From: Arenimonas fontis | Lineage (GTDB): Bacteria; Pseudomonadota; Gammaproteobacteria; Xanthomonadales; Xanthomonadaceae | NCBI RefSeq assembly: GCF_008386465.1 | Contig: NZ_VUOD01000002.1 | Coordinates: 186,001 to 250,000 of the forward strand | Direction of reading: 5' to 3' | DNA: 64,000 nt | Part shown: positions 1-64,000 of the stretch, piece by piece | How positions within the stretch are numbered: the stretch's first letter is position 1 | Layout of the letters: every line of letters begins with the position of its first letter | Program-made: the position numbers and the translations under genes | Notes under the pieces: generated by a model | What the model saw: the letters and a program-made list of their open reading frames with translations, nothing else | What the model was told of the DNA's origin: nothing | Database searches by the model: none

Positions 1-503
1 ATATCGGCGCGCGTGGCCGCCATGAACTGGGCGTGGGTCATTCCGCGGGCAGCCAGGCCGAGGCGGTAGAGATCGGCGCTGTACTGGCCGTTGGCCTGGA
101 ACTCCGGCATCTGCTTGAGCAGGGCCGCGACTTCGGCCTCGGGCACCGATATGCCGGCCCGCTCCGCCGCCAGCGCCAGCAACGCCTCGTCCACCAGCGA
201 ATCAAGGATCCGGCGCCTGTTCTCCGGGCTTTCAAACGCCGCCGCGTCGAAGGCGTCGCCCTGCGATTCGCGCGCCTCCAGCCGGGCCTGATCGAAACGG
301 CGCCGGAACTCTTCGGGTCCGATCTCCCGTACCTGCTCCCCGTAACCCAGCAGCCTTTCGGGGCCGGTGATCCTGGCCACCCAGGTCTCGACCTTGGGGG
401 CGAAGTAGGACTCCACCCCGAAGAAGGCCATGGTGATGATGATCAGGCCGAGGATGATGAAGGCCAGCCAGCCGGAGGATCTTTCGCGAATCTTTTGCAG
501 CAT
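1..503 (-). CDS. ppiD: Peptidyl-prolyl isomerase PpiD, N-terminal part (3' end outside window)
   Basis: The first 167 residues of a membrane-anchored periplasmic folding factor. The start ATG is at 503 and begins MLQKIRERSSG, the usual PpiD opening. A single membrane segment follows at about residues 13-31 (ILGLIIITMAFF) and then a SurA-N-like chaperone region with the family pattern of an R-R-I-L-D-S-L-V-D-E helix. The parvulin domain and stop codon lie beyond base 1. In the family the protein sits in the inner membrane with its isomerase and chaperone parts in the periplasm and helps outer-membrane proteins fold. Position after hupB and the Lon/Clp genes is the standard gammaproteobacterial order. 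Identity rests on the N-terminus and context. Confidence 0.9.
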   Translation of the reverse strand, partial: MLQKIRERSSGWLAFIILGLIIITMAFFGVESYFAPKVETWVARITGPERLLGYGEQVREIGPEEFRRRFDQARLEARESQGDAFDAAAFESPENRRRILDSLVDEALLALAAERAGISVPEAEVAALLKQMPEFQANGQYSADLYRLGLAARGMTHAQFMAATRAD

Positions 504-555
504 CTCGGAAGCCGTGTCTTTGGCCCCGGGAGGGTCCGGGGGCCGGAATGCGTTG

Positions 556-581
556 CCGCCCGGCGGGGCTCCGCCGGGCGG
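556..581. other. Perfect GC hairpin upstream of ppiD
   Basis: An 11-bp perfect inverted repeat (arms 556-566 and 571-581, loop GGCT) about 50 bp upstream of the ppiD start codon. It has no T-tract, so it is not a standard terminator; it could be a leader structure or REP-like element. The rest of 504-689 shows no gene. Confidence 0.5.
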
Positions 582-689
582 CCCGCTAGCGTATCAGCCC
601 CCGCCGGGAGGGGCTAGACGCAGCAACGGCGCAGCGGCAGGGCCGGCGCCGGCGGCATACCCGGGGCGGCGCCACAGGGGCCGGAAAGC

Positions 690-720
690 GAAACGCCCGC
701 GGCATGGCCGCGGGCGTTTC
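690..720 (-). terminator. Hairpin terminator after tRNA-Asp
   Basis: A 14-bp perfect stem (690-703 with 707-720, loop of 3) flanked by AAA/TTT. It sits just downstream of tRNA-Asp and probably ends the hupB-tRNA-Val-tRNA-Asp transcript before ppiD. Its symmetry would let it work in both directions. Confidence 0.7.
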
Positions 721-730
721 CTGATCTGAG

Positions 731-807
731 TGGCGGAGTGGACGGGACTCGAACCCGCGACCTCCGGCGTGACAGGCCAGCATTCTAACCGACTGAACTA
801 CCACTCC
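731..807 (-). tRNA. tRNA-Asp (GUC)
   Basis: A full cloverleaf with acceptor GGAGTGG pairing CCACTCC, anticodon loop CTGTCAC (GUC), G73 and an encoded CCA at 731-733. It is 77 nt and lies 15 bp downstream of tRNA-Val. Confidence 0.97.
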
Positions 808-822
808 GCCGAAAACCGGTGG

Positions 823-897
823 TGGTGGGTGCTGAGGGTTTCGAACCCCCGACCCTCGCCTTGTAAGGGCGACGCTCTACCGCTGAGCTAAGCACCC
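823..897 (-). tRNA. tRNA-Val (UAC)
   Basis: A cloverleaf with acceptor GGGTGCT/AGCACCC, anticodon loop centred on TAC, T-arm GGTTCGAAACC and encoded ACCA. It is 75 nt and starts 16 bp after the hupB stop codon, so it is probably co-transcribed with hupB. Confidence 0.97.
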
Positions 898-913
898 CTC
901 CCAAGGAAGGCGC

Positions 914-1189
914 TCAGTTTACAGCATCCTTGAGCGCTTTGCCAGCCTTGAAGGCGGGGTTCTTGGACGCCTTGATCTTGATGGTGTCGCCGGTCTGGGG
1001 ATTGCGGCCGGTGCGGGCGGCGCGCTTGCGCACCGAGAAGGTGCCGAAGCCGACCAGCGTGACGGTGTCGCCCTTCTTGAGCGCCTTGGTGATCACGTCG
1101 ACCATGGCATCGACGGCACGGCCGGCGTCGGCCTTGGACAGCTCGGCGGCGTCGGCGACGGCGCTCACAAATTCGGCTTTGTTCATCAT
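914..1189 (-). CDS. hupB: DNA-binding protein HU-beta
   Basis: A 91-residue (90 without the extra Met) nucleoid protein that binds and bends DNA without sequence specificity, as a dimer. The family signature is clear: the N-terminal helices starting [11 protein letters not shown], the [18 protein letters not shown] strand and arm, and the C-terminal F-K-A-G-K-A-L-K helix. Two adjacent ATGs open the frame; the second gives the usual MNK start. It follows lon directly in the conserved clpX-lon-hupB order and is followed by two tRNA genes. The length is normal for HU. Confidence 0.97.
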
Positions 1190-1390
1190 TTACTCCCTGA
1201 GCGAGTGGAACCCGCGATCTGAAAAACCGGGAAGCGGAGCCCGCGGCCCTCTGCTTCCCGGTCCACCTGTACCGCCGCGTCACGATGCGGCGCGCGGCGG
1301 ATGCACCGATTTATACCAGCGGCCCATAGGGCGCGCAATACGCGAAACCCGCTATCCATGCGGCTTTCAGCCACTTGCGGGAAGCTTCGT

Positions 1391-3826
<2,436 letters not shown>

Positions 3827-3917
3827 CTCTGGCTCCGGGCGGGGGCGAGACTGCCCCCGGGGTCCACGTTATGGGGCTCCGGGGGGCCGCTTGCAAGGAA
3901 GGCGGTCGCAGAAAACC

Positions 3918-3940
3918 AAAGGCCGGCGGAACCGGCCCTT
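3918..3940 (-). terminator. Terminator after clpX
   Basis: A 9-bp stem with a 5-base loop, read on the minus strand as AAGGGCCGG-TTCCG-CCGGCCTTT and followed by GGTTTTC. It lies about 20 bp past the clpX stop codon and ahead of lon. Confidence 0.75.
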
Positions 3941-3962
3941 GATTCAAGGACTTACGGGCGGA

Positions 3963-5264
3963 TCAGTCGCCGGAGGCAGCTTTGGGGGCCGGCTTGGTGA
4001 CGGCCTGGCTGCCGTTGCTGTAAATCAGGTAGGGCTCGGTCTGGTGGTTGATCACCGACTCATCCACCACGACCTTGCTGACGCCCTCCAGGGAGGGCAG
4101 CTCGAACATGGTGTCCAGCAACACCGATTCCATGATGGTGCGCAGGCCGCGGGCGCCGGTCTTGCGTTTGAGCGCACGCCGGGCAATGGCCGACAGCGCG
4201 TCAGCCCTGACCTCCAGTTCCACGCCCTCCATTTCGAACAGCTTGCGGAACTGCTTGGTAATGGCGTTCTTGGGCTCGGTGAGGATCTTGACCAAGGCTG
4301 CCTCGTCCAGTTCCTCCAGCGTCGCGACCACGGGCAGACGACCGACGAACTCCGGTATCAGCCCGTACTTGATCAGGTCCTCGGGTTCGACCTCGGCCAG
4401 AAGCTTGCCGATGTCGGCCTTGCGTTCGCTGCTCTTGACCTTGGCACCGAAGCCGATGCCGCCGGCGTCGCTGCTGCGCGCCTGGATGATCTTGTCCAGG
4501 CCGGCGAAGGCGCCGCCACAGATGAACAGGATGTTCCGCGTGTCCACCTGCAGGAACTCCTGCTGCGGGTGCTTGCGCCCACCCTGCGGCGGCACGCTGG
4601 CGATCGTGCCTTCGATCAGCTTCAACAGGGCCTGCTGCACGCCCTCGCCGGACACGTCGCGGGTAATGGACGGGTTTTCGGACTTGCGCGAGATCTTGTC
4701 GATCTCGTCAATGTAGACTATGCCCTGCTGTGCCTTCTCGACGTCGTAGTCGCACTTCTGCAGCAGCTTCTGGATGATGTTCTCGACGTCCTCGCCGACA
4801 TAGCCCGCTTCGGTAAGGGTCGTGGCGTCGGCGATGGTGAAAGGCACGTTCAGCAATCGCGCCAGCGTCTCGGCAAGCAGGGTCTTGCCCGAGCCGGTCG
4901 GCCCGATCAGCAGGATGTTGGACTTGCTCAACTCGACGTCGTCGTTGCGCATCCGGCTTTCGATGCGCTTGTAGTGGTTGTACACCGCCACAGAGAGCGT
5001 CTTCTTGGCCCGCTGCTGGCCGATGACGTACTGGTCCAGCACTTCCAGGATCTCGCGGGGCTTCGGCAAGTGGCTGCGGGCAGCGTGCGCCTTCTCCTCC
5101 AGTTCTTCCCGGATGATGTCGTTGCACAGCTCGACGCATTCATCGCAGATGAACACGCTCGGGCCCGCGATCAGCTTGCGGACTTCGTGCTGGCTCTTGC
5201 CGCAGAAGGAGCAGTACAGGATCTTGCCGCTGTCTCCGGAACGACCCTGGCGGTCTTCGGTCAT
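3963..5264 (-). CDS. clpX: ATP-dependent Clp protease ATP-binding subunit ClpX
   Basis: A 433-residue AAA+ unfoldase that feeds tagged or unfolded proteins into ClpP. An N-terminal C4 zinc-binding domain (about 18-46: CSFCGKS and ICDECVELC) is followed by Walker A GPTGSGKT (about 124-131), Walker [10 protein letters not shown], the ssrA-contacting pore loop AGYVGEDVE and the IGFGAKV motif that precedes ClpP docking. Full length. It lies 113 bp downstream of clpP, so the pair may be partly co-transcribed, and a terminator follows. Confidence 0.98.
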
Positions 5265-5377
5265 GCTGGGTGGCCTGGGTAGTGTGGGTCGGGGCCGAGG
5301 ATAGCACAGGCTGGCAGCCAGCCAGCCCCGGCCCGGCGGGGGTGGGGGCGGCGCCTTCGGCCAGGTCGCCCGGCGCC

Positions 5378-6001
5378 TCAGCCGGCCTGGATGGAATCCG
5401 CCGGGCGGGCGCTGAGCACGGCGTCCACGATGCCGTATTCGCGCGCCTCGTCGGCGGACATGAAGTAGTCGCGCTCGACGTCGCGCTCGATCTTTTCGAG
5501 CGGCTGGCCGGTGTTGTTGGCCAGCTCCTTGTTCAGGCGCTCGCGCAGGTAGAGGATTTCCTTGGCCTGGATGGCGATGTCCGTGGCCTGCCCCTGGGCG
5601 CCGCCCGAGGGCTGATGGATCATCACCCGGCTGTTGGGCAGCATGTAGCGCTTGCCCTTGGCGCCGGCAGCCAGCAGGAAGGAGCCCATGGAGCAGGCCT
5701 GGCCGACGCAGATGGTGCTCACGTCCGGCTTTACGAAGCGCATGGTGTCGTAGATGGCCAGGCCGGCGGTGACGATGCCGCCCGGCGAGTTGATGTACAG
5801 GCTGATGTCCTTTTCCGGGTTATCCGCCTCCAGGAACAGCAACTGCGCCACCACGACATTGGCCATGTAGTCGTCAATGGGCCCGACCAGGAAAATCACC
5901 CGCTCCTTCAGCAGACGCGAGTAGATATCGTAGGCGCGCTCGCCACGGCTGGTCTGTTCGACCACCATCGGCACGAGGTTCAAGGCCTTGGTCGGTTCCA
6001 T
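5378..6001 (-). CDS. clpP: ATP-dependent Clp protease proteolytic subunit ClpP
   Basis: A 207-residue serine peptidase that forms the double-heptamer chamber of ClpXP. The catalytic triad motifs are visible: Ser in [11 protein letters not shown], His in [12 protein letters not shown] and the downstream Asp region ([15 protein letters not shown]). The short processed propeptide begins [31 protein letters not shown]. The gene starts 29 bp after the trigger-factor stop codon, suggesting a tig-clpP transcript. Confidence 0.98.
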
Positions 6002-6030
6002 GTCTTCTCCCTGCCCGTCAGGCCGGCGCG

Positions 6031-7338
6031 TCAGGCGCCGGGCCGCATCAGTTCGGCGAAGCCTACCGCCTTTTCGGTGGCGTCGGCACGCTCGGCGATC
6101 CAGTCGATCACCTGCTCCTCCATCACCCGGTTGCGCAGGCCGGCCATCAGGTTGGGGTCGTTCCGGTACAGTTCAACCACCTGCTCCGGATCCTCGTAGG
6201 TCGAAGCGATCAGCTGCAGGGTCTCGGTCAGCCGCTTGTTGTCCAGCTTCAGGCCGTTCTGGCGCGCGACCTCGCCCACCAGCAGTCCGGCAGCCACGCG
6301 CTTGCGCGCCGGCTCCATGAAGTTGGCGGGGTCGAACTTCGCGTCCTTCTGTCCCGCCTGGCGGGCCTGCTGTTCGGCGGCTGCGGCCAGGGAAGCGGCC
6401 TCGGCCTCGACCAGGCGGGGCGGCAGTTCCACCCCGGCATAGGCGGCGACCAGCTTGTCCGCCACCTCGGCCCGCAGGCGGGCCATGAGGGCGCCGCGCA
6501 GTTCGCGCTCCAGGTTGGCCCGCACTTCCTTGCGGAAGACCTCGAGCTTGCCGCTCCTGATGCCGAAGCTCTTGATGAACGCCTCGTCCACTTCGGGCAA
6601 CTTCGGTTCGGAGACGCGAACGACCTTGAGACTGACCTTGGCCGGCTTTCCGGCCAGCGCCGCCACCCGCCAGTTCTCCGGGAAGGTGACCTCGACCTCG
6701 GCCTCGTCGCCGACCTTCATGCCAGCCAGCCTGGCCTCCAGTTCCGGGTACATGACGTTGGAGCCGAGCACGGTGGCGCCGCGTTCGCTGCCCTCGGCCG
6801 GAACCCGGCCATCGGCGGTCGTGGCGCTGGTCTCGACCAGCACCAGGTCGCCGGCCTGGGCGGCACGATCCACCGGCTCCCAGCTGCGGCGCTGCTGCCG
6901 CAAGGTCTCGATCATGGTGTCCACGTCGGACTCCTCGACCGAGCTGGTGACCCTGGTGATCTTCAGCTTGCCCGGCTCGATGGTGCCGAAATCGGGCACC
7001 ACCTCGAAGGTGGCGGTGAAACGCAGGCCTCCGTCTTCGCCCGGGGCCTCCGCCTTGATTTCCGGGTTGCCGGCGACGCGCAGGTTCTGCTCGCGCACGG
7101 CTTCGCCGAAGCTTTCCCGGATCAGCTCGCCCATCGCCTCGTTGCGGACCTGCGGGCCGAAGCGCTGCTCGATGACCCTGGTCGGGACCTTGCCCTTGCG
7201 AAAGCCCTTGATGTTGGCAGTACGCGCGATCTCGCGCAGCCGGGCACCGACCACACCTTCGAGGCGCTCGGCCGGCAGGCTGACGGTCATCCTGCGTTCC
7301 AGATTGGCGGTGTTCTCAAGCGAGACTTGCATGTTCAC
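6031..7338 (-). CDS. tig: Trigger factor (ribosome-associated chaperone)
   Basis: A 435-residue chaperone with peptidyl-prolyl isomerase activity that docks beside the ribosome exit tunnel. The N-terminal ribosome-binding domain has the signature GFRKGKVP (about 44-51), the middle FKBP-like domain spans about 150-240, and the helical C-terminal chaperone arms follow. A ribosome-binding site (GCAGGAGTGAAC) precedes the ATG at 7338. It heads the tig-clpP-clpX-lon order. The tRNA-Leu gene ends about 80 bp upstream. Confidence 0.97.
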
Positions 7339-7418
7339 TCCTGCAACCGCGCACCTCGACGGGCGCGAAAACGAAAAAACCCGCAGAGCCTAGCCGCCCC
7401 CGCGCATCCGTGCCCGGA

Positions 7419-7503
7419 TGGTGCGAAAGGAGAGACTCGAACTCTCACGGGTTTCCCCACTGGAACCTAAATCCAGCGCGTCTACCAGTTCCGCCACTTT
7501 CGC
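7419..7503 (-). tRNA. tRNA-Leu (UAG)
   Basis: An 85-nt class II tRNA with acceptor GCGAAAG/CTTTCGC, anticodon loop TTTAGGT (UAG), a long variable arm (TGGGGAAACCCGT) and encoded ACCA. It is the last gene of a seven-tRNA cluster ahead of tig. A GC hairpin (about 7516-7543) lies between it and tRNA-Lys. Confidence 0.97.
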
Positions 7504-7549
7504 GCTTCGCGGAGTCCAGCCCTTGTCCTTTGGGCAGGGCTGGAAGGTC

Positions 7550-7625
7550 TGGTGGGCCGTCTAGGATTCGAACCTAGGACCTACTGATTAAGAGTCAGCT
7601 GCTCTACCAACTGAGCTAACGGCCC
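7550..7625 (-). tRNA. tRNA-Lys (CUU)
   Basis: A 76-nt cloverleaf with acceptor GGGCCGT/ACGGCCC, anticodon loop CTCTTAA (CUU) and encoded ACCA. Confidence 0.97.
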
Positions 7626-7681
7626 GTTGACCTTCCCTGCCGCTCCGGCAGCGGAGGCGGCATTATGCCGCATCCCGGAAC

Positions 7682-7759
7682 TGGGGTGGAAGACGGGACT
7701 CGAACCCGCGACCCTCGGAATCACAATCCGATGCTCTAACCAACTGAGCTACATCCACC
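7682..7759 (-). tRNA. tRNA-His (GUG)
   Basis: Anticodon loop TTGTGAT (GUG). The extra 5' G (G-1, opposite C73) typical of tRNA-His is encoded, as is CCA. The acceptor stem GTGGATG faces CTTCCAC, so positions 6 and 67 form a U-U mismatch while the other six pairs are canonical. Confidence 0.95.
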
Positions 7760-7785
7760 AGATTCTCTGAACCTCAGCCCCCGCC

Positions 7786-7862
7786 TGGCGCGCCCGGCAG
7801 GAATCGAACCTGCAACCGCCGGCTTAGAAGGCCGGTGCTCTATCCGGTTGAGCTACGGGCGC
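7786..7862 (-). tRNA. tRNA-Arg (UCU)
   Basis: A 77-nt cloverleaf with acceptor GCGCCCG/CGGGCGC, anticodon loop CTTCTAA (UCU), G73 and encoded CCA. Confidence 0.96.
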
Positions 7863-7936
7863 CTGCCGGAATCATACCCGGCGGACCCGCCGCCCGGACC
7901 CGGCGCGAGTCGGGGTTCCGGAAGCCGGGGCCGGCC

Positions 7937-8013
7937 TGGTCGGGGCAGAGGGATTCGAACCCACGACATCCAGCTCCCAAAGCTGGCGCTCTACCAGGCT
8001 GAGCTATACCCCG
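7937..8013 (-). tRNA. tRNA-Pro (UGG)
   Basis: A 77-nt cloverleaf with acceptor CGGGGTA opposite TGCCCCG, anticodon loop TTTGGGA (UGG), A73 and encoded CCA. Confidence 0.96.
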
Positions 8014-8110
8014 GCGTTCAAGCCCGGCGCCTCGCCGGCGCCACAGGAGGTTCCACTCTACGGCTGCCCCGGCGGGCGCGCAACGCGCGGTACGCCGAGG
8101 CCTCCGAAGA

Positions 8111-8133
8111 ACAAAAAGGGTGCCGAAGCACCC
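8111..8133 (-). terminator. Terminator between tRNA-Arg(ACG) and tRNA-Pro
   Basis: A 6-bp stem GGGTGC-TTCG-GCACCC on the minus strand with a stable UUCG-type loop, followed by TTTTTGT. It lies just past tRNA-Arg(ACG), so the tRNA cluster is not a single unbroken transcript. Confidence 0.75.
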
Positions 8134-8145
8134 GTTTTGCGTTGG

Positions 8146-8222
8146 TGGCGCGCCCGGAGAGATTCGAACTCCCGACCACCAAGTTCGTAGCCTGGTGCTC
8201 TATCCAGCTGAGCTACGGGCGC
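8146..8222 (-). tRNA. tRNA-Arg (ACG)
   Basis: A 77-nt cloverleaf with acceptor GCGCCCG/CGGGCGC, anticodon loop CTACGAA (ACG, expected to be deaminated to ICG), G73 and encoded CCA. Confidence 0.96.
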
Positions 8223-8319
8223 GCAGAAGCGAAATTATGGAGTAGGCCCAGATATCCGTCAACAGCCGGCACACGATGACGCACCCGGCCACGGCCTTCC
8301 GGCGGAAGGCCTCCTCCAA

Positions 8320-8347
8320 GAAAAATCGCCGCCCAAAGGGCGGCGAT
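8320..8347 (-). terminator. Terminator after tRNA-Ser
   Basis: A 10-bp perfect stem (8325-8334 with 8338-8347, loop of 3) followed on the minus strand by TTTTTC. It is a strong intrinsic terminator 9 bp past tRNA-Ser. Confidence 0.85.
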
Positions 8348-8355
8348 CTCGAAGC

Positions 8356-8448
8356 TGGCGGAGTGAGAGGGATTCGAACCCTCGATAGAGCTTTTGACCC
8401 TATACTCCCTTAGCAGGGGAGCCCCTTCGGCCTCTCGGGCATCACTCC
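8356..8448 (-). tRNA. tRNA-Ser (GCU)
   Basis: A 93-nt class II tRNA with acceptor GGAGTGA/TCACTCC, anticodon loop CTGCTAA (GCU), a long variable arm, G73 and encoded CCA. It follows csrA by 54 bp, a pairing common in gammaproteobacteria. Confidence 0.97.
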
Positions 8449-8502
8449 GGAACACTCGCCGGGCCCGCCGTTTCCGGCAAAACCGGCCGCATAGGATAGC
8501 CC

Positions 8503-8718
8503 TCAGCCGTCCTTGGGTAAACCCGGCGAAGGCTGCTCGCCGGCGGAGTCGCCTTCGTCCTTCTGGATGCGCTGGAAGATTTCCTCTCGGTGCACGGCGA
8601 CGTCCTTGGGCGCGGTGATGCCGATGCGCACCTGGTTGCCCTTGACGCCGAGCACGGTCACGGTGACCGAGTCGCCGATCATCAGGGTCTCCCCAACCCT
8701 ACGCGTCAGAATCAACAT
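8503..8718 (-). CDS. csrA: Carbon storage regulator CsrA
   Basis: A 71-residue RNA-binding dimer that represses or stabilises target mRNAs by binding GGA motifs. The start at 8718 gives the invariant [10 protein letters not shown] opening; the in-frame extension upstream has no family match and was rejected. The core [18 protein letters not shown] carries the RNA-binding Arg (VHREEI). The C-terminus is a short acidic/Pro-rich tail. It lies downstream of alaS but beyond an alaS terminator, and upstream of tRNA-Ser, the widespread alaS-csrA-tRNA-Ser order. Confidence 0.97.
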
Positions 8719-8783
8719 CCCCGTCCTCCCGATACGTCCCTGCACCGGCCCGCGGCTTCCCCTCGCCACGGTTCCTTCGCCGG

Positions 8784-8822
8784 AAAAACACGGCCCGGGC
8801 CGATGGTATGCCGGCCCGGGCC
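8784..8822 (-). terminator. Terminator after alaS
   Basis: An 11-bp perfect GC stem (8792-8802 with 8812-8822, loop of 9) followed on the minus strand by GTGTTTTT. It separates alaS from csrA. Confidence 0.8.
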
Positions 8823-8847
8823 CAGGTGCAATGAAGGCTGAACGGCT

Positions 8848-11511
<2,664 letters not shown>

Positions 11512-11728
11512 TGCGGCGGCTGACTGGCGGAATCGGAGGCCGACGCGCGGCCCGGCCCTGTCCTTATGGGGGCAGGGCCTGGAGTCCGCAATCGAATCGG
11601 CGAGGCCGCCAAGATTAGCAGCCCGGGCGCCATGGCCGGCAGGACCGCTTCAACCGCACCCAGCGGCGCCGGGCCAGGTGCCGGGCATCGCGCCCGGTGC
11701 CGCGTCGGGCGGCGAGTGCCGTGGCGAC

Positions 11729-12241
11729 TCAGCCGACACCTTCCGTGCCGGGCGGCGTTACGCCCTCTTCCGCCGCCACCGCCCGCACGGCTCCCCAGGC
11801 CTGATCCTGGTCGAAGCCCCGGCGCAGCAGGAACTCCACCCACTTCCGGCAGCGGCCCGGATCGGCCAGCTCGCCCAGCCGCACCCGGCGGGCGACCAGC
11901 TCCCGGGCCCGGCCCGCCCAGTCGGCCTCGCAGGCGGCCAGGGCGGCGGTGATGTCGTCCTCGCCCAGGCCATGCCGGGACAGCTCGGCCCGGATCCTTA
12001 CCGGGCCGTATCCGGCGGCCGCGCGGTCCCGGGCGAAGGCCTCGGAGAACCGGCGGTCATCCTGGTAACCCTGGCCGGCCAGCCGGTCCACGGCCGCCTC
12101 GGCCTCCGGCGAATCGAAGCCCCGGGCCACCAGGCGCCGCGCCAGGTCACGGCGCGAGTACTCCCGCCGCACCAGCAGGCCCAAGCCCCTTTGATAGGGG
12201 TCGTTGCCGCCCCGGGAAGCCCTGCCGCCGGCCACACCCAT
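11729..12241 (-). CDS. recX: Regulatory protein RecX
   Basis: A 170-residue modulator that binds RecA filaments and limits recombinase activity. Three tandem three-helix repeats are visible, with family patterns such as LLVRREYSRRDLARRLVARGF, DDRRFSEAFARDRAAAGYGP and RGFDQDQAWGAV. It begins 4 bp after the recA stop codon, so translation is probably coupled to recA. The first 15 residues (Gly/Arg-rich) may not be translated, but no better start with a ribosome-binding site is apparent. Confidence 0.93.
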   Translation of the reverse strand: MGVAGGRASRGGNDPYQRGLGLLVRREYSRRDLARRLVARGFDSPEAEAAVDRLAGQGYQDDRRFSEAFARDRAAAGYGPVRIRAELSRHGLGEDDITAALAACEADWAGRARELVARRVRLGELADPGRCRKWVEFLLRRGFDQDQAWGAVRAVAAEEGVTPPGTEGVG

Positions 12242-12245
12242 GACC

Positions 12246-13277
12246 TCAGTCCACCGTTTCGGCGGTTTCGTCGCCGATCACCAGGCCGGGCACGAACTTC
12301 TCGCGCAGCTTGGCTTCCAGATCCTTGGCCACCTCGGGATTGTCCTTCAGCCACTGGCGGGCGTTCTCCTTGCCCTGGCCGATGCGTTCGCCGTTGTAGC
12401 TGTACCAGGCGCCGGCCTTCTCGATCAGCTTGGCGTCTACGCCCATGTCGATGATCTCGCCCTCGCGGCTGATGCCCTGGCCGTAGAGGATCTCGGTGAC
12501 GATGACCTTGAACGGTGGCGCCATCTTGTTCTTGACCACCTTGATCTTGGTCTGGTTGCCGATGACCTCGTCGCCCTTCTTGACCGAGCCGATGCGGCGG
12601 ATGTCCAGGCGCACCGAGGCGTAGAACTTCAGGGCGTTGCCGCCGGTGGTGGTTTCCGGACTCTGACCGGGCATCATCACGCCGATCTTCATGCGCAGCT
12701 GATTGATGAAGATCACCAGGCAGTTGCTGCGCTTGATGTTGGCGGTGAGCTTGCGCAGGGCCTGGCTCATCAGCCTGGCCTGCAGGCCGGGCAGCTGGTC
12801 GCCCATCTCGCCCTCGATTTCGGCGCGCGGGGTCAGCGCCGCCACCGAGTCCACCACCACCATGTCCACCGAATTGGAGCGGACCAGCATGTCGGCGATC
12901 TCCAGGGCCTGCTCGCCGGTGTCCGGCTGGCTGACCAGCAGGTCTTCGACGTTCACGCCCAGCTTCTGGGCGTAGGTGGGATCGAGCGCGTGCTCGGCAT
13001 CGATGAAGGCGGCGGTGCCGCCGGCCTTCTGGCACTCGGCGATGGCCTGCAGGGTCAGCGTGGTCTTGCCGGAGGACTCCGGACCGTAGATCTCGATGAC
13101 GCGCCCCCGGGGCAGGCCGCCGATACCCAGGGCGATGTCCAGCATCAAGGAGCCGGTACTGACCACCTCGGCCGGTTCGGCCGCCTTGTCGCCCATGCGC
13201 ATGACAGCGCCCTTGCCGAACTGCTTTTCGATCTGGCTCAGGGCCGCGGCGAGCGCCCGCTTCCTGTTCTCGTCCAT
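12246..13277 (-). CDS. recA: Recombinase RecA
   Basis: A 343-residue recombinase that forms filaments on single-stranded DNA, drives strand exchange and triggers LexA autocleavage. Walker A is GPESSGKTT (about 66-74), Walker B is VVVDSVAAL, and the L2-region sequence [11 protein letters not shown] is present. The start at 13277 ([13 protein letters not shown]) is chosen over an upstream in-frame ATG at 13316 because it has GAGGA seven bases ahead and matches the family N-terminus. No LexA-type palindrome is visible in the 128 bp between lexA and recA, so it may depend on the lexA promoter for SOS control or on a weaker site not recognised here. Confidence 0.98.
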
Positions 13278-13405
13278 GGTCTTGTCCTCGGGGTTCGTGT
13301 TCGGGTTGGCGGCCACTCTAGGGGCTCAGAGTCTCAGGGACCGAGATGCAGCCGAAAGCGGCGGAATCCCGGCTCGCGGGTAGGGGAATAGCGCGTCCTG
13401 CGCCC

Positions 13406-14065
13406 TCACCGGTTCGGCCTCACCAGGCCGCAGTACAGGCCCTCGATGGCGAAATCCTGGTCGGGCCGGACCTGGATGGGCGGGTAGTCGGGATTGCGCG
13501 GCAACAGGCGGATGCCGTCCTTGCCGGTCTTGAACAGCTTGACGGTGATCTCGTCGTCTATGCGGGCAACCACGATCTGGCCGCTGCGCGCCTCGGGCGT
13601 GCGGTGCACGCCGATCAGGTCGCCGTCGAGGATGCCCTCGTCGCGCATGGAATCGCCGTGCACACGCAGCAGGTAATCCGGCGCCGGCGAGAAGAACACG
13701 CGGTCGAGCAGCACCATGCCGTCGTGGCCGGCATCGGCGCCGATGGGCATGCCGGCGGCCACGCGGCCGAGGATGGGCAGGCGCAGCAGGTCATCCCCGG
13801 CCACCGGGACGAGGTCGGCGGCCGGGGACGACGAAAGCGGCAGAGAAGACGGCGTCCGGGACACCAGGCGGATGCCCCGGGCCTGACCGGGCACGCGGCG
13901 GATGGCGCCGGCCTGCTCCAGGGCCTCGAGGTGGTACTGGGCCGCCCGCACGCCCTTGAAGCCGAAGGCATGGGCGATCTCGACCTGGGACGGGGGCACG
14001 CCCTCGGCCTCGATGCGTTGGGCGATGAAGGCCAGGATGGCCTGCTGGGTCTCGGTCAGTTTCAT
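13406..14065 (-). CDS. lexA: SOS repressor LexA (first copy)
   Basis: A 219-residue repressor of the SOS regulon. The N-terminal winged helix has recognition region FGFKGVRAAQYHLEAL (about 34-49). The C-terminal S24 domain has the Ala104-Gly105 cleavage site (VAAGMPIG) and the Ser139/Lys176 dyad (HGDSMRDEG, ITVKLF). The start at 14065 matches the MKLTETQQAIL family opening. A longer frame from a TTG at 14104 would run through the operator and was rejected. There is no ribosome-binding site before the ATG; the operator sits there instead, which suggests a leaderless or very short-leader mRNA. It heads lexA-recA-recX. Confidence 0.97.
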   Translation of the reverse strand: MKLTETQQAILAFIAQRIEAEGVPPSQVEIAHAFGFKGVRAAQYHLEALEQAGAIRRVPGQARGIRLVSRTPSSLPLSSSPAADLVPVAGDDLLRLPILGRVAAGMPIGADAGHDGMVLLDRVFFSPAPDYLLRVHGDSMRDEGILDGDLIGVHRTPEARSGQIVVARIDDEITVKLFKTGKDGIRLLPRNPDYPPIQVRPDQDFAIEGLYCGLVRPNR

Positions 14066-14083
14066 TAGTAGCAATACTACTAA
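14065..14083. promoter_or_regulatory. LexA box of lexA
   Basis: A perfect palindrome TTAGTAG-N5-CTACTAA. It matches the known Xanthomonas LexA operator form (TTAGTAG...CTACTAA), which differs from the enterobacterial CTGT-N8-ACAG box. It shares one base with the lexA start codon (ATG read from 14065), so binding would block both transcription and access to the start. Confidence 0.9.
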
Positions 14084-14100
14084 CCGCCCCGGCCCGGCTG

Positions 14101-14613
14101 TCAAGCCCCCTTGGCCAGGGCCAGCAGGCCACGCAGGGCGGCGGCGACGGTCTGCCGGCGCACGGCCTCGCGATCACCCTCGAAGTGGAAGACCTCGGCC
14201 CGCGGATAGCCGCCACGGCGCTTCCAGCCGATCCAGACCGTGCCCACCGGCTTGTCCGGGGTGCCACCGCCCGGGCCGGCGATGCCGGTCACCGCCACGG
14301 CGATGCTGGCACCGGAGTTCACCAGGGCGCCGGACACCATCTCCAGCACCGTCTCCCGGCTGACCGCGCCGTGTTCGGTGAGGGTTTCGGGCCGCACGCC
14401 CAGCAGGGCCTGCTTGGCCTCGTAGCTGTAAGCGGTCATGCCGCAATCGAACCAGGTCGAACTGCCCGGGATGTCGGTGATCGTCTTGGCGATCCAGCCG
14501 CCGGTGCAGCTTTCTGCCGTGGCCAGCATCTGGTTGCGGGCCTGCAGCAACCCGCCCACCTCGGCGGCCAGGGCGTGCAGGGTGTCGTCGTCGGGGATGG
14601 CGGTGGTGTCCAT
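14101..14613 (-). CDS. pncC: Nicotinamide-nucleotide amidohydrolase (CinA C-terminal domain family)
   Basis: A 170-residue single-domain CinA-C protein that deamidates NMN in pyridine nucleotide salvage; often annotated cinA. Motifs are LATAESCTGG (about 30-39), GVSRETV-like GAVSRETVLEM and AVTGIAGPGGGTPDKPVGTVWI. The start MDTTAIPDDD at 14613 is chosen because the same N-terminus, MDTAAIPDDD, recurs at the far end of the island (33161). An ATG two codons upstream is not conserved there. No good ribosome-binding site precedes it, probably because the native upstream region was displaced by the island. It lies just upstream of lexA, the usual Xanthomonas neighbour. Confidence 0.93.
   Translation of the reverse strand: MDTTAIPDDDTLHALAAEVGGLLQARNQMLATAESCTGGWIAKTITDIPGSSTWFDCGMTAYSYEAKQALLGVRPETLTEHGAVSRETVLEMVSGALVNSGASIAVAVTGIAGPGGGTPDKPVGTVWIGWKRRGGYPRAEVFHFEGDREAVRRQTVAAALRGLLALAKGA
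14568..14613. repeat. Left copy of 46-bp direct repeat (cinA codons 1-15)
   Basis: This stretch matches 33116-33161 in the same orientation at 43 of 46 positions. It covers the start codon and the first 15 codons of the intact cinA gene. Outside the repeat the two sites do not match. It probably marks the left junction of the island. Confidence 0.8.
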
Positions 14614-14689
14614 CGGCATAGGGTAGCTGCCGTCGGGGCCGGCCGCCTCCCTCGCCCGCAGCCCCCGGGGGCATGACCGGCATTGCCAG

Positions 14690-14719
14690 CCCCTGTCGTT
14701 GGCCTCAACGAAACAGGGG
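14690..14719. other. Nested stem-loop near left island end
   Basis: The inverted repeat CCCCTGT...ACAGGGG encloses a second one, CGTTG-GCCT-CAACG. It lies in the 179-bp gap between cinA and the Cas3 fragment, which otherwise shows no gene. Its function is unknown. Confidence 0.5.
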
Positions 14720-14792
14720 GTCCGTCCGTCGTCTCCGGCCAGGCAGGGCCGTTCGGCCGCCATTCTCAGCCTGTGAGACAGGGACATGCGAC

Positions 14793-15173
14793 ATGACTAC
14801 GCCATGCGCGGAGGACCTTCCGCAAACCTCCACATCAGGCACCATGAGTTCGGCCACTTCGATGCCAAGCGTTCCTTGGGGCAAATGCAGCCCAGACGGC
14901 AACTTCCACCCCTTGGTGGATCATTGCCTGGATGTCGCCATCGTCCTTCGCACCTTGCTCGACCAGGGTTCACTCGCACGCGTCGGCGCCCTGGACGCGC
15001 ACCAGAAGGATCGCCTGGCGGTCATTACATTTCTCCATGATTTCGGCAAGTGCAACTGGGGTGTGTACGGAAGGCATCCGAGGACCGATGGACGCCGCCA
15101 TCGCGCGTCCATTGGGTTTGGCTTGCTGGTGGCCACACGGGCGCCGGTGCTCTATCCATCGTGTGGTGCGTGA
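14793..15173 (+). pseudogene. Cas3 HD-nuclease N-terminal fragment
   Basis: A 126-residue frame whose residues 27-90 fit the start of a CRISPR Cas3 HD nuclease domain: WGK (29-31), FHPLVDHCLDVA (38-49) with metal-ligand histidines, and FLHDFGK (80-86) with the HD pair. This is the same motif order and spacing as the N-terminus of type I-E Cas3. Similarity stops near residue 91; the rest does not look like Cas3 in any frame, and the remaining HD domain and the whole helicase are missing. No other cas gene or repeat array is seen nearby. It is read as a broken remnant. A free-standing HD hydrolase is a less likely alternative. Confidence 0.65.
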
Positions 15174-15359
15174 CCGCTTCGGTCATCGCGGCATCGTTAA
15201 GCTGGTAGCCGCTGGGACTGCGGTGACCAGGTGTTGGATGCATGGAAGGCGGAACACACAAGCGGCCCATACTCGCAGCGGCACTTTCCCTCCGGAACCA
15301 TTGAGTCTGCACCGGCGCGTTGCCGGTGTATTCATCTGCCGTTTACATGGGTCCGTATA

Positions 15360-15365
15360 TATAAT
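15360..15365 (+). promoter_or_regulatory. Possible -10 element of copL
   Basis: A consensus TATAAT hexamer seven bases before the copL start codon. A well-spaced -35 element is not apparent, which would fit an activator-dependent promoter. Low certainty. Confidence 0.4.
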
Positions 15366-15372
15366 CGGGCGC

Positions 15373-15789
15373 ATGCCTCTGCGCGCACTCCTGATGCGGT
15401 TGTTCCTGATCGTAGCCTTGCTGGCTAACGGTCCGGGCATCGCTGGTGCGTCCATGCACATGACGGAGCACCTGAGCAACTCCCCGGGTGACGCCGCCCA
15501 CGTGACAGCGACGCAGACAGCGGCCGACTGCCACGGGGCCGGAGTGATCGCTCCGGTGACCGACGACCACCATCATCCGCAGGCCGCTGATCACACCGGG
15601 ACAGCACCACCGTTGGGCGACTGTTGTGAGACGGGCAATTGTGGTGCCTGCATGCACCACTGTTCAGCGGCAATCGCCGGGTCGGCACTCGCCGATTTCA
15701 CCGTCCGGTACCGACAAACCGTCGAACCGTTCCTGTCAGTGCACGCGTCCGCTGCACTGACCAATCTTTGCCGACCTCCGATCGGCTAA
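15373..15789 (+). CDS. copL: CopL-like copper-responsive leader protein
   Basis: A 138-residue secreted or membrane-associated protein with an N-terminal hydrophobic signal (MRLFLIVALLANGPGIAGAS) and a His/Cys-rich body (DDHHHPQAADH, GDCCETGNCGACMHHC). It resembles CopL, which in Xanthomonas precedes copA and is needed for copper-induced expression. It sits 104 bp upstream of copA. The ATG at 15373 lies eight bases after a TATAAT hexamer (15360-15365), so the transcript leader is very short. The 199 bp before it, from 15174, show nothing recognisable apart from that hexamer. Assignment rests on composition and position. Confidence 0.75.
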   Translation: MPLRALLMRLFLIVALLANGPGIAGASMHMTEHLSNSPGDAAHVTATQTAADCHGAGVIAPVTDDHHHPQAADHTGTAPPLGDCCETGNCGACMHHCSAAIAGSALADFTVRYRQTVEPFLSVHASAALTNLCRPPIG

Positions 15790-15893
15790 GTGTCGCCGCG
15801 CGCCTTTTAAGGCGCTGATGGGCCCTGTTCGCTGCTCCGCACCGACAGGGAAACGCTCGCCTCGCGAGCCCTCGTCACTCTCCCGGAGTTCCC

Positions 15894-17696
15894 ATGTCAT
15901 CCGATCTTTTCGGCCGCGCCGAGGGGCTGTCCGCCCCGTCGCGCCGCCGCTTTGTCCAAGGCCTTGCCGCCGGAGGCGCCGTTGCAGCCCTCGGCCTGTG
16001 GCCCCGCTCCAGCTGGGCCGTCAAGGCCGAAGGCGTCCCCAATGTGCTCTCGGGCACCGACTTCGACCTGACCATCGGCGAGACGCCGATGAACTTCACC
16101 GGTGCCACGCGCCCTGCGATCACGGTCAACGGATCGATCCCAGCGCCCCTACTGCGCTGGCGCGAGGGCACCACGGTCACCCTGCGGGTCCGCAATGCCC
16201 TGCCCCCCGGCTCGATCCATGGCGACCAGACGTCGATCCACTGGCACGGCATCCTGCTGCCGGCCGACATGGACGGGGTGCCCGGGCTGAGCTTCAACGG
16301 CATCAACCGCGGCGAGACCTACCAGTACCGCTTCAACGTCGTACAGGGCGGCACCTACTGGTACCACAGCCACTCCGGTTTCCAGGAGCAGGCCGGCCTC
16401 TACGGGCCGCTGGTGATCGAGCCGCTGGAGCCCGAGCCCTTCGCCTATGACCGCGATTACGTGGTCATGCTCAGCGACTGGACCGACCTCGACCCGGCGC
16501 GGTTGTTCGAGCGCCTGAAGAAGCGCTCCGACTACGACAACTACTACAAGCGCACCGTCGGCGACTTCCTCGACGACGTGCGCACGCAGGGCCTGCGCGC
16601 GACTTTGGCCGACCGCGGCATGTGGGGCCGCATGCGCATGACGCCGACCGACCTGTCGGACGTCAACGGCAACACCTACACCTACCTCATGAACGGCATG
16701 ACCTCGCTCGGCAACTGGACCGGGCTGTTCCGGTCGGGCGAGAAGGTCCGCCTCCGCTTCATCAACGGCTCCGCGATGACGTACTTCGACGTGCGGATCC
16801 CGGGGCTGAAGATGACCGTGGTCGCCGCCGACGGCCAGTACGTGCATCCGGTGACGGTGGACGAGTTCCGCATCGCCGTGGCCGAGACCTTCGACGTGAT
16901 CGTCGAACCGGCCGGGCAGGATGCGTTCACCATCTTCGCGCAGGACGCCGGGCGCACCGGCTACGTCAGCGGCACGCTGGCCGTGCGCGAAGGCCTGCGC
17001 GCGCCGGTGCCCGCGGTCGACCCGCGCCCGATCCTGACCATGGCCGACATGGGCCACGGCGGGATGGACCACGGCGGCGGCCACGCCGCGATGGATCACG
17101 CCGCGCACGGCGCCGCCGCGCAGCCCGATCCGCATGCCGGCCACGCCGCGCACCGCGGGCAAGGGCAGGGGATGCAGACGCATCCGGCCAGCGAGGCGGG
17201 TAATCCGCTGGTGGACATGCAGGCGATGACGGCGCAGCCGCGCCTGTCCGATCCGGGCGTCGGCCTGCGCGACAACGGCCGCCGCGTGCTGACCTATGCC
17301 GACCTGCGGAGCACGTTCCGCGATCCCGACGGGCGTGAACCCGGCCGCACGGTCGAGCTGCACCTGACCGGCCACATGGAGCGCTTCGCCTGGTCCTTTG
17401 ACGGAGTGAAGTTCGCTGACGCGGAGCCCCTGCGGCTGAACTATGGCGAGCGCATGCGGATCGTGCTGGTCAACGACACGATGATGTCGCACCCGATCCA
17501 CCTCCACGGCCTGTGGAGCGACCTCGAGGATGAATCCGGCAACTTCATGGTGCGCAAGCACACCATCGACATGCCGCCAGGCACCAAGCGCAGCTACCGG
17601 GTGCGCGCCGATGCGCTCGGCCGCTGGGCCTACCACTGCCACCTGCTCTACCACATGGAAGCCGGCATGTTCCGCGAAGTGCGGGTGGAGGAATGA
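15894..17696 (+). CDS. copA: Multicopper oxidase CopA
   Basis: A 600-residue periplasmic multicopper oxidase that oxidises and binds copper. A Tat signal carries SRRRF (about 16-20) before a hydrophobic stretch ending SSWAV. Cupredoxin copper motifs are all present: HWHG (116-119), WYHSH (156-160), HPIHLHG (533-539) and HCHLLYHMEAGM (581-592). A Met/His-rich insert (about 383-427: MGHGGMDHGGGHAAMDHAAHG and DPHAGHAAH) is typical of CopA/PcoA and probably binds extra copper. The stop codon overlaps the copB start (ATGA at 17693-17696), so the two are translationally coupled. Confidence 0.97.
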   Translation: MSSDLFGRAEGLSAPSRRRFVQGLAAGGAVAALGLWPRSSWAVKAEGVPNVLSGTDFDLTIGETPMNFTGATRPAITVNGSIPAPLLRWREGTTVTLRVRNALPPGSIHGDQTSIHWHGILLPADMDGVPGLSFNGINRGETYQYRFNVVQGGTYWYHSHSGFQEQAGLYGPLVIEPLEPEPFAYDRDYVVMLSDWTDLDPARLFERLKKRSDYDNYYKRTVGDFLDDVRTQGLRATLADRGMWGRMRMTPTDLSDVNGNTYTYLMNGMTSLGNWTGLFRSGEKVRLRFINGSAMTYFDVRIPGLKMTVVAADGQYVHPVTVDEFRIAVAETFDVIVEPAGQDAFTIFAQDAGRTGYVSGTLAVREGLRAPVPAVDPRPILTMADMGHGGMDHGGGHAAMDHAAHGAAAQPDPHAGHAAHRGQGQGMQTHPASEAGNPLVDMQAMTAQPRLSDPGVGLRDNGRRVLTYADLRSTFRDPDGREPGRTVELHLTGHMERFAWSFDGVKFADAEPLRLNYGERMRIVLVNDTMMSHPIHLHGLWSDLEDESGNFMVRKHTIDMPPGTKRSYRVRADALGRWAYHCHLLYHMEAGMFREVRVEE

Positions 17697-18865
17697 ACGC
17701 CATGACCCTATCCCGCCGCAACCCGCTCACCCTCGGCTTGGCCACCGCGCTGCTCCTCACTGCCGGTGTCGCGCCGGCGTGGGGCCAGGAGACAGATCAC
17801 GCCTCGCACCATCCGGCAGCGAAGCCGACTGCCGCACAGTCGCAGGCCAAGCCGGTTGACCCACGCCCCAGCGACCATGCGCACCACGCAACCCCGTCAA
17901 AGCCACCGGCGGAACCGATGGAACATGGAACGCAGGATCACGGATCCATGGACCACGGAAACATGGACCACGGCGCCATGAAACAGGGGGCGGCGGACCC
18001 TGCCGGCAGCGATCACTCCACGATGGACCATTCCTCGATGGATCACTCTGGAATGGATGGATCGAACATGGACCACTCGGGCATGGACCACGCTTCCATG
18101 GGCCACCAGGCAGGTGCCAGTCAGGATCTCCCGGCCACGGCCGAACCACACGAGCCTATTCCTGTCGTCACGCCGGCCGATCGGGCCGCGGCGTTCCCGG
18201 ACCTCGATGCGCACGTAATGCACGGCGAATCGATCAACTCCTACTGGTCGCTTGACCGGCTTGAGGCCTGGGACGCGGATGAGGACGGCACCGGCATGGC
18301 CTGGGAAGCGAAAGCCTGGGTCGGCTCCGACTTGAACCGGCTCTGGCTGCGCAGCGAGGGCGAGCGGGTGGGCGGATCCACCGAGTCGGGGGATGTGGAA
18401 GTCCTGTACGGTCGGGCCATCGCCCCCTGGTGGGACGCGGTCGCCGGTGTCCGCCATGACTTCGGTTTCGACGGCGGTCCATCGCGCACTTATGCCGCGC
18501 TCGGCGTCATCGGCCTTGCCCCGTACAAGTTTGAAGTCGAAGCGACCGCCTACGTGGGCGAGTCCGGCCAGGTCGGGCTTGGGGCGGAAGCCGAATACGA
18601 AATGCTGTTCACCAACCGGTTGATCGGCCAGTGGCTGATCGAGGGCGAAGCCTGGAGCAAGGACGATCCGGCGGTTGGAATCGGCAGCGGACTGAGCAAG
18701 GTCGAAGCCGGTTTCCGCCTGCGCTACGAGTTCCATCGGCAGTTCGCTCCCTATGTCGGCGTCGTCTGGGAGCGTGCCTACGGCGGAACCGCAGACTTCC
18801 GTCGCGCGGAGTCCGGTGATGTCGACGACACCCGTATCGTGGCGGGCGTGAGGATCTGGTTCTGA
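17693..18865 (+). CDS. copB: Copper resistance outer-membrane protein CopB
   Basis: A 390-residue protein with a signal peptide ending near APAWG. A low-complexity Met/His/Asp region (about 70-145) is built from repeated MDHG, MDHS and MDHA units. A C-terminal beta-barrel domain of about 210 residues starts near YWSLDRLEAW and ends in a terminal Phe (VRIWF), as outer-membrane proteins do. In the PcoB/CopB family the protein is in the outer membrane and works with CopA in copper sequestration. It overlaps copA by 4 bp. Confidence 0.96.
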   Translation: MNAMTLSRRNPLTLGLATALLLTAGVAPAWGQETDHASHHPAAKPTAAQSQAKPVDPRPSDHAHHATPSKPPAEPMEHGTQDHGSMDHGNMDHGAMKQGAADPAGSDHSTMDHSSMDHSGMDGSNMDHSGMDHASMGHQAGASQDLPATAEPHEPIPVVTPADRAAAFPDLDAHVMHGESINSYWSLDRLEAWDADEDGTGMAWEAKAWVGSDLNRLWLRSEGERVGGSTESGDVEVLYGRAIAPWWDAVAGVRHDFGFDGGPSRTYAALGVIGLAPYKFEVEATAYVGESGQVGLGAEAEYEMLFTNRLIGQWLIEGEAWSKDDPAVGIGSGLSKVEAGFRLRYEFHRQFAPYVGVVWERAYGGTADFRRAESGDVDDTRIVAGVRIWF

Positions 18866-18878
18866 CCGGAGTACTCGT

Positions 18879-19264
18879 ATGCAACCGAAGACTCGCAAGC
18901 GTCTCTGGCTGATCGGGGTTCCGCTGGTTGTCGTGGCCGGTACGGCGGCTTCATCTGGGGCGGCGTATACAACGTCGCCGCGGATGACATGCACACCAGG
19001 CCCGTGCACTTTGTGCTCCAGACCGCACGCGAGCACTCCATCCTGGCGCGTGCGGGAAGGTTGGACGTCCCGCCGGGCCTGGACGATCCAGCGAGAATCG
19101 TCCAGGGCGCGGGCAACTATGCGGCGATGTGCGCTGGCTGCCACCTGGCCCCGTCGATGGCCGAAACCGAGTTGAGCCAGGGCCTGTATCCCACGCCGCC
19201 GGACCTCAGTAAACACAAGGTCGACGTGGCCAAAGCGTTGATCTCCTTGGAGCCCGCGCAATGA
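18879..19264 (+). pseudogene. copM: CopM-type c-type cytochrome, frameshifted and truncated
   Basis: The gene starts at 18879 after a GGAG site with a signal/membrane segment (RLWLIGVPLVVVAG). The frame breaks at about 18942, where one base appears missing. The correct frame resumes as GGFIWGGVYNVAADD (from 18944) and continues with a haem-binding CAGCH near 19132 and GLYPTPPDLS. It then ends abruptly after DVAKALISLEPAQ, where relatives continue with the rest of the cytochrome domain. It therefore carries a 5' frameshift and a 3' loss. Position between copB and the copG-like gene fits copM of the Xanthomonas copLABMGCDF cluster. A sequencing error could explain the frameshift but not the short C-terminus. 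Confidence 0.7.
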
Positions 19265-19770
19265 ACGCAACAGCAATCTCCTTCACCCTGGCGCTGGCAC
19301 TGGCCGTCGTGTCCCCCGCAATGGCGCAGGCGACACCGTCGCACGCACATCGCCCCGCTGCCGCGCCATCTGCGGACGTCGACGTCCCAGCCACTGCAGA
19401 GGCCGCGGTCGCCGTGGCGGAACGGTTCAACACCGCCCTGTCCAGCGGCGACCTGGCCACGGTCGAAGCCTTGCTCGCTGCCGACGTTCTCATCCTCGAG
19501 TCCGGAGGTGCAGAACGCAGCCGCGAGGAATACATGGGCCATCACGCAGTCAGCGATGCGGCGTTCCTCAAGGGCGCCCATCGCCAGCTGCTCCGTCAGC
19601 GTGCACGAACCGCTGGCGAGTTCGCGTGGGTCGGAACCGAAAGCGAGCTGCACGCCCAGCAGGACGGCCAGCCACTGACCGTCCAGAGCACCGAGACGAT
19701 GGTGCTGAAGCGGACCACGGACGGCTGGCGGATCGTCCACATCCACTGGTCCTCGCGGACCAAGCGCTGA
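19261..19770 (+). CDS. Secreted NTF2-like (SnoaL/DUF4440-type) protein
   Basis: A 169-residue protein with a clear Sec signal (FTLALALAVVSPAMAQA) and an NTF2-like fold suggested by AVAVAERFNTALSSGDLATVEALLAADVLILESGG, the short EEYMGHHA motif and the closing GWRIVHIHWSSR strand. It starts within the last codons of the copM remnant (ATG at 19261). The family includes small hydrolases, isomerases and ligand-binding proteins, so the substrate cannot be told. The HIHW near the C-terminus and the His in GHH could bind metal. It lies between copM and the copG-like gene in the copper cluster; a copper role is inferred from position only. Confidence 0.75.
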   Translation: MNATAISFTLALALAVVSPAMAQATPSHAHRPAAAPSADVDVPATAEAAVAVAERFNTALSSGDLATVEALLAADVLILESGGAERSREEYMGHHAVSDAAFLKGAHRQLLRQRARTAGEFAWVGTESELHAQQDGQPLTVQSTETMVLKRTTDGWRIVHIHWSSRTKR

Positions 19771-19784
19771 CTGGAGAAGCCGAA

Positions 19785-20309
19785 ATGAATGCTTACAGAT
19801 TGAATCGACTGGCGTGGGTGGCTTTTGCGGTCGCCGGCCTGGGTGCCTGCACCCAGGCGGCTACACCCGCGCAATCCACCATCGCACCCGCTGCACAGGT
19901 CGTCCCTGAAACAGCCGACGCCACTCCCGCTGCCCTGCCACGCATGACCGTCCACAAGACCCCGACCTGCGGGTGTTGCGGTAGCTGGGTCGACCACGTG
20001 CAGAAGGCGGGCTTCACCGTGGATGTGCACGACATGGATGACCTGGGTCCGGTCAAGGAGCGCCTGGGTGTCCCCTATGCAAAGGGCTCCTGCCACACGG
20101 CCGAGGTCGGCGGATACGTCATCGAGGGCCATGTCCCGGCCGAGGACATCAAGCGCCTCCTCGAAGAAAAGCCGGACGCACGCGGCCTGGTCCTGCCGGG
20201 AATGCCGCTCGGCTCGCCGGGCATGGAGGTCCCTGCCGGGCGACAACAGCCGTACACGGTCGAGCTGGTCCGTCACGACGGAACCACCGAACCCTTCGCA
20301 CAGCATTGA
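19785..20309 (+). CDS. copG: DUF411 copper-binding lipoprotein (CopG-like)
   Basis: A 174-residue protein with a lipoprotein signal ending in the lipobox LGAC (about 19-22), so it is probably anchored to a membrane and faces the periplasm. The DUF411 domain contains the paired-cysteine motif KTPTCGCCGSW and a later Cys/His in GSCHTAEVGGY, fitting a thioredoxin-like copper protein. A GGAGA ribosome-binding site precedes ATG 19785. In the Xanthomonas cop cluster the gene at this place is copG. Members are thought to bind or reduce copper in the periplasm. Confidence 0.88.
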   Translation: MNAYRLNRLAWVAFAVAGLGACTQAATPAQSTIAPAAQVVPETADATPAALPRMTVHKTPTCGCCGSWVDHVQKAGFTVDVHDMDDLGPVKERLGVPYAKGSCHTAEVGGYVIEGHVPAEDIKRLLEEKPDARGLVLPGMPLGSPGMEVPAGRQQPYTVELVRHDGTTEPFAQH

Positions 20310-20378
20310 TCCATCGGAGCAACAGGGGCGGTGTTGCGGGCGCGCCGAGTCTCGTCCGCGAGGAAGAAGGAGAACCAC

Positions 20379-20729
20379 ATGACTCACCATTCCGCGGCAC
20401 ACCGGTCCCAGGCCATGAACGAGTGCATCGACAACTGCACGCAGTGTCATGAGATCTGCCTGGAGACCATCAACTATTGCCTGACCAAAGGAGGTGCCCA
20501 CGCGGCCCCGGAGCACATCGCACTCCTTGCGACGTGTGCCGATATCTGCGCAACCAGTGCCGACGCGATGCTGCGCGGTGCCAGCGTTCACGACGTGGTT
20601 TGCGGTGCCTGCGCGGAGGTCTGCCGCCAGTGCGCCGATGCATGCGACGCCATGAACGACCCGGAGATGGCGCGCTGCGCCGAAGTTTGTCGCCGCTGCG
20701 CGGAAAGCTGCAGCGCCATGGCGGCTTGA
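20379..20729 (+). CDS. Four-helix-bundle copper-binding protein (Csp/DUF326 type)
   Basis: A 116-residue protein with 16 cysteines spaced as CxxC/CxxxC along helices (CIDNCTQCHEIC, CADIC, CGACAEVCRQCADAC, CAEVCRRCAESC). This is the pattern of Csp copper-storage proteins, which line a four-helix bundle with Cys to hold many Cu(I) ions. There is no signal peptide, so it would act in the cytosol (Csp3-like). The start at 20379 has AGGAAGAAGGAG just upstream. It is an addition to the usual cop gene set, between copG and copC. Confidence 0.92.
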   Translation: MTHHSAAHRSQAMNECIDNCTQCHEICLETINYCLTKGGAHAAPEHIALLATCADICATSADAMLRGASVHDVVCGACAEVCRQCADACDAMNDPEMARCAEVCRRCAESCSAMAA

Positions 20730-20735
20730 TGCGTC

Positions 20736-20765
20736 GAGGATCCCACCTGAGCAGGCGGGATCCTC
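20736..20765 (+). terminator. Hairpin after the four-helix-bundle gene
   Basis: A 12-bp stem with one A-C mismatch (GAGGATCCC...GGGATCCTC) and loop TGAGCA, just past the stop codon. No T-tract follows, so it may be a processing or partial termination signal within the copper cluster. Confidence 0.5.
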
Positions 20766-20891
20766 ATCTGCAATATCAAAGCTGACCAACCGTGTTTTCG
20801 GTGACAGCCCGACATCCAACGCATGTCGGGTCCAACACAGCACGGCCCCCAACGGGGCTTAGCATCACATTCGCAATGAGGATTAATCACT

Positions 20892-21275
20892 ATGAGATCA
20901 TCAAACGTCCTTCGCTCCTTCGCGCTCGTCCTCGCGATTGCGGCTGGGCAGTTCTCCCTGCAGATCGCGCACGCCCACGCCGCGCTGCAGCAGTCCACAC
21001 CGGCGGCAAATGCGGTGGTGGCCTCGCCAGACCAGATCGATCTCGTGTTCAACGAAACATTGATTCCGCGGGCGTCGCGTCTCAAGTTGCTCATGAAGCA
21101 CGGCAGTTCCACCATGCCGATCGAGAATTTCACGACCGAGATCGTCAACAACGGCAAGACCCTGCGTGCCAAGTTGCCCCAGCCGCTGGCTCCGGGCGTC
21201 TATACCGTGGAATACCGCGCCGTTGGTGGCGACAACCACCCCATGACGGGCAGTTTCAGCTTCACGGTGCGCTGA
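20892..21275 (+). CDS. copC: Periplasmic copper-binding protein CopC
   Basis: A 127-residue protein with a signal peptide (LRSFALVLAIAAGQFSLQIAHA) followed by a mature start of His-Ala, the conserved N-terminal copper ligand. It has the CopC/YobA beta-sandwich pattern: P-A-A-N-A-V-V-A-S-P at the start, L-V-F-N-E, and YRAVGGDNHPMTGSFSFTV at the end with the second His ligand. Binds Cu(II) in the periplasm and is thought to hand it to CopD. It lies 10 bp upstream of copD. Confidence 0.95.
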   Translation: MRSSNVLRSFALVLAIAAGQFSLQIAHAHAALQQSTPAANAVVASPDQIDLVFNETLIPRASRLKLLMKHGSSTMPIENFTTEIVNNGKTLRAKLPQPLAPGVYTVEYRAVGGDNHPMTGSFSFTVR

Positions 21276-21285
21276 GGAGCCACAA

Positions 21286-22215
21286 ATGCTCGACCTGTCG
21301 GCTTATGCAGTGAGGTTCCTGGAATACCTAGTCCTCATGGTTCTTTTCGGGGTCCCATTGCTCGGGTGGTACGGTTCGCGTCGAGCGGCACTCACCGATG
21401 CCCTGGCCGGATGGCCACTTATGGGCATTCTATTGGCAAGTGCCGCTGTCGGTATCGTGCTCACCGGCGCCGATGTGGTCTTCAAGACCGCGGGCATCAT
21501 GGGGATGCCGCTTGCCGACGTTGATCGCGCATCGCTTGGCTGGTATCTGCTCGAGACGTCCGCGGGCCGGGCAGCGATGGCGAGAGGCGCGCTGCTGCTC
21601 GCCCTGATGTTTGTGCTTGGATGGCATCGTCGCCGCGGGAAGGTGGAGCCCGCCTTCCCGCTGGCGGTGACGCTGGCGGGCGGCGCACTCGCTTCTCTGG
21701 CATGGAACGGCCACGCGGCCGCTGGTGAGGGCGTGGCAGGCGCGGTCCGGCTTGCTGCGGGCCTTGTCCATCTTCTTGCGGCAGGCGGCTGGATCGCAGC
21801 GGTCCTGATGTTCCTGGGGATGCTCCTGCGCGGCAAGGAGGCCTCCGGCAGCGGGCGTCTGCGATCAACGCATGACTTTCTGCATGGATTTTCGACGCTG
21901 GGAACGATTTTCGTTGCTGCGCTCGTCGTGTCCGGCATCGTGCACTACGGGGATCTCACCGCGTGGTCGTTTTCGGCCCTGTTTCAGAGCACCTACGGGA
22001 AGTTGCTGCTGTTCAAACTGGCTCTGTTCGGCGGAATGCTGGGTTTGGGAGCGCTGCACCGATGGACGCTGGTGCCGCGCCTGGGACGGGCGCTGACCAG
22101 CGGAGATCCCGCGCAGGAGGTGCGGGCTTTGCGGCAGAGTGTTACGGCTGAGGCCGCGCTGGCCATCTTGATCCTGGTTGTTGTTTCAGTGCTCGGGACG
22201 CTCAGCCCCGAATAG
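21286..22215 (+). CDS. copD: Copper transport membrane protein CopD
   Basis: A 309-residue inner-membrane protein with about eight hydrophobic segments (for example [20 protein letters not shown] and [15 protein letters not shown]) and the CopD-domain C-terminal half with [12 protein letters not shown] and [24 protein letters not shown]. It pairs with CopC and in the family is linked to copper uptake across the inner membrane. It lies 10 bp after copC. The next gene starts 62 bp downstream. Confidence 0.93.
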
Positions 22216-22276
22216 CTGTGTAACCCCCAATGGCACACTGCCTTGGCAGTCCATCCCCACTAAAGCGAGCATCGGC

Positions 22277-24696
<2,420 letters not shown>

Positions 24697-24700
<4 letters not shown>

Positions 24701-24744
24701 CTTGAGTCAATTGCATCGGTCCTGGTAAGAGATAAGCTCAAGTC
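24697..24744. promoter_or_regulatory. Dyad-symmetric site between copF and the cus genes
   Basis: Arms GACTTGAG (24699-24706) and CTCAAGTC (24737-24744) form a perfect 8-bp inverted repeat 30 bp apart. The left arm lies within a smaller palindrome TTGACT-TG-AGTCAA (24697-24710) that contains a -35-like TTGACT. The element spans the whole copF-24745 gap and touches both the copF stop and the next start codon. A regulator site is inferred; no regulator gene lies in the island. Confidence 0.5.
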
Positions 24745-25167
24745 ATGGTCCGCATCCGCCATCGGAATTGGTTCCAGCGCACCGCCCTCCTCGCGATGGC
24801 GGCGCTGCTCTGGTCCCAGTTCGCGCTGGCAGGCCACGGCGAGTGCCTGGATCTCCCAGGCACGCCGGCGGCGTTTGTCGCTGCCGCCACCGACACCCGA
24901 CACGACCATGGCCACGGCTGCGATGCCGAGCTCCCCTCGGCGAGCAAGGCACTGTGCGACGCGCACTGCACCGCGGGTGACATCTCGGCGGACAGTGGGC
25001 GCATCCCTTCGATTCCGCCGCTCCTTGTCGGAGCATGGCTCTCCTGGTTCGCAGTCGCCGAGATCGGGGATGGTGCGCGGGGCGTCACGTCCACATGGGT
25101 GGATTCGCCACCCAGGCCCGCCTGGCACCGACCTACCGCCCATCCCGCGGCGCTCCTGCTGATCTGA
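24745..25167 (+). CDS. Small secreted Cys/His protein preceding cusC
   Basis: A 140-residue protein with a signal peptide (FQRTALLAMAALLWSQFALAGHG), a middle with Cys/His clusters (HGECLD, HDHGHGCDAEL, CDAHC) and a C-terminus ending WHRPTAHPAALLLI. Similar small proteins commonly precede cus/czc efflux operons in Xanthomonadales, but no function is known to me. It starts directly at the right arm of an inverted repeat and has no obvious ribosome-binding site. It is separated from cusC by 129 bp. Metal sensing or binding in the periplasm would fit its composition but is a guess. Confidence 0.7.
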   Translation: MVRIRHRNWFQRTALLAMAALLWSQFALAGHGECLDLPGTPAAFVAAATDTRHDHGHGCDAELPSASKALCDAHCTAGDISADSGRIPSIPPLLVGAWLSWFAVAEIGDGARGVTSTWVDSPPRPAWHRPTAHPAALLLI

Positions 25168-25296
25168 TGCCCGGACGCTGACTGCTCCGCACCTCTGTGC
25201 GGCGCGGTCCTGTGCGTTCGCGCCGTGGCTGCGTCACGGCATGTGTTCCTGCCCTCGTCCGAGCGACCTGCGTCGCGTCGGCCCAAGGACACTGAT

Positions 25297-26619
25297 ATGG
25301 CATCCCTGTTCGACCCGATGCAGGCCAGGCGCCTGCACCCTTACCCGCTGTTCCGCCGTCGGCCACTGCTCCGGCACCTGCTTGCCTGCGTGTTCGCCGG
25401 CGGCTTGTGGACGCTGGCGCTGCCCGCGACCGCCACCGAACCCATCCCGGGGCACAGCCTCGAGTCGATCCGCACCTGGGTTCTGGAACACAACCCCGAG
25501 CTGCGGGCCATGGACTTCGAAACCCAGGCCGCCGAAGCGAGGATCCTTCCCGCAGGTGCCCTGCCCGATCCGATGGCCTCGGTTGGATTCCGCGGCCTCG
25601 ATCCGGACAAGCCCTGGCGCACCGCCGGTGCCGAGCGCGAGGTGAACTACGCGCTGCGCCAGCGCTTCCCGCTCTGGGGCAAGCGTTCGCTGGCCCGCGA
25701 GGTCGCCACCCATGAGGCCGAGGCGATGCGGCTGGAGCGCGAAGCCACCGCGCGCACGCTGCTCGCCGAGGCCGAAGCCGCCTACGTCCGCTACTGGCAC
25801 GCCGACCAAGCGGTGGCGGTGCTCGACCGCCGCATCGCCCTGCTCCGCCAGGTCGAGGAAATAGCCGGCGTGCGCTACGCCCTGGGTCGCGCGGCGCAGC
25901 AGGATGCCATCCGCGCCCAGGTCGAGCAGACCAGCCTACAGCGCGAGCGGATCGAACGCCTCGCGACCAAGCAGGAGGCGGCCGCCACCTTGAACGCGGT
26001 GCTGGGGCGCCGGTCCGATGCACCGCTGGCGACTCCCGGCGAGGCGCCGCGCCTCGCCGTCCACAGCGCCTCGCTTGCCGAGGTACTGGATGACGCCGAT
26101 GCGCATCCCGCGGTGCGCTCGCAGCAGGCCCGCGCCGAGGCGGCGCGCACGAACGTGGTGCTGCAGCGTCGCAACCGCTTTCCGGACATCACCCTGGGCG
26201 TGGGCGCGATGCAGCTCGGCAACGGTATCGAGAGCACCGAACTGATGCTCGAGGTCGAGATCCCGTTCCAGCAGCGCGCCCGCCGCGAACGCGAGCGCGA
26301 ATCGCGCCTGCTCGAAGAAGCAGCGCTCGCCCGCAGGGACGCCACGCTGCGGGCCGTGGAGGAACGCGGCGCCTCTGCCTGGGCGCAGTGGACCAGCGCA
26401 CGCGAACGTCGCGAGCTGATCGAGAACACGCTGCTGCCGCAGGCCGACGCCACCTGGCAATCCGCCCTGGCCAGCTACCAGGTCGGCGAAGTCGACTTCG
26501 GAACGCTGCTGGAAGCACTCAATGAATGGCAGGGCGCCGACCTCGCACGGGTCGATGCACTGCGTGACGAACTGTTGGGCGCCGCCGCCGTGCGCGCCAT
26601 CGAAGGAGAGATCCGATGA
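25297..26619 (+). CDS. cusC: Outer-membrane channel of metal efflux system (CusC/CzcC, TolC family)
   Basis: A 440-residue TolC-family protein that forms the outer-membrane duct of the tripartite pump. A signal region (LLRHLLACVFAGGLWTLALPATA) is followed by two structural repeats of long alpha-helices with OEP-family patterns (LVLEHNPELRAMDFE-like at 60-75, QRFPLWGKRSLAREV, LLEALNEWQ near the end). The start at 25297 is preferred over an upstream frame start at 25225 because it is nearer the signal peptide. The stop overlaps the next gene (ATGA, 26616-26619), so the three efflux genes form one operon. Confidence 0.92.
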   Translation: MASLFDPMQARRLHPYPLFRRRPLLRHLLACVFAGGLWTLALPATATEPIPGHSLESIRTWVLEHNPELRAMDFETQAAEARILPAGALPDPMASVGFRGLDPDKPWRTAGAEREVNYALRQRFPLWGKRSLAREVATHEAEAMRLEREATARTLLAEAEAAYVRYWHADQAVAVLDRRIALLRQVEEIAGVRYALGRAAQQDAIRAQVEQTSLQRERIERLATKQEAAATLNAVLGRRSDAPLATPGEAPRLAVHSASLAEVLDDADAHPAVRSQQARAEAARTNVVLQRRNRFPDITLGVGAMQLGNGIESTELMLEVEIPFQQRARRERERESRLLEEAALARRDATLRAVEERGASAWAQWTSARERRELIENTLLPQADATWQSALASYQVGEVDFGTLLEALNEWQGADLARVDALRDELLGAAAVRAIEGEIR

Positions 26620-28163
26620 CCCGTGTCCAGACCCTGTCGCTCGCCATCGGCGTCGCACTCGCCGCCCTCGCCGTCGGCTGGATGGCCGGCCGCGCGACGA
26701 ACGATGCTCCGAGCGCAGCCACGTCCGCCGAAGCGCCGGCCGCGGAACGCAAGGTGCTCTATTACCGCAATCCCATGGGCCTTCCGGACACCTCGCCGGT
26801 GCCGAAGAAGGACCCGATGGGAATGGACTACATCCCCGTCTACGAAGGCGAGGAGGCCACCGCACCCGGCACCGTCGTGCTGACGCCGGAGAAGGTGCAG
26901 ACGCTCGGTGTGCGCACGGCGGTGGTGGAACGCGCGCCGCTGGCCGCCGGGGTGCGCGCCAGCGCCACGCTGGAGATCGACGAGACCCGGCAGTACGCGA
27001 TCGCACCGCGTTTCGAAGGCTGGATCGAGCGCCTGTACGCCGACCAGACCGGCATGCGCGTGCGCCGCGGCCAGCCGCTGATGCGCGTGTACAGCCCGGA
27101 GCTGATGGCGGCGCAGCAGGAGTACCGCGTCGCCGATGCGGCGGCGCGCAAGCTCGCGCAGAGCGATCCGGTCAGCGCCGCCTCGATGACGCGCCTGCGC
27201 GATGCGGCGGTGGCCCGCCTGCGCAACTGGCAGATCGCCCCGCGCCAGCTCGGACAGGGCGACGGCAGCTTCGTGCTGACCTCGCCGGCGGACGCGGTGG
27301 TGATCGAGAAGCCGGTCGTGCAGGGCGCGCGCTTCGAGCCGGGCGAGACCGTGCTGCGGCTGGCGGACCTGTCCACGGTGTGGGCGGTGGCGCACGTGCC
27401 AGCCGCGCAGGCGGCGGAGCTGCGGGTCGGACAGGCCGCGCGTTTCGAATCCACCACCCTGCCCGGCCGTCGCTTCGACGGCACGGTGACGTTCGTGCAG
27501 CCGGTGCTGGACACCGCCACGCGCACGGTGCAGGTGCGGGTGGCGCTGCCGAATCGGGACGGCGTGCTGCGTCCCGGCCTGTTCGGCGCGATCGTGCTGG
27601 AGCGCGACGACCCGACGCCGGTGCTGAGCGTGCCGCGCTCGGCGGTGCTCGACAGCGGACTGCGCCAGGTGGTGCTGGTCGAGCGCGCGCCCGGCCGGTT
27701 CGAGCCGCGCGAGGTGCGCACCGGGCGGCGCGCCGGCGATCGCGTCGAGATCCTGGAAGGCGTGCGCGAAGGCGAACGCGTGGTGGTGGCGGCGAACTTC
27801 CTGATCGACGCCGAGAGCAACCTGCAGGCGGCGTTGCAGGGACTGGGCGCGCACGCCGGCCACGGTGGGTCCGCACCCGCCGCACAGGCGACCGCGCCCG
27901 CGGCGGTGGACCACGCCGGACATGGGCCGGCGATGCCACCGGTCGATACGAAGAAGGACACGCAGCCGGCCCCGGCCACGCCGCGACCGACGCCGCAGGC
28001 GCCCGCGCAGCCGTCGCCGGCGCCGGCCGACCCGCACGCGGGCCACGCCCCGACCGCGTCGCCCGATCCGCACGCCGGGCACGCCCCGCCCCCGCCATCC
28101 GATCCGCACGCCGGCCACGCGCCGGCAACCGACGGCACGCACGACGGCCAGGAGGACCGCTGA
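26616..28163 (+). CDS. cusB: Periplasmic adaptor of Cu/Ag efflux system (CusB-like)
   Basis: A 515-residue membrane fusion protein linking the RND pump to the outer-membrane channel. An N-terminal membrane anchor (LAIGVALAALAVGWMAG) leads to a heavy-metal-binding segment (YYRNPMGLPDTSPVPKKDPMGMDYIP, about 47-72), then barrel-sandwich and beta-barrel domains. The last 100 residues are an unusual Pro/Ala/His-rich tail ending in three 12-residue repeats of DPHAGHAP (472-507). It overlaps cusC by 4 bp and ends 1 bp before cusA. The tail is not part of the ordinary CusB fold and may bind extra metal. Confidence 0.94.
   Translation: MTRVQTLSLAIGVALAALAVGWMAGRATNDAPSAATSAEAPAAERKVLYYRNPMGLPDTSPVPKKDPMGMDYIPVYEGEEATAPGTVVLTPEKVQTLGVRTAVVERAPLAAGVRASATLEIDETRQYAIAPRFEGWIERLYADQTGMRVRRGQPLMRVYSPELMAAQQEYRVADAAARKLAQSDPVSAASMTRLRDAAVARLRNWQIAPRQLGQGDGSFVLTSPADAVVIEKPVVQGARFEPGETVLRLADLSTVWAVAHVPAAQAAELRVGQAARFESTTLPGRRFDGTVTFVQPVLDTATRTVQVRVALPNRDGVLRPGLFGAIVLERDDPTPVLSVPRSAVLDSGLRQVVLVERAPGRFEPREVRTGRRAGDRVEILEGVREGERVVVAANFLIDAESNLQAALQGLGAHAGHGGSAPAAQATAPAAVDHAGHGPAMPPVDTKKDTQPAPATPRPTPQAPAQPSPAPADPHAGHAPTASPDPHAGHAPPPPSDPHAGHAPATDGTHDGQEDR
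28029..28136 (+). repeat. Three 36-bp tandem repeats in cusB
   Basis: Three imperfect copies of 36 bp, each encoding DPHAGHAP plus four variable residues (TASP, PPPS, ATDG). They give the CusB C-terminus three evenly spaced HxxH pairs. A related DPHAGHA unit occurs in CopA (near base 17127). Confidence 0.85.
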
Positions 28164-28164
28164 C

Positions 28165-31100
28165 ATGCTCGGCCGCATCATCGAGTGGTCGGTCCGCAAC
28201 GTCTTCCTGATCGCGGTGATGACGCTGGCGGTGATCGCCGGCGGCGTCTACACGCTGCTGCGCACTCCGCTGGACGCGCAGCCGGATCTGTCCGACGTGC
28301 AGGTGATCGTGCTCACCGAGTATCCGGGGCAGGCGCCGCAGGTAGTCGAGGACCAGGTCACCTACCCGCTCACCAGCGCGCTGCTGTCGGTGCCGAAGTC
28401 GAAGGTGGTGCGCGGTTTCTCGTTCTTCGGCGCCTCGTTCGTCTACGTGATCTTCGAGGACGGCACCGACCTCTACTGGGCGCGCTCGCGCGTGCTCGAA
28501 TACCTCAACTTCGCCTCGAAGAACCTGCCGGCCGGCGTCACCCCGAGCCTCGGGCCGGATGCCACCGGCGTCGGCTGGGTCTACCAGTACGTGCTGCAGA
28601 GCGACCGCCACTCGCTGGACGAGCTGCGCACGATGCAGGACTGGTATGTGCGCTACCAGCTCGCCAAGGCGCCGGGCGTGGCGGAGATCGCCAGCGTCGG
28701 CGGTTTCGTGCGCCAGTATTCGGTCACCGTCGATCCGGCGCGCCTGCGCGAGTACGGCATCCCGCTGGCGCGCGTGTCGCAGGTGGTGCGCGAGAGCAAC
28801 CGCGATGTCGGCGGCCGCGTGGTCGAGATGGCCGAGACCGAATACATGGTGCGCGGCCGCGGCTACCTGCGTGGCGTGGAGGATATCGAGAACCTGGTGC
28901 TGAAGGCGGAGGGCGGCGCGCCGGTGCGCGTCGGCGACGTCGCCCACGTCGAACTGGTGCCGGACGAGCGCCGCGGCCTGGCCGAGCTCGACGGCGAAGG
29001 CGAGACGGTCGCCGGCATCGCGGTGGCGCGCTACGGCGAAAACGCGCTGGCGGTGATCCACGGCCTGAAGGAGAAGCTGGCCGAGATCCGCGGCGGCCTG
29101 CCCGCGGGCATCAGCCTGCGCACGGTGTACGACCGCTCCGAGCTGATCCACCGCGCGATTGCGACCCTGCGCACCACGCTGATCGAGGAGAGCCTGATCG
29201 TCGCGCTGGTCTGCCTGGTATTCCTGTTCCACGCCCGCAGCGCGCTGGTGGCGATCGTGATGCTGCCGGTCGGCGTGCTGATCGCGTTCATCGCCATGCG
29301 CGTGCTCGGACTCAACAGCAACATCATGAGCCTGGGCGGCATCGCCATCGCCATCGGCGCAATGGTGGACGCGGCGATCGTGATGATCGAGAACGCGCAC
29401 AAGCACATCGAGCGCGACGACGGCACGCGCAGCCGCGCGCAACTGATCATCGACGCCTGCCGCGAGGTCGGCCCGGCGCTGTTCTTCAGCCTGATGATCA
29501 TCACCGTCTCGTTCCTGCCGGTGTTCGCGCTGGAGGCGCAGGAAGGACGGCTGTTCCGGCCGCTGGCGTTCACCAAGACCTTCGCGATGGCCGGCGGCGC
29601 GCTGCTGTCGATCACGCTGGTGCCGGTGCTGATGCTGCTGTTCGTGCGCGGCCGGATCGTGCCGGAGGCGAAGAACCCGGTGAACCGCGTGCTGATCGCC
29701 GGCTACCGCCCGGTGATCAACGCGGTGCTGCGCCACAGGCTCGCCACCCTCGTGCTGGCGGTGGTCGCGCCGCTGGCCACGCTGTGGCCGGCATCGCGCC
29801 TGGGCAGCGAGTTCATGCCGACGCTCAACGAAGGCACCCTGCTCTACATGCCGGCCTCGCTGCCGGCGATGTCGGCGACCAAGGCGGCGCAACTGCTGCA
29901 ACAGCAGGACCGCATCATCAGGAGCTTCCCCGAGGTCGAATCGGTGTTCGGCAAGGCCGGACGCGCCAACACCGCCACCGACCCCGCGCCGCTGGAGATG
30001 TTCGAGACCGTCATCAACCTCAAGCCCGAATCCGAATGGCGCGAGGGGATGACGGTGGACAAACTGATCGCCGAAATGGACCGCGCGCTGAGTTTCCCCG
30101 GCGTCGCCAACTCCTGGACCATGCCGATCAAGGCGCGCACCGACATGCTGGCCACCGGCATCCGCACGCCGGTCGGCATCAAGGTGTTCGGCCGCGACCT
30201 GGCGCAGATGGAGACGCTGGCGCGGCAGATCGAGGCGGCGGTGCGCAAGGTGCCGGGCACCACCAGCGCTTACGCCGAGCGGCTCACCGGCGGCTACTAT
30301 CTCGACGTCGAACCCGACCGCGCGCGGCTGGCGCAGTACGGCGTCACGCCCGGCGAGCTGCAGGACGTGGTGGCGGCCGCGCTGGGCGGCGAGATGGTGA
30401 CCACGCTGGTGCAGGGACGCGAGCGCTTCGGGCTGATCGTGCGCTACCCGCGCGAGCTGCGCGACGATCCGCAGCGCATCGCCGACAACGTGCTGGTGCC
30501 GACCATGGACGGCGCGCAGGTGCCGCTGGGCGAACTGGCCACGGTGGTGGTGCGCAAGGGTGCGCCCAGCATCCGGACCGAGAACGCGATGCTGTCGGCC
30601 TACATCTACGTCGACACCCGCGAGAGCGACATCGGCCGCTACGTGCGCGCCGCGCAGCAGGCGGTGGCCGAGTCGGTGAAGTTCCCGCCCGGCACGTACG
30701 CCACCTGGAGCGGGCAGTACGAGTACATGCAGCGCGCCGCGGCGAAGATGCGGATCGTGGTGCCGGTGACGCTGGCGCTGATCTTCCTGCTGCTGTACCT
30801 CAACTTCCGGCGCGTCACCGAATCGCTGATCGTGATGCTGTCGGTGCCGTTCGCGCTGGTGGGCGGCGTCTGGCTGATGTGGGCGCTCGACTACAACCTC
30901 AGCGTGGCGGTGGCGGTCGGCTTCATCGCACTGGCCGGCGTCGCCGCGGAAACCGGCGTGGTGATGCTGATCTATCTCGACCACGCGCTGGAAGCTCGCG
31001 CCGCGCAGCGCCAGGCCGAAGGCCGCTCGCTGGATGCCGGCGATCTGCGCGACGCGATCATCGAAGGCGCGGTCGACCGCGTGCGCCCGAAGATGATGAC

Positions 31101-31317
31101 CGTGGTCGCGATCATGGCCGGCCTGCTGCCGATCATGTGGAGCAGCGGCACAGGCTCGGAAGTCATGCGCCGCATCGCCGCGCCGATGGTGGGCGGCATG
31201 GTGTCGTCGACGGTGCTGACGCTGGTGGTGATCCCGGCACTGTACTCGTTGATCAAGCAGCGGCAGCTGGCCAGGAAGCGGCCAATGGCTGCTGCGCTGC
31301 CGGCGGACGTGTCGTGA
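28165..31317 (+). CDS. cusA: Heavy-metal RND efflux pump (CusA family)
   Basis: A 1050-residue proton-driven pump of the HME-RND family. Family features include the N-terminal membrane segment after MLGRIIEWSVRNVFLI, two large periplasmic loops, and the proton-relay region AIAIGAMVDAAIVMIENAHKHIE (about 392-414). Twelve membrane segments can be counted, and the C-terminal half repeats the fold (SVAVAVGFIALAGVAAETGVVM). The start at 28165 has GGAGG ahead and follows cusB by one base. Methionines such as those in RTDMLATGIRTPVG match the CusA-type (Cu/Ag) loop rather than CzcA. The copper context supports Cu(I)/Ag(I) as substrate. Confidence 0.95.
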   Translation: MLGRIIEWSVRNVFLIAVMTLAVIAGGVYTLLRTPLDAQPDLSDVQVIVLTEYPGQAPQVVEDQVTYPLTSALLSVPKSKVVRGFSFFGASFVYVIFEDGTDLYWARSRVLEYLNFASKNLPAGVTPSLGPDATGVGWVYQYVLQSDRHSLDELRTMQDWYVRYQLAKAPGVAEIASVGGFVRQYSVTVDPARLREYGIPLARVSQVVRESNRDVGGRVVEMAETEYMVRGRGYLRGVEDIENLVLKAEGGAPVRVGDVAHVELVPDERRGLAELDGEGETVAGIAVARYGENALAVIHGLKEKLAEIRGGLPAGISLRTVYDRSELIHRAIATLRTTLIEESLIVALVCLVFLFHARSALVAIVMLPVGVLIAFIAMRVLGLNSNIMSLGGIAIAIGAMVDAAIVMIENAHKHIERDDGTRSRAQLIIDACREVGPALFFSLMIITVSFLPVFALEAQEGRLFRPLAFTKTFAMAGGALLSITLVPVLMLLFVRGRIVPEAKNPVNRVLIAGYRPVINAVLRHRLATLVLAVVAPLATLWPASRLGSEFMPTLNEGTLLYMPASLPAMSATKAAQLLQQQDRIIRSFPEVESVFGKAGRANTATDPAPLEMFETVINLKPESEWREGMTVDKLIAEMDRALSFPGVANSWTMPIKARTDMLATGIRTPVGIKVFGRDLAQMETLARQIEAAVRKVPGTTSAYAERLTGGYYLDVEPDRARLAQYGVTPGELQDVVAAALGGEMVTTLVQGRERFGLIVRYPRELRDDPQRIADNVLVPTMDGAQVPLGELATVVVRKGAPSIRTENAMLSAYIYVDTRESDIGRYVRAAQQAVAESVKFPPGTYATWSGQYEYMQRAAAKMRIVVPVTLALIFLLLYLNFRRVTESLIVMLSVPFALVGGVWLMWALDYNLSVAVAVGFIALAGVAAETGVVMLIYLDHALEARAAQRQAEGRSLDAGDLRDAIIEGAVDRVRPKMMTVVAIMAGLLPIMWSSGTGSEVMRRIAAPMVGGMVSSTVLTLVVIPALYSLIKQRQLARKRPMAAALPADVS

Positions 31318-31379
31318 TGTGGCCGACCTTCAACGCGCCAGGGCAAAGGCGGTCCGCGTGTGCGTTGACCCAAGCTTTA

Positions 31380-32704
31380 GCAGCTTGTTGAAATTCTCCC
31401 GCGCCAGAGCTTGCTTTCAAGCCCTCTGTTTGCGATATCGACCTCAGCCATAGTGGAGGGCGTGGGATGCGCGGTGCAGACGTCACTCAGGAATCGTTGT
31501 TCACGGTCGCCAAGCTCGCCGACTTCGTCCCGGCGAACCATCCGCTCCGATCCATTCGGGAGCTGGCCGATGAGGCGCTCAGGCGCATGAGCGGCCTGTT
31601 TTCGGCGCTGTACGCCGATACCGGCCGCGCCTCCATCGCGCCGGAGAAACTGATGCGGGCGCAGCTGCTGCAGCTGTTCTACTCGATCCGGAGCGAGCGG
31701 ATGCTGATGGAGCAGCTCCACTACAACCTGCTGTTCCGCTGGTTCGTCGGTATCGCGATCGACGAGCCGGTCTGGGATCACTCCGTGTTCTCGAAGAACC
31801 GGGATCGTTTGAACGGAAACGAGGTGGCGAGCGAGTTTCTGGCCGAGGTGGTGCGGTTGGCGGAAAAGCGGGGCCTGATGTCGGACGAGCATTTCTCGGT
31901 CGACGGCACGCTGCTGCAGGCGTGGGCCTCGTACAAGAGCTTCCGTCCCAAGGATGGGACGCCGAAGGACCCACCGGGTGGTGGGCATCGCAACGCCCAG
32001 CCTGATTTCAAGGGTCAGAAGCGTCGCAACGAAACGCACGAATCGGCCAGCGATCCGGACGCCAGGCTTTACCGCAAGGGCAATACCGGGGCGCAGCTGA
32101 GCTACCAGGCCCATGTGCTCATGGAGCATCGCAGCGGCCTGGTGCGTGCAGCGTGTGTCACGCAGGCCAGCGGCCATGGTGAGCGTGACGCGGCGTTGGC
32201 GATGCTTGGTTCGCTGCGCGGCCGACGACGGCGCACGCTGGCCGCGGACAAGGGGTACGACACGGCGGACTTCGTCGCGGGCTGTCGGGCCATGGGTATC
32301 ACCCCGCACGTTGCGCAGAACACCTCGCACCGCCGCAGCGCCATCGATGGCCGCACTACCCGACACGCCGGGTATGCGATCAGCCTGCGGACGCGCGCCT
32401 GGATCGAAACGCACTTCGGATGGCTCAAGGCGGCTGCCGGAATGCGTCAGGTCAAGCAGCGCGGCCTTACGAAGGTCGAGGTGCTGTTTCAGCTGGCGAT
32501 GGCGGCGAGCAACCTCGTCCGCCTGCCGAAGCTGATCGCCGCGGGGGCCGCGTGATGGCGGCCCCGGCGGGGAAGGTGCGCCTGGAAGTCCGAAAGCGGG
32601 CTTGTTTCAGAGCGCGGGACGCGCTTGCGGAGCGCTTGAGCAGCGAGAAATCCGCGCTGCCGACCGAGTCGGGGGCTTCGCCGGGTCGAATTTCAACAGG
32701 CTGA
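31380..32704 (+). mobile_element. IS5-like insertion sequence
   Basis: The terminal inverted repeats share CAGC(T/C)TGTTGAAATTC: left end at 31381-31396, right end at 32688-32703 (reverse complement). The element carries one transposase gene and sits 60 bp past the cusA stop codon. TAG flanks the outer side on the left and recurs one base out on the right, a possible target duplication. Exact ends are uncertain by a few bases. Confidence 0.75.
31467..32555 (+). CDS. IS5-family DDE transposase
   Basis: A 362-residue transposase of the IS5/IS1182-like type. The N-terminal domain begins with the typical LADFVPANHPLRSIRELADEAL. The catalytic acidic residues are in FSVDGTLLQAW (first Asp), ADKGYDTADF (second Asp) and TRAWIETHFGWLK (Glu), so the active site is intact and the gene appears functional. 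Terminal inverted repeats lie on both sides. The reading frame is unbroken, suggesting a more recent arrival than the decayed fragment to its right. Confidence 0.93.
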   Translation: MRGADVTQESLFTVAKLADFVPANHPLRSIRELADEALRRMSGLFSALYADTGRASIAPEKLMRAQLLQLFYSIRSERMLMEQLHYNLLFRWFVGIAIDEPVWDHSVFSKNRDRLNGNEVASEFLAEVVRLAEKRGLMSDEHFSVDGTLLQAWASYKSFRPKDGTPKDPPGGGHRNAQPDFKGQKRRNETHESASDPDARLYRKGNTGAQLSYQAHVLMEHRSGLVRAACVTQASGHGERDAALAMLGSLRGRRRRTLAADKGYDTADFVAGCRAMGITPHVAQNTSHRRSAIDGRTTRHAGYAISLRTRAWIETHFGWLKAAAGMRQVKQRGLTKVEVLFQLAMAASNLVRLPKLIAAGAA

Positions 32705-32719
32705 TAGGGGCCGCTTCGC

Positions 32720-33060
32720 CTTCAGTCGGTTGGGCGACGCCGAAGCTGAATTCTTGTTGGAGATATTGCTCGAGGGCATCGCCAAAAGTCTCCCGCAAGT
32801 GCTTCTCGGTGGCGGGGTCGAGCGCCATCCTCGCACCGTCCTCGCTGCCGGTCAACGCAGCCGCGCCGATCGCCCGGCCGCCGCTGGTTTCAATGTGGCC
32901 TCGCAGGCGTGCCAGGGTGCCCCGAGCGCGACGGCGTCGTCCACGATCAGTCAATCGCCAGGCTCGACCTTGCCATCGAACGCCGGCTGGAAGGCTAGGC
33001 GGTGGAAGGCACCGGCTCCCCCGCGTACGCGGTGATCAACCGATCTGGTGACGACGCTGC
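32720..33060 (-). pseudogene. Phosphoribosyltransferase-like domain remnant
   Basis: Read on the minus strand, three pieces in different frames line up as one protein: RGGAGAFHRLAFQPAFDGKVEPGD (about 33032-32957), a stop codon, then LIVDDAVALG (about 32955-32926), a one-base shift, and GTLARLRGHIETSGGRAIGAAALTG (from about 32924), continuing to QEFSFGVAQPTEGEA. VDDAVALGGT is the PRPP-binding loop pattern of phosphoribosyltransferases. Such domains occur inside large proteins of conjugative and phage-like elements. At least two lesions show it is decayed. It lies between the insertion sequence and the right-hand cinA repeat. Confidence 0.6.
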
Positions 33061-33115
33061 CGATGCTGGCGGTGTTCGAGCGGGGCGCGGACGGCGTCTG
33101 TGGCGTGACTAGGTG

Positions 33116-33161
33116 CCAGGGCGTGCAGAGTGTCGTCGTCGGGGATGGCAGCGGTGTCCAT
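33116..33161. repeat. Right copy of 46-bp direct repeat (cinA 5' end)
   Basis: This repeats 14568-14613 with three mismatches. Read on the minus strand it gives MDTAAIPDDDTLHALA, the CinA N-terminus, and then runs into unrelated sequence. The bases to its right (33162-33207) are therefore likely to be the native cinA upstream region. No gene is seen between it and the blaI promoter. Confidence 0.8.
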
Positions 33162-33207
33162 GCCGGCAAGCCTAAGGCCTGCCCCCGCCGGCGGCCATCG
33201 GCCGTGC

Positions 33208-33235
33208 TTGACATCTTCGTTTACAGGCGTAATCT
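33208..33235 (+). promoter_or_regulatory. Promoter of blaI-blaR1
   Basis: TTGACA (33208-33213) and TAATCT (33230-33235) with a 16-bp spacer. The -10 region lies inside the left arm of the operator below, as expected for a promoter blocked by BlaI. Confidence 0.6.
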
Positions 33236-33262
33236 CAAGCCACGATTACGGGTGTAAACGAA
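33216..33262. promoter_or_regulatory. BlaI-type operator
   Basis: A long inverted repeat: 19-bp arms (33216-33234 and 33244-33262) matching at 17 of 19 positions with a 9-bp spacer. The outer parts read TTCGTTTACA and TGTAAACGAA, containing the TACA/TGTA core known for BlaI/MecI/CopY operators. It ends one base before the blaI start codon, so it would give autoregulation. Confidence 0.8.
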
Positions 33263-33263
33263 C

Positions 33264-33632
33264 ATGCAGATCAGCGAAGCCGAAAGCCTGGTGATGGAAG
33301 TGCTCTGGGAGCGCGCCCCGCGCAGCGCCGAGGACGTGATGGCGGAACTGGCCGCCAGCCGCGACTGGCGAGAGGGCACGGTGAAGACCCTGCTCAACCG
33401 CCTGCTGCGCAAGGGCGCGGTGCGGGCCGAGAAGGACGGCCGCCGCTACCTCTACCACCCGCTGATCAGCCGCGAGGACTGGGTGACGGGCCAGAGCCGG
33501 CACCTGCTGGACCGCCTTTTCGATGGCCGCCTGGCGCCGATGGTGGCGCACTTCTCGCGCAGCAAGGCGCTCAGCCGCAAGGACATCGCCGAACTGCGCA
33601 AGCTGCTGGAGGAACTCGACGATGGGCGCTGA
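33264..33632 (+). CDS. blaI: BlaI/MecI/CopY-family transcriptional repressor
   Basis: A 122-residue winged-helix repressor. Family signatures are MQISEAESLVMEVLWERAPRSAEDV at the N-terminus, the recognition helix region REGTVKTLLNRLLRKGAVRAEKDGRRYLYHPL and a C-terminal dimerisation helix (DIAELRKLLEEL). In the family a partner metallopeptidase removes it from DNA on sensing a signal. It overlaps the partner gene by 11 bp. A large operator lies immediately upstream. No beta-lactamase gene is nearby. Because the CopY branch responds to copper, a link to the adjacent island is possible, but the pair lies outside the repeats. Confidence 0.92.
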   Translation: MQISEAESLVMEVLWERAPRSAEDVMAELAASRDWREGTVKTLLNRLLRKGAVRAEKDGRRYLYHPLISREDWVTGQSRHLLDRLFDGRLAPMVAHFSRSKALSRKDIAELRKLLEELDDGR

Positions 33633-34749
33633 GCTGCTGTCCACCCTGCTCTCCGCCGCGCTCGCCAACGCCGGCGCCATCCTGCTGGTGCTGGCCCTGC
33701 GCCGGCCGCTGCGCCGCCTGGCCGGTCCGCAGATCGCCTGCCTGGCCTGGCTCCTGGTGCCGCTGGCCACGCTGGCAGCCTGCCTGCCCACCCTGCCCAC
33801 CTCCGGTGTCTTTGCCGGCGTCGAGGTGGCGCCGTTGCGGGCGACCGCGGCGATGGCCGGCGCCCACGCCTCCAGCTCCGGCTGGATTGCACCGGTGCTG
33901 GCCCTCTGGCTGGCCGGCGCCCTGGCGACAGCCACGCTGTTCGCGCTGCGGCAACGACGCCTGTCGGCCGACCTCGGACCAGCGGTGATCGGCCTGCTGC
34001 GCCCGCGCATCCTGCTGCCCGCCGATTTCGCCCACCGCTACAGCGCCGAAGAGCAGGCGCTGGTGCTGGCGCACGAGCAGGAACACCTGCGCCGCCGCGA
34101 CCTGCCGGTGCAGGCCGTGTTCGCGGCCCTGCGCTGCCTGTTCTGGTTCAACCCGCTGGCGCACCTGGCCGCCGCCCGCCTGCGCTTCGACCAGGAGCTG
34201 GCCTGCGATGCCGCCGTGCTGGCCCGTCATCCCGGCGCACGCCGCCGTTACGGGGAAGCGCTGCTCAAGACCGAACTGGCCGACTTCGGACTCGCCGTCG
34301 GCTGCCCCTGGCAATCCGGCCATCCCCTCAAGGAGAGACTCGCCATGCTCAAGCGTTCCCTGCCCGGCGCCGCCCGCCGCCGTACCGGCCTCGGCCTGGT
34401 TGCCCTGCTCGCCGCCGCCACCAGCCTCACCGCCTGGGCCGGTGGCGATGTCGACGCCATGCCCTCGCCGCAGGGCGAGCTGGCGCCGCCGGTCTACCCG
34501 GCCTCCGCGCTGGAAGCCGAGCTGAGCGGCCGGGTCGTGCTGCACGTGCTGGTGGCGACCGATGGCTCGGTCAAGGACGTCAAGGTGGTGAATTCGGAGC
34601 CGTCGGGTGTGTTCGACCAGGCCGCGCTGGCAGCGGCGCGGCAGTGGCAGTTCAACCCGGGCAGCAAGGACGCCCAGGCGGTCGAGGCCTGGGTCGAGGT
34701 GCCGGTGGATTTCCGCGCCGACGGCATGCCGCCGGAAACGGCCAACTGA
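33622..34749 (+). CDS. BlaR1-like M56 metallopeptidase with TonB C-terminal domain
   Basis: A 375-residue membrane protein. It has membrane segments at about 8-22, 31-55 and 86-102, then an M56 peptidase domain with zinc motif HEQEH (151-155) and the downstream [12 protein letters not shown] that carries the third-ligand Glu. A hydrophobic segment near 260-280 leads to a TonB-type C-terminal domain (about 290-370: [34 protein letters not shown]). There is no penicillin-binding sensor domain as in true BlaR1. The signal is therefore unknown. It starts inside blaI and is translationally coupled. In the family the peptidase inactivates the BlaI-type repressor. Confidence 0.88.
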
Positions 34750-34757
34750 AGCCTCCG

Positions 34758-34786
34758 GGAACCGGCGGCAGGCGGCCGCCGGTTCC
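34758..34786 (+). terminator. Hairpin after the blaR1-like gene
   Basis: A 12-bp perfect stem (34758-34769 with 34775-34786, loop AGGCG) 9 bp past the stop codon. No T-tract follows. It lies in the 83-bp gap ahead of mutS. Confidence 0.55.
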
Positions 34787-34832
34787 GGCACAATGGGCGG
34801 CCTTTCGCCACCCGCAGGCCGTCCGCCGCCCG

Positions 34833-37415
34833 ATGTCCGGCTCCAGCAAGACCTCGTCCGAGCACACCCCGCTGATGAAGCAGTACTTCGCCGCCAAGGC
34901 GGAGTATCCGGACATCCTGCTGTTCTTCCGGATGGGCGATTTCTACGAGCTGTTCTACGACGACGCCCGCAAGGCGGCACGGCTGCTCGACATCACCCTG
35001 ACCCAGCGCGGCAGTTCGGCCGGCCAGCCCATTCCGATGGCGGGCGTGCCGGTGCACGCCTACGGGGGTTATCTGGCGCGACTGGTGGCCCTGGGCGAAT
35101 CGGTGGCGATCTGCGAGCAGATCGGCGACCCGGCCGCCAGCAAGGGCCTGGTCGAACGCAAGGTGGTGCGCATCGTCACCCCGGGCACGGTCACCGACGA
35201 GGCCCTGCTGCAGGAGCGGCGCGACACCCTGCTGCTGGCGATCAGCCGCGGCAAGGGCGGCTACGGCCTGGCCTGGGCCGATCTGGCCGGCGGCCGCTTC
35301 CTGGTCTCCGAGATCGGCAACGAGGACCTGCTGGCCGCCGAACTCGCGCGCCTCGACCCCGCCGAAACCCTGCTGCCGGACGAAGACGGCTGGCCGCCCT
35401 TCCTCGCCGCCCTGCCCGGCCTGCGCAGGCGTCCGCCCTGGGGTTTCGAGCCGGACGCCTGCCGCCGCCAGTTGCTGCGCTTCTTCGGCCTGCACGATCT
35501 TTCCGGTTTCGGCCTGGAGGATCGCCCGCTGGCCACCGGCGCCGCCGGTGCCCTGCTCGCCTACGTCGAGGAGACCCAGAAGCAGCGCCTGCCGCACCTG
35601 ACCGCGATCGCCTTCGAGGCCGCCGACGACGGCATCGCCCTCAATGCCGCCACCCGCCGGCACCTGGAGCTGGACAGCCGCGCTGACGGCCGCGTCGAGC
35701 ACACCTTGCTGGGCGTGCTCGATTCCAGCATCACGCCCATGGGCGGCCGCCTGCTGCGGCGCTGGCTGAACCGGCCGCTGCGCGACCGCCGGGTGCTGGG
35801 CCAGCGCCACCACGCCGTGGCCACGCTGATGGACAGCGGCGCCCACGAGGGACTGCGGGAGGATTTCCGCGGCCTGGGCGACGTCGAACGCATCCTCGCC
35901 CGCGTCGCCCTGCGCTCGGCGCGGCCGCGCGACCTCTCCACCCTGCGCGACGCTCTGGCGGCCTTGCCGGCCCTGCGCGAGCGCCTGGCGCCGCTGGATT
36001 CGCCGCGCCTGCAGGCCCTGCGCGCCGAGCTGGGCGAACACGGCGACATCGCCGCCCTGCTCGCCCGCGCCATCGTCCCGCAGCCGCCGGTGCTGATGCG
36101 CGACGGCGGCGTCATCGCCGAAGGCTTCGACGCCGAGCTCGACGAACTGCGTGCCCTCTCCACCAATGCCGACCGGTTTCTGGTGGACCTGGAAGCGCGC
36201 GAGAAGTCCGCCACCGGCATCCCGACCCTGAAGGTCGGCTACAACCGCGTGCACGGCTATTACATCGAGATCAGCAAGGGCCAGTCCGACAAGGCGCCGG
36301 CGCACTACACGCGCCGGCAGACGCTCACCGGCGCCGAGCGCTACATCACCGAGGAACTCAAGGCCTTCGAGGACAAGGTGCTCAGCGCCCGCGAACGCGC
36401 CCTGGCGCGCGAGAAGGCGCTGTACGACGAGCTGCTGGACGCACTCGACGCCCGCCTGGAGCCGCTCAAGCGCTGCGCCGCCGCCCTCAGCGAGCTGGAC
36501 GTGCTGGCCGCCTTCGCCGAACGCGCCCTGGCCCTGGACTGGTCGCGGCCGGAGCTCACCGACACGCCCGGCCTGCGCATCGAACGCGGCCGCCACCCGG
36601 TGGTCGAAACGGTGCGCGAGGAACCCTTCGAGCCCAACGACCTGGTGCTGGACGAAGACCGCCGCATGCTGGTGATCACCGGTCCGAACATGGGCGGCAA
36701 GAGCACCTACATGCGGCAGAACGCCCTGATCGTGCTGCTGGCCCACATCGGCAGCTTCGTGCCGGCCAGCCGCGCGGTGATCGGCCCGATAGACCGCATC
36801 CTCACCCGCATCGGCGCCGGCGACGACCTGGCCCGCGGCCAGTCCACCTTCATGGTCGAGATGGCCGAGACCAGCTACATCCTCCACCACGCCACGCCCA
36901 ACTCGCTGGTGCTGATGGACGAGATCGGCCGCGGCACCTCCACCTACGACGGCCTGGCCCTGGCCGAGGCCTGCGCCCGCCACCTGGCCCGGCACAACCG
37001 CGCCTACACGCTGTTCGCCACCCACTACTTCGAGCTGACCGCCCTGGCCGAACCGGGCAGCGGCGTCGCCAACGTGCACCTGGACGCGGTCGAGCACGGC
37101 GACCGGCTGGTGTTCATGCACGCGGTCAAGGAAGGCCCGGCCAACCGCAGTTTCGGCCTGCAGGTGGCGGCCCTGGCCGGCCTGCCACGCCAGGTGGTGG
37201 AACAGGCCCGGCACACCCTGGCCGGGCTGGAGCGGCGCGGCGCGCCCGGCGCCGTCGCGCGCATGGATCCGGCAACTCTGGAGCAGCCGCAGCAGATGGG
37301 CCTGTTCGCCGCCGCCCGCTCGCCGGCACTCGACGCGCTGGAGGCAATCGAACCGGACGAGCTCACGCCAAAACAGGCGCTGGAAGCCCTGTACCGGTTG
37401 AAGCAGTTGCTCTGA
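34833..37415 (+). CDS. mutS: DNA mismatch repair protein MutS
   Basis: An 860-residue mismatch-recognition ATPase that recruits MutL. The mismatch-binding Phe-x-Glu is in [14 protein letters not shown] (about 30-43). The connector and lever domains follow, then the ATPase with Walker [10 protein letters not shown] (about 619-627), [13 protein letters not shown] and FATHYFELT. The C-terminus ends in the usual short oligomerisation helix ([15 protein letters not shown]). The start [19 protein letters not shown] at 34833 fits the family; the longer in-frame extension would overlap the blaR1-like gene and was rejected. It converges with hslR. Confidence 0.97.
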
Positions 37416-37441
37416 GGTGCGCGCGGCCAGGCAACGCGCCG

Positions 37442-37837
37442 CTACAGCGCATCCAGGTCGCCCAGGGCCCGGATCAGCCGGCGGGCGCGCTTGTCGGGTT
37501 TGCTGCGCGGCGGCTGGTAACCGGCCATGGCGGCGCGGCGCTCGGCCGCGGCCGCCGCGCGCGCCAGGCGCGAAGCCTCGGATTCCTCGTACAGCTGCCG
37601 GGCCTCCGCAGCCGGCCCACGCCGCTCGCTCAAGCCAAGCACCTGGACCTCGAAGACCTCGTCTCCGCGGCGGATGCGCAACTGGTCGCCCGGGCGCAAC
37701 GGCCGCGCCGGCTTCGCCGCCTGGCCGCCGACCTCGACCTTGCCGCCGGCGACCGCCTGCTTGGCCAGGGCGCGGGTCTTGAAGAAGCGTGCCGCCCACA
37801 GCCAGACGTCCAGGCGCACAGCAGCGACATCAGTCAC
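37442..37837 (-). CDS. hslR: S4-domain RNA-binding protein (Hsp15 family)
   Basis: A 131-residue protein with an N-terminal S4 domain (about 8-70: VRLDVWLWAARFFKTRALAKQAVAGGKVEVGG) and a basic, Arg/Ala-rich C-terminal extension (SKPDKRARRLIRALG). In E. coli, Hsp15 binds free 50S subunits carrying nascent chains and helps recycle them. It overlaps the stop end of the upstream hydrolase gene by 8 bp. It converges on mutS with a 26-bp gap. Confidence 0.92.
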   Translation of the reverse strand: MTDVAAVRLDVWLWAARFFKTRALAKQAVAGGKVEVGGQAAKPARPLRPGDQLRIRRGDEVFEVQVLGLSERRGPAAEARQLYEESEASRLARAAAAAERRAAMAGYQPPRSKPDKRARRLIRALGDLDAL

Positions 37838-38873
37838 GCGCGGACTCCGTCAGCTCGTCCAGCCGCCGGACCATCCGCTCGAGGCGTGGCGACGCCAGCC
37901 CGCCGTAACGGTCGTCCAACGACTTGAGGATGGCCGCGCTGGCCGGCAGATCGCCCGCCGCCATGTTGGCCTCCGCCCGGTCCAGTTCGGCGGCAATCCC
38001 GGCCTGCAACGCGCTTCGGCAGGCCTCGTGGTCCGGCCCCGGGACAACCGGCCGCTCGAGCGCGTCCAGGGCCAGCCGCAGCGCACGTCCACCCGGAACC
38101 CAATGGTCCAGCCGTGGCGGCGACCGCAGGACGACGCCCGCCAGGCAATAGGCGTCGAAACTTTCCCGGGTGCGGGCGTCCTTGGCGCGGTTGGGCAGAT
38201 CCTGGCTGCCGGTGGCGAAGACCACCCGGCTACGGGTCTGGAACAGCGCCATGAGTTCCGGCGGCGAAGGCACCAGGCCGTCTTCGCCCAAGGGATCGGA
38301 ACCGCCCACCAGCAGGACGCCGCGGAACAGGTCCGGCCAGCCCATGGCCAGCCGCTGCGCCACCCGGCTGCCGCCGGAAAAGCCGGCCACGTAGACACGC
38401 TCCCGATCGACCCGGTACTCGGCCAGCACATGCGCCAGACCGTGAAGGGCCAGCGGAATGCGCCTTTTCAGGACGTTCTGCGTGTTGCCCGAACGGTGGG
38501 CGGCGACGTAGATCAGGCCGCGACGTTCCAGTTCCAGGCGCCAGTCCCGCGTCAGCGGAAACTGCGCCACCGGAGCCACGAACACCAGCACGCCGTAGCC
38601 GCCTTCCGGCTCGTGCGCGGGCACCACCAGGTCGTAACGCTCCGCGGCGAGGTCCACATCGTGCTCGCGCAGGGCGATCGCGTCGCGCTCGGACAGCCTG
38701 AGCACCCGATCATGGGTCACCGGGCTGAGGACGCGCCTGGAGACCTCCAGCGCAGTACCGAAATCCGCGTAATGCGTCAGCACCACGCCCTGTTCCGGGT
38801 CCGTGGACGCCGATGCGGCCGGCAGCCACGCCAGCAGCACGAGGAAGAGCGGAATGCGGACGGCAAGACGCAT
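37830..38873 (-). CDS. Secreted alpha/beta-hydrolase-like protein
   Basis: A 347-residue protein with a signal peptide (RIPLFLVLLAWLPAASAS). The nucleophile motif GFSGGSR (about 167-173) is of the G-x-S-x-G type, preceded by an oxyanion-side strand YGVLVFVAP. The later GSQD and LDHWVPGG regions supply plausible Asp and His residues. It resembles prokaryotic polyhydroxyalkanoate depolymerase/esterase folds, but no substrate can be assigned. The C-terminal 70 residues are helical and may be a separate tail. It is co-directional with hslR and overlaps it. Confidence 0.75.
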   Translation of the reverse strand: MRLAVRIPLFLVLLAWLPAASASTDPEQGVVLTHYADFGTALEVSRRVLSPVTHDRVLRLSERDAIALREHDVDLAAERYDLVVPAHEPEGGYGVLVFVAPVAQFPLTRDWRLELERRGLIYVAAHRSGNTQNVLKRRIPLALHGLAHVLAEYRVDRERVYVAGFSGGSRVAQRLAMGWPDLFRGVLLVGGSDPLGEDGLVPSPPELMALFQTRSRVVFATGSQDLPNRAKDARTRESFDAYCLAGVVLRSPPRLDHWVPGGRALRLALDALERPVVPGPDHEACRSALQAGIAAELDRAEANMAAGDLPASAAILKSLDDRYGGLASPRLERMVRRLDELTESARD

Positions 38874-38922
38874 GGCCGAAGCCTAGCGCCGCCGGCCGTC
38901 ATGCGCACCTGCCCGGAAACGC

Positions 38923-38947
38923 GACGGCCACCGCGAGGGTGGCCGTC
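38923..38947 (-). terminator. Terminator of the rpsP-rimM-trmD-rplS operon
   Basis: A 10-bp perfect stem GACGGCCACC/GGTGGCCGTC with a 5-base loop, followed on the minus strand by GCGTTTCC. It lies 27 bp past the rplS stop codon. Confidence 0.65.
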
Positions 38948-38973
38948 GGCATGGCTTGCGGCGGAGACCTGGA

Positions 38974-39342
38974 TCAATCGGCGTTGCGGGCCGCCAGGTC
39001 CTCGCGGATGCGGGCCTTCTTGCCTTCCAGGCCGCGCAGGTAATACAGCTTGCCCTGGCGCACCTTGCCGCGGCGCTTGACCACCACCGAATCAATGGCC
39101 GGGCTGTGGGTCTGGAACACGCGCTCGACGCCGAAGCCGTGGGAAATCTTGCGGACGGTGAAGGAGGAGTTCAGGCCGGCATTCTTGATCGCGATGACCA
39201 CGCCTTCGTAGGCCTGCACGCGCTCGCGGTTGCCTTCCTTCACCTTTACGTTGACGACGACGGTGTCGCCCTGGCTGAACGCCGGCAGCTCGCGCTTGAT
39301 CTGCTCGGCCTCGAACTGCTGCAGCAGGGTGTGGATGCTCAT
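38974..39342 (-). CDS. rplS: 50S ribosomal protein bL19
   Basis: A 122-residue ribosomal protein. The start at 39342 gives [11 protein letters not shown]; an upstream extension in the same frame lacks family similarity. The bL19 core is clear: [48 protein letters not shown] and the closing basic [14 protein letters not shown]. Last gene of the rpsP-rimM-trmD-rplS operon, 109 bp after trmD. Confidence 0.97.
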
Positions 39343-39451
39343 GATGGGACGCCTCTGATGGTTGTTGTCGTGCGTGCCAGAGGCCCGGAGGTCCGTGCGT
39401 GGCTCATGGAAAGCGCGGCAGTATAGCCGGCAAGCCATTGAAATGGAAGGA

Positions 39452-40213
39452 CTACCCCTGCCCGGCCGGGTGCGCCGCCCGCCATTCGGCGATGAACTCG
39501 GCCAGCAGGGTCCGGTCGGCGGGGCTCAGCCGGGTCCGGGCCAGCAGGTCGGGCCGGCGCAGCCAGGTCCGGCCGAGGCTCTGGCGGCGGCGCCAGCGGG
39601 CGATGGCGGCGTGGTCGCCGGACAGCAGCACCGCCGGCACCCCCTCGGTGCCCCAGGCCTCGGAACGGGTGTAGTGCGGGCAGTCCAGCAGGCCGTCCTC
39701 GAAGCTGTCCTGCTCGGCCGAGGCGGCGTCGTTCAGGGCGCCCTCCTGCAGCCGGCCGACCGCGTCCACCAGCACCGCCGCGGCCAGCTCGCCGCCGGAG
39801 AGCACGTAGTCGCCGATGGACAGTTCCTCGTCCACCTCGCGCTCGATGAAACGCTCGTCCAGGCCCTCGTAGCGGCCGCAGAGCAGGATCAGCCGGGGCT
39901 GGGCCGCCAGCTCGCGGACCTTGGCCTGGGTCAGGCGCGGGCCCTGGGGGCTGAGCAGGATGACCCGGGCCGGAGCCGGATCGGCGGCGCGGGCGGCCGC
40001 CAGGCAGGCGCCCAGGGGCTCGGGCAGCATGACCATGCCGGGCCCGCCGCCGAAGGGGCGGTCGTCCACCCGGCGATAGTTGTCGGTGGCGTAGTCGCGC
40101 GGATTCCAGGCTTGCACCTGCAGCAGGCCGCGCTCGCGCGCCCGGCCGACCACCCCGACCGAGGTCGCCTGGTCGATGAAGTCCGGAAACAGGCTCAGCA
40201 CATCGATGCGCAC
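39452..40213 (-). CDS. trmD: tRNA (guanine-N1-)-methyltransferase TrmD
   Basis: A 253-residue SPOUT methyltransferase that makes m1G37 in tRNAs and prevents +1 frameshifting. It has the deep trefoil-knot motifs [27 protein letters not shown] and [14 protein letters not shown], and the N-terminal [13 protein letters not shown]. Length matches E. coli TrmD (255). It begins 3 bp after the rimM stop codon. Confidence 0.97.
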
Positions 40214-40216
40214 GGC

Positions 40217-40723
40217 CTAGAACTCCGGGTCCCAGTCGACGACGATGCGGCCACCCTCGAGGTCCACGGACTTGATGTACTGGTCCATCACGAAGGGCAG
40301 CAGGCGTTCGCGCTCGCCCTGCACCACCATCACGGCGTTGGCACCGTTGTCGAACAGGTGCGAGACGGTGCCCAGGGCCACGCCCTCGGTGGTTTCCACC
40401 GCCAGGCCCTCGAGATCCACCCAGTAGTACTGGCCCGGCGGCAGCGCCGGCAGGCGCTCGCGCGGCACCCAGATCTCGGCGCCGCGCAGGGCCTCGGCCT
40501 GGTCGCGGTCCTCGATGCCGGGGATGACGGCCAGCACGTGCTTGCCGGTGTCGCGGCCACGCACGCCGGCGACTTCGCGCTCGCTGTCGCCGGCGCGAAG
40601 GGTCCAGGGCTGGTACTCGAACAGGGCGGCGCGGGGTTCGGTCCAGGACAGCAGCCGGACTTCGCCGCGCACGCCGAAGGCGCCGACGACCCTGCCCAGC
40701 AGGATGCGGCGCCCCTCACTCAT
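40217..40723 (-). CDS. rimM: Ribosome maturation factor RimM
   Basis: A 168-residue 16S rRNA processing factor that binds uS19 during 30S assembly. The N-terminal RimM domain opens [23 protein letters not shown]. The PRC-barrel domain follows (about 95-165) with [16 protein letters not shown] and the C-terminal pattern [27 protein letters not shown]. It lies between rpsP and trmD in the standard operon. Confidence 0.96.
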
Positions 40724-40757
40724 GTCGTGATGCCCCTGGCGGAACGGGGCGGGCGGC

Positions 40758-41012
40758 TCAGGCCGACGCCTGGGCCGAGGCTTCCTTGACCAGCGCGGCG
40801 ACCTTGTCGGTCAGCTGGGCGCCGTGCGAGACCCAGTGCTTCACGCGCTCGGTGTCGATCTCCACGCGCTTCTCGTTGCCCTGGGCGACCGGGTTGTAAT
40901 AGCCCAGGCGCTCGAGCGCGCGACCGTCGCGCTTGTTGCGCGAGTCGGTGACGACGACGTGGTAGAAGGGGCGCTTCTTGGCGCCACCGCGGGTCAGACG
41001 GATCTTGACCAT
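40758..41012 (-). CDS. rpsP: 30S ribosomal protein bS16
   Basis: An 84-residue ribosomal protein opening [21 protein letters not shown], with [10 protein letters not shown] in the middle. The length is typical. First gene of the rpsP-rimM-trmD-rplS operon, preceded by about 180 bp separating it from ffh. Confidence 0.98.
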
Positions 41013-41192
41013 GTGGGTTTGCTCTGTAGTTCTAGGACTGGAAACCCGGCCGGGACCCGGCCGGGGGAATCGCGGATTGTAAGCCCTTGCCGGACCGAAA
41101 GATACCCCGCCGGTGGCCTGCGGCCGGCCAAGATCCCGCGGGGCCGGTCCGGAGACCGCCCCCTCGGGCCGGGCCGGCGCCGGGACGCCGCC

Positions 41193-42566
41193 TCAGCGGC
41201 CGGGGAACCCACCCGGGAAGCCGCCGCCCAGCATGCCCTTCATGCCCCGCAGCAGGCCCTTCATGCCGCCCCGGGACAGCTTGGACATCATCTTCTCCAT
41301 CTGCTGGTACTGCTTGAGCAGGCGGTTGACCTCGGCCGGGCTGGTGCCGGAGCCGCGAGCGATGCGGGCCCGGCGCGAGCCGTTGAGCAGGCCGGGATTG
41401 CGCCGCTCCTTCGGGGTCATGGAGTTGATGATGGCGACCATGCGCGGCACTTCCTTGCCGGTGACCTGGTTTTTCACGTGCTCGGGCACCTGGCCCATGC
41501 CCGGCAGCTTGTCCATCAGGCCGTGCAGGCCTCCCATGTTCTGCATCTGCTGCAGCTGGTCGCGCATGTCCTCCAGGTCGAAGCGCTTGCCCTTGGCGAC
41601 CTTGGCGGCCAGCTTGGCGGCCTTGTCCTTGTCCACCTGCTGCTCGACCTGCTCGACCAGGCTGAGCACGTCGCCCATGTCGAGGATGCGGTTGGCGGCG
41701 CGGTCGGGGTGGAAGACGTCCAGGCCGTCGGGCTTTTCGCCGACGCCGACGAACTTGATCGGCTGGCCGGTGACGTAGCGCACGCTGAGCGCGGCGCCGC
41801 CGCGGGCGTCGCCGTCGGTCTTGGTCAGCACCACGCCGGTCAGCGGCAGCGCCTCGGCGAAGGCCCTGGCGGTGTTGGCCGCGTCCTGGCCGGTCATCGC
41901 GTCCACCACGAACAGGGTCTCGACCGGCCTGGCCACCGCATGCAGGGCCTTGATCTCGGCCATCATGGCCTCGTCCACGGCCAGGCGGCCGGCGGTGTCC
42001 ACCAGCAGCACGTCCACGAAGGTCCTGCGCGCCTCCTCGATGGCGGCGCGCACGATGTCTTCCGGCTTCTGGTCCGGGCTGGACGGAAAGAAGGCCACCC
42101 CGACCTGGCCAGCCAGGGTGCGCAACTGCTCGATGGCAGCCGGGCGGTAGACGTCGGCGCTGACCACCAGCACCTTCTTCTTGTGCCGCTCCTTCAGGAA
42201 CTTGCCCAGCTTGCCGACGGTTGTGGTCTTGCCGGCGCCCTGCAGGCCGGCCATCAGGATCACCGCCGGCGCCGGCACCTCGAGCTTGAGCTCGCTGGCG
42301 CTGGAACCCATCACCGCCGCCAGCTCGTCGCGCACCACCTTGATCAGGGCCTGGCCAGGGGTGAGGCTGGACAGCACTTCCCGGCCGACCGCGCGCGCCT
42401 TGATGCGCTCGATCAGGGCGGCCACCACCGGAAGGGCCACGTCGGCCTCGAGCAGGGCAATGCGCACCTCGCGGGTGGCCTCGCGGATGTTCTCCTCGGT
42501 CAGGCGGCCGCGGCCGCGCAGGCGCTGGAGGGTGCCGGACAGGCGCTGGGTCAGCGACTCGAACAT
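41193..42566 (-). CDS. ffh: Signal recognition particle protein Ffh
   Basis: A 457-residue GTPase that, with 4.5S RNA, targets membrane proteins to FtsY. An N domain (MFESLTQRLSGTLQRLRG) precedes the G domain with P-loop GLQGAGKTT (about 106-114), DTAGR (about 189-193) and TKTDGDARGG. The M domain (about 300-457) has Met-rich helices for signal-peptide and RNA binding and a Gly/Met-rich tail (GGMKGLLRGMKGML). The start at 42566 matches the family; longer frame extensions overlap the divergent ccsA-like gene. Confidence 0.97.
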   Translation of the reverse strand: MFESLTQRLSGTLQRLRGRGRLTEENIREATREVRIALLEADVALPVVAALIERIKARAVGREVLSSLTPGQALIKVVRDELAAVMGSSASELKLEVPAPAVILMAGLQGAGKTTTVGKLGKFLKERHKKKVLVVSADVYRPAAIEQLRTLAGQVGVAFFPSSPDQKPEDIVRAAIEEARRTFVDVLLVDTAGRLAVDEAMMAEIKALHAVARPVETLFVVDAMTGQDAANTARAFAEALPLTGVVLTKTDGDARGGAALSVRYVTGQPIKFVGVGEKPDGLDVFHPDRAANRILDMGDVLSLVEQVEQQVDKDKAAKLAAKVAKGKRFDLEDMRDQLQQMQNMGGLHGLMDKLPGMGQVPEHVKNQVTGKEVPRMVAIINSMTPKERRNPGLLNGSRRARIARGSGTSPAEVNRLLKQYQQMEKMMSKLSRGGMKGLLRGMKGMLGGGFPGGFPGR

Positions 42567-42685
42567 GGACGGGATGGCTCGGAAAGGGGCGCGAAGTATA
42601 GCGTGCCGGCCCTGAAGCCCCGGCCGGGACGCCCGGCCAGTCGAGAACCGTTCTCGACACGCCGGCACTGTGCGAGACTTGCGCC

Positions 42686-43483
42686 ATGCCCAACCTCGCC
42701 CTCGGCCTCGCCGCCTTCGTCCTGTACGCCCTGGCTGGCTGGCTGCTCGGCCGGCGCGCCCGCGACAGCGAGCAGGCCGACCGGCAGTACTGGTTGCTGC
42801 CGGCCCTGGCCGCCCTGGCCCTGCACGCCGCCCTCCACGCGCTGTCCTGGCAGCAGGCCGGCGGCGCCGACCTGCGCTTCTTTCCGGCCCTGTCCCTGGT
42901 CGGCCTGGGCATGGCGGCGCTGACCACCGGTTTCGGCCCGGCCCAGCGCATCGAAAGCCTGGGCATCGTGGTCTTCCCGCTGGCCGGCCTGGTGCTGCTG
43001 CCGGCGGCCCTGTCGCCCGGCCATGCCCCGGAAACCCTGAGCTGGCCGTTGCAACTGCACGCCGCCCTGGCCCTGCTGGCCTACGCCACCCTGGCGATCG
43101 CCACCCTGCTGGCGCTGATGCTGTGGCTGCAGGACCGCGCCCTGCGCCGGCACCAGTTCGGCGGCTGGCTGCGTCTGCTGCCGCCGCTGACCCAGCTGGA
43201 ATCACTGATGTTCCGCAGCCTGGGCGCCGCCTTCGTGCTGCTGGGCCTGGCCCTGCTGACCGGCGTGCTCTTCGTCGCCGACCTCTTCGCCCAGCACCTG
43301 GTGCACAAGACGGTGCTGTCCATCCTGTCCTGGACCGTCCTCGCCATCCTCCTCTTCGGCCGCTGGCGCTGGGGCTGGCGCGGGCCGAGGGCGGTCAAGC
43401 TGACCCTGCTGGCGATGCTGCTGCTGCTGCTGGCCTTCTTTGGCAGCAAGTTCGTCTTGGAGTTGGTGTTGCGGCGGGGTTGA
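42686..43483 (+). CDS. Inner-membrane protein of the cytochrome c assembly (CcsA/YpjD) family
   Basis: A 265-residue protein with eight predicted membrane helices, including LQLHAALALLAYATLAIATLLALML and VLSILSWTVLAILLFGRWRWGW. It is divergent from ffh, the same arrangement as YpjD in other gammaproteobacteria. His residues in LQLHAAL and AQHLVHKTVLS are at positions used for haem contact in the family. The family includes haem-handling subunits of cytochrome c maturation, but YpjD itself has no firm role. Confidence 0.85.
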   Translation: MPNLALGLAAFVLYALAGWLLGRRARDSEQADRQYWLLPALAALALHAALHALSWQQAGGADLRFFPALSLVGLGMAALTTGFGPAQRIESLGIVVFPLAGLVLLPAALSPGHAPETLSWPLQLHAALALLAYATLAIATLLALMLWLQDRALRRHQFGGWLRLLPPLTQLESLMFRSLGAAFVLLGLALLTGVLFVADLFAQHLVHKTVLSILSWTVLAILLFGRWRWGWRGPRAVKLTLLAMLLLLLAFFGSKFVLELVLRRG

Positions 43484-43623
43484 GTCGGCTCGACTGCTGC
43501 GTCGAGGCGGGCCGTAGCACCGGCGAGATCTCGTGCATTTCGTGTATGCGAAACGTCGTACCGACTGGCAAACCAGGGCGGGGACGGGCGTGTTGATCGA
43601 CTGTCAGGGCCGTTTGTCATGCG

Positions 43624-44169
43624 CTAGCGGAGCGGCAATCGCGAGGAATCTACCAGCCCATACATCGCATGGTCCTGCACCCGCCCGCCCCGTATCGCCT
43701 TCGCCTTCTGCACACCCTCGAGCACGAACCCCGCCTTCTCCAGCACCCGGCATGAGGCTACGTTCCCGGTGACGACGAAGGCATTGAGGCGCAACAGGTT
43801 CCAGCGCGCCATCATCGCCGGCACGAAGGCGCGGACGGCGGCGGTGGCGATGCCGCGGCCCCAGGCGGCCTCACCCAGCCAGTAGCCGAGTTCGCCGCTG
43901 TGGGCGTATTCGTTCTCGCCGCGGCGGATGCCTATTCCGCCCATGGCCTCGCCGTCCACTTCGATGGCATAGGCTTCCGGGTCATCCTGGCCTTCGAGGA
44001 AGTCGAACCAGGCATCGGCCGCTTCACAGGTGTAGGGATGCGGGAAGCGCGTCGAGGTGTAGCGCGCCACGTTCGGGCTGTTGGCGTGCCGCACCAGCGC
44101 GTCACGGTCGCTGCGCACCCAGGGGCGGATGCGGCCGAGTCCGAAATCGATGTCCAGGGGCGCGTTCAC
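43624..44169 (-). CDS. GNAT-family N-acetyltransferase (RimJ/RimL-like)
   Basis: A 181-residue acetyltransferase starting with GTG at 44169 that overlaps the radA stop by 4 bp (GTGA). The acetyl-CoA-binding region is LGYWLGEAAWGRGIATAAVRAFV (about 94-116) with the Q/R-x-x-G-x-G/A-like WGRGIA. The typical N-V-A-S-C-R-V-L-E-K-A-G-F segment follows (about 140-152). RimJ/RimL relatives acetylate protein N-termini, but many act on other amines, so the substrate is open. Translationally coupled to radA. Confidence 0.88.
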   Translation of the reverse strand: MNAPLDIDFGLGRIRPWVRSDRDALVRHANSPNVARYTSTRFPHPYTCEAADAWFDFLEGQDDPEAYAIEVDGEAMGGIGIRRGENEYAHSGELGYWLGEAAWGRGIATAAVRAFVPAMMARWNLLRLNAFVVTGNVASCRVLEKAGFVLEGVQKAKAIRGGRVQDHAMYGLVDSSRLPLR

Positions 44170-45560
44170 CCGGCAGCCTCCAGGGCCTCGGCCAGGCGTT
44201 CCACCGCGATCACCTCCATCTCCTTGTAGGCGCCCTTCCTGGGCGCGTTCGCCCGCGGCACGATGGCGCGGCGGAACCCATGGGTGGCGGCCTCCTTCAG
44301 GCGCTCCTCGCCGTTTGGCACCGGGCGGATCTCGCCACTGAGGCCGACCTCGCCGAAGGCGATCATCTTTTCCGGCAGCGGCCGGTCGCGCAGCGAGCTG
44401 AGCACGGCCAGCAGCACCGGCAGGTCGGCGGCGGTTTCCTGCACGCGGATGCCCCCGACCACGTTCACGAACACGTCCTGGTCGAACACCGCCACGCCGC
44501 CATGCCGGTGCAGCACCGCCAGCAGCATGGCCAGGCGGTTCTGCTCCAGACCGAGGGCGACGCGGCGCGGATTGGCCAGCGGCGACTGGTCCACCAGCGC
44601 CTGCACTTCCACCAGCAGTGGCCGCGTGCCCTCGCGCGTCACCATCACGGCGCTGCCCGGCTGGGCCGTGCTCGAGCCGCTGAGGAAGATGGCGGAAGGA
44701 TTGGGCACCTCGCGCAGGCCGCGGTCGCCCATGGCGAACACGCCCAGCTCGTTGACGGCGCCGAAGCGGTTCTTGAAGGCGCGCAGCACGCGGAAACGCG
44801 AGCCGGATTCGCCCTCGAAGTACAGCACCGCGTCCACCATGTGCTCGAGCACGCGCGGGCCGGCGATGCCGCCCTCCTTGGTGACATGGCCGACCAGGAA
44901 GACCGAGGTGCCGGTTTCCTTGGCGAAGCGCACCAGCCTGGCCGCGCTCTCGCGCACCTGGCTGACCGAGCCGGGCGCGGCGGTGAGCAGTTCGCTCCAC
45001 AGGGTCTGGATGGAATCGGCCACCAGCAGCCGCGGCGCCGGTTTGGCCGAAGCGGCCTGCGCCAGGATCTTCTCGACGCAGGTCTCGGCCAGGGCCTGCA
45101 GGTTGTCGATGGGCAGGCCCAGGCGCTGCGCCCGCCCCGCCACCTGGGCCAGGCTTTCCTCGCCGGTGACGTACAGGGCCGGCCGCTGCGCCGACATCTG
45201 CGCCATCGCCTGCAGCAGCAGGGTGGACTTGCCGATGCCCGGGTCGCCGCCGACCAGCACCACCGAGCCGTCCACCAGGCCACCGCCCAGCACCCGGTCG
45301 AGCTCGCCGATGCTGGTGGAGGTGCGCGACTCGGCCGCCTGGCTGACGTCCCTGAGGGCGGTGATGCCGGCCGTTTCCTGCCGGCCGGCCCAGCTGCCGT
45401 GCCGGGCCGCCGCCGGGGCGGCGCCCTTGCCGGCCGCGGCGGGCTCGACCACATAGCTGCTCAGGGTGTTCCAGGCGCCGCAGTCGCCGCACTGGCCCTG
45501 CCACTGGGTGAAGGAGGCGCCGCAGTCGGAGCAGACATAGGCGGTCTTGGCCTTGGCCAT
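44166..45560 (-). CDS. radA: DNA repair protein RadA
   Basis: A 464-residue RecA-like ATPase that helps process recombination intermediates and branch migration. An N-terminal zinc finger has two CxxC pairs (about 10-13 and 24-27), followed by Walker A GDPGIGKST (about 97-105), the RadA-specific KNRFG motif (about 262-266) and a C-terminal Lon-protease-like domain. The start MAKAKTAYVCSDCG at 45560 is the family norm. It is divergent from lexA2, with 138 bp between the start codons. Confidence 0.96.
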   Translation of the reverse strand: MAKAKTAYVCSDCGASFTQWQGQCGDCGAWNTLSSYVVEPAAAGKGAAPAAARHGSWAGRQETAGITALRDVSQAAESRTSTSIGELDRVLGGGLVDGSVVLVGGDPGIGKSTLLLQAMAQMSAQRPALYVTGEESLAQVAGRAQRLGLPIDNLQALAETCVEKILAQAASAKPAPRLLVADSIQTLWSELLTAAPGSVSQVRESAARLVRFAKETGTSVFLVGHVTKEGGIAGPRVLEHMVDAVLYFEGESGSRFRVLRAFKNRFGAVNELGVFAMGDRGLREVPNPSAIFLSGSSTAQPGSAVMVTREGTRPLLVEVQALVDQSPLANPRRVALGLEQNRLAMLLAVLHRHGGVAVFDQDVFVNVVGGIRVQETAADLPVLLAVLSSLRDRPLPEKMIAFGEVGLSGEIRPVPNGEERLKEAATHGFRRAIVPRANAPRKGAYKEMEVIAVERLAEALEAAG

Positions 45561-45681
45561 GGGTGAGACATCCGTATCCGTGGGTGAGCAAGGGTAAACC
45601 GGGGCCCGTCCCGTTCCGTGAGACAGCCGCCCGGCAGCCTGTCGGGGAAGCGCCGGCGGGGACTGGCCGGCGCCATGGATA

Positions 45682-45697
45682 GCACATATATTTGTGC
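45682..45697. promoter_or_regulatory. Putative LexA2 operator
   Basis: A palindrome GCACA-N6-TGTGC (AT-rich centre) whose right end lies one base before the lexA2 start codon. It is unlike the TTAGTAG box of the first lexA, in keeping with LexA2 proteins using their own motif. It would autoregulate lexA2-imuA-imuB-dnaE2. Inferred from symmetry and place. Confidence 0.7.
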
Positions 45698-45698
45698 C

Positions 45699-46304
45699 AT
45701 GGAAACCCTGACCGCCCGCCAGCAGGCCATCCTCGACTTCATCGCCCGCCAGGTCGCCGAGCACGGCCTGCCGCCGACCCTGGCCGAGATCGCCCGGGAG
45801 TTCGGCTTCCGCCAGCCGCGTTCGGCCCAGTCGCACCTGCAGGCCCTGGAAGCCAAGGGCGTGCTGCGCCTGCTGCCGGGCAAGTCGCGCGGCATCCGCC
45901 TGGCCAATCCGCCGCCGCCGGCCGACGGGCTGTCACTGCCGGTGCTGGGCAAGGTGGCCGCCGGCGAGCCCATCGGCGATGCCGAGCCCGAGGGCCGGCT
46001 GCTGCTCGACCGCGCCCTGTTCTTCCCCAGGCCCGACTACCTGCTGCGGGTGCGCGGCGATTCCATGCGCGACGACGGCATCTTCGACGGCGACCTGATC
46101 GCCGTGCACCGCACGCCCGAGGCGCACGACGGGCAGATCGTCGTGGCGCGCCTGGACGGCGAGCTGACGGTCAAGCGCCTGCGCCGGCGCCGCGACCGCA
46201 TCCAGCTGCTGCCGCGCAATCCCGACCACGCGCCCATCGAGGTGCTGCCCGGCACGGTCTTCGCCATCGAAGGCGTGTACTGCGGCCTGGTGCGGCAGGG
46301 CTGA
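45699..46304 (+). CDS. lexA2: Second LexA repressor (LexA2) heading the mutasome operon
   Basis: A 201-residue LexA-family repressor. The winged helix has FGFRQPRSAQSHLQALEAKGVL (about 35-56), distinct from LexA1 in its recognition helix. The cleavage site is Ala88-Gly89 (VAAGEPIG), and the catalytic pair is Ser122 (GDSMRDDG) and Lys159 (LTVKRL). The start at 45699 follows the operator directly with no ribosome-binding site, as in lexA1. An in-frame ATG at 45675 would place the operator inside the gene. It is 13 bp upstream of imuA. In pseudomonads and xanthomonads LexA2 controls this cassette. Confidence 0.93.
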   Translation: METLTARQQAILDFIARQVAEHGLPPTLAEIAREFGFRQPRSAQSHLQALEAKGVLRLLPGKSRGIRLANPPPPADGLSLPVLGKVAAGEPIGDAEPEGRLLLDRALFFPRPDYLLRVRGDSMRDDGIFDGDLIAVHRTPEAHDGQIVVARLDGELTVKRLRRRRDRIQLLPRNPDHAPIEVLPGTVFAIEGVYCGLVRQG

Positions 46305-46317
46305 GCGGGAGCCGGAC

Positions 46318-46938
46318 ATGGGCGCCGTCCTTTCCCTGCACGACCTGATGGCGGAGCGCCGGCTCTGGCGCGGCCGCCCGGCGGAGCCATCGGCACCCGG
46401 CCGCGAACCCACCGGCCACGCCGCCCTCGATGCCGTGCTGCCCGGCGGCGGCTGGCCCGAGGGCGCGCTCACCGAAGTGCTGATTCCCGCCGACGGCATC
46501 GGCGAACTGGAACTGCTGCTGCCCAGCCTGGCGCGCATCAGCCGCGCCGGCCGGCCGGTGGTCTGGGTGCAGCCGCCCTACCTGCCCTACGCGCCGGCCC
46601 TGGCGCGGGCCGGGCTGGACCTGCGCCGCATCTGGGTGGTCGAGGCCGGCGCCGACCAGGCCGCCTGGGCCCTGGAGCAATGCCTGCGCAGCGGCGCCTG
46701 CGGGGCCGTGCTCGGCTGGCCGGCCGGCCTGGGCGACCGGCAGCTGCGCCGGCTGCAGGTGGCGGCGGAAACCGGCCAATGCCTGGGCTTCCTGTTCCGG
46801 CCGCTGTCGGCGGCCCGCAATCCCTCGCCGGCCGCCCTGCGCCTGCAGTTCGAGGGCGAAGGCCTGCGCGTGCTCAAGTGCCGCGGCGCCCAGCCGCCGG
46901 CCACGCCGCTGCCCTGGCCCGCCCGGCCCCTGCACTGA
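46318..46938 (+). CDS. imuA: Mutasome accessory protein ImuA
   Basis: A 206-residue ImuA/SulA-like protein, a truncated RecA relative without the full ATP site. Family features are LHDLMAERRLWRGRP, TGHAALDAVLPGGGWPEGALTEVL and VVWVQPPYLPYAPAL. It works with ImuB and DnaE2 in damage-induced mutagenesis. It lies 13 bp after lexA2 and 7 bp before imuB, so one operon. The C-terminus (RGAQPPATPLPWPARPLH) is short compared with some ImuA proteins but typical of the group. Confidence 0.92.
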   Translation: MGAVLSLHDLMAERRLWRGRPAEPSAPGREPTGHAALDAVLPGGGWPEGALTEVLIPADGIGELELLLPSLARISRAGRPVVWVQPPYLPYAPALARAGLDLRRIWVVEAGADQAAWALEQCLRSGACGAVLGWPAGLGDRQLRRLQVAAETGQCLGFLFRPLSAARNPSPAALRLQFEGEGLRVLKCRGAQPPATPLPWPARPLH

Positions 46939-46945
46939 GGCGGCC

Positions 46946-48370
46946 ATGCTCTGGGCCGCCATCCACCTGCCGCAGCGGGCGATCGACGCCGTCCTCCGCC
47001 GTCAGCCGGAGCCGGAAGCGCCGCTGGCCCTGGTCGAGGGCCCGCCGCAGCGCCGGCAGGTACTGCTGGCCAATGCCGCCGCCCGCGAGGCCGGCGTGCA
47101 GGCGGGCCAGGCCCTGACCGCCGCCCTCGCGCTCTGCCCGAACCTGGCGGTGGCCGGCCACGATGCCGCCGAAGCGGGTGCGTTGCTGGAGCTCGCCTGC
47201 GCCTGGGCCTACGGCTATTCCGGCCAGGTCTGCAGCGAGCCGGCCCAGGACACGGTCTGGCTGGAAGTCGGCGGCAGCCTGGGCCTGTTCGGTCCCTGGC
47301 CGCGCTTCGAACGCCTGCTGCGCGACGACCTGCAGGCCCTGGGCCTGGAACACCGCATCGGCCTGGCACCGACGCCGCTGGCGGCGCTGTGCCTGGCACG
47401 GCATCGCGATGGCCTGGCGGTGACGGCCATCGAAGCGCTGCGGCAGATGCTCGACCACCTACCCATCGCCACGCTGCCGCTGCAGGACGCCACCCGCGAG
47501 GCCCTGGCCGCGCTCGGCGTCCGTCGCCTGCGGCAGTTGCTGGCGCTGCCGCGCGCCGGCCTGCGCCGGCGTTTCGGCGCGGAGCTGGGACAGTGGCTGG
47601 ACCGGCTCACCGGCGCCACGCCCGATCCGCGCCCCGCCTACCGGCCGCCGGAGCGCTTCGAACGCCGCTTCGAATTCGACGACGAGATCCGCTACCACAC
47701 CGGCCTGCTCTTTCCGCTGCGCCGCCTGCTGACCGATCTCGCCGGCTTCCTGGCCGGGCGCGACGGCGGCGTGCAGCGTTTTCACCTGCGTTTCGAACAC
47801 GAGCTGCACGCGCCCAGCCGGCTGCAGGTCGGCACCGCCATACCCGAGCGCGATCCGGCGCGGCTGTTCGAGCTGGCGAGGCTGGTGCTGGAACGCGAGA
47901 CGCTGCCGGCACCGGTGCGGGCGCTGTCGGTCTGCGCCGAGGAACTACCGCCCTTCGTGCCGGCGGCCACCGACCTGTTCGACACCCGCCCTGCCGGCGC
48001 CCTGGACTGGTCGGCATTGCAGGCGCGGCTGCAGGCACGGCTCGGCGCCGAGGCGGTGCACCGCTACGCCCTGCAGCCCGATCCGCGCCCGGAACGGGCG
48101 ATGCGCCGCCTGCGCGAGCAAACGCCGGGCGAAACGCTGAGCGCCATGCCCCTGCCCCGCCCGACCTGGCTGCTGGCCCGGCCCATTCCCCTGCGCGGCC
48201 CGGCACCAACGGTGCTGGCCGGGCCCGAACGCATCGAATCGGGCTGGTGGGATGGCGAGGACCTGCGCCGCGACTACTACGTGGTGCGCACCGGCAACGG
48301 CCAGCGCGCCTGGGTGTTCTGCCCGGCCGGCGAACGCGGGCCGTGGATGCTGCATGGCTGGTTCGCATGA
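46946..48370 (+). CDS. imuB: Y-family polymerase-like protein ImuB
   Basis: A 474-residue protein related to Y-family DNA polymerases. It opens [17 protein letters not shown] and has the little-finger region, but the catalytic acidic residues of active Y polymerases are not seen, as is normal for ImuB. In the family it bridges DnaE2, ImuA and the sliding clamp. The later half ([46 protein letters not shown]) matches the ImuB C-terminus. The stop overlaps the dnaE2 start (ATGA, 48367-48370). Confidence 0.93.
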
Positions 48371-51300
48371 AGCTCGTATCGCTTGCCGCCCGGGCACGCG
48401 GCGCCGTGTCGCGCGGCACGCCATCGCCTGAACCCGACCTCCCCGGCTACGCCGAACTGCACTGCCTGAGCCACTTCAGCTTCGGCCGCGGCGCCTCCAG
48501 CGCGCTCGAGCTGTTCCGGCGGGCGAAGCAGCAGGCTTACACCGCCCTGGCCATCACCGACGAATGCAGCCTGGCCGGCATCGTCCGCGCCTGGGAAGCT
48601 TCGAAGGAGACGGAACTGCCGCTGATCACCGGCAGCGAATTCACCCTCAGCGATGGCTTGAAGCTGGTGCTGCTGGTCGAGGACGAGGCGGGCTACTCGT
48701 GTCTGTGCCGGCTGATCACCCGGGCACGGATGCGTTGCGAGGATGGCCACGGTTACCAGCTGCACCGCAGCGATTTCAGCGAACCCACCGACGGCCTGCT
48801 GGCCTTGTGGATTCCCGGCGCCGAACCCGATCCCGGCCAGGGCCGCTGGCTGCGCGAGCGTTTCCCCGGCCGCACCTGGCTGGCGGTGGAACTGCACCGC
48901 GGCCCCGACGACGATGCCCGCCTGCGCCGGTTGCTGGACCTGGCCGCATGGCTGGAGCTGCCGGCCGTGGCCGCCGGCGACGCGCACATGCACGTGCGCG
49001 GCCGCCGCGCCCTGCAGGACCTGCTGACCGCCCTGCGCCTGCGCCGCAGCGTCGCCGAGGCCGGCGACCGGCTCTTCCCCAATGGCGAACGGCACCTGCG
49101 CACGCGCCGTGCCCTGGCCGCCATCTATCCGCAGGCGCTTCTGGAAGAAAGCCTGCGCATCGCCGCTCGTTGCCGCTTCCGGCTCGACAGCCTGCGCTAC
49201 CGGTACCCGCGTGAACTGGTGCCGGAAGGCCACACGCCCAGCAGCTGGCTGCGCGAACTCACCGAGGCCGGCATGCGCCGGCGCTGGCCGCAGGGCACGC
49301 CGCCGGCGGTACGCGAGCGCATCGAATCGGAGCTGGCCCTGATCGCCGAGCTGGGCTACGAGGCCTTCTTCCTCACCGTCGAGGACATCGTCCGCTACGC
49401 CCGCTCGCGTGGCATCCTCTGCCAGGGACGCGGCTCGGCGGCGAACTCCGCGGTCTGTTTCGCCCTGGGCATCACCGCGGTGGATCCGGCGCATTCGCGC
49501 CTGCTGTTCGGCCGCTTCCTCTCGCGCGAGCGCAACGAACCGCCCGACATAGACGTGGACTTCGAGCACGAGCGGCGCGAGGAAGTCATCCAGTACGTCT
49601 ACCGCAAGTACGGCCGCGAGCGCGCCGCCCTGGCCGCCACCGTGATCTGCTACCGCGGCCGCAGCGCCCTGCGCGATGCCGCCCGCGGCCTGGGCCTGCC
49701 GCCGGACGAGGTGAACCGGCTCAGCCGCTGCCTGGATCCCTGGCAGGGCCTGAAGCAGGCCGAGCAGCACCTGCGCGAACACGGCTTCGACCCGGAGGCG
49801 CCGATCCTGCGCCGCATCCTCGCCCTGGCCCGGCAGCTGGAGGGCGCGCCGCGGCACCTGAGCCAGCACGTCGGCGGCTTCGTCATCTCCGACCGGCCGC
49901 TGCACCACCTGGTGCCGGTGCGCAACGCCGCCATGCCCGAGCGCAGCATCATCGAGTGGGACAAGGACGACCTGGAATCGCTGGGCCTGCTGAAGGTGGA
50001 CTGCCTGGCCCTGGGCATGCTCACCGCCATCCGCAAGTGCCTGGACCTGCTGCGCTGGCACGAGGGCAAGGACCTGGAACTGGCATGCATCCCCACCGAT
50101 GACGATGCCACCTACACCATGATCCAGGCCGCCGACACCATCGGTGTCTTCCAGATCGAATCGCGGGCGCAGATGGCGATGCTGCCGCGGCTACGGCCGG
50201 CGAATTTCTACGACCTGGTGATCCAGGTGGCGATCGTGCGGCCGGGCCCCATCCAGGGCGACATGGTGCATCCCTACCTGCGCCGCCGGCAGGGCAAGGA
50301 AAAGGTGGAGTACCCGCGCCCCGAGCTGAAGCCGGTGCTGGACCGCACCCTCGGCGTGCCGCTGTTCCAGGAACAGGTGATGGAGCTGGTGATGGTGGCC
50401 GCCGGTTTCAGCGCCGGCCGCGCCGACGCAGTGCGGCGCGGCATGGCCGCATGGAAACGGCGCGGTGGCCTGGAGGAATTCCGCGCCGACCTGCTGGCCG
50501 GCATGGCCGAGCGCGGCTACACGCAGGAGTTCGCCGAGCGCATCTATTCGCAGATCGAGGGTTTCGCCGACTACGGCTTCCCGGAATCGCATGCCGCCAG
50601 CTTCGCCCTGCTCACATACGCCAGCGCCTGGCTGAAATGCCATCACCCGGCCGCCTTCACCTGCGCCCTGCTCAATTCGCAGCCCATGGGTTTCTACAGC
50701 CCTTCGCAGCTGGTGCAGGACGCGCAGCGGCACGGCGTGCAGGTACGGCCGGTGGACATACGCCACAGCCAATGGGACTGCAGCCTGGAAGACGTGCCCG
50801 ACGCGTCGCCGGCGCTGCGCCTGGGCCTGCGCATGGTCTCGGGCCTGTCGCAGGAGACGGCCGAGTCCCTGCTGCGTGCCCGCGCCGCCGCACCCTTCCG
50901 CGATGTCGCCGATCTCTGCCTGCGCGCCGGCCTGGACGAACGTTCCCGCGTGCTGCTGGCCGAGGCCGGCGCCCTGCGCGGCCTGGCCGGGCACCGGCAC
51001 CGGGCGCGCTGGGCCGCCACCGGTGTCGAGCCGCAGCGGCCGCTGCTGCCGACGCCAGCCGAGGAAGACGCGGCACCGCTGCCCGTGCCCAGCACCGGCG
51101 AGGACCTGCTGGCCGACCACGCCCGCCTCGGCCTCAGCCTGGGCCCGCATCCGCTGCGCCTGCTGCGCGCCCGCCTGGCGGCGCGCCGCTACCGCCGTTC
51201 GCGCGAGCTGGAAGGCCTGGCGCATGGCACGCCGGTGCGGATCGCCGGCCTGGTCACCGGCCGGCAGCGGCCGCAAACCGCCAGCGGCGTCACCTTCGTC

Positions 51301-51510
51301 ACCCTCGAGGACGAGGACGGCAATGTGAACGTGGTGGTCTGGTCGCACTTGGCCGAGCGCCAGCGCCGGGTGCTGGTGGCCTCACGCCTGCTCGGCGTCG
51401 AAGGACGGCTGGAAACGGTGGATGGCGTGCGGCACGTGATCGCCGCCCGCCTGCACGACGAAAGCCCGCTGATCGGCGCCCTGGCGACCCGCTCGCGCGA
51501 TTTCCGCTGA
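48367..51510 (+). CDS. dnaE2: Error-prone DNA polymerase III alpha subunit DnaE2
   Basis: A 1047-residue C-family polymerase used for damage-tolerant synthesis. The PHP domain opens [17 protein letters not shown] and has [17 protein letters not shown]. The polymerase palm has [12 protein letters not shown], the catalytic [12 protein letters not shown] (about 397-408), [19 protein letters not shown] and [19 protein letters not shown]. The C-terminal OB fold follows ([20 protein letters not shown]). It starts within the imuB stop. Full length for the family. Last gene of the lexA2 operon. Confidence 0.96.
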
Positions 51511-51512
51511 AG

Positions 51513-51531
51513 GCCCCGGGCTCCCCGGGGC
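51513..51531 (+). terminator. Hairpin after dnaE2
   Basis: A 7-bp stem GCCCCGG/CCGGGGC just past the dnaE2 stop, without a T-tract. It may end or attenuate the mutasome transcript. The remaining gap to tRNA-Thr (51532-51671) shows no gene. Confidence 0.45.
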
Positions 51532-51671
51532 AGGAAACCCACGGTGCCTGCCGACCGATACCGGCACCGAGGTCCGCCGACAGTCCAGCGGCGCCGGCGC
51601 ACAGGGCCGGACACTTCAGCGCGCCTGCCGGGTCCAGTGCTGCCCGCATCGGGCACAGGCCCGCCGGGAAT

Positions 51672-51747
51672 TGGTGCCGGAAATAGGATTCGAACCTACG
51701 ACCTACGCATTACGAATGCGCCGCTCTACCAGCTGAGCTATTCCGGC
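51672..51747 (-). tRNA. tRNA-Thr (CGU)
   Basis: A 76-nt cloverleaf with acceptor GCCGGAA/TTCCGGC, anticodon loop TTCGTAA (CGU), A73 and encoded CCA. It lies 38 bp downstream of ispH. Confidence 0.96.
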
Positions 51748-51785
51748 GTGAGGGCGCGGATTCTAGGGCCCGCGCCGAGGGACGG

Positions 51786-52739
51786 TCAATTTACCAGCTG
51801 GATCCGCAGTTCCCTGGGCAGGGCGAAGACCATGTTCTCCGGCTCGCCTTCCAGGTCCTGAACGCCACCGTCGGCGCCCAGCTCGCGCAGGCGGGCGATC
51901 ACTTCCTGCACCAGCACCTCGGGGGCGGAGGCGCCGGCAGTGACGCCGATCCGGGTCTTGCCGGCCAGCCACTCGGGGCGGATGTCGGCAGCGCCGTCGA
52001 TCAGGTGCGCCGGCACGCCCTCGCGCTCGGCCAGCTCGCGCAGGCGGTTGGAGTTGGAGCTGTTGGCCGAGCCCACCACCAGCACCAGGTCCGCCTGGCC
52101 GGCCAGCAGGCGCACGGCGTCCTGGCGGTTCTGGGTGGCGTAGCAGATGTCGTCGTTCTTCGGGCCCTGGATGGCGGGAAAGCGCCTGCGCAGGGCCTCG
52201 ATGATGCCGCGGGTGTCGTCCACCGACAGGGTGGTCTGGGTGGTGTAGGCGCAGTTCTCGGGCTGGCTCAGCTCCAGGCCGGCGACGTCCCCGACATCCT
52301 CGACCAGGTAGATGCGGCCCTGGCCGCACTGGGCGTTCCACTGGCCCATGGTGCCTTCGACCTCCGGATGACCGGCATGGCCGATCAGCACCACGTCGCG
52401 GCCCTGGCGGCAGTGACGGGCCACTTCCAGGTGCACCTTGGTCACCAGCGGACAGGTGGCGTCGAACACCTTCAGGCCGCGCCGCTCGGCCTCGCTGCGC
52501 ACGGCCTGGGAAACGCCGTGGGCGCTGAAGATGACGGTGGCGCCGTCCGGCACCTCGTCCAGCTCCTCGACGAAGATCGCACCGCGCTGGCGCAGGTCCT
52601 CGACGACGAAACGGTTGTGCACCACCTCGTGGCGCACGTAGATCGGCGCGCCCAGGGTCTCGATGGCGCGCTTGACGATCTCGATGGCGCGGTCGACGCC
52701 GGCGCAGAAACCGCGGGGGTTGGCGAGCAGGATGTCCAT
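51786..52739 (-). CDS. ispH: 4-hydroxy-3-methylbut-2-enyl diphosphate reductase IspH
   Basis: A 317-residue iron-sulfur enzyme making IPP and DMAPP in the last step of the MEP isoprenoid pathway. Cluster-binding cysteines are in NPRGFCAGV (about 12), [10 protein letters not shown] (about 96) and ICYATQNRQ (about 198). Substrate residues lie in [14 protein letters not shown] and [11 protein letters not shown]. The start [11 protein letters not shown] at 52739 fits; the frame upstream runs through lspA. It begins 8 bp after the lspA stop in the usual ileS-lspA-ispH order. Confidence 0.97.
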
Positions 52740-52747
52740 GTCGGCGA

Positions 52748-53247
52748 TTATCCGCCTTCCCCGGCCCGTTTCGGGGCCGCGAAACTGAACAGCACCAGCC
52801 CGATGGCCCCGGCCACGATGGCCGAATCGGCCAGGTTGAAGGCCGGCCAGTGCCAGGTCCCGTAGTACCAGTCGACGAAATCCACCACGTAGCCGAAGCG
52901 CAGGCGGTCGATCAGGTTGCCGACCGCGCCGGCCACCACCAGCGCCAACGGCACCGCCGTGCGCCAGTCGGTCCGCGGCGTATGCCGCAGCCAGCGCACC
53001 ATCAGGCCGCTGACCAGCACCGCCAGCAGGCTGAAGAACCAGCGCTGCCAGCCGCCGGCCGAGGACAGGAAGCTGAAGGCGGCGCCGGTGTTGTGCACCA
53101 GGGTCCAGTTCCAGAAGCCCTCGATCACCGGCACCGGCCGGCCGTACTCGAGGGCGTGCATGGCCCAGTACTTGCTCGCCTGGTCGGCCAGCACCAGCAC
53201 GGCCGACAGCCACAGCCAGGGCGTGGCATCGGGCGAGGGCCGGGCCA

Positions 53248-53248
<1 letters not shown>
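52748..53248 (-). CDS. lspA: Lipoprotein signal peptidase (signal peptidase II)
   Basis: A 166-residue inner-membrane aspartyl peptidase that cleaves prolipoproteins before the lipidated Cys. Four membrane segments and the catalytic motifs are visible: [21 protein letters not shown] (first Asp) and [13 protein letters not shown] (second Asp), plus NTGAAFSFL. The start at 53248 shares one base with the ileS stop (TGATG), so it is translationally coupled. Confidence 0.96.
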
Positions 53249-56087
<2,839 letters not shown>

Positions 56088-56091
<4 letters not shown>

Positions 56092-57041
56092 GCCGTCACT
56101 CCGCGTTCCTCACGGTCACGCGCCAGGGCCTCGCGGGCCCGGGCCGCATCCTCGTCCATCTGCCGCACCAGGGCCGGCAGGTCGTCGAACTTCCTCTCGT
56201 CGCGAAGCTTCGCCACGAACTCCACCTCGATCCGGCGCCCGTACAGGTCGCCGTCGAAGTCGAACACATGCGCCTCGAGCAGCGGCTCCACCCCGTCCAC
56301 GGTCGGACGCGTGCCCAGACTGGACACCGACGGCATCGGCCCGGCACCGATGCCGCGCACCCAGGTGGCGAAGATGCCGCTCAGGGCCGGGCGCTTGCCG
56401 GCCAGGCGGAGATTGGCGGTCGGATAACCGAGCTTGCGGCCCAGTTGCCGGCCGCGCACCACCTTGCCGGCGATGGCATAACGCCGGCCCAGGGCCTTCG
56501 CCGCCAGTTCCAGCTTTCCTTCCGCCAGCCAGGCCCGGATTGCCGTGCTCGACCAGCGCTCGCCCTCGCCCACCGCCTCGATGCCACCGGCGACGAAGCC
56601 GTGCTCCGGCCCCATCGCCTGCAGCATCGCCAGGTCGCCGCGGCGGCGGTTGCCGAAGCGGAAATCCGGGCCGACCCAGACCTCGCGCGCCCGCAGCTTC
56701 TTCGCCAGCACGCGGGTGACGAAGTCTTCGGCCGGCATCGCCGCCATCGCCGCGTTGAAACGCAGCAGGCCGACCACGTCCATGCCCAGGGCGCGCAGGC
56801 CTTCGTACTTGGCCCGCGGCAGCAGCAGCCGCGGCGGCGGGTCATCGCCACCGAAGAACTCGCGCGGCAACGGTTCGAAGCTCACTGCCACGGCCGGCAG
56901 GCCCAGCAGCCGGGCACGGCCGCGCGCGTGGCCGATCAGCGCCCGGTGGCCCCGGTGGAGGCCGTCGAAGGCGCCGATGCAAACCACGCTGCCCTGCGGG
57001 CAAGGTGACTCGCCCTCGACGTCCCGGAACAGCCTGCTCAT
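56088..57041 (-). CDS. ribF: Bifunctional riboflavin kinase/FAD synthetase RibF
   Basis: A 317-residue enzyme making FMN and FAD. The N-terminal adenylyltransferase domain has [16 protein letters not shown] (about 22-37) and [15 protein letters not shown]. The C-terminal riboflavin kinase domain (about 190-310) has GYPTANLRL and the closing [20 protein letters not shown]. It lies 24 bp downstream of murJ and 4 bp overlaps ileS, the common murJ-ribF-ileS order. Confidence 0.96.
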
Positions 57042-57065
57042 GGCGCGAAGTATAGCCGGCGCGGT

Positions 57066-58625
57066 TCAGGGCCCGCGCAGCTCGCGCGGCCGCCAGCCCA
57101 TCGCCAGCAGGGCCAGGCCGTAGCCGGCGGCGCCGGCGGCAACCACCGCCAGCAACCAGCCCCAGCGGGCCAGGCCGGACCAGGCGCGCCAGTCGCCCAC
57201 CGCGCGATCCGCCAGCCAGACCACGGCCGTCATCACCGCGCAGGCCAGCAGCAGACGCAGCAGGTGCCGGCCCCAGCCCGGCGCCAGCGTCAGACCGCCA
57301 CGACGCAATGCCCGCCACAGCAGACCGGCGTTGGCCAGGCCGGCCAGGCCGGTGGCCAGTGCGATGCCGGCGTGGGCGCCGGGCACGTTCGACAGCCACA
57401 GCGGCGTGGTGATCGCCGCGGTCAGGGCGACGTTGATGAACACCGTCGCCACCGCTGCGCGCATCGGCGTGCGGGTGTCCTGCCGGGCGTAGAAGGCCGA
57501 CAACAACACCTTGCTGGCCATGAAGCCTGGAATGCCCACCGCCATGGCCATCATCGCCAGCGCGGTCATGCGGCTGTCGGCAGCCAGGAACTCGCCGCGC
57601 TCGAAGATGGTGATGGCCAGGGGCTCGGCCAGCAGCCACAGGCCCAGGGCCGCCGGCAGCGCCAGCAGCAACACCGTACGCAGTCCCCAGTCCAGGGCCT
57701 CGGCGTAGCCGTCGGCGTCGGTGTCGGCGTGCCGGCGCGCCAGGTGCGGAAGGATCACCGTGCCCAGGGCCACTCCGAACACGCCCAGCGGGAACTCGAT
57801 CAGGCGGTCGGAGTAGTACAGCCAGCTCTGGCTGCCGTCCACCAGCAGCGAGGCGAACATGGTGCCGACGATCAGGTTGAGCTGGGCCACCGAGGACGAG
57901 AACAGGGTCGGCAGCATCAGCCGGCGGACCTTGCGCACGCCCGGGTGCTGCAGTTGCAGGCGCAGCCGCGGCCTCAGGCCCAGCCGGCCCAACGCCGGCC
58001 ACAGCAACAGCAGCTGCAGGGCGCCGGCGGCAAGCACGCCCCAGGCCAGGGCCTTGATCGGCACTTCCAGCCAGGGCGACAGCGCCAGCATGGCGGCGAT
58101 CACCGCCAGGTTGTGCAGCACCGGGGTCAGGGCTGGCAGGGCGAAACGCTCGAAGGAATTGAGCACCGCGCCGGCCAGGGCCGTCATCGAGACCAGGGCC
58201 AGATAGGGAAAAACGATGCGCAGCAGCTCGGCCGTGAGCCCGAACTTGCCCGGGTCGTCCAGGCTGCCCGGGGCGATCAGGGCCACCACCGCCGGTGCTG
58301 CCAGCATGCCCAGGCCGCTGACCACCAGTACCGTCGCGCACAGGGCGCCGGCGACGTGGTCCAGGAAGTCCTTGAGCGCCGCCTCGTCGCCCTTCTGCCG
58401 CAGCTCCGACAGCACCGGCACGAAGGCCGAAGCGAAACTGCCCTCGGCGAAGATCCGCCGCAGGTAATTGGGGATGCGGTAGGCGATGGCGAAAGCGTCC
58501 ACCAGGCCGCCGGCGCCGAACAGCTGGGCCTGGACCATGTCGCGGACGAAACCGGCGACCCGCGACAGCAGGGTCATCGCACCGAACACCGCGCCCGAGC
58601 GCAGCAGGCCGCCGCGTCGGCTCAT
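57066..58625 (-). CDS. murJ: Lipid II flippase MurJ
   Basis: A 519-residue polytopic membrane protein of the MOP superfamily with about 14 membrane helices, flipping lipid II across the inner membrane for peptidoglycan synthesis. Family landmarks are [18 protein letters not shown] (about 20-37), [26 protein letters not shown] and [12 protein letters not shown]. The length is typical. It is divergent from rpsT, whose promoter lies in the intergenic gap, and heads murJ-ribF-ileS-lspA-ispH. Confidence 0.96.
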
Positions 58626-58666
58626 GCCCGCGCCTCCCGGACGACCGGCCTGACCGCCCCCCCGGT

Positions 58667-58695
58667 TTGACTCAAGCCCTTGAATCCCCCATAAT
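58667..58695 (+). promoter_or_regulatory. rpsT promoter
   Basis: TTGACT (58667-58672) and CATAAT (58690-58695) with an optimal 17-bp spacer, about 77 bp before the rpsT start codon and 41 bp upstream of the divergent murJ start. Confidence 0.75.
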
Positions 58696-58771
58696 TCGCG
58701 GTCTTTGGACCCCCGAACTTCCGCCGGCCCCGCAGGGGCTGGCCGTCACCCACCGTTTTCAGGAGCCCTCC

Positions 58772-59041
58772 GTGGCCAACATCAAGTCCGCCAAGAAGCG
58801 CGCCAAGCAGACGCTGGTCCGCAACGCCCGCAACGCCAGCCAGCGCTCGATGCTGCGCACCGCCGTGAAGAAGGTCCTCAAGGCCCTGGAGGCCAAGGAC
58901 GCCGCCGGCGCCGAGGCCGCGTTCGCCGCCGCCCAGCCGATCCTCGACCGCTACTCGGCCCGTGGCCTGATCCACAAGAACAAGGCCGCCCGCCACAAGA
59001 GCCGCCTGAGCGCCCACATCAAGGCCCTCAAGCAGGCCTGA
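58772..59041 (+). CDS. rpsT: 30S ribosomal protein bS20
   Basis: An 89-residue ribosomal protein, all helical and basic, starting with GTG at 58772 (read [14 protein letters not shown]) after an AGGAG site. The upstream in-frame ATG adds a stretch with no similarity that would overlap the promoter. It has the core [15 protein letters not shown] and the ending [20 protein letters not shown] separate transcription unit with its own promoter and terminator. Confidence 0.97.
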
Positions 59042-59077
59042 GGCCGCGGCGCCCGCGGGCGCCGCACCTGGCGAACG

Positions 59078-59102
59078 AAGGCCGGCGCAAGCCGGCCTTT
59101 TT
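59078..59102 (+). terminator. rpsT terminator
   Basis: A 9-bp stem AAGGCCGGC-GCAA-GCCGGCCTT followed by TTT, 37 bp past the stop codon. A textbook intrinsic terminator. The remaining gap to obgE shows no gene. Confidence 0.9.
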
Positions 59103-59249
59103 GCTGCCCGGCGATCGCCGCCCGTCGATCGGCCCGCCGCTACCGCGCCGCCAGCGCCCCGCCGCGGCCGACCGGCCCGCGCCGCGCCGCGCCGGGCCGG
59201 TGCCCCCGCCACCCGCATGCGGGCGCGCGACTGCGGCGGCGTCGCGCCC

Positions 59250-60729
<1,480 letters not shown>

Positions 60730-60746
60730 GACGTTGTCTCCTCAGC

Positions 60747-61058
60747 TCAGCCGGCGATGCCGGTGATTTCGATCTCGGTGTAATGCTGCCGGTGGCCCAT
60801 CTGCTTGCGATGGTGCTTGCGGCGGCGGAACTTGATGATGCGGACCTTGTCCAGGCGGCCGTGGGCCTTGACGGTGGCGGTGACCTTGGCACCCGCGACC
60901 TTCGGGGAGCCGACGGTGACCTTCTCGCCGTCACCGAGCAGGAGCACCTCGTCGATCTCGATGCTGCTGCCCGGTTCGGCGTCCAGCTTCTCGACGCGGA
61001 GGGTCTCGCCCTTCATCACGCGATACTGCTTGCCGCCGGTAACGATGACTGCGTACAT
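60747..61058 (-). CDS. rplU: 50S ribosomal protein bL21
   Basis: A 103-residue ribosomal protein beginning [25 protein letters not shown], with [15 protein letters not shown]-type basic segment ([20 protein letters not shown]) near the C-terminus. First gene of rplU-rpmA. Confidence 0.98.
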
Positions 61059-61118
61059 GACCGGATTCCTCTGTAGTTATTTTCGAAAGCCTGCCCGCGG
61101 CCACGGGACAGAAGCGGA

Positions 61119-61148
61119 ATTCTAGGGGAAAAACCCTTTTTTGGTCAA
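61119..61148 (-). promoter_or_regulatory. rplU-rpmA promoter
   Basis: On the minus strand TTGACC (61148-61143) and TAGAAT (61124-61119), spacer 18 bp, about 61 bp upstream of rplU. The spacer is a run of A, G, T and C blocks. Confidence 0.7.
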
Positions 61149-61326
61149 ACCTTTCCGTCCTGCCGATAGCGGCCTGGCCCGATCCCGGCCGGCACCATCC
61201 CCGCCGGCACGGGCAAGCCCCTGGCCCGGCAGGGTTTTCCGCCCGCACACAAGGCGGACGGAGTCTGTCCGCGGCGCCCTGCTAGACTGCCCGGTTCCGC
61301 CCCACCGGAAGCCCCCGAACCGGCGC

Positions 61327-64000
<2,674 letters not shown>

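What the first reader, a model, noticed from the sequence alone, without database searches (positions are those of the whole stretch)
14568..33161. Copper island flanked by a direct repeat of the cinA 5' end
46 bp covering the start and first 15 codons of cinA occur again at 33116-33161 in the same orientation (43/46 identical), and the 18.5 kb between them is entirely accessory. The intact cinA lies outside the left copy; the right copy is an orphan start. This is what site-specific integration into the 5' end of a gene, with rebuilding of the gene, would leave. The three differences suggest that the element brought its own version of the target from another strain. cinA is not a well-known integration site to my knowledge.
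Basis: partly seen in the sequence, partly recalled or inferred. Interest (0 to 1): 0.75.

Follow-up and report, generated by a model that had tools for sequence, protein, structure and literature searches.

The report
Decayed insertion at the cinA start
A patchwork of foreign DNA, including a copper-resistance cluster that also sits elsewhere in other bacteria, lies at the very start of the gene cinA; the gene kept a complete start and an orphan copy of that start was left on the far side, but no machinery for precise insertion was found, so this looks like an old, layered event at an unusual spot.

Summary
A 47-bp repeat (44/47) carries the first 15 codons of cinA at 14567-14613 and 33115-33161. 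In the genus, cinA lies beside blaI or mutS, and the right copy with its upstream DNA is the native cinA-blaI junction. The foreign DNA therefore sits between the native upstream region and the cinA gene, and cinA kept an ATG, its frame and a cinA-type -10 box.

The label "copper island flanked by the repeat" needs changing. The copper cluster has its own left end, at 15060, which recurs to the base in Pseudoxanthomonas taiwanensis and Luteimonas huabeiensis beside unrelated DNA; here it sits inside a truncated cas3. To its right come an IS5-family element without matching target duplications and a frameshifted piece of a phage-like polyvalent gene that probably runs into cinA codon 15.

Site-specific integration is possible but not shown. 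No integrase was found among the ORFs scanned, none of nine family genomes with 14-85 kb cinA-mutS gaps has a second cinA start, and no convincing attP turned up. The three differences need no foreign donor. Elements that supply a new start and promoter are known for the neighbouring mutS. Probably a decayed, over-written insertion of that kind; homology-driven or illegitimate recombination is the close rival.

The parts
14101..14613 (-). intact cinA (CinA/PncC domain), starting in the left copy of the repeat
   Evidence: PF02464 E 2.9e-58, TIGR00199; 75-88% identity to near full-length cinA of 23 other genus members, plus one partial match
14567..14613 (-). left copy of the 47-bp repeat: ATG and first 15 codons of cinA
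14614..14792 (.). non-native DNA upstream of the intact cinA; last ~40 bp carry a cinA-type -10 box (TACCCT at -12)
   Evidence: the sigma-70 scan finds no promoter here or at the native copy
14793..15059 (+). N-terminal HD-domain fragment (89 aa) of a cas3 gene, cut off at the copper unit
   Evidence: PF18019 E 6.5e-11 on 14673-15173; 57-58% identity to open frames of 868-896 aa in G035, G153, G437
15060..15060 (.). left end of the copper unit, shared to the base with P. taiwanensis and L. huabeiensis beside unrelated DNA
15430..15789 (+). copL-family regulator
   Evidence: NF033807
15894..18865 (+). copA (multicopper oxidase) and copB
   Evidence: PF07732/PF07731/PF00394, PF05275
18879..20729 (+). 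small ORFs: unassigned, SnoaL-like, DUF411, DUF326
20892..24700 (+). copC, copD and P-type ATPase
   Evidence: PF04234, PF05425, PF00122 with YHS and HMBD domains
25225..31317 (+). cusCBA-type efflux (OEP, HlyD_D23, ACR_tran)
   Evidence: 15060-31263 is 96.6-97.3% identical to P. taiwanensis DNA in three pieces
31381..32703 (+). IS5-family insertion sequence, flanked by TTAG/ATAG instead of CTAG/CTAG
   Evidence: NF033581 E 4.8e-82; ends and flanks; one match in the genome
32704..33114 (-). frameshifted fragment of a phage-like large polyvalent gene (phosphoribosyltransferase-like by eye)
   Evidence: phrog_22413 E 3.1e-11; 49-60% aa to L147 in pieces; L147 protein has LPD39, ART-PolyVal, InPase. 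Similarity is clear to about 33016 in DNA and 33067 in protein, weak from there to the joint
33115..33161 (-). right copy of the repeat: orphan cinA start
33162..33263 (.). native cinA-blaI intergenic region
   Evidence: aligned with genus relatives
33264..34749 (+). blaI-type repressor and M56/TonB BlaR1-type gene, native neighbours
   Evidence: PF03965, PF05569, PF03544; same order in nine genus relatives

Best explanation
Foreign DNA entered at the start of cinA, between the native cinA-blaI upstream region and the gene, and brought a piece ending in a cinA start with a usable-looking -10 box, so the gene kept start, frame and a promoter candidate while the native start was left behind as an orphan. 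The entry was most likely the site-specific insertion of a phage- or island-like element that supplies its target's start, as known for mutS; its integrase and much of its body are gone. Later, or already on the donor, a separately mobile copper unit inserted into a cas3 gene, and an IS5-family element was involved in losing the middle, leaving cas3 and polyvalent-gene fragments at the two edges. Shown: the repeat, the native junction, the shared copper left end, the fragments, the odd IS flanks. Inferred: order of events, site-specificity, use of the new promoter.
For: Repeat 44/47. In 24 other genus loci the nearest recognised neighbour upstream of cinA is blaI (9), blaR (1) or mutS (12); 2 could not be judged. 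Right copy upstream matches genus cinA-blaI DNA from -90 to -13 (score 36.5 against a null maximum of 2.2 +/- 2.9; 0 of 400 shuffles; 16 of the 24 loci used). Left copy: the coding part is 94% like the right copy but the 40 bp upstream only 68% (null 62 +/- 4%); the other two pairs with at least 94% coding identity keep 95-97% upstream, which suggests a junction at the ATG; TANNCT at -12 as in relatives. The edges are fragments of a cas3 and of a phage-like gene. Precedent: elements at the mutS start that supply a new start and promoter (PMC5296598, passages), and prophages between mutS and cinA in Pseudomonas (PMC2647930, passages).
Against: No integrase in the 18 island ORFs scanned or the further ones. 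The right copy probably abuts the interior of a polyvalent gene, not an intergenic attachment arm. 0 of 9 tested long-gap family loci have a second cinA start. No convincing phage or plasmid carrier among the rows listed (10 of 122 and 15 of 69 records), no viral contig with the shared 20-mer. The three closest cas3 relatives have no cinA start upstream, only matches of 12-17 bp at chance level. The left upstream 40 bp resembles one relative's cinA leader (L013, 0 of 400 shuffles reach it) and -90..-13 weakly resembles L007 (2 of 400), which fits a donor cinA leader instead.
Confidence: 0.45

Rival explanations
1. Homologous recombination at one end and illegitimate joining at the other: DNA from a relative that already had foreign DNA upstream of its cinA recombined within cinA/lexA on the left and was joined end to end into codon 15 of the native cinA on the right. 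The repeat is what remained of the native start.
For: The right joint probably lies inside a polyvalent gene; no integrase found; left leader resembles a cinA leader of another species over 40 bp. Such one-ended events are described (PMC3240628, start of abstract in the search listing).
Against: The two coding copies are 94% identical but the upstream 40 bp only 68%, unlike the other two pairs with at least 94% coding identity.
Confidence: 0.27
2. Break repair with fill-in or capture: foreign fragments were joined into a break at the cinA start and the 47 bp were duplicated as the ends were filled.
For: Mosaic of unrelated fragments; repeat bounded on both sides; all three differences are transitions.
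Against: The repeat edge coincides with the ATG and the inserted DNA supplies a cinA-type -10 box at the right distance, which would be luck.
Confidence: 0.15
3. The copper unit itself targeted cinA and the repeat is its attachment site.
Against: The unit's left end is at 15060, 446 bp from the repeat, and is identical in two other genera beside other DNA.
Confidence: 0.03

Closest known systems
Mobile elements at the start of mutS (Vibrio splendidus 12B01, E. coli 536, Burkholderia multivorans CF2, Pseudomonas putida F1; PMC5296598, passages read)
   Same: Insertion at the start of a gene of the same neighbourhood; native start displaced; new start and promoter supplied; repeat-like ends.
   Different: Those carry a putative integrase and excise; here the target is cinA, no integrase was found and excision is untested.
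Prophages and tailocin clusters between mutS and cinA in Pseudomonas (PMC2647930, passages read)
   Same: Foreign, phage-like DNA in the mutS-cinA interval.
   Different: In the passages read they lie between the genes and no duplicated cinA start is mentioned; here no tail genes were seen.
Copper-resistance islands and plasmids of Xanthomonas (PMC11651105, passages read; plasmid hits)
   Same: Similar cop genes (best plasmid hit 90.0% identity over 35% of the region); in one chromosomal island a phage-like gene at one end; mobile.
   Different: One of those islands is an ICE near a tRNA-Leu gene with 17-bp repeats, another sits near an AraC-type regulator gene; here the cluster sits in a cas3 fragment at cinA.
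SXT/R391 elements in the 5' part of prfC (recalled; search listing only)
   Same: Integration into the 5' end of a gene which the element completes (recalled).
   Different: Known integrase and attachment core (recalled); no shared genes tested.

Membership tests
Site-specifically integrated element at a gene's 5' end (mutS-start / prfC type) | Direct repeats at both ends, one restoring the gene's start | tested here: met
   47-bp repeat; intact cinA frame and ATG
Site-specifically integrated element at a gene's 5' end (mutS-start / prfC type) | Empty site in relatives joins the two flanks | tested here: met
   9 genus members with cinA next to blaI; eight measured gaps 102-118 bp, window 102 bp. 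Other species, not strains of the same one
Site-specifically integrated element at a gene's 5' end (mutS-start / prfC type) | Integrase gene in the element | tested here: not met
   Only an IS5-family transposase found in the ORFs scanned; it may have been lost
Site-specifically integrated element at a gene's 5' end (mutS-start / prfC type) | Same site used by related elements elsewhere | tested here: inconclusive
   0 of 9 long-gap family loci tested; most genomes were not tested
Site-specifically integrated element at a gene's 5' end (mutS-start / prfC type) | Excision and a circular form | not testable with these tools
   needs PCR or reads
Mobile copper-resistance cluster (copLAB-CDF plus cus) | Same cluster at unrelated places in other genera with a fixed end | tested here: met
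   Left end at 15060 in three genera; right end not determined
IS5-family element | Transposase family, terminal repeats, target duplication | tested here: inconclusive
   NF033581 and terminal repeats met; duplication absent: TTAG/ATAG against CTAG at the 7 other right ends and 2 other left ends seen
Type I CRISPR-Cas locus | Complete cas3 | tested here: not met
   Only 89 aa at the N-terminus remain; no other Cas3_HD match in the genome. Other cas genes were not searched

The most novel reading that the evidence does not exclude
The start of cinA is a genuine integrase target used by a family of phage- or island-like elements that carry a replacement cinA start and promoter, placing a gene of the recA-lexA-mutS neighbourhood under element control, as known for mutS; the copper unit here only over-wrote one such element.
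Probability: 0.3. Interest if true: 0.5.

Novelty: new member of a known kind. Interest (0 to 1): 0.32.

Why it matters
If the cinA start is a real integration site, it would be a second gene start in the mutS-cinA-lexA-recA neighbourhood used by elements that take over a gene's start and promoter. The case also warns that flanking repeats need not bound the cargo between them: here the copper cluster has its own end and history.

Tried and rejected
Chance repeat: rejected (44/47 against 30/47 for the next best). Assembly artefact through the IS: unlikely, one match in the genome. Repeat as the end of the copper unit: rejected. Recurrent cinA-start insertion in the family: I picked by hand the nine genomes with cinA-mutS distances of about 14-85 kb on one contig; none has a second cinA start. 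Not tested: gaps of about 10 kb or less, genomes with the two genes hundreds of kb apart, and those with them on different contigs. In two of the nine (G106, G071), 10 ORFs were scanned: 4 hit a TonB receptor, an ABC-2 transporter, and DUF11 or DUF11/OmpA proteins, 6 hit nothing at E <= 1e-8, none an integrase; one further ORF was left out. Relatives of the polyvalent fragment: no viral contigs, plasmids or phages; of the cas3 fragment: no viral contigs or plasmids. The 33-bp match at 14623-14655 shared with many family genomes and the 23-32 bp matches near 33055-33095 were left as unexplained, probably composition-driven. Searches scored two candidates per genome, so absence there is weak. 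Element class of the copper unit: no inverted copy of its left end with fewer than 3 mismatches in 15, left open. Dropped before counts: eight genus loci (L020-L027) were never put into the leader comparison; of the 16 that were, five whose aligned start is not ATG are left out of the pair table but stay; L018 and L027 could not be judged in the neighbour count; L016 was not among the eight measured gaps.
Full report
Place. The window is G000:C12:186001-250000 of a 2.63-Mb genome in 32 contigs. G158, of the same family, has a contig C69 of 48,631 bases, the length of the Pseudoxanthomonas taiwanensis DSM 22914 record NZ_PDWK01000017.1 with the same copper DNA; I take them to be the same. That species is in Lysobacteraceae in the taxonomy (the older name Xanthomonadaceae is recalled). 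The window's genus is not named by the tools.

Repeat. 14567-14613 and 33115-33161 match at 44 of 47, the two places reported in the genome. The gene is CinA/PncC; its domain match begins at residue 14, and the first residues vary between species, so the repeat lies in a tolerant stretch.

Native side. Of 27 genus genomes 25 have a cinA match. Besides the window's own, 24 loci were read: 9 have blaI next to cinA, 1 has blaR, 12 have mutS (in one, L019, several hundred bases away), 2 could not be judged. Eight measured cinA-blaI gaps are 102-118 bp; from the right copy to blaI it is 102 bp. The right copy's upstream DNA aligns with the relatives' from -90 to -13 (score 36.5; none of 400 shuffles; 16 loci).

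Left side. Upstream of the intact cinA there is no such similarity in -60..-13 (287 of 400 shuffles do as well); in -40..-1 it resembles relatives, best L013 (0 of 400), seemingly through a TACCCT box at -12; in -90..-13 there is a weak match to L007 (2 of 400). A TANNCT box at -12 or -13 is present in all 11 of the 16 relatives whose start aligns as ATG. The plain sigma-70 scan found no promoter at either copy, so the box is a resemblance, not proof of activity. Among 13 sequences compared, three pairs share at least 94% of the 47 coding bases; the two species pairs keep 95-97% in the 40 bp upstream, the left/right pair 68% (null 62 +/- 4%). With only two pairs for comparison this is suggestive, not firm.

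The three differences. All three are transitions; at positions 12 and 33 the right copy's T is in none of 11 relatives, position 10 cannot be polarised. Decay of the orphan copy is enough; another strain's version is not required and not excluded.

What lies between. From left: an 89-aa HD fragment of cas3 (PF18019; 57-58% to open frames in three of 348 order genomes); the copper unit from 15060 with copL, copA, copB, small ORFs, copC, copD, a P-type ATPase and cusCBA; an IS5-family element at 31381-32703; a frameshifted fragment of a phage-like polyvalent gene; then the orphan start. The similarity to the polyvalent gene is clear to about 33067 and weak over the last 50 bp before the orphan start, so that the gene runs right up to it is probable, not certain. 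The other IS copies seen have CTAG at 7 right ends and 2 left ends; here the flanks read TTAG and ATAG, so it does not sit in a clean insertion, which suggests that material beside it was lost.

Copper unit. P. taiwanensis DNA is 96.6-97.3% identical over 15060-31263 in three pieces. Among 395 family genomes searched with 14614-15880 (two candidates scored in each), only this one besides the window matches from 15060; 17 more match from about 15317 on. An exact 24-mer from the left end occurs in two records of the genome collection, P. taiwanensis and Luteimonas huabeiensis HB2 (the window's own record may be left out by the tool). In all three the similarity starts at the same base with unrelated DNA before it. 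So the copper unit has its own end and lies in cas3 here. Its right end is not known; L. huabeiensis matches to 31336 at 88%.

Is cinA a hot spot? In a 149-genome family sample I chose by hand the nine genomes with cinA-mutS distances of about 14-85 kb on one contig; none has a second cinA start. Short, weak matches to the left edge were found among phages and plasmids (122 and 69 records; 10 and 15 listed, none of these annotated as cinA), and no viral contig has the shared 20-mer. The three closest cas3 relatives have no cinA start upstream. Recurrence is thus not seen, but the sample is small.

Mechanism. An element that inserts at a gene's start and supplies a new one is known at mutS, with excision seen by PCR (PMC5296598, passages), and foreign DNA between mutS and cinA is known in Pseudomonas (PMC2647930, passages). 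This fits the anatomy, above all that homology stops at the ATG and a -10 box follows at the right distance. Against it stand the missing integrase and the right joint, which probably lies inside the polyvalent gene. I put it at 0.45, one-ended recombination with donor DNA at 0.27, break repair at 0.15. Three paper searches on islands or prophages at cinA (2 of 2, 10 of 16 and 15 of 21 papers listed) gave the Pseudomonas cases, the mutS element and many unrelated papers; in these listings and the passages read I saw no report of integration into the cinA start.

Noticed in passing
33264-34749: A blaI/blaR1-type pair with a TonB-like C-terminus sits between cinA and mutS; of 22 other genus loci that could be judged, 10 have blaI or blaR beside cinA and 12 have mutS instead.
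   Followed up: partly
33162-33263 and relatives: A TANNCT box 12-13 bp before the cinA ATG in all 11 relatives with an aligned ATG suggests a very short or leaderless cinA transcript.
   Followed up: partly
L143 and window 15060-31263: About 97% DNA identity of a 16-kb copper cluster between two genera; P. taiwanensis has extra stretches within it and further ORFs beyond cusA that look porin- and cytochrome-like by eye.
   Followed up: partly
15088-15112: A short inverted repeat (ATGGACGC ... GCGTCCAT) lies near the left end of the copper unit; its meaning is open.
   Followed up: no
7419-8448: Seven tRNA genes in a row, usual integration targets (recalled), lie about 6 kb from cinA, yet the insertion is at cinA.
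   Followed up: no
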